From contig PLIC01000023.1 in assembly GCA_003139995.1 (NCBI GenBank), positions 1 to 35,051 on the forward strand: a stretch of DNA of 35,051 nt. Reading direction: 5' to 3'. Of this stretch, positions 1-35,051 are shown one piece after another. The number at the start of each line of letters is the position of its first letter. Position 1 is the first letter of the stretch. Under the pieces are notes generated by a model. That model had not been told where the DNA came from. It was given only the letters and a program-made list of their open reading frames with translations, and did not search any database. The DNA is from Candidatus Acidiflorens stordalenmirensis. GTDB lineage: Bacteria > Acidobacteriota > Terriglobia > Terriglobales > Acidobacteriaceae. The position numbers and the translations under genes were made by a program.

Positions 1-42
1 ACTTTCACCACGGGCTGCTAAGGAGTTGCGTGTGGTTTCCAA

Positions 43-1654
43 ATGCGCCAAGCCTTAGTACTGGTGCGCAGACAGCGTGGCTCGCAGGTAGAAGCGACTC
101 AGTGGGCTCAGCGCAGTATCCTGCCGCGACGGCTCGGCGGGAGTGCCAGGCATTTAGGGCTGCTCGCGTTGATTGCCCGCACTTTACTCCAAGCCGCGTG
201 CGTGGTCGGTCCGAGATATGCCCGACCGTCCGTTCAAGCTCCGCCCGCGTACAAAGAGATCCCGCAGCAGGTTGCCCAGTCTGAGAGCGAATGGAAGGTC
301 GCGCGGCCAAAACGATGCCGAGAATCGCGGCAAATGGTGGGAAGCCTTCCATGATCCCCAACTAAATGAACTCGAAGAGAAGGCGGGTTCTTCGAACCAA
401 AACATTGCGGCAGCAGCGGCCAATTTTCTCGCGGCGCGGGCCCTGGTGAGACAGGCTCGGTCGCAGTACTTCCCAACGGTCTCAACCAATCCAAGTCTCA
501 CGTATTTGCGCCCCTCACCAGCAGAACTCAACGGGCTGACGGGCAGTTCCTCGGTTGTGACCATCAAATCGTACACTGACTACTCGCTACCTTTTGATGC
601 TTCCCGGGAACCTGATTTCTGGGGACGCGTTCGGAGCACCGTAAGGGCGAATGTTTATGCGGCGCAGGCCAGCGCCGCCGACCTGGAGAATGTGCGCCTG
701 AGCGAACAGGCAGAGCTCGCGGTGGATTACTATGAGCTTCGCGCACAGGACTCACTGAAGCAGTTACTCGATTCCACTGTAGTCGCTTACCAGGAAACTC
801 TGGACTTGACCCAAAGCCAGTATCGAGCCGGCCTGACTAATGACGAGGCTGTGGCGCAAGCCGAGGCGCAGTTAAGATCGACGCAGGCTCAAGACATCAA
901 CCTTGGAGTCCTGCGGGCCCAATATGAACACGCCATTGCTGTCTTGATTGGCCAGCCGGCATCGACATTCTCCCTTCCCGCACAAGCTCTGGAGTCAAAA
1001 CCTCCAGCAACGCCCGCAGGCGTTCCGTCCGAACTTCTCGAGCGACGTCCGGACATTGCCGCTGCGGAGCGCAGTGCCGCCCAAGCCAATGCCCAGATTG
1101 GGGTGGCGAAGGCCGCGTATTTTCCCAATATCCTATTGAGCGGTTCGGCTGGGTTCGGCAATTCTTCGATCTCCAGTTGGCTCACGTGGCCAAGCCGCTT
1201 TTGGTCGGTCGGGCCGAGCCTTGCGGAAACAATCTTCGATGCGGGATTGCGCCGGGCTACGATCCAGCAGTATCAGGCGAATTACGAGCAGACGGTGGCG
1301 AATTACCGGGAAACTGTATTGACCTCCTTCCAACAGGTTGAGGACAACTTGGCATCTCTAAGAATTCTGTCTCAGGTCGTCAACCAGCAAGATGCAGCTG
1401 TCGAAGCCGCTGCGAGGAACTTGCACGAAGCTACAGTTCGCTACAGAGCGGGAGTCGATCCTTACCTGAATGTGATCGTCGCTCAAACGACTTTATTGAA
1501 CGACCAACAAACAGCCGTGAACTTTCGGATGCAAGAGATGGTGGCAAGCGTTCAGCTAATCAAGGCACTTGGCGGTGGTTGGAATGCCACGCAGATTCCA
1601 TCCGGGAAGCAAATTCGAGCCGAAACGTCACCGAGCTCAAGTTCAACGCACTAA
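43..1654 (+). CDS. RND efflux outer-membrane lipoprotein, NodT/OprM family, frameshifted near its 5' end
   Basis: TolC-like outer-membrane channel of a tripartite RND or MacB-type pump. The N-terminus is read from ATG 43: a hydrophobic stretch, then a lipobox-like LLQAAC and the family signature VGPRYARPSV, followed by PPAYKE. The rest lies in the next frame from about position 311 to 1654 and carries the two coiled-coil outer-membrane-efflux repeats, with ELLERRPDIAAAERSAAQAN marking the usual NodT mid-protein motif. Moving one base in the A-run at 309-312 joins ...WKVARP to NDAENRGKWWEAF, the expected family continuation, so one A appears to be inserted. The product would then be about 535 residues. 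A TTG at 173 opens the downstream frame but would read the lipoprotein signal out of frame, so it is not a convincing start. The ATG at 43 has no well-spaced ribosome binding site (AAGGAG at 20-25 is far), so the exact start is uncertain. A real mutation and a sequencing error cannot be told apart here. Confidence 0.8.
309..312 (+). other. Probable +1 frameshift in an A homopolymer
   Basis: The reading frame carrying the lipoprotein signal and the VGPRY motif enters this AAAA run, and the frame carrying the rest of the channel leaves it. Removing one A restores a continuous NodT-family protein. Confidence 0.75.
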
Positions 1655-1697
1655 GGGAGCTGGTCACGGGGCATTTTGACTCTCCGGCGGGTATGTG

Positions 1698-1874
1698 ATG
1701 CGGAATATTAAGAAAATCCTCTTGCCGGTTGATATCCCGATTGCTTCAGTGGGCGTGATTCATCAGGCTGCGACATTGGCCCAGTCGTCTCCTTCCGCAC
1801 AGGCCATATGCGCCGGAGAGATGCCGGGTGCACGCCGTACGGCATTCAGGTCGCGCACGCGATACGGGGCCTAA
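1698..1874 (+). pseudogene. Truncated universal stress protein (UspA) remnant
   Basis: A 58-codon frame starts at ATG 1698 and ends at TAA 1872-1874. Its first ~30 residues (MRNIKKILLPVD, then a segment with HQAATLAQSS) match the N-terminal beta-strand and first helix of UspA domains, normally MxxIKKILxPVDFS...QAAxLA. A complete Usp domain needs about 140 residues. After roughly residue 35 the similarity stops and the frame runs into unrelated sequence. There is no clear ribosome binding site. I read it as the 5' end of a deleted Usp gene. Usp genes are often found near efflux and stress genes in Acidobacteriota, which fits the neighbour upstream. Confidence 0.6.
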
Positions 1875-1915
1875 CGCGCAGCGTTAGGGATGGAACCGGT
1901 CTTGGTTGTTTAGAG

Positions 1916-1924
1916 TGATACAAT
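1916..1924 (+). promoter_or_regulatory. Candidate extended -10 promoter for the paralogue pair
   Basis: TGATACAAT has the TGn extension and a -10 hexamer TACAAT (5 of 6 to consensus). No good -35 lies at the proper distance. It sits about 130 bases before the first paralogue's start codon. The remaining sequence between 1875 and 2056 holds no gene that I can recognise. Confidence 0.3.
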
Positions 1925-2056
1925 GCTTCCGCAGCTACTGCACAACCTCCAGAATATGGCGCCTCTTGGCATGAAGCTGCGGCGGAAATCCGCAAGTTAT
2001 CGAACAGACACCCAGGGCTCCCGACCTGAGCGGGAAATAATAAAAGGAGATCTCTA

Positions 2057-2578
2057 ATGAAACGATTGGTGGTCACGGCGGTATTGCTGTTGCTCTGCAT
2101 TTCGTTCCCGAATTCTCTGGAGGCGCGCGACAAGGCACCGAGCGTTGACATGAGCAAGATGAACCGCATCTTTCTTGGGTGGGTCGATGTGGACCCTAAT
2201 AACTTTGCGGAGTTAGGCTACTCCAAGGCAGAATGGCTTGATGTAATTGGCAACGCAAATGCAGTCTTTCAGCATAATTGCCAATCGAAATACTTGACTG
2301 GGCGAACCATTACCGCAGCCAAGGACAAAGGGGACGAGAACGCGGCGGGCAACGACCTCTACATCAAGTTTTCCGATGCCTCGTTCGGCAAAAACTATCG
2401 CCTCAAACTTTCCGTACACTTCATCGACCCTAAGACCAATTCTGAGATTGCATCGATTCCCGTCCGAACGTACACCGGGCGGCTTTGCGGCCTCGTGAGT
2501 TGCCTGGAGAAGGAACTGGACGAAGTGGGCAGGAAGCTGCAATTGGAAGTTGCGGGTAAACCGAAAGAGAATCAGTAG
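2057..2578 (+). CDS. Small exported protein of unknown function (paralogue 1)
   Basis: 173 residues. A cleavable signal peptide covers about residues 1-23 (MKRL, a hydrophobic core, then SLEARDK), so it should be periplasmic or surface-located. AAAAGGAGATCTCTAATG gives a good ribosome binding site that fixes the start. I recognise no family; this is a soluble alpha/beta-looking domain with the conserved blocks MNRIFLGWVDVD, GRTITAAKDKGDENAAGNDL and LSVHFIDPKTNSEIASIPVR. Two Cys near the C-terminus (CGLVSC) are absent from the paralogue. The next gene is a tandem duplicate, and both stop codons are followed by the same TAGACGGCTGGATCGCA, so the duplicated unit includes the 3' flank. No function is assigned. 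Confidence 0.85.
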   Translation: MKRLVVTAVLLLLCISFPNSLEARDKAPSVDMSKMNRIFLGWVDVDPNNFAELGYSKAEWLDVIGNANAVFQHNCQSKYLTGRTITAAKDKGDENAAGNDLYIKFSDASFGKNYRLKLSVHFIDPKTNSEIASIPVRTYTGRLCGLVSCLEKELDEVGRKLQLEVAGKPKENQ

Positions 2579-2624
2579 ACGGCTGGATCGCAACCTGAAC
2601 GGTGGTTAATCGAAGGAGATTCTT

Positions 2625-3179
2625 ATGAAGCGATTGGTGGTCACGGCGGTATTGCTGTTGCTCTGCATTTCGTTCCCCACTTCTCTGGAGGCGCGCCACG
2701 GTGTAAAGCGTTACCTGACGAAGGAATCGACCGTGGACATGAAAAACATGAACCACATCTTTCTTGGGTGGGTCGATTTGGACGCTGACGAGTGGGCGGT
2801 CCACGGCTATAAAACCAAGACCGAGTGGACCGACATAATCAATTCTTTGAACGCAGCGTTCTTACGGGATTTGCAAGTGGCATACTTGCCGGGTCGAACC
2901 ATTACCGCAGCCAAGGACAAAGGGGACGAGAACGCGGCGGGCAACGACCTCTATATCAGGTTTTCGGATGTTCGGGTCGACTACGACAACTATCACTTGA
3001 TCCTTTCCATTCACTTCATCGACCCAAAGACCAACTCCGAAATCGCGACGATTCCCGTGAGACCCTATTACGGGAACGATTGGGGCCTCAGGAATTACCT
3101 GAAAGCGGCGCTGGATGAAGTGGGTACAAAGCTGGAAGTGGAAGTCACGGGCGAGCTGCAAGGGAAAAAGAAGAAGTAG
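2625..3179 (+). CDS. Small exported protein of unknown function (paralogue 2)
   Basis: 184 residues, tandem duplicate of the gene just upstream (46-base gap), with its own ribosome binding site GAAGGAGATTCTTATG. The signal-peptide region and the central GRTITAAKDKGDENAAGNDL block are almost identical to the paralogue, even at base level. Between these blocks and at the C-terminus the two proteins diverge clearly (here a DYDNYHLILSIHFIDPKTNS segment, no C-terminal Cys pair, and a Lys-rich tail GKKKK). This copy has about ten extra residues after the signal peptide. The pattern suggests duplication followed by patchy gene conversion or strong constraint on the shared blocks. Function unknown. 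Confidence 0.85.
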   Translation: MKRLVVTAVLLLLCISFPTSLEARHGVKRYLTKESTVDMKNMNHIFLGWVDLDADEWAVHGYKTKTEWTDIINSLNAAFLRDLQVAYLPGRTITAAKDKGDENAAGNDLYIRFSDVRVDYDNYHLILSIHFIDPKTNSEIATIPVRPYYGNDWGLRNYLKAALDEVGTKLEVEVTGELQGKKKK

Positions 3180-3205
3180 ACGGCTGGATCGCACGGAGTG
3201 GCTTA

Positions 3206-3281
3206 CAGCGGATCCAGAGTTGCTGTGACCACGGGCGGCCGCCAAGCTGCGCTTGGCTTGGAGGGCCGCCCCTGCGCGAGC
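3206..3281. repeat. Intergenic palindromic element, copy A; possible bidirectional terminator
   Basis: Sits between convergent genes. It holds a hairpin GCCAAGCTGCGCTTGGC at 3241-3257 nested within outer arms GGGCGGCC (3233-3240) and GGCCGCCC (3264-3271). The whole stretch matches, in reverse orientation, the element at 21031-21114: CAGCGGATCCAGAGTTGCTG corresponds to TAGCGAATCCAGATTTGCTG there, followed by (A/G)ACCAC and the same hairpin. Confidence 0.7.
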
Positions 3282-3299
3282 GGCTTGGCCGTCGCTACA

Positions 3300-4937
3300 C
3301 TAGCGGGCTAAAAATGCTGAATCCGCTGACGCCGGCCCCGTGGTCAGCCGTTTGCGCCAGGCGAAAGGCAGGCGCTGCTTGAGCAGGCTCCATCGGGTGT
3401 CGCGGTAAGGGTCCTGATTGCTGCCGTAGACCGGATGGTAACTGTCGGCCCTCTGGCGCCCCGGTATCTCAATGCCAAAATCGTTCAGTTGCAGGAACTG
3501 CCGCATCTGAAGTTTGTATCGGCCTTCGACGCCAAACAGAAGTTCGAGCAACCTTTCATTCAGCCACACGATATAGCGGAAGCCAAACTCCCAAACGTAG
3601 GTGTATCCCTTGAAAAACTTCCAGTCCGCTTTGGTGGCGCGCCACATGCCGACGACCTCGCGGCGAATCTTCCAACGCACAAAATTGAGTTCCTCCGGGG
3701 ACAATTGCTGGGTGCGCACATTGCTGAAGTAGCCGTCATACCATCGAAAATCGGAGAGATTGGCGATGCGTTCGTCCTTTAACATTTCCTCCCGCAAAGG
3801 AGTCTTGGGATACGGCGTCATGATCTGGTCCATGACACTGGCAATCCTCATTTTCTTGATGAACTGATAGTTCTCGCGAATGCTCTCCGGATCGTCATCC
3901 GGAAGCCCATTGATGATGCCGGCGATGACGATAATGTCTTCTTTCTGCAGGGCGGCCACGCCGCGCTCGATGGTGTCGAGTGTGTTGGGCTTATTCATCG
4001 TCCTCAGGTTCTTGACGGACACATTCTCGATACCCAGAAAGATGGATACGAACCCCGCCTGGGCCATTTTCCTCGGAACGTCGGGCCGGTGGGCGAAACC
4101 AATCGGACTCGCCTGGGTGGTGAAGATCAGGTTCTTCAACTTCAAGCGAATGACTCCGTCGCACAACTGCTCGAAGCGGTCCATATCAAGGGTGATATTG
4201 TCATCGGTGCAAAAAATGTGGCGTGCGCCGCGGCTGTAAGCGTCTTCAATGTCGGCCAGAACGCGGTCCAAGGGGAAGAGACGGAAGGAGCGGCCGTACA
4301 TTTCGCGGATGCTGCAGAAGTTGCAGAGATGCAGGCAGCCGCGCGAGGTCTCGATGACGTCAGCGCGCCGGAAATACATGTGGAATCCATTGGCGAGACG
4401 CTTGTCGCGGGCGGGTATGCGGATCTTGTCTAGGTCTTCGAGCGGCCGCGCCGGGTTGTGGCGGAAGCGGTCTTCTTCTTTGTAAGTAAGCCCGAGGATG
4501 TTTTCCATCCCCTTGCCATCGGCCTCGATACTATTCAGCAGTTCTCCAAAGGCAAAGTCTCCCTCACCACGTACCAGGAAGTCCCAAAAGTTAGCATCCG
4601 GACCGGCGGCGATGTTCTCGGAAAACAACGTGGCATGATAACCGCCGAGCACGGTTCGAATCTGGCTGTCGAACTGCTTGGTCAAATAGGCAAAGCCGAT
4701 GGTGGTGTCATACTGAAAAGTCATGGACGTGAAGCCCACGACGTCCGGCTTGAATTCCCGCAAGACCTGCAAGTAGCGTGGGACGGCCTGTTTGCGCCAA
4801 ACCACCATGTCCGCCACTTTGACGTCGTGGTTATCGATCTGGCCGGCAATCGTTGCCATCGCCACGCTCGGCGGTTCCCATTGCCTGCGCGGGACCCATG
4901 GCGACGTCGCGGGGCTTTGAACCAGCAATGCTCTCAT
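3300..4937 (-). CDS. B12-binding-domain radical SAM enzyme (last gene of block 2)
   Basis: 545 residues. Residues ~1-130 look like a cobalamin-binding Rossmann domain (PDVVGFTSMTF, VLGGYHAT, VRGEGD), though no DxHxxG B12 motif is visible, as in many members of this class. The radical SAM core follows, with its cluster motif SRGCLHLCNFC (Cys 201, 205, 208) and later FLGIENVS and IIAGIINGLPDDDPES. An uncharacterised ~130-residue C-terminal region is rich in aromatic and basic residues. The family (BchE/HpnR-like) performs methylation, cyclisation or ring formation on unactivated carbons; the substrate cannot be read from sequence. Its ATG overlaps the esterase stop codon by four bases (ATGA), showing translational coupling. 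It is convergent with the paralogue pair across a palindromic repeat. Confidence 0.9.
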   Translation of the reverse strand: MRALLVQSPATSPWVPRRQWEPPSVAMATIAGQIDNHDVKVADMVVWRKQAVPRYLQVLREFKPDVVGFTSMTFQYDTTIGFAYLTKQFDSQIRTVLGGYHATLFSENIAAGPDANFWDFLVRGEGDFAFGELLNSIEADGKGMENILGLTYKEEDRFRHNPARPLEDLDKIRIPARDKRLANGFHMYFRRADVIETSRGCLHLCNFCSIREMYGRSFRLFPLDRVLADIEDAYSRGARHIFCTDDNITLDMDRFEQLCDGVIRLKLKNLIFTTQASPIGFAHRPDVPRKMAQAGFVSIFLGIENVSVKNLRTMNKPNTLDTIERGVAALQKEDIIVIAGIINGLPDDDPESIRENYQFIKKMRIASVMDQIMTPYPKTPLREEMLKDERIANLSDFRWYDGYFSNVRTQQLSPEELNFVRWKIRREVVGMWRATKADWKFFKGYTYVWEFGFRYIVWLNERLLELLFGVEGRYKLQMRQFLQLNDFGIEIPGRQRADSYHPVYGSNQDPYRDTRWSLLKQRLPFAWRKRLTTGPASADSAFLAR

Positions 4938-5839
4938 TTGGCCTCAACCTGACTTCGTTCGCCAGCAAGATGAAACTTTAACATCTGTGGCAGAACCGAA
5001 GACCAATATTTCCAGGTGTGCCCGCCCGGCCCAGTCGACCACTCGTGCGGGATGCCGAGTTCCGTTAGCTTTTGGTGCAAGTCACGCATCGTAGTGAAAA
5101 GACGATCGTCCGTTCCACAGGCGAGGAAAAGTCTGGGAACAGGGCCGGGCACGACGATTGTGTGCTTGCCCCGGCCCTGAGAATCGAGTGCCCCGGGCGG
5201 CGGCGATTGCGACGGCCAGAAGCTCCACTGATCATCGACGAGCCCACTTACAATGCTGACGCTGGCGAAGCGGCCGGCATAGCGCCGCCCCACATCCAGC
5301 GACAGATAACCGCCGAAAGAGAAACCGCCGATCGCCCAACGCTGGCGTTCGAAAGGGATGGCGTAGTGGCGTGAGACCGTCCCCGCGACCTCCTCCGCCA
5401 CCAGGGTCAGATAATTGGGGTAGGGAAAGCGGTCCGAATACTGGCGGTAAAAACTGTTGAAGCGAACGTCGGGCAGGATCACGATCGCGGGCCGCACCTC
5501 GCCCCGGCCCAGCATCTCGTCGTACACTTCGTCCACTTTGAGATATTGCAATAGATACTCCGGCCGGTCCCACCAGCCGTGATTCAAGATGAGTACCTCG
5601 GAAGGCGCAACCTTTGTCTTGGGCACCAGGGCCAGGAAGAAGCGGGGCTCGTTCATCTCGTGGGACCAGAAACGAATGCGTTCCACGACGAGGTTGGCGC
5701 GCTCCGAGAGGCGCACGACCTCGATCTGGCCAGGGGACAGCGGGGCCTTTTCAAACGGCTCCTTGTGCATTCGCGAGCAGGCGGCCAGCAGCAACGTTGC
5801 CATCAGTGTTAGTCCCCGCAATCGGCAATGGTTCCTCAC
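4934..5839 (-). CDS. Lipoprotein alpha/beta-hydrolase (esterase D / enterochelin-esterase-like fold)
   Basis: 301 residues. Signal peptide with lipobox LLLAAC (Cys 21), so probably membrane-anchored in the periplasm. The catalytic set of a putative esterase (PF00756-type) is visible: oxyanion region LNHGWW (~85-90), nucleophile elbow GGFSFGG (Ser 174), acid in CGTDDRLF (Asp 244 or 245) and His 274 in GPGGHTWKYW. It begins 10 bases after the ACP stop codon and overlaps the following radical SAM gene, so it belongs to the cluster. Possible jobs are release of the finished chain, removal of an acyl group or transfer to an acceptor; this is inference. It may replace the thioesterase usually present in aryl-polyene clusters. 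Confidence 0.85.
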   Translation of the reverse strand: MRNHCRLRGLTLMATLLLAACSRMHKEPFEKAPLSPGQIEVVRLSERANLVVERIRFWSHEMNEPRFFLALVPKTKVAPSEVLILNHGWWDRPEYLLQYLKVDEVYDEMLGRGEVRPAIVILPDVRFNSFYRQYSDRFPYPNYLTLVAEEVAGTVSRHYAIPFERQRWAIGGFSFGGYLSLDVGRRYAGRFASVSIVSGLVDDQWSFWPSQSPPPGALDSQGRGKHTIVVPGPVPRLFLACGTDDRLFTTMRDLHQKLTELGIPHEWSTGPGGHTWKYWSSVLPQMLKFHLAGERSQVEAK

Positions 5840-5848
5840 CGCGACACC

Positions 5849-6154
5849 TCACCGAATTTGCTGTCCGTTACCGGCGGCCACGCCGGCTTTTCGGCTGGCC
5901 AGTTTCTTCCGGATCAGTTCTTCGATCCGCTCCACGGTATCCAAGCTATGCACGTCGATTTCTCGCGGCATGAATTCGACTTCGAAGCGGCTTTCAAGAA
6001 AATCGACGAGGCCGATCATGCCAATCGAGTCGATGATGCCGCCGGTGATGAGGGGCATAGCGTCCTCGAGAGTGGCCCGTTGCGCGCCGAGCAGAAAATT
6101 ATCGGCGATGTACTTCCGGACCTCGCTCTTGATCTCCCCGCTCTTGATCTCCAT
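5849..6154 (-). CDS. Acyl carrier protein (ACP 1)
   Basis: 101 residues. The phosphopantetheine site is DSIG (Ser 43) in GGIIDSIGMIGLVDFLE, followed by typical helix III residues (TVERIEELI). The ACP begins inside the 3' end of the adenylation gene, overlapping it by 56 bases, so the two are almost certainly co-translated and this is the likely partner loaded by that enzyme. The N-terminus contains a tandem EIKSG/EIKSE repeat. The C-terminal ~15 residues (ASRKAGVAAGNGQQIR) extend past the normal ACP fold. This is one of two ACPs in the cluster; the two are not closely similar, which suggests different roles (starter loading versus elongation). Confidence 0.9.
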   Translation of the reverse strand: MEIKSGEIKSEVRKYIADNFLLGAQRATLEDAMPLITGGIIDSIGMIGLVDFLESRFEVEFMPREIDVHSLDTVERIEELIRKKLASRKAGVAAGNGQQIR

Positions 6155-7661
6155 GGTTCAGTCCTTGGTTCAGTTCTGTTACGATTCTGCCTAAAGCCAT
6201 GTAATCGGTCTTGCCCCGGCTTCCCTTGGGTATGGTATTCAGAAATACGATGTGGTCGGGCAACATATACGGAGGCAGTGTCCGCGCACAGTGGGCTTTG
6301 GCTTCGACCAAGGTGACAGCGCCAGCGGAGCGGGCGCGGACAAAAGCAGTTATGACGGTTCCCATCTGCCCATCCTCGGCAGCGACCGCCGCCGCTTCCA
6401 GTATATCTTCTTGGCGGAGGAGCGCGGCTTCGATTTCCCCAAGTTCAATTCGGAAGCCGCGACGTTTTACTTGCCGGTCGAGCCGTCCTAGGAAAAAGTA
6501 GTTGCCGTCAGGCGCGAGCGAAACGCGGTCCCCGGTGCGGTAATACCGTGTGCCCTCCAAAGTGACGAAGGCGCGTTCGGTCTCTCCAGGGCGGTTCCAG
6601 TAGCCACTCATCAGGGAGTCGCCGCCCGCGAGCAGTTCGCCGCTCGACGCCTCCATCGTCACCGTAGCGTAGGGGCAGGGACGGCCAATAGGCAGCGGCT
6701 CGGAGCCATCGAAATCGCGCAGCACGCGATACCACGTGACCACATTGGTCTCGGTGGGGCCAAAGAGGTTCGCGAAAACAGCCTGCGGAATCGCGGCCTG
6801 CAACCGCGCCACGTTTGGACCGGGAAAAACCTCGCCGGCGAAGAGGATGAGGCGCAGGCCGGGATACCCATGCTCCGCCAACCGTCCCTCCTGTAACATG
6901 CCGGCCAGGATAGACGGCACTGAATACCAACAAGTAATGCGGGCCTCGCGCACGAACTGCGCTAAGAAGCGCGGCATCCACACGATATGGCCGGGGACTA
7001 GAACGCAGGTGGCGCCGCATAAGGCCATATTGAAAATGTCAAAGGTGGAAAGATCGAAACCCAGGGGCGACGGACATGCAATGCGGTCCGTTGAACAGAT
7101 CTGAAACTCGCGCGCGGACCATCTTACGAAAGCGCTTACCGCGCGGTGGGAAAGGACGACTCCCTTGGGCCGGCCCGTTGATCCGGAGGTAAACAGAATA
7201 AGAGCCGGGTCGCCGGCATCGACTCTGGGCAGCGAGTCTTCTGCTGTGAGAGCAGTGCTGGTGAGAGCCGTTTGCCAAGCAATGCTCGCGCCCGTCTGGC
7301 GATCGGTGATTCGCGACGGGAAACTGGCGCCTTCGATCACCAACCGCGCCGCGCAGTCCGCCACGGTTGCTTCGATTCGTTCCTTGGGCCATGTAGGATG
7401 GATGGGAACATAGATAGCTCCGGCGAGAAGGGAGGCAAAAATAGAAACGATCGCATCCGTGGTCTTCGGCATCACCAGAGCGATGCGATCCTGCTTTTGA
7501 ACGCCGTGTTCGACGAAGCGCAGGGCCAGCGCCGCGGCTTGCTCGAATAACTCGCGGAACGAAGTTACCCGATTTTCTTCGACAATAGCCGGAGCATCGG
7601 GCGTGGCCGCTGCCGTGTGCCGAAGCCATTCGCAGAGCACGTCGCTTTCAGGCTCGGGCAA
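6099..7661 (-). CDS. Stand-alone adenylation enzyme (aminoacyl/acyl-AMP ligase)
   Basis: 520 residues, a complete ANL-superfamily ligase. Motifs in order: A3 LFTSGSTGRPKGV; A4 GFDLSTFDIF, with the Asp that in amino-acid-activating domains contacts the alpha-amino group; A5 LFGPTETN; A7 YRTGD; A8 GRLDRQVKRRGFRIELGEIE; and the catalytic Lys region GSRGKTDY near the C-terminus. The A4 and A5 forms resemble stand-alone enzymes that load an amino acid on a carrier protein (DltA-, or prolyl-AMP-ligase-like) more than fatty-acid or aryl-acid ligases, but the substrate cannot be fixed by eye. It is followed by, and overlaps, ACP 1. In an aryl-polyene-type pathway this position is taken by the starter ligase. 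The C-terminus ends in a low-complexity tail (GDQERGDQERG) created by the repeat that also encodes the ACP N-terminus. Confidence 0.88.
   Translation of the reverse strand: MPEPESDVLCEWLRHTAAATPDAPAIVEENRVTSFRELFEQAAALALRFVEHGVQKQDRIALVMPKTTDAIVSIFASLLAGAIYVPIHPTWPKERIEATVADCAARLVIEGASFPSRITDRQTGASIAWQTALTSTALTAEDSLPRVDAGDPALILFTSGSTGRPKGVVLSHRAVSAFVRWSAREFQICSTDRIACPSPLGFDLSTFDIFNMALCGATCVLVPGHIVWMPRFLAQFVREARITCWYSVPSILAGMLQEGRLAEHGYPGLRLILFAGEVFPGPNVARLQAAIPQAVFANLFGPTETNVVTWYRVLRDFDGSEPLPIGRPCPYATVTMEASSGELLAGGDSLMSGYWNRPGETERAFVTLEGTRYYRTGDRVSLAPDGNYFFLGRLDRQVKRRGFRIELGEIEAALLRQEDILEAAAVAAEDGQMGTVITAFVRARSAGAVTLVEAKAHCARTLPPYMLPDHIVFLNTIPKGSRGKTDYMALGRIVTELNQGLNHGDQERGDQERGPEVHRR
6122..6151 (-). 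repeat. 15-bp tandem duplication inside a gene overlap
   Basis: GAGATCAAGAGCGGG is followed directly by GAGATCAAGAGCGAG on the minus strand. In the ligase frame it gives GDQERGDQERG, and in the ACP frame EIKSGEIKSE. A second short direct repeat (TGGTTCAG twice, with neighbouring bases) lies just upstream, within 6152-6175. Confidence 0.85.
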
Positions 7662-8646
7662 GCGTCACCCCCCAGGTGAAACCGATCCCCGCGGAAGCGA
7701 ACAGCAACAATTGCCCGGGACGAATTCGGCCCTCGCGCCGCATATGCACATAATTGATGACGAGATCACTGGCAAATGTGTGGCCATACTCCGCCATGGG
7801 AGTTGGCGGCAGGCCGCCATCGGGCAGTCCCACCATCCTGCGGAAACCCTCGCGGTCGCGGTCGCTGATGTTGGAGTAGATGAAATGATCAACATCGTTC
7901 AAGTTGAGGGAAGATGCCGCCAGGACTTTTTGCATCAGCCGGAACAGGTTGAGATAGTAGATCGGCATCACTTCGTTTTCAATGCATACAGCATCGACCT
8001 TAATCTCAAGGTGGCCGTTGGCCATGACCAGGGCAATGGCGTTGTGCAGATGGCCGAGCGTCATGGCTTCGACGCCCAGCAGCAAAGGGCCTTCCGTGCC
8101 TTGCCGGCGCAGGATAACGGCACTCGCGGCGTCGCCTTGCACGGTAATTGGAAGCAGTGAGCGGTTGCCGTGAGGCGCGGTGTCGCCTGTCACCAGCAGC
8201 GCGGTCTGAATGCTTTCATCGGTGCTCATCCAACCGAGCGCGGTCTTGATTGCGAGGTGAAGCGCTCCACAGCCGCCAGCTTTGAAACTCAAATTCAGGG
8301 AAGTTTCAGCCCTTAATTCGGCGCTGAGTTTGTGGGCAAACGAGAGATACTGCGAGTTATCTCCGGGAAAGGTGCTGTAATCGAGGATGAGATCGATATC
8401 CTGCGCCGTAATCCCAGCTTCCGCGATTGCCGTGGAAGCGGCTTCAAGAACTAAGTCATAGGGTTGCTTGTCGCCGCAGACGCGGACGCGACTTAGTCCG
8501 AGGCCTTCCACGGCCTTTCGTCTCGCCTGCGGGCCCAGTGGAGCGAGCGTTGTTTCCACCCGAGTTCGTTCGCGCTCCAAGACCGTTTCCACGGTCTCAA
8601 CGCCGGGCGGAACGGCATACGCCGCCGATGCAATTCGCACATTCAT
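7648..8646 (-). CDS. KAS III-like (FabH-fold) condensing or acyl-transfer enzyme with altered catalytic residues
   Basis: 332 residues from ATG 8646 (GGAG upstream; the stop codon of the preceding gene ends two bases before, so the longer open frame is not the start). FabH fold throughout: N-terminal RIASAAYAVPPG, nucleophile Cys 126 in FKAGGCGALHLA, and C-terminal PGQLLLFASAGIGFTWG, the normal KAS III ending. The other two catalytic positions differ: where FabH has the His of PHQAN there is YSNIS (Ser 258), and where FabH has the Asn of GNTSAAS there is GHTFASD (His 289). Such changes are found in KAS III relatives that act as acyltransferases or unusual condensing enzymes in secondary metabolism. 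It may prime the KS pair from the aminoacyl- or acyl-ACP. Function inferred; fold certain. Confidence 0.88.
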   Translation of the reverse strand: MNVRIASAAYAVPPGVETVETVLERERTRVETTLAPLGPQARRKAVEGLGLSRVRVCGDKQPYDLVLEAASTAIAEAGITAQDIDLILDYSTFPGDNSQYLSFAHKLSAELRAETSLNLSFKAGGCGALHLAIKTALGWMSTDESIQTALLVTGDTAPHGNRSLLPITVQGDAASAVILRRQGTEGPLLLGVEAMTLGHLHNAIALVMANGHLEIKVDAVCIENEVMPIYYLNLFRLMQKVLAASSLNLNDVDHFIYSNISDRDREGFRRMVGLPDGGLPPTPMAEYGHTFASDLVINYVHMRREGRIRPGQLLLFASAGIGFTWGVTLARA

Positions 8647-8648
8647 GT

Positions 8649-9737
8649 TCAAGGTAACTCCAGCAGAAGAGCTGCGAACCCACTGTCGCCGGACGTTCCT
8701 AACGATGTTCCTAACAACAGAGCCAGCCCGCTGCTGGGCCGACTGCTTAAGGCCAGGATCAAGTGGAGAAGAGCGCCCGTATCGGCCAGACCCGCAGCAA
8801 CGGCCTGCGGCGGGACGACGGCGGCGTTCTGGCCGGCAATCTCGCGAGCCAGGCCGATTGTAGGACTGGTGGCGCAAGGCGCGCCATTTCCGGCACAGAT
8901 GGTGAGGCTGGGGACGCATCCGCAGAGCATCTGGCGAGCGATCTCCACCGGCTGTCCGCCTGCCACCCAGCAGCCGGAGCGGAAACGGGCATAGGAGTGG
9001 GCTTCGGATCTCACTTCGCAGCGGCCCGCCGCTTCCAGCACCAGCGCGGTCACACCTTCGCTGGGCACGAAACCGTCGGCTACCGGCAAGGATTCCGAGT
9101 TATAGCAGGCCGGCGACAGTAGGTCTGCTGCCTCGTACCATTCGTAGACGGCGCGCGTAAGCGTGTCACCGGCGAGGACAATGGCCAAGTCTGCCTGCCC
9201 GTGGCGGAGCAGGGAAGCGGCTTGGATCAGCGCGCTCTCGCCCGCAAAGCCCTTGCTGCCGACCGTGATATTAGGCCCTCGCAGGTCGTGAAACAAAGCC
9301 ACGTGACTGGCCGGAGCGTTGGCGAGCGTCTCCGGGAAGGTACTAGGATCGGTCCCGGACCAACCATTTGCGGCAGCGCTTTGGTAGAAGGCTTCTGTGA
9401 GTTCAACACAGCCGAAGCTGGTAGCGAAGACTACTGCAACCCGCGATCGGTCCACCTGGCTTAGGTCGATCCCAGCATCTTTAATCGCCAGGGAAGAAGC
9501 CACCAAGGCCCACGCCGACAGACGATCCAGACGTCTGGTCTTCAGGCCCGGCACCACGTCTGCGGGGCGAAACGGCTTCACGAGAAACGCTCGCCGCAGC
9601 CCGGCGGTCTTCCATGCGGTGATGGCGCTGGGTTCCAACGGACACTGTGCGGTCAGTTCGGGCGGGATCAGTCCGGCGAGCGGCCCATAAGGACTCACGG
9701 AACCGATCCCGGTGATGGTGGGCAACGTTGGAGTCAT
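8649..9737 (-). CDS. KS-beta / chain-length-factor-like protein (no catalytic residues)
   Basis: 362 residues, about 50 shorter than a typical KAS II. It aligns with the KS encoded next to it (ITGIGSVSPYG; LRGPNITVGSKGFAGESAL), but the nucleophile Cys is Gly 163, the first His (AHGTGT) has become AGNGAP, and the Lys...GH motif is lost (VPPQAVAAGLADTG). A KS-fold protein without the triad, encoded directly after an intact KS, is the hallmark of the chain-length factor in type II polyketide and aryl-polyene systems. It overlaps the KS gene by four bases (ATGA), as expected for an obligate heterodimer. The loss of all three residues and the short length make it more degraded than classical CLFs, which usually replace only the Cys. 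Confidence 0.85.
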   Translation of the reverse strand: MTPTLPTITGIGSVSPYGPLAGLIPPELTAQCPLEPSAITAWKTAGLRRAFLVKPFRPADVVPGLKTRRLDRLSAWALVASSLAIKDAGIDLSQVDRSRVAVVFATSFGCVELTEAFYQSAAANGWSGTDPSTFPETLANAPASHVALFHDLRGPNITVGSKGFAGESALIQAASLLRHGQADLAIVLAGDTLTRAVYEWYEAADLLSPACYNSESLPVADGFVPSEGVTALVLEAAGRCEVRSEAHSYARFRSGCWVAGGQPVEIARQMLCGCVPSLTICAGNGAPCATSPTIGLAREIAGQNAAVVPPQAVAAGLADTGALLHLILALSSRPSSGLALLLGTSLGTSGDSGFAALLLELP

Positions 9738-10954
9738 GATCGGATATTCCCGAATATGAGCGCCGTGTTGCTGCCGCCAAAGCCTGCCGAAACCGACATG
9801 GCCAGCGGCAGCGGCTGGTGTCGAACTTCTCCGCGCAGCCAGTCCACGCGCGGGCTCTCGATGGGATCGGTCAGTCGCAGAGTCGGAAATAGCGCGCCGC
9901 GGCGAACGGCCGTTATCGTGATGGCTGCCTCCAAGGCGCCGGCTGCCCCCAGACAGTGTCCGAAATACGACTTTGTCGAAGATACGGGAACTGGTCGGCT
10001 GCGTCCGCGGAAGGCGGTCTCGTATGCCTTGACCTCGGCAATATCGTTCAGCGGCGTGCCCGTGCCGTGGGCATTCACATAGCCGATCTCATCGCAGTCG
10101 ACCTCCGCCATTTCCATGGCGCGGCGCATGCAATCGGCCAAGCCGTTTCCCTGTTGCTGCGGCGCGGTGGGATGAAACGCATCGTTGGTCATGGCCCATC
10201 CACGCAGCACCACTAGAACTTTGGCATTACGCGCCGCAGCCCCGGCGAGCGTTTCGAGCACGAGCACGGCAGATCCTTCGCCCAGGTTCAGCCCCTTGCG
10301 CTTCTGGTCAAAGGGCCGGCAGGGATCTGGGTCCAACGCCTGCAGAGAGTTGAACCCGCTCAGCGTGAACGGGCACAGCGCGTCACTGCCTCCTGCCAGG
10401 ATCATGGGCGCGATTTCGTCAAGCAGCATGTTGGCGGCGAGCGCGATCGCCATCGCTCCGGAAGCGCAAGCCACGGAGACGGCACAGCGCGGTCCGCGAA
10501 GGCCCAAATGCTCACCCACGGCGTCGGCCACGCGCGCCACCGGATAGGACGCGGCCCGCGAGAGACCGCCGCGCCGATACCAAGCGGCCGGATCATGAGC
10601 GATTCCGGGGTCGATCTCGGTCAAGCCCGCGACTGTGCTGGCCATCACGACGCCGCTCTCCCGGAAAGAAGAGTTCTCGCAATCGAAATCCGCTACTGCG
10701 TCTCGAGCGGCCAACGCCGCAAGTCGATCGGTACGGGAATGCCGGGAGGTGAAACCCTCCGCCGGATGCGGCAATTCATAAGCCTGGACTTGGACCTGGG
10801 CAGTCGTTCCTGCGAAACCGGGATAGAGATCGTTCGTGGGCGCGAGGCAACACTTGCCCGACAACATGCCTGCCTGCAGGCAGTCCAGCCCGATGCCATA
10901 GGGGCTAATAACGCCGACACCAGTAACGACGATGGTTTTCTGGATATCAGTCAC
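9734..10954 (-). CDS. Beta-ketoacyl-ACP synthase II (KS-alpha)
   Basis: 406 residues from GTG 10954 (MTDIQKTIVVTGVGVISPYG, the usual KAS II start); an upstream TTG at 10978 would add eight residues with no gain. The GTG overlaps the stop codon of the acyltransferase gene. The catalytic set is intact: Cys 163 in SVACASG, His 296 in NAHGTGTPLND, and Lys 328 with His 333 in STKSYFGHCLGAAG; the C-terminal SAGFGGSNTA motif is also present. It performs decarboxylative malonyl-ACP extension, most likely as a heterodimer with the CLF-like protein downstream. It is the only fully intact elongating KS in the cluster, so it should carry out all rounds of chain extension. Confidence 0.93.
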   Translation of the reverse strand: MTDIQKTIVVTGVGVISPYGIGLDCLQAGMLSGKCCLAPTNDLYPGFAGTTAQVQVQAYELPHPAEGFTSRHSRTDRLAALAARDAVADFDCENSSFRESGVVMASTVAGLTEIDPGIAHDPAAWYRRGGLSRAASYPVARVADAVGEHLGLRGPRCAVSVACASGAMAIALAANMLLDEIAPMILAGGSDALCPFTLSGFNSLQALDPDPCRPFDQKRKGLNLGEGSAVLVLETLAGAAARNAKVLVVLRGWAMTNDAFHPTAPQQQGNGLADCMRRAMEMAEVDCDEIGYVNAHGTGTPLNDIAEVKAYETAFRGRSRPVPVSSTKSYFGHCLGAAGALEAAITITAVRRGALFPTLRLTDPIESPRVDWLRGEVRHQPLPLAMSVSAGFGGSNTALIFGNIRS

Positions 10955-11855
10955 AGGAATTGACCGGCCAAAAATCAAAAAAATTCAACCACTGATCGTA
11001 ATGTGCCGCCAACGCTTTTTCCAGGAACCTGACGGCTTGGCACAAACCGCGCTGCGGGCCAGCGTCGGGGTCGTCGGATGAGATCGGCGGGATCGGATCG
11101 CCCATGAGAACGCGGTAGCGCAGCCAACCTTGGCGAACCACGAAACCGGGCAGCACCGGGGCGCCCGACACCTGCGAAAGCAGGAAGGGGCCAAGCGGAA
11201 AGGCAGCAGGTTCGGAAAAAAACGGGACATCGGCACTATGACGCCGATAGACGCGGTCTCCCTGGATCGCCACGATTTCGTTTCGACGCAAAGCCTGTAA
11301 GAGTTCGACGGTGGCCCGCGCGCCGCCGCTGAGATCTACAATTCTAAGCCGCTCGTTAGTCATCAAATTCCGCAGCATGATCTCCGCCGGTTTGTCCTCG
11401 ACCAAGCGCGCCACGTTGACGGGCCGGCCGTGCATTTCGAGGAGGCGCGAGGCGAATTCCGAATTCCCCAGGTGCGCCGTCCACACGATGAGCCCGTTGC
11501 CCGCGGCCAAGCATTCGTCGATCTTGGCGGCGCCGCGTGCCTTATCCTTGTCCACCAGCATGGAGAGCAGTTGCGCATGGGTGGCCTGCGGGACATAGCA
11601 ATAGGAAACCATGAAGTCGCAGAACGAATAGAAGACGCGATAGACCTTCCACTGCAGTCGGAGCCCGCGCTTGCCCGAGATCCGCCGCAGATTGCCGGCC
11701 ACCGCCCGCCGCTCCCGCTTCAACAGGAAGAAGAAGATCAGCGCCGTGACGGCTGCGATGGGGGGCTGAACGAAGCGTGGCATCCACGGTACGGTGCAAA
11801 ACACAATCCGGTGAGTTAGGACGTTGTGAAAACGGTGCTGGTACCAGCGCGTCAA
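10947..11855 (-). CDS. LpxL/HtrB-like acyltransferase
   Basis: 302 residues, lysophospholipid/lipid A acyltransferase superfamily. A hydrophobic segment at ~30-45 suggests inner-membrane association. The catalytic HX4(D/E) motif is HLGNSE (His 128, Glu 133), followed by GDRVYRRHSADVPFF, matching the conserved GDR-type block of the LpxL/HtrB group. Members acylate a hydroxyl of lipid A or another lipid from acyl-ACP. In aryl-polyene clusters comparable acyltransferases attach the chain to a lipid carrier; here it may transfer the polyketide-like chain from ACP to a glycolipid. It overlaps the upstream B12-radical SAM gene by four bases and the KS gene downstream. Confidence 0.85.
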   Translation of the reverse strand: MTRWYQHRFHNVLTHRIVFCTVPWMPRFVQPPIAAVTALIFFFLLKRERRAVAGNLRRISGKRGLRLQWKVYRVFYSFCDFMVSYCYVPQATHAQLLSMLVDKDKARGAAKIDECLAAGNGLIVWTAHLGNSEFASRLLEMHGRPVNVARLVEDKPAEIMLRNLMTNERLRIVDLSGGARATVELLQALRRNEIVAIQGDRVYRRHSADVPFFSEPAAFPLGPFLLSQVSGAPVLPGFVVRQGWLRYRVLMGDPIPPISSDDPDAGPQRGLCQAVRFLEKALAAHYDQWLNFFDFWPVNSCD

Positions 11856-13330
11856 TTTCCGCCCGCCGTCATGAGGTCGTCCACATTGTGAATCACTTTC
11901 CTCTTCAACACCGAGTACATGTGAACGATCTCCGTGTCGTTATACCCGATGGAGCGGAGTGTGCGGATCGCGCCGTCAACGGCGGCGGGATTGCTCAGTC
12001 CAAAGCGGCGGTGATACTCAAGCTGAATGCCGTGCATATCATGCTTCGACAATGTGGGAGTGCCCACGGGCAGATCGTTGTAAGAGAACCGGCTGGTGAG
12101 TTCCAGACGCTCTGGGTCCCAACCGGCCTCTAAAGCCTGCTGGTTGATCGCGCAGCCCGGGAAGAACCGCAAGCAAAAGTGGTAGGGCAACAACGACGGC
12201 TTGGGCAGTTCGCTTAACCAATCCAGGGTGCGCTGCGCTAGTTCGCGGGTTTCCGTGGGGAAGCCGTACATGGTCGAAACGTTCACGGCGACGTTCTGGC
12301 GCTGAGTATAGGCGATGATGCGCTTGGCCTTTTCCAGATCGAGGCGCTTCTTCACCAGGCGCTGGATTTCCTCCGTTCCAGATTCGACGGCGTAGGTGAA
12401 CCAGACGGCGCCGGCTTCGAGCGCCCGGTCCACAAACTTCTCGCTGGTGATGTCGGCGCGCAAGCCGTTGACGAAGTAGAGCCGCAGTTTGAGGCCCGCC
12501 GCAACAATCAGGTCGAACAGTTCCATGGAGCGCTTCGAGTCGACGTTGAAGATATCGTCGACGACATAGAAGTCCTGGATTCCGTGCTTGGTGTGCAGTT
12601 GCTTGATTTCTTCGAAAATGTTGACGGCGCTTCGCAGCCGGATGCCCTTCCAGTGGGTGAAACAAAAGGTGCAATGGTACGCGCAGCCGCGGCTGGTCAG
12701 CAGGACTCCCTGCCGCCGGTGATTATATGCGTAACTAAGTTGACGCTGGTACTGGTCCAGGTCGATCAAGTCGTAGGCGGGGAAAGGAAGGCTGTCGATG
12801 TCCGCCACTTTGGATTGGTCTTCATTTTCCACCACCCCATCGTCCGTCCGATACAAAAGTCCTGCGATTGAGGGTAGCGCCGCTCCCGAAAGGAGTTCGA
12901 CGAAAACCCTCTCGCCTTCCCCTTTTACGGCAATCTCCAGTTCAGGCACCTCCTGAAGGAGCCGGCGCTTGTATGCGTGCACGATAGGTCCACCGGCAAC
13001 GACGGTGGCATCGCTGTGGGCGCGCACCAAACTCGCGATGCGCTGGAGTTCCTCAAGAAAGAAGGCGATGGAGCGGATACCGACGACATCCGGTTGAAAC
13101 TCGTTCAAGATGCGGATGAAGCGCTCGTCGTCCGGAGCGGACAGAGAGGACTCGACGATGCGGAACTCCACGCCTGGCAGGGCCGCGCGGGCGTAGGACG
13201 CGAGGTACATCAGGCCCAAGGGCGGGATATGCACCTCGTAGGGCATAGTAGTCCCCACCCACTTACCCATGTTGTTACTCTCCACCAACAGGACCCGGGC
13301 CGGTGGCTTCGTCCTATAGTGGGCCGGCAT
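11852..13330 (-). CDS. B12-binding-domain radical SAM enzyme (first of two in block 2)
   Basis: 492 residues. N-terminal B12-binding-type Rossmann domain (residues ~10-150: ARVLLVESN, HIPPLGLMYLASYAR, DVVGIRSIAF, VVAGGPIVHAY, VKGEGE), then the radical SAM core with SRGCAYHCTFC (Cys 216, 220, 223), FYVVDDIFNVD and VNVSTMYGFPTET. It lacks the DxHxxG motif, as many family members do. The expected chemistry is methylation or rearrangement at an unactivated carbon using cobalamin and SAM. It differs clearly from the other B12-radical SAM protein of this cluster, so they are probably not duplicates with one job. It starts 28 bases after the ACP 2 stop codon; its product is co-transcribed with the KS pair. 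Confidence 0.9.
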   Translation of the reverse strand: MPAHYRTKPPARVLLVESNNMGKWVGTTMPYEVHIPPLGLMYLASYARAALPGVEFRIVESSLSAPDDERFIRILNEFQPDVVGIRSIAFFLEELQRIASLVRAHSDATVVAGGPIVHAYKRRLLQEVPELEIAVKGEGERVFVELLSGAALPSIAGLLYRTDDGVVENEDQSKVADIDSLPFPAYDLIDLDQYQRQLSYAYNHRRQGVLLTSRGCAYHCTFCFTHWKGIRLRSAVNIFEEIKQLHTKHGIQDFYVVDDIFNVDSKRSMELFDLIVAAGLKLRLYFVNGLRADITSEKFVDRALEAGAVWFTYAVESGTEEIQRLVKKRLDLEKAKRIIAYTQRQNVAVNVSTMYGFPTETRELAQRTLDWLSELPKPSLLPYHFCLRFFPGCAINQQALEAGWDPERLELTSRFSYNDLPVGTPTLSKHDMHGIQLEYHRRFGLSNPAAVDGAIRTLRSIGYNDTEIVHMYSVLKRKVIHNVDDLMTAGGN

Positions 13331-13358
13331 GGGGGAACTTACTCATGGAGTGTATGTG

Positions 13359-13625
13359 TTAGGTCCTGGTTGCCGCCATTTTGGATTCGATGGTCGCTGC
13401 CAAAGCGTTGACACTCGCCCACGCTTTCTCGTCGAACTTGGCGCCCACCAGCTTGATACCGAAATGCCTCTCAATCTCAAGAATAAGCTGAAGGATATCG
13501 ATGGAATCGATTTCCAAGTCGCCACCGAGCAGTGGCTGATCGTCGGCGAGATCCTCCGGGGTCAAGTCGGTGATCCGCAAGCTCTTAAGAATAATTGGCT
13601 TAAGCTGTTCCTTGACGCTTGCCAT
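13359..13625 (-). CDS. Acyl carrier protein (ACP 2), first gene of block 2
   Basis: 88 residues from ATG 13625 (MASVKEQLKPIILKSL), the normal ACP length; a longer open frame extends upstream but reads intergenic sequence. Phosphopantetheine site DSID (Ser 41) in LEIDSIDILQLILEIE. It begins only about 17 bases from a strong extended -10 element, and no Shine-Dalgarno sequence is visible, so the transcript may be nearly leaderless. Probably the elongation ACP for the KS/CLF pair. Confidence 0.9.
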   Translation of the reverse strand: MASVKEQLKPIILKSLRITDLTPEDLADDQPLLGGDLEIDSIDILQLILEIERHFGIKLVGAKFDEKAWASVNALAATIESKMAATRT

Positions 13626-13641
13626 GATGTTTATTTGTGGC

Positions 13642-13650
13642 AGTATAGCA
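13642..13650 (-). promoter_or_regulatory. Candidate extended -10 promoter for block 2
   Basis: On the minus strand TGCTATACT has the TGn extension and TATACT (5 of 6 to consensus). It lies 16 bases upstream of the ACP 2 start codon. No convincing -35 is present. If used, transcription would start about 7-10 bases before the ATG. Confidence 0.4.
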
Positions 13651-13859
13651 TAACGATTAGAGGGGTTTCGCTGTTGCCGTATCTCATCCCGCGCCGGGAC
13701 AGCCGCCCTCACCGGGGTGGAGCAGCTCCGCAGTTGCCTGCGGCCGCAGCGGCCCTGGATTCGGTAGTGGATCAGCACGACTGACCCACTGCCGAGAGGT
13801 TTGCATTATTCCTGCAACGGCCCTGGCGATCATCGTACATCAAGATGTGACCCGGTTCG

Positions 13860-13888
13860 TTGACAGGACGCGATCTTGCCCGTAGTCT
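13860..13888 (+). promoter_or_regulatory. Candidate sigma-70 promoter for the small exported protein gene
   Basis: TTGACA at 13860-13865, a 17-base spacer, then TAGTCT at 13883-13888. The -35 is perfect and the -10 is weak. It lies about 50 bases upstream of the GTG start at 13939. The rest of the 313-base gap 13626-13938 holds only GC-rich partial palindromes and no gene that I can see. Confidence 0.35.
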
Positions 13889-13938
13889 CCAGCTTGTAAA
13901 TCGGCCAAAACCATCATTGGCCAGTTTGGAAGGAAAAT

Positions 13939-14349
13939 GTGAAAAAGATGCGGTATCGAAGTGCTCTGTTGGCCCTTGGCGTCGCTACTCTTTCGCTTGT
14001 GGCGTCCGCTCAGGATTGGCGTAGGAAGCAATTCGTAGCTCCTGCAAATGATGTCTACAAGTCCGCCGTCAGAGTGATTGCGTTACACCATGAAATCGAG
14101 TCCAAGGACCCGGAAAACCGTGTTGTTAGATTTCACGTTGGAACAACTGCTTGGTCTTGGGGCTACAACGTGGGATTGCGAGTTGACCCCCAGCCGAATG
14201 GCACGTCGCTGGTGAAAGTTGCGATTGAGAAATCAGGTGGACCGGTATTTTCATGGGGCTCCGGCCAGAAGGAAATTTTGAAAATATTCCGCTGGATGGA
14301 AGATGACCTAGCAGCATCGAAGCCTGCGGAACCAGTTCCGGCCCGGTAA
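13939..14349 (+). CDS. Small exported protein of unknown function between the two cluster blocks
   Basis: 136 residues from GTG 13939 (AAGGA four bases before; ATG at 13948 is an alternative that removes three residues). A signal peptide is clear: KKMRYR, hydrophobic LLALGVATLSLV, then ASAQD. The mature protein has about 110 residues with a beta-rich look (VVRFHVGTTAWSWGYNVGLRV) and ends in a short Pro/Ala tail. I recognise no family. It is the only gene on the plus strand within the cluster, divergent from block 2 and convergent with the PHP gene, so it has its own promoter and may or may not belong functionally. Confidence 0.75.
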   Translation: MKKMRYRSALLALGVATLSLVASAQDWRRKQFVAPANDVYKSAVRVIALHHEIESKDPENRVVRFHVGTTAWSWGYNVGLRVDPQPNGTSLVKVAIEKSGGPVFSWGSGQKEILKIFRWMEDDLAASKPAEPVPAR

Positions 14350-14380
14350 CGGAACACTATCCCTACTGCCCGCTATAAGC

Positions 14381-15442
14381 TCACCGTATCAGGTGACAAG
14401 CCGAGGTTAAACTCAGAAAGCCCCGTGAAGCAACGCCTATTGGATCCAGAAGTACCGCTCTGTCCGCGAGCAGGTCGCGAACCGGCTGGCCACGGAAATG
14501 GCCGATCTGCCGGTAGTGGGCGATGAAATAGAGCACCCGCAAGAAGATTTTCCAGCGCAGGGGAGCAAAGTACGCGGGCGTTACTAGGGGCACGGCCCGG
14601 CCCTCTTTCACTTCAGCCGCGAAATCCCGGAAACTCCTAGCGTGCGTTACCGAGAGCACGGAACTGGCAAGCAGCAAATGGCTGTCCCCGCCGCCTATCA
14701 CGGGCTTGTTCACCTGCTTGGCCAACTCGAGGACGCGGTCGTTTTCCTCTCGGCTCCGCATTCCGTTGTACTCGAGAGCATGAATTGCCCAGCCGTACCG
14801 CCGCAGAAGCTCTTCCACCGGGATCTTGCGGCGCGGGTCGTTGTCCTTGCCCCAGGGAACCAGCGGGTGATTCAGCACCACCAGACATCCACTGGCGCGG
14901 AGTATCTCGAACAAATCGTCCAGCCGTTCCGTACGAGCCGCCGCTTGCAGACTGGCATGGGTCTCCGCCACGCTGGACTCGGGTAAATCCGTAACTCCCA
15001 TGTGGAAGAGATAGTCCCGAAAGCGAAAGGACAGTTCCTCGCCGAGAGCATTGCGGGGCGCATTTGCGGGATGCTTCCGCAGCAGTTCAACACTGCCGGC
15101 AACTTCGTCATGGTCGGTAATCCCCAGATGGACACCGTCGAAGCCGAGAGGTGCGACACCTGCGGACTCCGTGCGCAACACATCCTCAACCGTCAGTGGC
15201 GGCCGGTAATAGACCTCGGCATAGTCCAGGTCGGAACCCGGCGCCAGTCCGAACGCCCGCTGCAGAACATGCCGGAACGGCCGCATGAACCACAACTTCA
15301 CCACCTGGTTCAGTGAGGCCAGGTTCTCAATCGAGTGGCAGGAGTGGTTGTGGGGCGAAACCGCAAAGCCAAATTTCCGCGCTGGCTGGGAACAGGAACG
15401 ATAAGCATAGTCCTCGATCGCCCAGCAATTGGCACGACTCAT
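14381..15442 (-). CDS. PHP-domain metal-dependent hydrolase (predicted phosphoesterase)
   Basis: 353 residues from ATG 15442 (MSRANCWAIEDYAY, preceded by AGAGGAACAGCGG); an in-frame upstream ATG would overlap fabG. PHP signatures in order: HNHSCHS (31-37), ITDHDEV, GEELSF, VLNHP and GGGDSHLLLA, supplying the His/Asp metal ligands. The C-terminal ~80 residues (LRWKIFLRVLYFIAHYRQIG) are hydrophobic and basic and may touch the membrane. PHP proteins hydrolyse phosphoesters; the substrate here is unknown. Last gene of block 1, 43 bases after the fabG stop codon. Not a standard member of aryl-polyene clusters; possible roles are removing phosphate from a lipid-linked intermediate or processing a phosphopantetheine or sugar phosphate (speculative). 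Confidence 0.8.
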   Translation of the reverse strand: MSRANCWAIEDYAYRSCSQPARKFGFAVSPHNHSCHSIENLASLNQVVKLWFMRPFRHVLQRAFGLAPGSDLDYAEVYYRPPLTVEDVLRTESAGVAPLGFDGVHLGITDHDEVAGSVELLRKHPANAPRNALGEELSFRFRDYLFHMGVTDLPESSVAETHASLQAAARTERLDDLFEILRASGCLVVLNHPLVPWGKDNDPRRKIPVEELLRRYGWAIHALEYNGMRSREENDRVLELAKQVNKPVIGGGDSHLLLASSVLSVTHARSFRDFAAEVKEGRAVPLVTPAYFAPLRWKIFLRVLYFIAHYRQIGHFRGQPVRDLLADRAVLLDPIGVASRGFLSLTSACHLIR

Positions 15443-15485
15443 CCGCTGTTCCTCTTGCCGTCCCTCTCCGTTGACCGGGAATTCA

Positions 15486-16238
15486 CTATAGCAATCCGCC
15501 ATCGACCGCAATCACCTGTCCGGTGATGTAGCTCGCCTCCGGAGACGCCAGAAATGCCACCAGCGGAGCCACCTCTTCGGGTTTGCCAAAACGCCCCAGA
15601 GGAATTTCGGAGAGCAGCCGTTTCTCCTCTTTCTCGATGTACTTGGCGGACATGGGGCTGGGGACCACGCCCGGGCAGACGGCGTTGACTCGGATATTGA
15701 ATCGCCCCACCTCGCGGGAAAGCGCCTTGGTGAAGGCGATAATGCCTCCTTTGGAAGCCGAGTAATTGCACTGGCCGGCTTGGCCGCGAACTCCGCTGGG
15801 CGACACGATATTGCAGATCGCTCCGCTCCCCTGGCGCATCATGCCCGGCAAGGCCAACCGCGAACACAAGTAAGTGCCGCGAAGATTGGTGCCGATCACT
15901 TCGTCCCACTGCTCGTCGGACATAAATGCCAACAGGACGTCGCGGTTGATGCCCGCGTTGTTCACCAAGTAGTCGACCGGCCCGAATTGTTGTTCGATGA
16001 GATCGAACATCGGCGCCACGCTCTCCTGGCGGGACAGATCGGCTTTCACGGCCAGCGCCTGTCCGCCGGCGGCGACGATGCGCTCCACCACCTCGGTCGC
16101 GGGCTCTTTCGCGTGATGATAGTGCGCGCCTACGCAGAACCCCGCGCTTCCCAGTGCTTGCGCAATGGCGGCGCCGATAACCCCCGAAGCGCCCGTCACT
16201 AATGCGGTCTTCTTATCTTCGACCGGTATTTCAGCCAT
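15486..16238 (-). CDS. 3-oxoacyl-ACP reductase, FabG-like SDR
   Basis: 250 residues from ATG 16238 ([16 protein letters not shown]), the usual FabG length. Classical short-chain dehydrogenase: [12 protein letters not shown] nucleotide-binding loop, NNAGI, catalytic Ser in [14 protein letters not shown] (Tyr and Lys), PGVV, and the C-terminal [13 protein letters not shown]. It uses NAD(P)H to reduce the 3-keto group after each extension. It begins eight bases after the stop codon of the large outer-membrane protein gene. As the only ketoreductase in the cluster, it should serve the KS/CLF machinery (the ApeQ role in aryl-polyene systems). Confidence 0.92.
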
Positions 16239-16246
16239 ATGTTCAG

Positions 16247-19200
16247 TTAGCGCAACGGCTTGTAGATCATAAGATAAGCGCCCCAACGGGAGTTATATCG
16301 CGCCAGGTTCCCGTCCAGCGCATAGGAAACCGTACCTTGCACTAAGGTGCCCTTGGGGCCGGGGGTATTGAAATTGACCTCCAGGCCGTCAAACTTGCGG
16401 AATTGGCTGGACTCCTCCAGGTTGCGCGCGCGCGCATAGGCGTACATCCCATCGAACTTGATGAAGTCCATCACGTTGAAACCGTAGTGCACGTTCCCCA
16501 TGGCGATGGCATCAAAAGAGTCCGTGCCGCTGGGGATGCCATGGAGGCGCGGCTCCGAAAAGAATGAGGGAAAGTAACGGGAGAACCGATCCAGTTGGTC
16601 CCCACCCCAGTAGGAGAAATCAAATCCGCCCTTAGTGAACTTACCGATGTAGTAATCCTTGTTGAAGTCGGCGTCGTAGAGGGTGTAGGCGTTTTGCGGC
16701 GGCTGGACTAACAAGGCACTTGGAGGCGGCGTGTTCTTCTTCTGCGAAGAAGAACATGGGTATGGCGGCTGGGTCAAGAAAGCGCATCCGAACGGTCTCC
16801 AGCCGATGCGCTCGCCTCTGGTTCCGTGCGCGGTGAACACATAGCCTTTGCGGGTGTATTTTAATTCGACGCCCGGAAGCACGGAGACGCCATTGCGCGG
16901 CAATGTATATTGCGGAACGGCGTCGCTGGTTCGGCGGAAATAGTCGAACGCCAAGTACGATGAGGCCGTCAGGCTAAGATGAGTGGTGGCCTGCCAGGAG
17001 GCCCGTAGTCCGGTAGTTTCCTCCCAATTCCAAACGTCTCCTTGCGTCAATTCCTGGTTGTCGCTGTACATGCGGTACTCGCCGGGCAGGCCGGAGAGCG
17101 CCAAATCCACTGCCAGGCGGAACTTGGGGCCGTACTGTTTCGAAAGGTCGGTAACCAGAATGGGGCCGGCAAAAAAAGTGGAGAGCTGCGCGCCGGTGTG
17201 CCGGAAATCGAAATCGGCGATGCTGATGCCGGCAAACGGAATGGGGAAGTTGAACGTGCCTCCGTACATGGCCCCGCCAGCGAGGGACATCATGCGCTTG
17301 TCGCTCTTTTCCACCAGGACGCGCTCGTTGCCTTGTATTGCCAGCCTCCGCAGCCCCTGGTCGGTGTCTTGGTACATTGGGTCTTTGGAACTGCGTTCGA
17401 ACGCGAGTTCGCTGCTGAATTGCGGGGTGTTGATGGCGTAGTCGGAAAACTTCACGGTCCTCTGCAGCACAAAATCGCGCCCCGCCGCATTCAACGACTG
17501 CTGCGCCGAGATCGACCGCACTAAGTTGAACTGGTTGCCCTTGCCGTCGGGAACTAACTCGAAATTCTGGGTTTCGACGTTGACCACAATGTTGCTCTTC
17601 GAACCCCGTTGGGTCAGGTACTGCCTTACTTCGCGAAAAATAGTGCCGTCGATCCACACTTTTCCGCTGTAAAGGTTCTCGTCTTCGGCCAAGGGCTCGA
17701 CTCCAACGACGTAACAGAGCGCTCCGTTGACTTGTTCCGTACCCTGGAGCTTGTACTTATAGCGTTCGTTGAGCTTCAACTCGAGGGGCAGGGTCAGCAC
17801 TTTATCCGGCTCGATTTGCGGCAACGGAAACTCGTGATTTTTGCCGAACTTCACGCCGTTGACGTAAAGCTCCTTCTGGGCGAATTCCATCTGTCCGGCG
17901 CGGTTGAGGAATTGCTCGAGCTTCATGGAAATGTCGAACCCCGGGCCCAGATTCGTGCTTTCAAAATGCAGGTTCATGAAAGCGGAGGCCACATAGTTAT
18001 CGAGCTTCTGTTTCTGGGCTTCGCGGTACTGTTGCCAACGGGCAATGATTTCCTCGACCTTGAGCTCGACTCCGCTTTTAACTTCGACCGTGCTATACAT
18101 CGTCTTATCGGCGTCGCTGTGTCTATGGACGTAAATCAGCGCATACTCGCTTGTGCAAGCGCATGTCTGCGCCAGGCCCTTGTCGGTCTTGGCCGGCTCG
18201 CCTGCCGGGAGCCGGGCGCCAGTCGCGGGGTCGTACCACTGGATCTCGAATTGTCCTTGTTCCGTAGTAACGCCCTGGAGCTTGACCGTCTTGGGGTGGT
18301 CGGGGTTCCCATTCACGCGCGCCACAATCACGAGATCCGGCGACTGCCCGCCGCCGAACCACCGGTGCTCATCGTTCCCCACGCCATCCACCGCAACACT
18401 GAACGTCGAGGCTGCGGAATCCGCTGGGAACATGTTGCCGGGAATGTAATGCGTCAGGAAGCTGTTCAATGCGCACACCGCGCCTGCGGCCTTGGTGTCT
18501 GGGGGTTCGGACCAGACAATTTCAACGGAAGTGCCGGTGGCCGCGAGCGCCGCGGTCAGATACGGTGCGGTAGCTGCGGACATTCCGGCGTCTAACTTGA
18601 GGATAAGTGGCTTATTCAGCGCCTGCTCGGCAATCCACCGAGCATCCTCGCGCCAGCCTTGCGAATAGGTCGTACCTAGCAGATCGGAATAGGTGGCAAG
18701 CCGCTTTACAAGGTCGCCGTGCCGCCCGACAAACCCGGGCTGGAAAACGAACGCAAGCCGCAAGCCGGCGTTGCTGGCCTTAGCGGTCACCGCCAGGCGC
18801 AGCAGCCCGAACGCGAGCAGATCGGGGACCGTCAGCGGTTCCTTGATTTCCACGATAACTCCGCGTACCGCGGGCGCCGAGAGAGGCAGCAATTTCAAGA
18901 ACGCGTCGACCCGCTCGGTGATCTGTTTCTCGGATTCCTGACCGGTAAGAGAGCCGGCTCCCACAACCACATGGAGCCAGACCTCCGATCCACCGGGAGC
19001 TCCCTCGGGCATGTTCTGGACAGCTCGTGTTTGCTCATCGAACAAGCTGGCGGGGCCTTCGTCACCGGCGAACTGGAAAGGCAGCGGTGGCAGCACGATC
19101 AATTTGCCTTGGAATTCGCACTGTCCAGCGGCCTTTAAGCCTGCGGCAAGGTTCTGGTCCGTGGGAATCGAGATGGCAGCCCTAGGCAGACCGGCTTCCG

Positions 19201-19309
19201 CCGTCAGCGGCAAAAGCACAAAACCAGAAAGCAGCAGAAGAGCGGCAATTCGCCCCAAACCTGCCACTTGAGAGAAGAACAGCGTTGCCGAGCCAAGCGA
19301 CGATTTCAT
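16247..19309 (-). CDS. Large putative outer-membrane protein: N-terminal unknown domain, LolA-like middle, C-terminal beta-barrel
   Basis: 1020 residues. An N-terminal signal (~1-40: [21 protein letters not shown]) directs export. Residues ~45-400 form an alpha/beta domain with a TIM-barrel-like look ([33 protein letters not shown]). Residues ~410-640 resemble outer-membrane lipoprotein-sorting (LolA/LolB-like) repeats ([47 protein letters not shown]). Residues ~650-1020 are rich in alternating hydrophobic/aromatic strands and end in [10 protein letters not shown], consistent with a beta-barrel. I know no named family for the combination. It lies between the Tes-like radical SAM gene and fabG with short gaps, so it is part of the operon and a candidate for surface placement or export of the product. 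Confidence 0.75.
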
Positions 19310-19344
19310 GAATTCAAATCCGATAACTTAAGAATTAGGTAAAA

Positions 19345-20916
19345 CTAGTCGGCTTGCATTGGCTGGTCGCCCTGTACCACCGCGCCATCGGCATGGCCGC
19401 AACCCGTCGGCCGGGGCGACGAGTCGTTTTCGAGTCGAGTCAATTCCTCGGCACTGCGGAGCCTGGCGCCCGCGTTGTAATTGCAGAAAGGAATCAGTTG
19501 TCCATCGGTAGCGACATACTGAATGATACACCGCTTGAGGCGGCGCAGATTGTAACTGCGAGCGTCCATAAAGTGCATGCCCGCCACGAATATGCCGTTG
19601 AAGCCTCTGCGAAACCAGCCTGCGGACCTTCCCTTGGACTTATCCTCCCACCCTTCCAGGCTGCGCAGCATACGCTGGAACGTTAGTCCCTCCGGGGCCT
19701 TCCGTTTGTCAAAACATCGCGACAGTCGCCCGAACTGGCGGATGCGCGAAATCTGCCGCTCGATGATGCCCCGATCCGCATCCGGAGTTATCTCAGCCAT
19801 GCTTCGAAAGAAGCGGTCGAGATCGAAGAAACTGCTAAGACAGAAGGGCTTGTTGTTGTCGTCAACGTAGAAGAACGTGCCGAGTGAACAATGGGCATCG
19901 CTGAGGGGGGGGATGGTGGCGTCGCGACGGACGCGGTCGAGGGCACGGCTGATCAACGATATCGAGTTCAGGGGGAACCAATCGTCGGGGAAGCGGGTCA
20001 ATCCCGTCTGTCGGCCAAACTCGCGGGCCATGGTGGCAAGATTGAAGGGCTCGGAGGTCTCGTCCGCGACTTCGACCCTGCCCACATGCGCGGCCGGTTG
20101 TATGCTGATGCCGGTGACGTGGCTGCTGTGTTCGAGAGCGAACTGGAAAATGGGCCCCAGTTGGTCGACGTTGACGCAGCTTGCTATGGTCGGCACCAGG
20201 ACGATCCGCATGTTCGTCTTCTCGACGTTGTTGACGGCGGCAATCTTCTTGTCCAACAGCCGCTGGCCGCGCAATTGGAGGTAGACCTCGTCGTTGACGC
20301 CATCAAACTGCAAGTAAAGCGTGTGCAGGCCCGAATCCTCACAGAGCTTTGCGTAGTCGGGGTTGACGAAGCGGCTTCCGTTCGTGGCTGCCTGGATATG
20401 TGTGAAACCCAGCTCGCGGGCGGTACGAAGGATCCCCGGAAACTCGGGGTGCAGGGTCGGCTCTCCGCCGGAGAACTGGATGTGGCGGCACGGCACCGGC
20501 CGATCCAGTAGCGACTGGAGCATTTTGCCCACTAGTTTCGTATCGAGGAAGTAGTGGTTCCCGTCGCCCGTGGCCTCCGCGAAACACACGGGACACTTGA
20601 AATTGCAGCGGTTCGTGATGTCGATTACGGCCAAGCACGGCTCGTTGTGGCTGGCGGTGGCACAGTCGCATGCCAGCCCATGGGCTGGCGCTGCCTGCTG
20701 GGCATCTGGAAAGACCAGCTTGTTCCACTCGTCCAGCCTCCGGTACAAATCCGCATCGGAGAAGATCAGGGAGCCGGTGGATTCGTGGCATGAACACTGC
20801 GGACGCTGATAGACCTTGCCTCCTTGATCGACGATCACGGAAGTAATCGGCTTGCCGCACTCGGGGCAGCGCGACGAGATCGTGTCGATGGTCGTATCGC
20901 GGACGTGCTGCTTCAT
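19345..20916 (-). CDS. Radical SAM enzyme of the Tes/MJ0619-like family
   Basis: 523 residues. An N-terminal Cys-rich region (CPEC at 17-20, CSC at 41-43, CDC at 83-85, Cys 94) precedes the SAM-cluster motif TNRCNFKCPVC (Cys 104, 108, 111) and FSGGEPTLHPEF. The C-terminal part carries further conserved Cys: AHCSLGTFFYVDDNNKPFC (343, 359) and KRCIIQYVATDGQLIPFC (463, 478). This arrangement is typical of the MJ0619 family, whose archaeal member (tetraether synthase, Tes) joins two unactivated lipid chain ends and binds several Fe-S clusters plus a rubredoxin-like metal. Family assignment is from motif recognition by eye. It lies between the MMPL exporter and the outer-membrane protein. Likely action: C-C bond formation or another C-H modification on a lipid or polyketide chain. 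Confidence 0.82.
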   Translation of the reverse strand: MKQHVRDTTIDTISSRCPECGKPITSVIVDQGGKVYQRPQCSCHESTGSLIFSDADLYRRLDEWNKLVFPDAQQAAPAHGLACDCATASHNEPCLAVIDITNRCNFKCPVCFAEATGDGNHYFLDTKLVGKMLQSLLDRPVPCRHIQFSGGEPTLHPEFPGILRTARELGFTHIQAATNGSRFVNPDYAKLCEDSGLHTLYLQFDGVNDEVYLQLRGQRLLDKKIAAVNNVEKTNMRIVLVPTIASCVNVDQLGPIFQFALEHSSHVTGISIQPAAHVGRVEVADETSEPFNLATMAREFGRQTGLTRFPDDWFPLNSISLISRALDRVRRDATIPPLSDAHCSLGTFFYVDDNNKPFCLSSFFDLDRFFRSMAEITPDADRGIIERQISRIRQFGRLSRCFDKRKAPEGLTFQRMLRSLEGWEDKSKGRSAGWFRRGFNGIFVAGMHFMDARSYNLRRLKRCIIQYVATDGQLIPFCNYNAGARLRSAEELTRLENDSSPRPTGCGHADGAVVQGDQPMQAD

Positions 20917-20952
20917 CGTAAATTTTTCATCGCGTTGGTTTTGGTTGCCTCA

Positions 20953-20958
20953 AGTATA
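20953..20958 (-). promoter_or_regulatory. Possible -10 element before the Tes-like radical SAM gene
   Basis: TATACT on the minus strand within an AT-rich patch about 40 bases upstream of ATG 20916. No -35 or TGn extension is visible. The gap in the gene chain (20917-21132) makes an internal promoter plausible. Confidence 0.2.
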
Positions 20959-21030
20959 TACGAACATTTGCAGGCGACCCGTGCCAGATGGGATTCAGCG
21001 GTCCTCTCGTGTGAGAACACCCAATGTGCT

Positions 21031-21114
21031 CGCGTAGGAACGGCCGCCCTCGGCCGTCCAAGCCGAGCGCAGCTCGGCGGCTGCGTGTGGTTACAGCAAA
21101 TCTGGATTCGCTAT
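21031..21114. repeat. Intergenic palindromic element, copy B
   Basis: Inverted copy of the element at 3206-3281, with a hairpin GCCGAGCGCAGCTCGGC at 21062-21078 and compensating changes relative to copy A (AAGC...GCTT there, GAGC...GCTC here). It fills the 216-base gap between the MMPL exporter and the Tes-like gene, where no gene is seen. Confidence 0.7.
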
Positions 21115-21132
21115 AAGCACTCCTACAAGCCC

Positions 21133-23697
21133 TCAATCCCAATCCACCGTCGCTTGTATCGTCTGGCGCTGCGCTCTTTTCTCTCCCCCCAAGAGAATGA
21201 CAGCGGGAACCAGCCAGAGGCCGCCAGCCAATGCCAGAGCGACGCCCAATGAAGTTACGAGACCCATCTCGGCAAGCGGCGCGAAACTGGAGGCCATGAG
21301 CGCTCCGAACCCGACGATCGTAGTCAGGTTCGACTGAATCAGCGCCGCGCCCGAAGCCTTCGCGATCGCGAGAATCCCGTAGCGCTCGTTTTCCAGGTAA
21401 CGGCGGACTAAGTGGATACCATTATCGATCCCAATGCCGATAATGAGCGGGATCGCTGTAATGGACATGAAACTGAAGTGGTGTCCCACCAAGTGCAATA
21501 GCCCGAAAGTTACGATGATGGCGAATATGATCGGCATCAACACGACCAGCGACACGCGGAGGTTGCGGAAACAGAGATAGACGATCAGGACGATGGCAGC
21601 CGCCGTCCACACTAACGCCCTGCGGCTGTCGTGAAGAACTCGGCTCTGCATGTCGCGGTTGATCTTGTCGAAAGAGAACTCCACGAACGGACCAAACTGA
21701 TTCCGCCAGGACTCGATGACAGTCTCCGGAACCACCTGGATAGCATTGGGGTCCGTGGCATAAAAGGCGATGGCCGCGACGTAACTGCCGTCACTCGTCT
21801 TGCGAATGCTGTTGTCGAGCAACCCGGCAGGCAGAAACTCGGCGGCCTTTTCCAGGGTAATAGGTTCATAGCCGTGTCCTAGGGTTCGCAGCCGCTCGAT
21901 AAAAGGCTGCTGCGGCCCTATTCGAAAACCATTCTCGCGGAGCGAATCCTCAAGGGCGCGGGCGGATGCCGCCAAATTGATGCCCGTCAGCGCGCCGGCC
22001 CGTTCGTTCTGCGTGCGGGCTGAGGGCAGCAGGTCCGTGGGAGAGAAAATGGATTTGAGGACGCCGCGCTGCCGATAGGCTTCTAGACCCGCCGTCAGCT
22101 CTTCGGCCCTGCGCAGGACTTCCTCCTGGCCACCCGCGATCAAGAGCACGTTGGGGCTGCCCTCAATGCCGAACTTTGCGGAAAGGCGGTTCTGCGCGGC
22201 AATGGCTGGGTTGTCGGCGCCACCATTGATCTCGAAGCGCCCTCCAATCCTGATGGCAGGCAGAACCAGTAATGACACCAGAAATATGGCCAACGAAAAG
22301 GCAGCGACGAGGCGGGCGTGCTGGCCCACAAAATCGAGAGATTTCCGCGCCAGCAAAGGAAGGAAGCGGAAGGTAATGGCCTCCGGCGCGCGCGGTTTCG
22401 AGAACCGCCACCAGAGCTGCATCAGCGCGGGAACGGTCAACAGAGTGTGGAACATCATCATGAACATTCCGACGGTGAGGATGAACCCGAACTCCGCCAG
22501 TGCCTTGAAGCTGGAGGTCGCCAGCGCCGTGGTGGATGTTGCCGCCGTTAGTATGCAGAAGAAAACGCTAACTCCGGTGGTTTCGAAGGTGCGAAACACG
22601 GCCTCGTTAAGCGTCCCGCCCTTTGCCCATTCCTGCGGCACCCTATTAAAGAAATGTACGACTTGGTCGTCCCCCAGTCCCGCGAGAATTGCAATAAAAG
22701 ACAGGCTGATGAGATTTACTTCCCCAGGATAGAAACTCGCCACGCCGGTAGTCCATAGAATGCCCAGGCCGGTGGGCAGCAGCGACAAAAGCAGCAGCGG
22801 AATTCTCGGATAGATCAGCAGGCACAACACGAGATTGCCGGCGATCGAAATCAGAGAAATTCGGCGGATATTCCTTTCGATGAACTTATGGTCTTCCTGC
22901 GCGTAAACGTAAGCGCCGGCCGCCGTGGCCCGTACGCCGGAGTCCCGGAAGGCGGGTTCTGCGCTTATCGACTGGATATGCTCCCGCGTCCATTGCACGA
23001 CTTGCTCGGCGAACTTATAGTCCACGGCCGACTGGCGAGGCTCGGCAATGATGAGCAGTGCCTTGTGGTCCTTGCTGAAGAATCGGTTCCCAGATCCCCA
23101 GGTCAGGTCGAAACTGGAGAATTGCGAGAACCCCCGGCTGTTGCGCGCCGCCACTTCCATGAGGCCAAGAGGGTCGGCGACGAAGTAATTAGTTCCTAGA
23201 GTGGAAAACGGCGTGACCAGTTCAGTTGCGGCGCGGCGAACGGTTTTGTGAATCTGTTGCGGATACAGGCGCCGTTTAAGATCTTCCGTTTGCTCTGGCA
23301 GGACGAATGACGGAAAGTTCCAGGTAAAGAACCGCACAATGTTGAGCAGTTCTTCTTCCTGCAAGCCGCAGCGCGCCTGCTTGAACAGCCCGCTGGACAG
23401 CATGTCGGCGGTGAGACGGTCGGCCATTTCCTCCATCTCGCCGGTGGTGTCCGTTCCTCCCTCCGGGGCCTCGATCAGCACAAAGAGCTGGTTGCCATAG
23501 CCCAGTTCTTTGCCGATCTGGCTCGCGGCCCGCCATTGCGGGTCGCGACTGCCAAACAGGTCTGTGAGGTCGGTACCTGTGCGCAGGTTGTGGATGTTGG
23601 CATATAAAAGCAAGGTCAGGACCAGGCTCAAGGCTGTCACCAACCCCGGATGACCTACGACCAAGCGCGCCACCAAGCGCATGAAACGGACCATCAT
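21133..23697 (-). CDS. MMPL/HpnN-like RND superfamily exporter
   Basis: 854 residues. Architecture of a lipid-exporting RND protein: TM1 at ~17-35, a large periplasmic loop to ~275, TM2-6 at ~280-440, TM7 at ~470-490, a second loop to ~690 and TM8-12 to ~835. Proton-relay-type motifs sit at GLGDDQVVHFFNR (Asp 343/344) and GIGIDNGIHLVRRY (Asp 758). The family exports hopanoids, mycolates, polyenes and other lipids, and in aryl-polyene clusters the MMPL gene moves the pigment to the outer membrane. The start overlaps the methyltransferase stop codon by four bases (ATGA). A short Arg-rich C-terminus follows the last membrane segment. Confidence 0.9.
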   Translation of the reverse strand: MMVRFMRLVARLVVGHPGLVTALSLVLTLLLYANIHNLRTGTDLTDLFGSRDPQWRAASQIGKELGYGNQLFVLIEAPEGGTDTTGEMEEMADRLTADMLSSGLFKQARCGLQEEELLNIVRFFTWNFPSFVLPEQTEDLKRRLYPQQIHKTVRRAATELVTPFSTLGTNYFVADPLGLMEVAARNSRGFSQFSSFDLTWGSGNRFFSKDHKALLIIAEPRQSAVDYKFAEQVVQWTREHIQSISAEPAFRDSGVRATAAGAYVYAQEDHKFIERNIRRISLISIAGNLVLCLLIYPRIPLLLLSLLPTGLGILWTTGVASFYPGEVNLISLSFIAILAGLGDDQVVHFFNRVPQEWAKGGTLNEAVFRTFETTGVSVFFCILTAATSTTALATSSFKALAEFGFILTVGMFMMMFHTLLTVPALMQLWWRFSKPRAPEAITFRFLPLLARKSLDFVGQHARLVAAFSLAIFLVSLLVLPAIRIGGRFEINGGADNPAIAAQNRLSAKFGIEGSPNVLLIAGGQEEVLRRAEELTAGLEAYRQRGVLKSIFSPTDLLPSARTQNERAGALTGINLAASARALEDSLRENGFRIGPQQPFIERLRTLGHGYEPITLEKAAEFLPAGLLDNSIRKTSDGSYVAAIAFYATDPNAIQVVPETVIESWRNQFGPFVEFSFDKINRDMQSRVLHDSRRALVWTAAAIVLIVYLCFRNLRVSLVVLMPIIFAIIVTFGLLHLVGHHFSFMSITAIPLIIGIGIDNGIHLVRRYLENERYGILAIAKASGAALIQSNLTTIVGFGALMASSFAPLAEMGLVTSLGVALALAGGLWLVPAVILLGGEKRAQRQTIQATVDWD

Positions 23698-24824
23698 GGC
23701 GCGGCCTCGGCTTCATTCAACGGTTTCTTCGCAACGAATTTCTTCGCGACGAATAGGATGTGGGCCAGAGGCAAACGGTTTCGGAAGCGGCGCTCTTCAA
23801 CCTGCATGCCGGCGTTCTCCAGCACACTATGGTACTCGACGGCCGGAAGCATCAAGGGCCGGACGCCAGCGCTCCCGCAAGCGAATATTAGCCGGTCGAA
23901 AGCCATGGTGATTCTCGACCACAGGCCGCATTCGCGATCATGGACCCGGAAAATCAGTACTCCCTCGGGCGCGAGCACCGAGCAGCACCCTTTCAGCAAG
24001 GCCAGTTGCTCATCGGCGGGCAGATACTGCAAGACATCCAGAATCAAAATCAAACCGGCGGGCGGAAGGTCGAAATGACGCACATCCGCAACGCTCAGGT
24101 CTGCGTTCAGCGCGCTCAGAGCCTCGCGAGCGACTGCGATCCGATGCGCATCCAAGTCGCAACCGACCAAGCGCCGGCTGCTGTCGCCGAAAGCCGCAAA
24201 ACCGAGGGCCATGCCGTAGCCGCAGCCGAGATCCACTACCGTTCCCGATCCCAGGTTTTCGGCAGCAAGCAAGCCGAAGATCCGATCAAGCCGCAGTTTC
24301 CATCGGACGAACCCACGGTCGCCCCACGCGCATCGGGCAAACATCCGCTTCACAAAACGCACGCGGTCCCGCAGTTCCCGGTTGGCGGCAGCCTTCCGAT
24401 GAAGATGGATCACAACCGCGGTAATCGCCGCCCCAACGCCGCCAACGAGTATCCCCAGCGGTACGCTGCCAATCACCCAGGCTAGAAGCTCTTCTTTCAA
24501 GTGCAAGTGCGCGCCAGCCAGGGCGGACAGGTTCAATGGCCGGAATGAGCCGCCGCGAAGAAAATAGCCGAGTTCCACGGAGGACACGACAATCACGGGC
24601 TGGAGCAGCGGATTGTTGATGAAAGTACCGGCCACGGTTAGCGGCTTGTTAAGCCTGAAGAGCAAAGCCAGACCCACCGCCGCCAGGGTTTGGAATCCGT
24701 AGATGGGTACGATGCCGATGAAGATTCCCAAAAATACGGCGGCGGCAGCTCGACCAGGGTCAAGCCTCTCCTTCAGCAAGGCGGTTACGAACTGCCGCGC
24801 GCGAGTCTGAAATCTTCGGATCAC
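23694..24824 (-). CDS. DUF2062-SAM methyltransferase fusion protein
   Basis: 376 residues. Residues ~1-150 form a DUF2062 membrane domain (AAAAVFLGIFIGIVPIYGFQ; FINNPLLQPVIVV; two or three membrane helices). Residues ~160-360 form a class I methyltransferase with motif I VVDLGCGYGMA (197-206), an acidic motif II region (VGCDLD) and LILDVLQYLPADEQ. The C-terminus is a repetitive AKKFVAKKPLNE tail. The methyl acceptor is unknown; aryl-polyene clusters carry a methyltransferase that acts on the aryl head, but none of them is known to me to be fused to DUF2062. It is 55 bases downstream of the FabZ-like gene and overlaps the exporter gene. The membrane anchor suggests action on a lipid-linked intermediate. 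Confidence 0.85.
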   Translation of the reverse strand: MIRRFQTRARQFVTALLKERLDPGRAAAAVFLGIFIGIVPIYGFQTLAAVGLALLFRLNKPLTVAGTFINNPLLQPVIVVSSVELGYFLRGGSFRPLNLSALAGAHLHLKEELLAWVIGSVPLGILVGGVGAAITAVVIHLHRKAAANRELRDRVRFVKRMFARCAWGDRGFVRWKLRLDRIFGLLAAENLGSGTVVDLGCGYGMALGFAAFGDSSRRLVGCDLDAHRIAVAREALSALNADLSVADVRHFDLPPAGLILILDVLQYLPADEQLALLKGCCSVLAPEGVLIFRVHDRECGLWSRITMAFDRLIFACGSAGVRPLMLPAVEYHSVLENAGMQVEERRFRNRLPLAHILFVAKKFVAKKPLNEAEAAP

Positions 24825-24879
24825 CGGGTGGCCTTTTCCATCGTCAGCACTGTCGCCCGTTCCGTCATCCGCTCGCCCA

Positions 24880-25317
24880 TCAGGCCGACACCACCGACAA
24901 CTCGCCGCTGGCTACGATCTCCGCGTCCACCCACACCGTGCCGCTGATGTAAGCCATCTTCCCGGCGTCGGTCAGCTTCCTGGTTTCAATGCGCAGTTCC
25001 TGCCCCGGACTTACTGGCTTGAAAAACTTGAAGCGGTTTACGGCCGCAAGCAGGGCCAGTCCTTCCCCAGTTCTGGCAACGCCCTGCGGGGCCGCCGATC
25101 CCAGCATCACTCCCGCGGTCTGGGCCACCGCTTCAATCAGAAAAACGCCCGGCAGAATGGGCTTGGCGGGAAAATGCCCGGCAAAAACCGGATCTGCCGG
25201 ATCGACGAACTTCACGGCAACACAGCGAACTCCCGGCTCCAGTTCTTCGACCCGGTCGATCCACAAGAACGGAGGGCGATGAGGAATCATCGTCTCGATT
25301 TCGCTGCGCTCGATCAC
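24880..25317 (-). CDS. FabZ-like 3-hydroxyacyl-ACP dehydratase (hotdog fold)
   Basis: 145 residues from GTG 25317, which overlaps the stop codon of the LolA-like gene (GTGA). The much longer open frame upstream is an out-of-frame reading of that gene. FabZ signatures: IETMIPHRPPFLWIDRV, GHFPAKPILPGV (catalytic His 48) and LIEAVAQTAG (Glu 62). It dehydrates 3-hydroxyacyl-ACP to the trans-2-enoyl form. With no enoyl reductase in the cluster, repeated KS-KR-DH rounds would leave double bonds, giving a conjugated polyene (inference). Aryl-polyene clusters usually have two dehydratases; only this one is visible. Confidence 0.9.
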   Translation of the reverse strand: MIERSEIETMIPHRPPFLWIDRVEELEPGVRCVAVKFVDPADPVFAGHFPAKPILPGVFLIEAVAQTAGVMLGSAAPQGVARTGEGLALLAAVNRFKFFKPVSPGQELRIETRKLTDAGKMAYISGTVWVDAEIVASGELSVVSA

Positions 25318-25943
25318 TTTGGTCTGTACACCTCGAACGTGCCCGCCGGAATCTTCGGGTTCACAGAGCTGACGTCGATGGCGAAGACACTGTTCACACC
25401 GCTCTTGCCGTCGACCTCCAGCGAGCGGAGCAGGAAGTCCCGTTTGTTCATCTTCACCACAACGTAATTTAGGCGGCGGCGAAATGCGTCCGATCGGGGG
25501 ACGAGCTTCATTTCGTAACCCCGGCTGTCCTCCTGCGCGGTGATGGTGAAATTCTTCTTCAGGTTTGCGATGGAGTTCTCCCGGCTGAAGTAGGACTGTG
25601 CGCGGCGAACGCTGCTTCCGACTTCGAGAACCTCCGTCTTGCCGCCCATCGTAACGTTGAGGTAGTTCTCGTTGAAGCGAATGCGCATCGGGTTCGGTTC
25701 GAAGTATTCCAACGTGAATCGCTTGGTGCCCTCGGCGCAAAACTTGCCGCGGAGCACCATGGGCTTCACCATCAGGCTGGAGGTGCGGGTTTCGATGATG
25801 GTTCCGCAGCCACTCGTGTATTTCTTCTGCGCTTGCTGAACGCCGTCCCAAATGCGCGTCAGCAGATCGTCGGACTGCGCAGCCAGCATTCCCGGGAAAA
25901 TCAAAAACACCAGGAGCCAGCATGGTCTAGACCGCAAGATCAC
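25314..25943 (-). CDS. LolA-like outer-membrane lipoprotein carrier family protein
   Basis: 209 residues from GTG 25943, one base after the glycosyltransferase stop codon; this start puts a signal peptide first (MILRSRPCWLLVFLIF...LAAQ). The mature protein has the LolA pattern: an amphipathic helix (LLTRIWDGVQQAQKKY), then antiparallel strands (MVLRGKFCAEGTKRFTLEYF, RIRFNENYLNVTMG, RRLNYVVVKMN, LRSLEVDGKSG). LolA-family proteins shuttle hydrophobic cargo across the periplasm; aryl-polyene clusters contain a dedicated LolA homologue beside the MMPL exporter. Here it should carry the cluster product. Confidence 0.85.
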   Translation of the reverse strand: MILRSRPCWLLVFLIFPGMLAAQSDDLLTRIWDGVQQAQKKYTSGCGTIIETRTSSLMVKPMVLRGKFCAEGTKRFTLEYFEPNPMRIRFNENYLNVTMGGKTEVLEVGSSVRRAQSYFSRENSIANLKKNFTITAQEDSRGYEMKLVPRSDAFRRRLNYVVVKMNKRDFLLRSLEVDGKSGVNSVFAIDVSSVNPKIPAGTFEVYRPK

Positions 25944-25944
25944 G

Positions 25945-26619
25945 TCACGCTCCCAGAAAGCGAAATGCGAGCGACCAAAGGCAGATACGCACCGTGTCAC
26001 GCACCGGCTTCATCTTGGAGCGCGCCTGGCCATCGTCGTAGACCGTACGGACGGGAGCGTGCGCGATGGTGCAGCCTGACCGGGCCATCTTGATCAGGAC
26101 CTCCATCTCGAATTCGTAGCACCGGCTCCGCAGTTCGGTCCCACAAAGTTTGTCCAAGCGGAATAGCCGGAATCCGCTCTGGCTGTCCCGGATTTTGCAG
26201 CCGACGAGCGCCGAGGCCAGCCGGCTGCCAACGGTGTTCGAGAAATAGCGAGCGCGAGGCATGAGGGCACGATCGAAAACGCGCGCGCCAATGACCAGGT
26301 CCGCTCCAGTCTCTTCGGCGACGCGAAGCATGACCGGAATGTCTTCCGGCAGATGCTGACCGTCGCCATCGAGAGTGATCGCGTGTGTGAAGTTGTGGGC
26401 GCGCGCGAAAGCGATGCCGGTGCGCAGGGCCGAGGCCTTGCCGCAATTGCTGGACGATTGCAAACATGTCGCGCCGGCAACCCGGGCAACTTCCGCCGTC
26501 CCATCGCTGGAGCCATCGTCGATCACCACCACCTCTGCAACATGCGGTCTGGCCCCCGCAACCACTTTGGCGATGTAAGGGGCTTCGTTGAATGCCGGAA
26601 TTAGCGCGCAGGTTCGCAT
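25945..26619 (-). CDS. Family 2 glycosyltransferase (polyprenyl-phosphate sugar transferase-like)
   Basis: 224 residues. GT-A fold with IPAFNEAPYI at the start, VVVIDDGSSDGT (Asp 34/35), LDGDGQHLPED (Asp 84, 86) and DSQSGFRLF, the pattern of DPM1/polyprenyl-phosphate mannosyltransferase-like enzymes. No C-terminal membrane anchor. It overlaps the deacetylase gene by 19 bases and precedes the LolA-like gene by one base. Glycosyltransferase modules occur in aryl-polyene clusters, so a sugar may be attached to the product or its lipid anchor. Confidence 0.9.
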   Translation of the reverse strand: MRTCALIPAFNEAPYIAKVVAGARPHVAEVVVIDDGSSDGTAEVARVAGATCLQSSSNCGKASALRTGIAFARAHNFTHAITLDGDGQHLPEDIPVMLRVAEETGADLVIGARVFDRALMPRARYFSNTVGSRLASALVGCKIRDSQSGFRLFRLDKLCGTELRSRCYEFEMEVLIKMARSGCTIAHAPVRTVYDDGQARSKMKPVRDTVRICLWSLAFRFLGA

Positions 26620-27413
26620 GAGGCAGGTTCCAGTGTTCTGTCGCTGACATCCTCCCGTGCACCGGCCAGGACGAATTCGAATCCCCGCTCCCGGAGCTCA
26701 TCGATGACCCGAGGCAAGGCTTCAAGCATGACATCCGCTCCTGCCGGCAAATGATCGTGCAGCAGGATGATGTCCCCGCTAGCCGCTTTGCCCAAGATGC
26801 GCTGGGCAAGAACACTGGAATTCGCAGTGAGTGTATCACGCGTCCGAATGCTCCAAGAAACATACTCGAGTCCCGCGTCCTTGAGATAGGGCCCTAAAAG
26901 GGGATGACGCAAGCCAACCGGCGAGCGGAAAAAATGCGGCCGGAAACCACAGCAGCGGCGCACACTCTCCGTGCCGCGCTCGATCTCGGCCCGCAGACAT
27001 CCAGGCATGAGAAAACAAAACAAAGCGTGGTGCGACCAAGTGTGGTTTGCTACCAGGTGCCCTTCCGCCCAGGCGCGGCGCACGATGTCCGGATACTGGT
27101 CCGCGCGCTTCCCCACCACAAAGAACGTTGCCTTCACACCTTTCTCCCGAAGTAAGTCGAGTAACTTGGGCGTGTCTACGGGGTCGGGGCCGTCGTCGAA
27201 AGTCAGGGCCACACAACCCTCGCCATCCACCCGCGAGCGGTTGGCGACCAGCCATTGGTTGCGCGGATGAAACAGCAGGTACAGTATGAGCAGCGTTCCG
27301 GCGGCATAAATTAAGGCCACGAGAAGGAACCGAGACAGGGTAAAAGGATACAGCAGAACCAATGAGGCGTTAGTCACAACAAACAACAAGAAAAAGATCG
27401 CAGGCCTCGCCAT
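26601..27413 (-). CDS. Membrane-anchored polysaccharide deacetylase (NodB/CE4-like)
   Basis: 270 residues. Two N-terminal membrane segments (~5-22 and 28-48) are followed by a NodB homology domain: TFDDGPD (Asp 73/74), HTWSHH (His 124, 128; metal ligands), FRSPVGLRHP, and LLHDH near the C-terminus. It removes N-acetyl (or similar) groups from a sugar; the target is unknown. It is the first gene of block 1 and overlaps the glycosyltransferase gene, so the pair probably works on one glycan or glycolipid. Upstream lies a palindromic repeat (27433-27554), and I see no clear promoter for the operon. Confidence 0.88.
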   Translation of the reverse strand: MARPAIFFLLFVVTNASLVLLYPFTLSRFLLVALIYAAGTLLILYLLFHPRNQWLVANRSRVDGEGCVALTFDDGPDPVDTPKLLDLLREKGVKATFFVVGKRADQYPDIVRRAWAEGHLVANHTWSHHALFCFLMPGCLRAEIERGTESVRRCCGFRPHFFRSPVGLRHPLLGPYLKDAGLEYVSWSIRTRDTLTANSSVLAQRILGKAASGDIILLHDHLPAGADVMLEALPRVIDELRERGFEFVLAGAREDVSDRTLEPASCEPAR

Positions 27414-27432
27414 ATCGCTCGTCCCAGGCCCC

Positions 27433-27554
27433 AGCAGGCTGCGGAACAGTTCGGATTCGTATCAGGGCATCGCTTTAGCGATACCGCAAGTTTTTCGAGA
27501 TCAGATGCCCCTTTAGGGGCTGGGCATCGACAATCGTTTTTTCCGCAGCCTGCT
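27433..27554. repeat. REP/BIME-like element with terminal inverted arms
   Basis: Outer 14-bp arms AGCAGGCTGCGGAA (27433-27446) and TTCCGCAGCCTGCT (27541-27554) are perfect inverted repeats. Inside are two hairpins: ATCGCTTTAGCGAT (27469-27482) and GATGCCCCTTTAGGGGCTGGGCATC (27504-27528). The make-up resembles REP-type elements mobilised by REP-associated (IS200-like) transposases in Acidobacteriota. No transposase is present here. Confidence 0.7.
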
Positions 27555-27630
27555 AGAGACGCTACGGGAATCGGAGTGCAATTTTAGCATCGGCTCCCTG
27601 CGCGGGGAAACCCAAACACCTTGATTGCTG

Positions 27631-27660
27631 TTGACAAGGATGCGACCGGTGCTGTACACG
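27631..27660 (+). promoter_or_regulatory. Possible promoter for the GNAT gene
   Basis: Perfect TTGACA at 27631-27636, an 18-base spacer, and a poor -10 (TACACG). It is about 90 bases upstream of ATG 27752. Apart from the palindromic element, nothing else is recognised in the 338-base gap 27414-27751. Confidence 0.25.
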
Positions 27661-27751
27661 ATGTCTCTTTAGCGCCGGATGTTTGCGCGGAGATTGACAT
27701 GCCCAACGCCAATCCTAACGACCAGAACTCGAAGCACGCGAAAGGCCAGCC

Positions 27752-28627
27752 ATGACATCCCGCAGCGGAGCGCAACAGATTGGGATTCGCGACCTCAAGA
27801 GCATCGAAGACCTCAGCCAGTTGAAAGCAGTCGAGAAAGAAGTCTGGGGGATGACCGACGAGGACGCTTTGCCCCTCACGCTGGCCATTGCCTGCCAGGC
27901 GGCAGGCAACATTTTCGTGGGGGCCTTCGATAAGGACAGGTTAGTTGGGTTCGCGTTCGGATTTCTTGGCCGCGAGCACGGACAGCCGATGATTCACTCG
28001 CACATGCTGGCGGTGCTCGATGCGTATCGGCATCTGGATCTGGGCTCGCGACTGAAGCAGGCGCAGCGCGAGCGGGCCATGGCCATGGGCGTTCATGAAA
28101 TGACGTGGACTTACGATCCGCTGCAGAGCCGGAACGCGCACTTTAACTTTTCCAAACTGGGCGTGGTTTCCGATACCTATAAGATGGATTTCTACGGCCC
28201 GGAAACTTCCAGCCTGCTGCATCGGAACGGAACGGACCGGCTGTGGGTGCGGTGGGTGCTCGATTCTCGGCGGGTGCGGGATCGGCTGGCGGGTAAGAAT
28301 GCACGAGTGGAAACGCTCGATGCCATGAAGCTGCTGGCTCCGTTGGTGCGCTTCGATCCCAGCGGGAAACCGGCGCGGGCCGATGTGGCGGAATCACTCG
28401 GCCGGCAGCGCGTGAGCATTGAAATTCCGGGCGACATTCTGGAGATCGAGCGTGCGGACATGGGACTCGCGCGAGAGTGGCGCGAAGCGACGCGGTGGGC
28501 GTTCTGCGAGGCCATGAAAGCGGGATTCTTTGTGGCCGAGTTCTGCCGTTCGGTTCGCGGGCAGCAGGGGCCGGGGGCGTACTTGCTGCAGCGTGGGACG
28601 GTGAGCGAACTGATTCCCGAAGTATAA
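27752..28627 (+). CDS. GNAT-superfamily acetyltransferase-like protein (COG3375 type)
   Basis: 291 residues from ATG 27752 (AAAGG eight bases before). An N-terminal GNAT domain spans ~10-170: EDLSQLKAVEKEVWGM, GAFDKDRLVGFAFGFLG, IHSHMLAVLDAYRHLDLGSRLK (motif A, acyl-CoA pyrophosphate loop) and MTWTYDPLQSRNAHFNFSKLG. This last run, with LGVVSDTYKMDFYG after it, is typical of the predicted GNAT group COG3375, found widely but biochemically unassigned. The C-terminal ~110 residues belong to that family. Divergent from the biosynthetic cluster, so it is likely not part of it. Confidence 0.85.
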   Translation: MTSRSGAQQIGIRDLKSIEDLSQLKAVEKEVWGMTDEDALPLTLAIACQAAGNIFVGAFDKDRLVGFAFGFLGREHGQPMIHSHMLAVLDAYRHLDLGSRLKQAQRERAMAMGVHEMTWTYDPLQSRNAHFNFSKLGVVSDTYKMDFYGPETSSLLHRNGTDRLWVRWVLDSRRVRDRLAGKNARVETLDAMKLLAPLVRFDPSGKPARADVAESLGRQRVSIEIPGDILEIERADMGLAREWREATRWAFCEAMKAGFFVAEFCRSVRGQQGPGAYLLQRGTVSELIPEV

Positions 28628-28702
28628 GAGGAATGCATAGAGAGGCTAGCAAGCCCGTGGTGAAAGTCGGGGAGCAGTACACGCGCGACACCCTTCATGA
28701 AT

Positions 28703-28775
28703 TGTCATCCCGATCGGGGTGAGGGATCTGCATTCTGCGGCGAACTGCGGACCCCTCGCTTTGCGAGGAATGACA
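28703..28775. repeat. Dispersed palindromic intergenic element
   Basis: Imperfect inverted repeat: TGTCATCCCGATCGGGGTGA at the left end and, at the right end, CCTCGCTTTGCGAGGAATGACA, bounded by TGTCAT (28703-28708) and ATGACA (28770-28775), with GAGGGATCTGC inside. This wording is frequent in acidobacterial intergenic regions. Located between the GNAT gene and acs. Confidence 0.55.
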
Positions 28776-28911
28776 AAGTCCGGCAAACTGAGAATTGAAG
28801 AGCGCAGTCGGGCTTTCACCACGGGCCGCTAGTAAGCGGTGGAATCATTTGATCTCCGGAGCAACGCCGGGAACAGCGCCACCCAACGATTTCCATACTC
28901 GAGGACAATCC

Positions 28912-30891
28912 ATGGCCGAAACAACCGTGACGCAGACGAACATCGATTCGGTTCTTGACGAGCAGCGCAGTTTTGAGCCCTCCGCGGAGTTTTCTCAGAA
29001 GGCTCAGATTAAGAGCCTGGCCGAATATGAAGCCCTCTATCAAGAGTCGGTAGAGCAGCCGGAAAAATTCTGGGCTCGCGCCGCCGAAGAGCTGCACTGG
29101 TTCAAAAAATGGGACAAGGTTCTGGAGTGGAATGTGCCCTGGGCCAAGTGGTTCGTCGGCGGCGAGATCAATCTTTCCTACAACTGCCTGGATCGCCACG
29201 TGCAGACGGCGCGCAAGAACAAAGCGGCGCTGATTTGGGAAAGCGAGCCCGGCGAAGTTCGTACCTATACGTACCAGCAACTGTGGAAGGAAGTGCAGAA
29301 GTTCGCCAATGTTCTCAAGGATCTTGGCGTCCGCAAAGGAGACCGCGTCGCCATCTACATGGGCATGACGCCGGAGTTGCCGATTGCCATGCTGGCCTGC
29401 GCCCGCATTGGCGCGCCGCATTCGATTGTCTTTGGCGGATTCTCTGCGAACGCGCTGGTCGATCGCATTCACGATTCGCACGCCGTGGCGGTGATCACGC
29501 AGGACGGATCGTACCGGCGCGGCGCCGAGGTCAAGCTGTTTCCGGCGGTGGAAGAGGCGCTGAAGTCGTGTCCGTCAGTGAAGCATGTGGTGATCTACAA
29601 GCGCACAGGCACGGCGATTAACAGCACCCCGGGCCGCGACCACTGGTGGCATGAATTGATGGCGAAAGCTCCGGATGAGTGCCCGGCCGAGCCGCTCGAT
29701 GCCGAACACCCGCTGTACATTCTTTACACTTCGGGCACGACGGGTAAGCCGAAAGGCATTGTGCACACCACCGGTGGCTACTCGGTGGGAACTTATCTCT
29801 CGACGAAATATGTTTTTGACCTGCGCGAAGAAGATACCTACTGGTGTACCGCCGACATCGGCTGGGTCACTGGGCATAGCTATATCGTGTATGGGCCGTT
29901 GCAGTGCGGCGCCACCAGCCTCATGTATGAAGGGGCGCCGAATTGTCCTGAGCCCGATCGTTTCTGGTCGATCATCGACCGGCATCAAGTGAACGTGTTT
30001 TACACCGCGCCGACCGCCATCCGCACCTTCGCCAAGTGGGGCAACGAGTGGCCGAAAAAACACAAGATGGAAAGCCTGCGTCTGCTCGGCACAGTCGGTG
30101 AGCCGATCAACCCCGAGGCGTGGATGTGGTATCGCGAGGTGATCGGCCATAACCGCTGTCCGGTCGTGGATACCTGGTGGCAGACGGAAACCGGCTCCAT
30201 CATGATCACACCGATTCCGGGCGCGATTGCGACCAAGCCCGGTTCGGCCACGCGTCCGTTCTTCGGCGTCGTGCCGGAGGTCGTGGACATGGAGGGCAAG
30301 CCGGTGCCTTTGGGCTCGGGTGGTTATCTCGTCATCCGGCAGCCATGGCCGGCCATGCTGCGAACAATCTATGGCGATCCCGATCGTTACGTGAAGCAGT
30401 ACTGGTCGCAGATTCCGGGCGCGTACTTTACGGGCGACGGCGCGCGCAAAGATAAGGACGGTTATTTCTGGATCATGGGGCGCGTGGACGACGTGCTGAA
30501 CGTGTCCGGTCACCGGCTGAGCACGATGGAAGTGGAGTCCGCGCTGGTCGCGCACGAGAAAGTCGCGGAGGCTGCGGTCGTTGGCCGGCCGGATGACATC
30601 AAGGGGCAGGCCATTTCGGCCTTCGTGACTTTGGAACAAGGCGTCCCGCCGACGGACGCGCTGAAGGAAGAGCTGAAAAAATGGGTGGCGAAAGAGATCG
30701 GTTCGCTGGCCAAGCCCGATGAAATCCGTTTTACCGACACGCTTCCCAAGACGCGCAGCGGGAAGATCATGCGCCGCCTCCTGCGCGACGTGGCCGAGGG
30801 CCGGGTGCTGGGAGACACCACCACCCTGGCCGACCCGGCCGTGGTCGACGAGATCCGGCGGCTGTCGGAGACCTCCCCGTCCGACGAGTGA
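28912..30891 (+). CDS. acs: Acetyl-CoA synthetase (3' end probably from another organism)
   Basis: 659 residues from ATG 28912 (GAGG seven bases before), the normal length; the upstream in-frame extension crosses intergenic repeat sequence. It makes acetyl-CoA from acetate, ATP and CoA via acetyl-AMP. Motifs: [11 protein letters not shown] (P-loop), [40 protein letters not shown] and the acetylation-regulated Lys in [14 protein letters not shown]. Up to about 30,740 the codon choice matches the rest of the acidobacterial part. From about 30,790 every codon is GC-rich, the last ~35 residues end in the actinobacterial style ([11 protein letters not shown]), and the stop codon overlaps a GTG start. 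The coding frame is intact, but the gene is probably an assembly hybrid. Confidence 0.9.
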
Positions 30892-31400
30892 CGTCCCCCA
30901 ACGTCCCGAGCGCCTACGTCCCGACCAATTGGGCATGGCGGGACGGTCCCGTGGAGACCCCGGGCCCGGCCGTGGTGTTCGACGTGGACGGGGTGCTCTC
31001 CGACGCGGTCGGCCGGCAGCACTTCATCGAACGGGGCCGTCGCGACTGGGAGGCGTTCTTCAACGCCTGCGGTGACGACCCGGTCATCGGCGAGCTGGCC
31101 CGGGTCCTCGAACTGCTCGACCCGCGCCTGCAGGTCATCCTGCTCACCGGCCGTCCGATGCGGGTCCAACCCCAGACGCTGGCGTGGCTGGAGCGCTACG
31201 GCCTGCGATGGGACCTCCTGGTCATGCGCTCCCGGGGGGACTACTCCCAGGTGACCTGGTTCAAGCGCGACAGCGTCGACGAGTTACGGGCCCACGGGTT
31301 CGACCTCAGACTGGCCTTCGAGGACGATCCCGACAACTTCGCCATGTTCCACGCCGAGGGGATCCCTTGCGTGTACATCCACTCGGGCTACTACGACTGA
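30888..31400 (+). CDS. HAD-superfamily phosphatase-like protein
   Basis: 170 residues from GTG 30888, which overlaps the acs stop codon (GTGA). HAD motifs: [12 protein letters not shown] (Asp 32, 34), II LLTGRP, a Lys after TW (motif III region, WFKRDS) and [15 protein letters not shown]. It lacks a cap domain of any size and looks like a small polynucleotide-phosphatase or nucleotidase-type HAD; the substrate is unknown. Very GC-rich codons, as in the neighbouring actinobacterial-type genes. Its 3' end overlaps that of the Lnt-like gene on the other strand by 10 bases. Confidence 0.8.
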
Positions 31401-32995
31401 ACGTCGGCCCGGTGAACGTCGGCCCGACGACGCCGACCGGCGAGCAGCCAACCGCCAGCCAGGGCCAACCCGGACAGCACCAGGACCGGTACGTCCCCGA
31501 ACCGGACATACACCGTGGTCCCCGTCCGTCGTGCCAAGGTGGCGAAGACGACTTGGCGGGCCCCGAGCACCGACCGATCGAGGAGGACGCCGCGGTTGGT
31601 GACGGCCGCGCTGTACCCGGTGGGCGCGGCCTGCAGGAGGTCGCGGCCCAGCTGCACGGCCTGGACCTTCGCGGCGGCGATCTCCTGGGTGGGCACCTGG
31701 GAGGTGGCATAGGACGAGGTGTTGGTCGGGACGATCAGCAGCTGGGCGCCGGCCCGGACCGACGGGCGCCCGCGGTCGGCATAGAAGATCTCATAGGAGA
31801 TCATCGCTCCCAGCGGGGCCGCCGGGGTGGGCAGCAGGCCGGTACCGGTGCCGGGGACGGCGTCGAGGGGGACCGCGGACAGGTTGCCGAGGTGGGCGAA
31901 GAAGCTGCGGTAGGGCACGTACTCACCGAAGGGCACGCGGTGGACCTTCTCGAACCGTGACACCAGGGCCCCGTCCGGCCCGAAGGCCACCACCTCGTTG
32001 CGGAATGCGGTCGATGAGACCGTCTCGGTCACTCCCACCACCAGCGTGGTGTGGAGGGTCCGGGCCAGGTCGGAGAGACTCGCCTCTTCGGGGGAGTCGG
32101 ACAGCGGGGTGTCCAGGGCGACCACGTCCTCGGGCCAGAGCACCAGTCGGGGGGTGGTGCCGTGATCGAGCTGCTCCATCGTGGCGGTCGCGCTCATCTG
32201 CGCGGCCAGCACCGCGCTGGTGTGGATCGGGGACGTTCGGAAGCCTCGTGGCCCGCCGCCCTGGATGGCCGCGGCCGACACGACGCCCACGGCGGGCCCC
32301 CCGTCGGGTGCGTGGTCGGCGGCGACGGCTACGCCGGAGAGCCCGACCACCGCCACTGCGGCCACCAGGGTCAGGGTGCCCGCTCCGGCGAACGCACCGG
32401 ACACGAAGCCGGGCCGACCCCCATGGCCCGACCCGGCCGGCGGCGCGGCATCCACGGTGGCAAATGCTCGGGCCCGAACGCCGTCCCGGGCGGTCCGTAC
32501 GGCAGCCTCCACGGCGGCGGCCAACCCCACTCCTCCTACGAAGACGGCGAGGTTGAGGGACAGGGGTCCGCCCAGCCGGGCGATCCCGAGGAGGGGTCCG
32601 TCGGCCTGCCCCAGGAACACGCCGCCGATGGGAAGTCCTCCGAAGGGCCAGGACGTCCGGACGGCCTCGGCCAAGGTCATGGCGGCGGGGAACGCCATCG
32701 CCCGGGCGACCGTGGGCCCGGCTGGCACCACCAGGCAGGCCGCCGCCATGAAGGCCGCCTCGATGGCGATCAGCACGACCGCCCCGGGGGCGGTGAACGA
32801 GCGGACCCACACCAGGCCCGGCACGTAGCAGCCGAGGCCGGCCAGCCAGCCGGCCCAGAGCCTGGTCCTGGGACGCAGGCCGCCGATGCGCCACCAGAGG
32901 AGGCCGGCGGCCGGGAAGGCGATGATCCAGAATCCCCAGGGTGGAAGGGAGAGTGCCAGGCCCACGCCCGACACCAGCGAGGGCAGGGCCACCAT
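31391..32995 (-). CDS. Apolipoprotein N-acyltransferase-like protein (Lnt family) with Cys-to-Ser change
   Basis: 534 residues if started at ATG 32995, just after a perfect AGGAGG; in-frame ATGs at 33037 and 33136 are alternatives and give N-terminal extensions without features. About six hydrophobic segments (ALPSLVSGVGLALSLPPWGF onwards) precede a nitrilase-like domain. Of the Lnt triad, Glu (LWPEDV; codon at 32129-32131) and Lys (FEKVHRVPFGEYVP; 31946-31948) are present, but the nucleophile position reads MISYEIFY with Ser (TCC, 31796-31798) where Lnt normally has Cys. It would N-acylate lipoproteins if active. Actinobacterial-type composition; located downstream of the haem genes. Confidence 0.8.
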   Translation of the reverse strand: MVALPSLVSGVGLALSLPPWGFWIIAFPAAGLLWWRIGGLRPRTRLWAGWLAGLGCYVPGLVWVRSFTAPGAVVLIAIEAAFMAAACLVVPAGPTVARAMAFPAAMTLAEAVRTSWPFGGLPIGGVFLGQADGPLLGIARLGGPLSLNLAVFVGGVGLAAAVEAAVRTARDGVRARAFATVDAAPPAGSGHGGRPGFVSGAFAGAGTLTLVAAVAVVGLSGVAVAADHAPDGGPAVGVVSAAAIQGGGPRGFRTSPIHTSAVLAAQMSATATMEQLDHGTTPRLVLWPEDVVALDTPLSDSPEEASLSDLARTLHTTLVVGVTETVSSTAFRNEVVAFGPDGALVSRFEKVHRVPFGEYVPYRSFFAHLGNLSAVPLDAVPGTGTGLLPTPAAPLGAMISYEIFYADRGRPSVRAGAQLLIVPTNTSSYATSQVPTQEIAAAKVQAVQLGRDLLQAAPTGYSAAVTNRGVLLDRSVLGARQVVFATLARRTGTTVYVRFGDVPVLVLSGLALAGGWLLAGRRRRADVHRADVQS

Positions 32996-33192
32996 CCCCC
33001 TCCTCGGGGTGATCCGGTCGCCCCTGTCCCGGGTCATGGTGACCCGGGATGGCCGCCACCGGGGCCCGGCCTCCCCTCCGGTCTCTCCTGGCGAGCGGGG
33101 AGCGAGCGCGGTCGACAGCAGTGGCTCCCCGGTCATCGATCGGGGGCCATCGTCGCTCGAACGCCGCCCGACGCCATGGCGTTCCCGGACAT

Positions 33193-34803
33193 TCAGGACG
33201 CCACCGATTCCACGCCGTTGCGGAGGGAGTCCAGCACACGACGCCCGGCGGTCCGGCCGCTGCCGATGCAGGCCGGGATGCCGACCCCACGGAGGGCGGC
33301 ACCGGCCACCGCCACCGAGTCGAGCTCGGACACCGCCTGGTCGATCCTCCCCACCCTGATCAGATGGCCGACCTCGTACTGGGGGAGGGCGCTGTCCCAC
33401 CGGGTGACCATGGTGTCGCGCGCGGAGCCGTGGACGTCGAGTAGCCGGCTCAGTTCGGCCACGACCGAAGTGGTCAGCTCGTCATCGTCCAACAGCCTGT
33501 GGCGCTCGTCCCCGAACCGGCCCACGGACGCCCGGATCAGCTCATCTCCCGGGCGAGCCAGATGAGGCCACTTCCGGCCCAGGTAGGTCGCCCCGGTGAT
33601 CAGGGCTTGCCGATCGTCGATGGTGGAGGTGCGCGGCACCAAGAAACCGGTGCCACGCAACGGCGCCCGTATGGCGCCCTCGGGGAAGGACATGGTCACC
33701 ACCGCCACCGAGGCGTACCGGATGGTGCTCAGCATGCCGGCGGCCACGGGCGCCAGGGGGGCCAGCAGGACTGCGGCCTCGGTGGCCGGGACGGCCACCA
33801 CCACGCCGTCGGCGGTCAGGGTGCCACCGGTTCCGGTGTCTCCCTCTTCGCCGTCCGTACCGTTCCGGTTGGCTCGGCCGGAACGGCCGGCTGGGTCGGA
33901 ACGGGCGGCTGGGTCGGAACGGGCGGATCCGCCCAGCGTGAGCTGCCAGTGGGCCGGCACCGACCGCTCGCCCCGGCCTCGCGCCGCGACTCGTTCGACG
34001 GCTTCGACCGGCACCCCGGTGTGAATGGTCACCCCGCGCTGCTCGAGCGCTGCGGCCAACAGCCCGGCCAGGCTGGCGGTGCTCCCCTCGAGCGTCCAAA
34101 AGGCCGGGGACGGCGCCGCACCGGCAGGCGCCGCCGTGGTCTGTCTTCGCATCGCCCGGCCCAGTCGCCGCATCAGGCTCCCCGATTGGTGGGAGGCCGC
34201 GAGGAGCAGCGGAAACGTGGCAGCCGCGCTGAGCTCATCCACACCGCCGGCATGGATGCCACCGACGAGCGGATCGACCAATCGGTCCACCACGGGCCGG
34301 CCGAGTCGCGCACCGACGATCTGGCCCACCGACAGGTCGCCGAAGGTCGCGCCGGTCCTCAGGTGGGGAGACACCAGGTCCCTGGCCACACGGATCGACT
34401 CCCCCGGGCCCAGGATCCCGGACCGGAACAGGGGCCACCAGCGGGTCGGTATCCCGAGGTTCAAGCCGTCGGGCATCATCCGCAACCGGTCCCTGGCCCA
34501 GATCGAGGCGCCCGCAGCTCCCACCGGCACCATGGCGGCGTCGAGGCCGAGCTCGGCACACAGGTCGGTGGCCTCGGGGCGGCGGGCGAGAAACGCGTCC
34601 GCCGCCAGGTCCACGCAGCGCCCGGCGAACTCGGTCGAACGGAGCTTCCCGCCGATCGTGTCCCCCGACTCGAGGACGTGGACCTCCGGCTCCAGGTCTG
34701 TGTCTGCCCCACCGGTACCGGAGCCGGACACCAACTCCCAGGCTGCAGCCAGCCCGGCGATGCCGCCCCCGACGATGGCCACGACGGGCCTCGACGCGGT
34801 CAC
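33193..34803 (-). CDS. Protoporphyrinogen/coproporphyrinogen oxidase
   Basis: 536 residues from GTG 34803, overlapping the ferrochelatase stop codon (GTGA). FAD-dependent HemY/CgoX family: N-terminal dinucleotide fold VAIVGGGIAGLAAAWEL, ESGDTIGGKLRS, later DLVSPHLRTG, VGGIHAGGVDELSA and a C-terminal FAD motif near AVAGAALRGVGIPACI. It oxidises coproporphyrinogen III to coproporphyrin III in actinobacterial-style haem synthesis (protoporphyrinogen IX in other groups). A repetitive Gly/Arg/Asp insert near residues 285-325 (RSDPAARSDPAGRSGRANRN) is encoded by an 18-base tandem repeat around 33,880-33,930 and is probably a low-complexity loop. The neighbouring ferrochelatase supports the assignment. 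Confidence 0.9.
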   Translation of the reverse strand: MTASRPVVAIVGGGIAGLAAAWELVSGSGTGGADTDLEPEVHVLESGDTIGGKLRSTEFAGRCVDLAADAFLARRPEATDLCAELGLDAAMVPVGAAGASIWARDRLRMMPDGLNLGIPTRWWPLFRSGILGPGESIRVARDLVSPHLRTGATFGDLSVGQIVGARLGRPVVDRLVDPLVGGIHAGGVDELSAAATFPLLLAASHQSGSLMRRLGRAMRRQTTAAPAGAAPSPAFWTLEGSTASLAGLLAAALEQRGVTIHTGVPVEAVERVAARGRGERSVPAHWQLTLGGSARSDPAARSDPAGRSGRANRNGTDGEEGDTGTGGTLTADGVVVAVPATEAAVLLAPLAPVAAGMLSTIRYASVAVVTMSFPEGAIRAPLRGTGFLVPRTSTIDDRQALITGATYLGRKWPHLARPGDELIRASVGRFGDERHRLLDDDELTTSVVAELSRLLDVHGSARDTMVTRWDSALPQYEVGHLIRVGRIDQAVSELDSVAVAGAALRGVGIPACIGSGRTAGRRVLDSLRNGVESVAS

Positions 34804-35051
34804 GCCGGGAGCGGCCCGGCTGAGCCGAGCGCTGCATCGACTGCTCGGGCTCCTCCGTCTGATCCGTCTGATCCCCCCGCTCCGGCCGCGTCCCTTGATC
34901 CGTCTGATCCCCCCGCTCCGGCCGCGTCACGGATGACGCCGGCCAGGAGCTGCAGGAACCGGGGGTCATCGTTGAGCGACGGCGTCCGGGCGAAGAGCAT
35001 TCCGAGCGAGTCGGCCAGGCTCCGCGCTTCGATGTCGAGGTCGTAGAGGAC
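34800..35051 (-). CDS. Ferrochelatase, C-terminal part (runs off the window)
   Basis: The last 83 residues only. VLYDLDIEARSLADSLG, then FARTPSLNDDPRFLQLLAG, match the C-terminal helix region of actinobacterial ferrochelatases (VLxDLDxEA...GTDPRFV type). A Gly/Ala/Ser/Asp-rich tail of about 40 residues follows, built from a tandem repeat. The stop codon overlaps the start of the oxidase gene, giving the hemH-hemY-like order of the coproporphyrin-dependent pathway. The N-terminus lies beyond position 35,051. Assignment depends on a short segment. Confidence 0.7.
   Translation of the reverse strand, partial: VLYDLDIEARSLADSLGMLFARTPSLNDDPRFLQLLAGVIRDAAGAGGSDGSRDAAGAGGSDGSDGGARAVDAALGSAGPLPA
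34861..34929 (-). repeat. Tandem repeat in the ferrochelatase tail
   Basis: Two copies of a ~33-36-base unit beginning GATCCGTCTGATCCCCCCGC on the plus strand (34861 and 34897). They encode RDAAGAGGSDGS twice in the minus-strand protein, followed by a shorter SDG fragment. Confidence 0.8.

Follow-up and report, generated by a model that had tools for sequence, protein, structure and literature searches.

A conserved type II polyketide-like gene set of Acidobacteria with an altered Tes-like radical SAM enzyme, probably directing an amino-acid-headed outer-membrane lipid

Descriptions of gene clusters that combine type II fatty acid synthesis (FASII) genes and radical SAM genes date back to 2009, and those of Kuenenia hold, in the accessible sections of that report, FASII, radical SAM, polysaccharide-deacetylase-like and methyltransferase genes together with pfam01593-type oxidoreductases (PMC2649909). 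In archaea the enzyme Tes couples the tails of lipids, and its bacterial relatives have been proposed, in the accessible text, for brGDGT synthesis (PMC8941075, PMC10087280). One tail-coupling enzyme of bacteria, Mss, has been reported. The activity of bacterial Tes homologues, according to the accessible text, is unconfirmed or needs follow-up (PMC11868695, PMC8941075). The aryl polyene pathway, in the portion of its description that is accessible (PMC8253772), served as the template for our reading of the locus.

The window, that is the whole stretch of DNA analysed (35,051 nucleotides of Candidatus Acidiflorens stordalenmirensis), appears to encode, in two operons, a pathway that makes an outer-membrane lipid akin to aryl polyenes and flexirubins and tailors it by new chemistry, a reading to which we assign a probability of roughly 0.5. 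The gene set probably builds an amino-acid-headed polyene lipid that is modified by radical enzymes.

Layout of the two operons

Profile searches of the window ORFs recovered every gene named by the first-pass annotation, all on the minus strand from 27413 to 3300. The NCBIfam matches mostly score below the models' own cut-offs. Operon A begins with a NodB-like polysaccharide deacetylase (26601..27413; PF01522, 107 bits; TFDDG and HTWSH motifs in 5/5 genomes), followed by a GT2 glycosyltransferase that had been overlooked at first (25945..26619; PF00535, 80.2 bits; 70-85% in relatives) and a LolA-like periplasmic carrier (25314..26000; NCBIfam LolA2_flexi, 47.9 bits, E 1e-12, below the cut-off of 125; no Pfam match). 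The next gene encodes a FabZ-type dehydratase (24880..25308; PRK00006, 122.3 bits, above the cut-off of 113), whose relatives measure 137-145 aa. A 347-aa 'FabA' ORF was rejected as one protein, since FabZ begins only at its true start near 25308 and the N-terminal part is in a wrong frame. Downstream lie a fusion of a DUF2062 membrane domain with a SAM methyltransferase (23694..24824; PF09835, PF13649), an MMPL/HpnN-like RND exporter (21133..23697; PF03176, 111 bits; HpnN model 200 bits, below cut-off), the Tes-like radical SAM gene (19345..20916), the gene of a 1020-aa secreted-looking protein (16247..19309; weak C-terminal DUF5686 and LolA_like Pfam matches, both below cut-off) and a FabG-family ketoreductase (15486..16286; TIGR01830, 276 bits, below the cut-off of 297.75) with YSASK, YAASK, YSAAK or YAAAK kept in 5/5 genomes.

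Operon B starts with a PHP-type metallohydrolase (14381..15511; PHP_C weak and below cut-off), whose candidate metal residues are invariant in five aligned proteins where covered. It continues with acyl carrier protein 1 (ACP1, 13359..13625; PF00550; E[IL]DSID), B12-binding radical SAM enzyme 2 (11852..13330; PF02310 and PF04055; CxxxCxxC) and an LpxL-like acyltransferase (10947..11855; PF03279, 67 bits; HxxxxE), each motif being found in 5/5 genomes. The ketosynthase alpha (KS, 9734..10978; TIGR03150, 288.6 bits, below the cut-off of 493.75) retains the ACASG cysteine in 5/5 and AHGTGT in the 4/4 that cover it, and its chain-length-factor-like partner (CLF, 8649..9737; PF00109, N-terminal domain only) has lost the active-site cysteine in 5/5. 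A KAS III-like enzyme (7648..8646; PF08541; FabH structures at about 50 bits with alignment), starting near 8646 rather than 8919, keeps the cysteine and has the FabH His/Asn positions replaced. A stand-alone amino-acid adenylation ligase (6099..7661) is overlapped by the gene of acyl carrier protein 2 (ACP2, 5849..6154; NF052616, 72 bits, below cut-off; DS[IL]GM in 5/5), and B12-binding radical SAM enzyme 1 (3300..4937; best model BchE, far below cut-off) closes the operon. An esterase-family gene with a lipoprotein appearance by eye lies between the last two (4934..5839; PF00756, 60 bits).

The co-occurrence of a KS, a cysteine-less CLF, KR, dehydratase and two ACPs, whose DS motif is kept in 5/5 genomes in both, is the pattern of aryl polyene and flexirubin pathways and upholds the aryl-polyene-like type II core proposed earlier. 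The same applies to the export set, with acyltransferase, MMPL and LolA-like genes in the cluster, the last scoring below cut-off. In agreement with the earlier account, the annotated cluster genes include a single FabZ, no second dehydratase and no ammonia lyase; nor was an ApeK-like thioesterase identified, an esterase-family protein being present in the window and in one relative. A separate enoyl reductase was not found in the gene set. As judged from these assignments, the backbone resembles that of aryl polyenes and flexirubins and comes with an export set; the locus departs from those pathways in three respects, namely an amino-acid ligase, two B12-radical SAM enzymes and an altered Tes-like enzyme.

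Recurrence in other Acidobacteria

The first-pass annotation had made its proposal dependent on the genes recurring together in related genomes, and they do: the set is found, in two operons, in four other Acidobacteria MAGs (G396, G397, G398 and G399) at 52-93% protein identity. Both operons keep their gene order across the five genomes including the window's own (G000). Operon A occurs in six copies with that of the window, two of them in G399 and one lacking the 1020-aa protein. Nineteen of the 20 genes tested have counterparts in three or all four of the relatives; in whole-genome searches radical SAM enzyme 1 (80-93% in G396, G398 and G399) was not found in G397, nor the 1020-aa protein in G398. 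Among the relatives' contigs examined, the esterase-family gene has a counterpart in G396 only. For 20 genes compared between the window and its nearest relative, G396, dN/dS lies between 0.11 and 0.39, and a recount with sequences cut at the first stop gave the same ranges. The set is a genuine, conserved pathway.

The flanks behave differently from the set: on the relatives' examined contigs there is no counterpart of the flanking TolC and GNAT genes, of the minus-strand ORFs 31391-33400 and 33193-34803 or, except for weak matches to the ligase gene, of the flanking acetyl-CoA synthetase. Another three ORFs of the plus strand, also searched against these contigs, are probably not genes. Two secreted-looking proteins encoded in tandem on the plus strand, of 184 aa (2625..3179) and 173 aa (2057..2578; no Pfam match), lie beyond the region first delimited; homologues adjoin the cluster in three relatives, those of the former in G397 (L120) and of the latter in G396 and G399 (C22).

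The radical SAM tailoring genes reported earlier, two of the B12 type and one Tes-like, are all in place. An accompanying suggestion that they might make a ladderane-like ring lipid gained no specific support, and we regard it as very improbable. The locus shares FASII, radical SAM, deacetylase-like and methyltransferase genes with the Kuenenia clusters as far as these are described in the accessible text (PMC2649909), which also hold pfam01593-type oxidoreductases, and the window does contain a PF01593 gene (33193-34803). However, some 5.8 kb separate this gene from the cluster, it is not part of the conserved set, and no PF01593 gene was seen among the cluster genes. Moreover, the two B12-radical SAM proteins reach 98.9 and 77.6 bits against the cut-off of 360 of rSAM_ladder_B12 (TIGR04072), and the starter ligase falls among the amino-acid adenylation enzymes.

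The Tes-like enzyme and the starter ligase

The Tes-like protein aligns with 7tol over 474 residues (271 bits), and its AlphaFold model superimposes on 7tol/7tom with TM 0.77-0.81; it has the full-length Tes fold. With Tes/GDGT-MAS (7tol, 7tom) it shares the radical SAM CxxxCxxC, the N-terminal CPxC and the C-terminal RC...PFC.YN, the C-terminal Tes motifs being kept in 5/5 proteins of its clade. It differs in scoring 338.4 bits against the NF045702 (Tes) cut-off of 450 and in its cysteines: CPxxCGxC is absent from 5/5 clade members and from a sixth copy, whereas its three cysteines are present in 75/76 other homologues, and C43, C94 and C359 are gained in all six copies. Since the cysteine motif of the characterised enzyme is missing, the enzyme may perform a different chemistry. 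Its membership in this rewired subfamily had escaped the first-pass annotation.

The loss of the motif, along with an aryl-polyene pattern that accounts for backbone and export genes, would also suit a conventional pigment lipid of the aryl-polyene type, with the Tes-like and the two B12-radical SAM enzymes acting only at the periphery (methylation, desaturation or head-group chemistry) and the chains left uncoupled. We consider this possible but rather unlikely, as it sits poorly with a full-length fold and retained C-terminal motifs in 5/5 proteins, and with a distant, taxonomically unplaced bacterium that carries a canonical Tes in an LpxL-Tes-LolA arrangement together with B12-radical SAM and KS genes. 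The presence of a canonical Tes in such a comparable cluster suggests that the pairing of Tes with LpxL/LolA/KS-type genes arose twice.

Could the Tes-like enzyme instead couple ordinary phospholipid tails into membrane-spanning lipids, with the type II polyketide genes supplying a special chain or head? Archaeal tail joining and the proposed role of bacterial homologues in brGDGT synthesis, as given in the accessible text, speak for it (PMC8941075, PMC10087280). Nevertheless we find it improbable: the clade forms a long separate branch (length 2.61 in a quick tree) in an operon with export genes, and two further Tes-family matches in the window's genome could serve that job. Against our own main reading stands that no KS or CLF match was seen in the surroundings of 33 further Tes loci from the phylum, those of the better-scoring class, so that the usual job of the family lies elsewhere.

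A starter ligase had been noted at the outset, and the gene is indeed present; its amino-acid, proline-like kind had been missed. It scores 337.8 bits with TIGR01733, above the cut-off of 317.4, and is thus an amino-acid adenylation enzyme, not the aryl-acid starter ligase of aryl polyene and flexirubin pathways. The pocket positions are named here after the GrsA numbering, and the pocket motifs are the same in 5/5 genomes. For the pocket region the best two of 52 PDB matches are 6o6e (103 bits) and 7thn (61 bits), both L-proline--[L-prolyl-carrier protein] ligases. The likeness to such enzymes extends to a stand-alone ligase adjoining a carrier protein and to seven of nine covered pocket positions identical to 6o6e; in contrast, the other two differ, and no clear prolyl-carrier dehydrogenase was found in the cluster. 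An acyl-CoA dehydrogenase-like gene that adjoins four of the six cluster copies is absent from the window, its best match in the same genome (42%) being on a separate contig. A role as prolyl dehydrogenase of the RedW/PltE type is not supported for it, one of the two proteins tested reaching 26 bits at best with the RedW model (cut-off 650).

A proposed pathway and its described relatives

Our best reading of the product is a proline-primed polyene glycolipid that would be methylated, probably C-C coupled by radical enzymes, and then exported. The ligase would load an amino acid, most likely L-proline, onto ACP2, and elongation with malonyl units on ACP1 would be the work of the KAS III-like enzyme and of KS-CLF. 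The ketoreductase and FabZ may then give an unsaturated chain, because the set showed no separate enoyl reductase. LpxL would transfer the chain to a lipid carrier, which could receive a head of the aminosugar type from GT2 and the deacetylase. Chain or head might be altered by both B12-radical SAM enzymes and by the DUF2062 methyltransferase, and the Tes-like enzyme might form a C-C bond near the starter end, linking chains to each other or closing within a single one. Transport of the lipid to the outer membrane would fall to MMPL, LolA and the 1020-aa protein.

The 1020-aa protein itself is presumably located in the outer membrane. Homologues (E<=1e-10) occur in 137 of 396 same-phylum genomes, and in four other genomes they lie in aryl-polyene-like clusters with KS, KR, ACP, MMPL and at least one of GT2, LpxL and LolA. 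Its structure model, from a four-sequence alignment, has a pLDDT of 38.7 and supports no claim, and PDB profile searches with the LolA-like and PHP proteins returned no solved relative. A BcrA/BadF-DUF2229 activase (194 bits with TIGR00241, above its cut-off) and a partner ORF, called 'HgdB' by eye only and without Pfam or NCBIfam match, adjoin operon A or the PHP gene in G396, in G398 and in G399 at both of its copies, an association that the first-pass annotation had not noted. In G000 and G397 the pair is found on contigs different from those of the cluster, and it was kept as a neighbour, not as a core part. Since it could reduce the chain in the three relatives where it stands near the cluster, a polyene is not certain.

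The conserved operon gives the Tes-like enzyme a likely acyl supplier and an exporter, which permits a testable guess at its substrate. Taken to its full extent, the proposal would be a polyene lipid primed by proline and so bearing a pyrrolidine or pyrrole head, in which a Tes-family radical SAM enzyme, its metal sites rebuilt, joins the chains. This would be the first lipid of the type II polyketide kind to be made with tetraether-synthase-type C-C coupling, independently recruited in at least two bacterial lineages; we hold this complete version to be doubtful and quite unlikely. More generally, the locus points to a branch of the widespread aryl-polyene lipids that is primed by an amino acid.

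The first-pass annotation knew of no described system with this combination. The union of FASII and radical SAM genes alone is not new, because such clusters have been described since 2009, according to the accessible text (PMC2649909); in our searches of the open PMC literature we found neither a paper on a Tes-like enzyme with a proline-type ligase nor one on the whole set. With the Kuenenia/Desulfotalea clusters, as covered there, the locus shares type II FAS and radical SAM genes (one with a B12 domain), a methyltransferase and a deacetylase-like gene, whereas here the ladder B12-radical SAM score is low, no desaturase-like gene lies inside the set, and a Tes-like gene and an amino-acid ligase are present.

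The flexirubin pathway is approached by the ketoreductase (FlxB, 235 bits, cut-off 340) and by the LolA2_flexi match given above, both below cut-off; unlike there, no ammonia lyase is among the annotated genes. We know of no flexirubin cluster with the radical SAM set.

The closest likeness in gene content is to the aryl polyene pathway of E. coli CFT073 and Xenorhabdus, with which, in the accessible part of its description (PMC8253772), the locus has in common KS-CLF, KR, dehydratase, two ACPs, methyltransferase and glycosyltransferase, as well as an acyltransferase in an ApeD-like role, a LolA-like protein and an RND/MMPL exporter. In contrast to that pathway, an amino-acid ligase replaces the aryl acyl-ACP synthetase, there is one dehydratase, and an ApeK-like thioesterase was not recognised. 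Beyond the aryl polyene set as described there, the acidobacterial locus carries two B12-radical SAM enzymes, the Tes-like enzyme, the PHP protein, the deacetylase and the 1020-aa protein.

Gene content and recurrence of the cluster

The gene set of the window, contig C143 of a 5.49-Mb assembly with 92.8% completeness, is a real, conserved pathway. All genes listed by the first-pass annotation were found on the minus strand from 27413 to 3300; a GT2 gene (25945-26619) was added, and the starts of FabZ and KAS III were corrected. A small secreted-looking ORF lies on the opposite strand in the PHP/ACP1 interval (13939-14349, plus strand), without a Pfam match, and lacks a counterpart among the contigs of the relatives. 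An apolipoprotein N-acyltransferase gene (31391-33400, minus strand, LNT_N) and a flavin amine-oxidoreductase family gene (33193-34803, minus strand, PF01593, 126 bits) are outside the conserved set; neither these downstream Lnt- and amine-oxidase-type ORFs nor the TolC, GNAT and acetyl-CoA synthetase genes of the window recur on the relatives' cluster contigs.

An alignment of Tes, the archaeal tetraether lipid synthase, was used to scan about 85,000 species genomes, and the best 80 of 572 confirmed candidate loci were taken. Four of these 80 encode proteins with 70-87% identity to the Tes-like protein of the window, the remaining 76 with at most 41%. The four close loci belong to the Acidobacteria MAGs palsa_286 (G396), bog_321 (G397), DBS1-1.bin82 (G398) and bog_373 (G399), which also served to assign the genome of the window to its phylum. 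Recurrence in Acidobacteriota genomes, which the first-pass annotation had proposed as a check, was thereby borne out, with genes of both operons present in all four. Operon A (deacetylase, GT2, LolA, FabZ, MT, MMPL, Tes-like, OMP, KR) surrounds each Tes-like locus; the G396 contig ends inside OMP, a 1020-residue secreted-looking protein, and a whole-genome search did not find OMP in G398. Genes of operon B (PHP, ACP1, B12-rSAM2, LpxL, KS, CLF, KAS III, ligase, ACP2) were recovered by whole-genome searches in 4/4 relatives, B12-rSAM1 coming after ACP2 in the operon order; B12-rSAM1 sits on a separate contig in G398 and was not found in the whole-genome search of G397, where PHP adjoins operon A instead of operon B. 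The gene order of G396 is that of the window, spread over two contigs, and the operons of G399 are divergent on a single 50-kb contig. Among the fetched contigs compared, the esterase was found in the window and G396 only. Some of these exceptions (esterase, OMP of G398, B12-rSAM1 of G397) may be explained by MAG gaps. The set was extended to include two small secreted-looking proteins (2057-3179, plus strand), whose homologues adjoin the cluster in G396, G397 and G399.

For 20 genes compared between the window and G396, dN/dS ranged from 0.106 (B12-rSAM1) to 0.387 (ACP2), the KS, ligase, KR and OMP values coming from partial reads; for 19 genes compared with G399 it ranged from 0.080 to 0.584, ACP2 again being highest, and the synonymous sites in this pair are close to saturation.

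Operon A is present a second time in G399, on another contig (C22, L240 and L241) that has a Tes-like gene, OMP and B12-rSAM1 of its own; this may be a true duplication or a strain mixture in the MAG. A BcrA/BadF-DUF2229 activase (TIGR00241, over cut-off) and a partner ORF that fits no known family adjoin the cluster in G396 (L238), G398 (L216) and both G399 copies (for the one on C308, at 23799-29059, L214, L215 and L217), and are located away from it on other contigs in the genome of the window (C87, 6.8 kb) and in G397. This pair could be a source of low-potential electrons, or it could act as a reductase on the chain. A fourth B12-radical SAM gene adjoins an acyl-CoA dehydrogenase-like gene in G399 (C308 30924-32597), in the interval separating operons A and B, and in G398 (C127 16183-17646).

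The Tes-like protein and Tes genes in other putative lipid clusters

The Tes-like protein matches Tes of M. jannaschii (7tol) with 271 bits over most of its length. Its AlphaFold model, built from a 57-sequence alignment (pLDDT 81.4, pTM 0.86), superposes on the Tes structures 7tom/7tol with TM 0.77-0.81, the 48 other listed structure matches having a query TM of at most 0.34. A quick tree of 81 homologues groups the five Tes-like proteins in a single clade (SH-aLRT 100), the stem of which measures 2.61 changes per column. Cysteines C17, C20, C41, C104, C108, C111, C343, C463 and C478 are kept throughout. The three cysteines of CPxxCGxC are absent in 5/5 clade proteins and present in 75/76 others among the best 80 of 572 loci, while C43, C94 and C359 are present in 5/5 clade proteins and in 0, 8 and 0% of the others, respectively; the sixth copy (G399:C22) agrees with the clade. 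Since one motif was lost and three cysteines were gained, we read the clade as a putative subfamily in which one metal site has moved or been lost.

A Tes-family match (E<=1e-20) was obtained in 172/297 genomes of the phylum, and the stretches fetched around 33 of the better-scoring loci, several of which were short, showed no KS or CLF match. Within the fetched flanks of the 76 non-clade loci among the best 80 of 572, KS matches were found at two (L169 and L180). In G400, an unplaced bacterium (L180 8712-21455 and L256-L258), a canonical Tes is flanked by an LpxL-like gene on one side and LolA on the other. The gene row of L180 reads LpxL, Tes, LolA, radical SAM/SPASM, B12-rSAM, ATP-grasp, hydrolase, B12-rSAM, TPR, KS. 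This Tes keeps CPxxCGxC, and its tree position is unsure (long branch). A second G400 contig, which may continue the first, begins with a similar KS and carries CLF-, B12-rSAM2-, KR-, ACP-, DH- and MMPL-like matches, some of them weak. Recruitment of a Tes-family gene into a lipid cluster of this kind probably took place two or more times.

Starter ligase, chain building and export

The ligase scores above the amino-acid adenylation model cut-off (337.8 versus 317.4 bits). The top PDB match of the full-length protein is an NRPS with two adenylation domains; when only the specificity segment is searched, L-prolyl-carrier-protein ligases come first (6o6e, 103.1 bits; 7thn, 61.5 bits), with 50 other matches ranking below, the next at 59.5 bits. 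Seven of the nine covered pocket positions, which we take from GrsA numbering, are identical to 6o6e. The pocket motifs are common to 5/5 genomes, with one F/Y difference adjoining a pocket position, and the ACP2 and ligase genes overlap. Taken together, these sequence features make L-proline or a close analogue the likely primer. Oxidation of the primer to pyrrole is hypothetical: in G397, G398 and the two G399 copies the cluster has an acyl-CoA dehydrogenase-like gene as a neighbour, whose likeness to RedW, a prolyl-carrier dehydrogenase type, is weak at best.

The active-site cysteine is present in KS and absent from CLF in 5/5 genomes. The KAS III-like protein keeps its cysteine and holds other residues at the FabH His and Asn positions. 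The gene set yielded no separate enoyl reductase. LolA scores 47.9 bits against the flexirubin LolA2 model, under the cut-off.

OMP homologues occur in 137/396 genomes of the phylum survey, and 20 stretches covering 18 of the best matches were compared. Aryl-polyene-like sets with KS, KR, ACP and MMPL matches lie near the homologue in G367, G379, G325 and G125, each also with at least one of GT2, LpxL and LolA; eight of the other 12 matches show OMP alone. In G072 (L099 and L100) and G320 (L101 and L102), OMP accompanies KS, CLF, LpxL, GT2 and B12-radical SAM-like genes, with B12 and radical SAM domains detected in those of G072. A Tes-like match is absent from these type II PKS-like stretches of both genomes, and the G072 cluster includes a 2-hydroxyglutaryl-CoA dehydratase-like gene.

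Comparison with known pathways

FASII clusters carrying radical SAM genes are known from Kuenenia and Desulfotalea (PMC2649909). Bacterial Tes homologues have been considered for a role in brGDGT synthesis, their activity being unconfirmed (PMC8941075, PMC10087280, PMC11868695). Set beside the aryl-polyene pathway (PMC8253772), the pathway of the window, its chemistry being inferred from the genes, belongs with the aryl-polyene/flexirubin pathways as a novel form, with a proline-type starter ligase and a rewired Tes-like enzyme.
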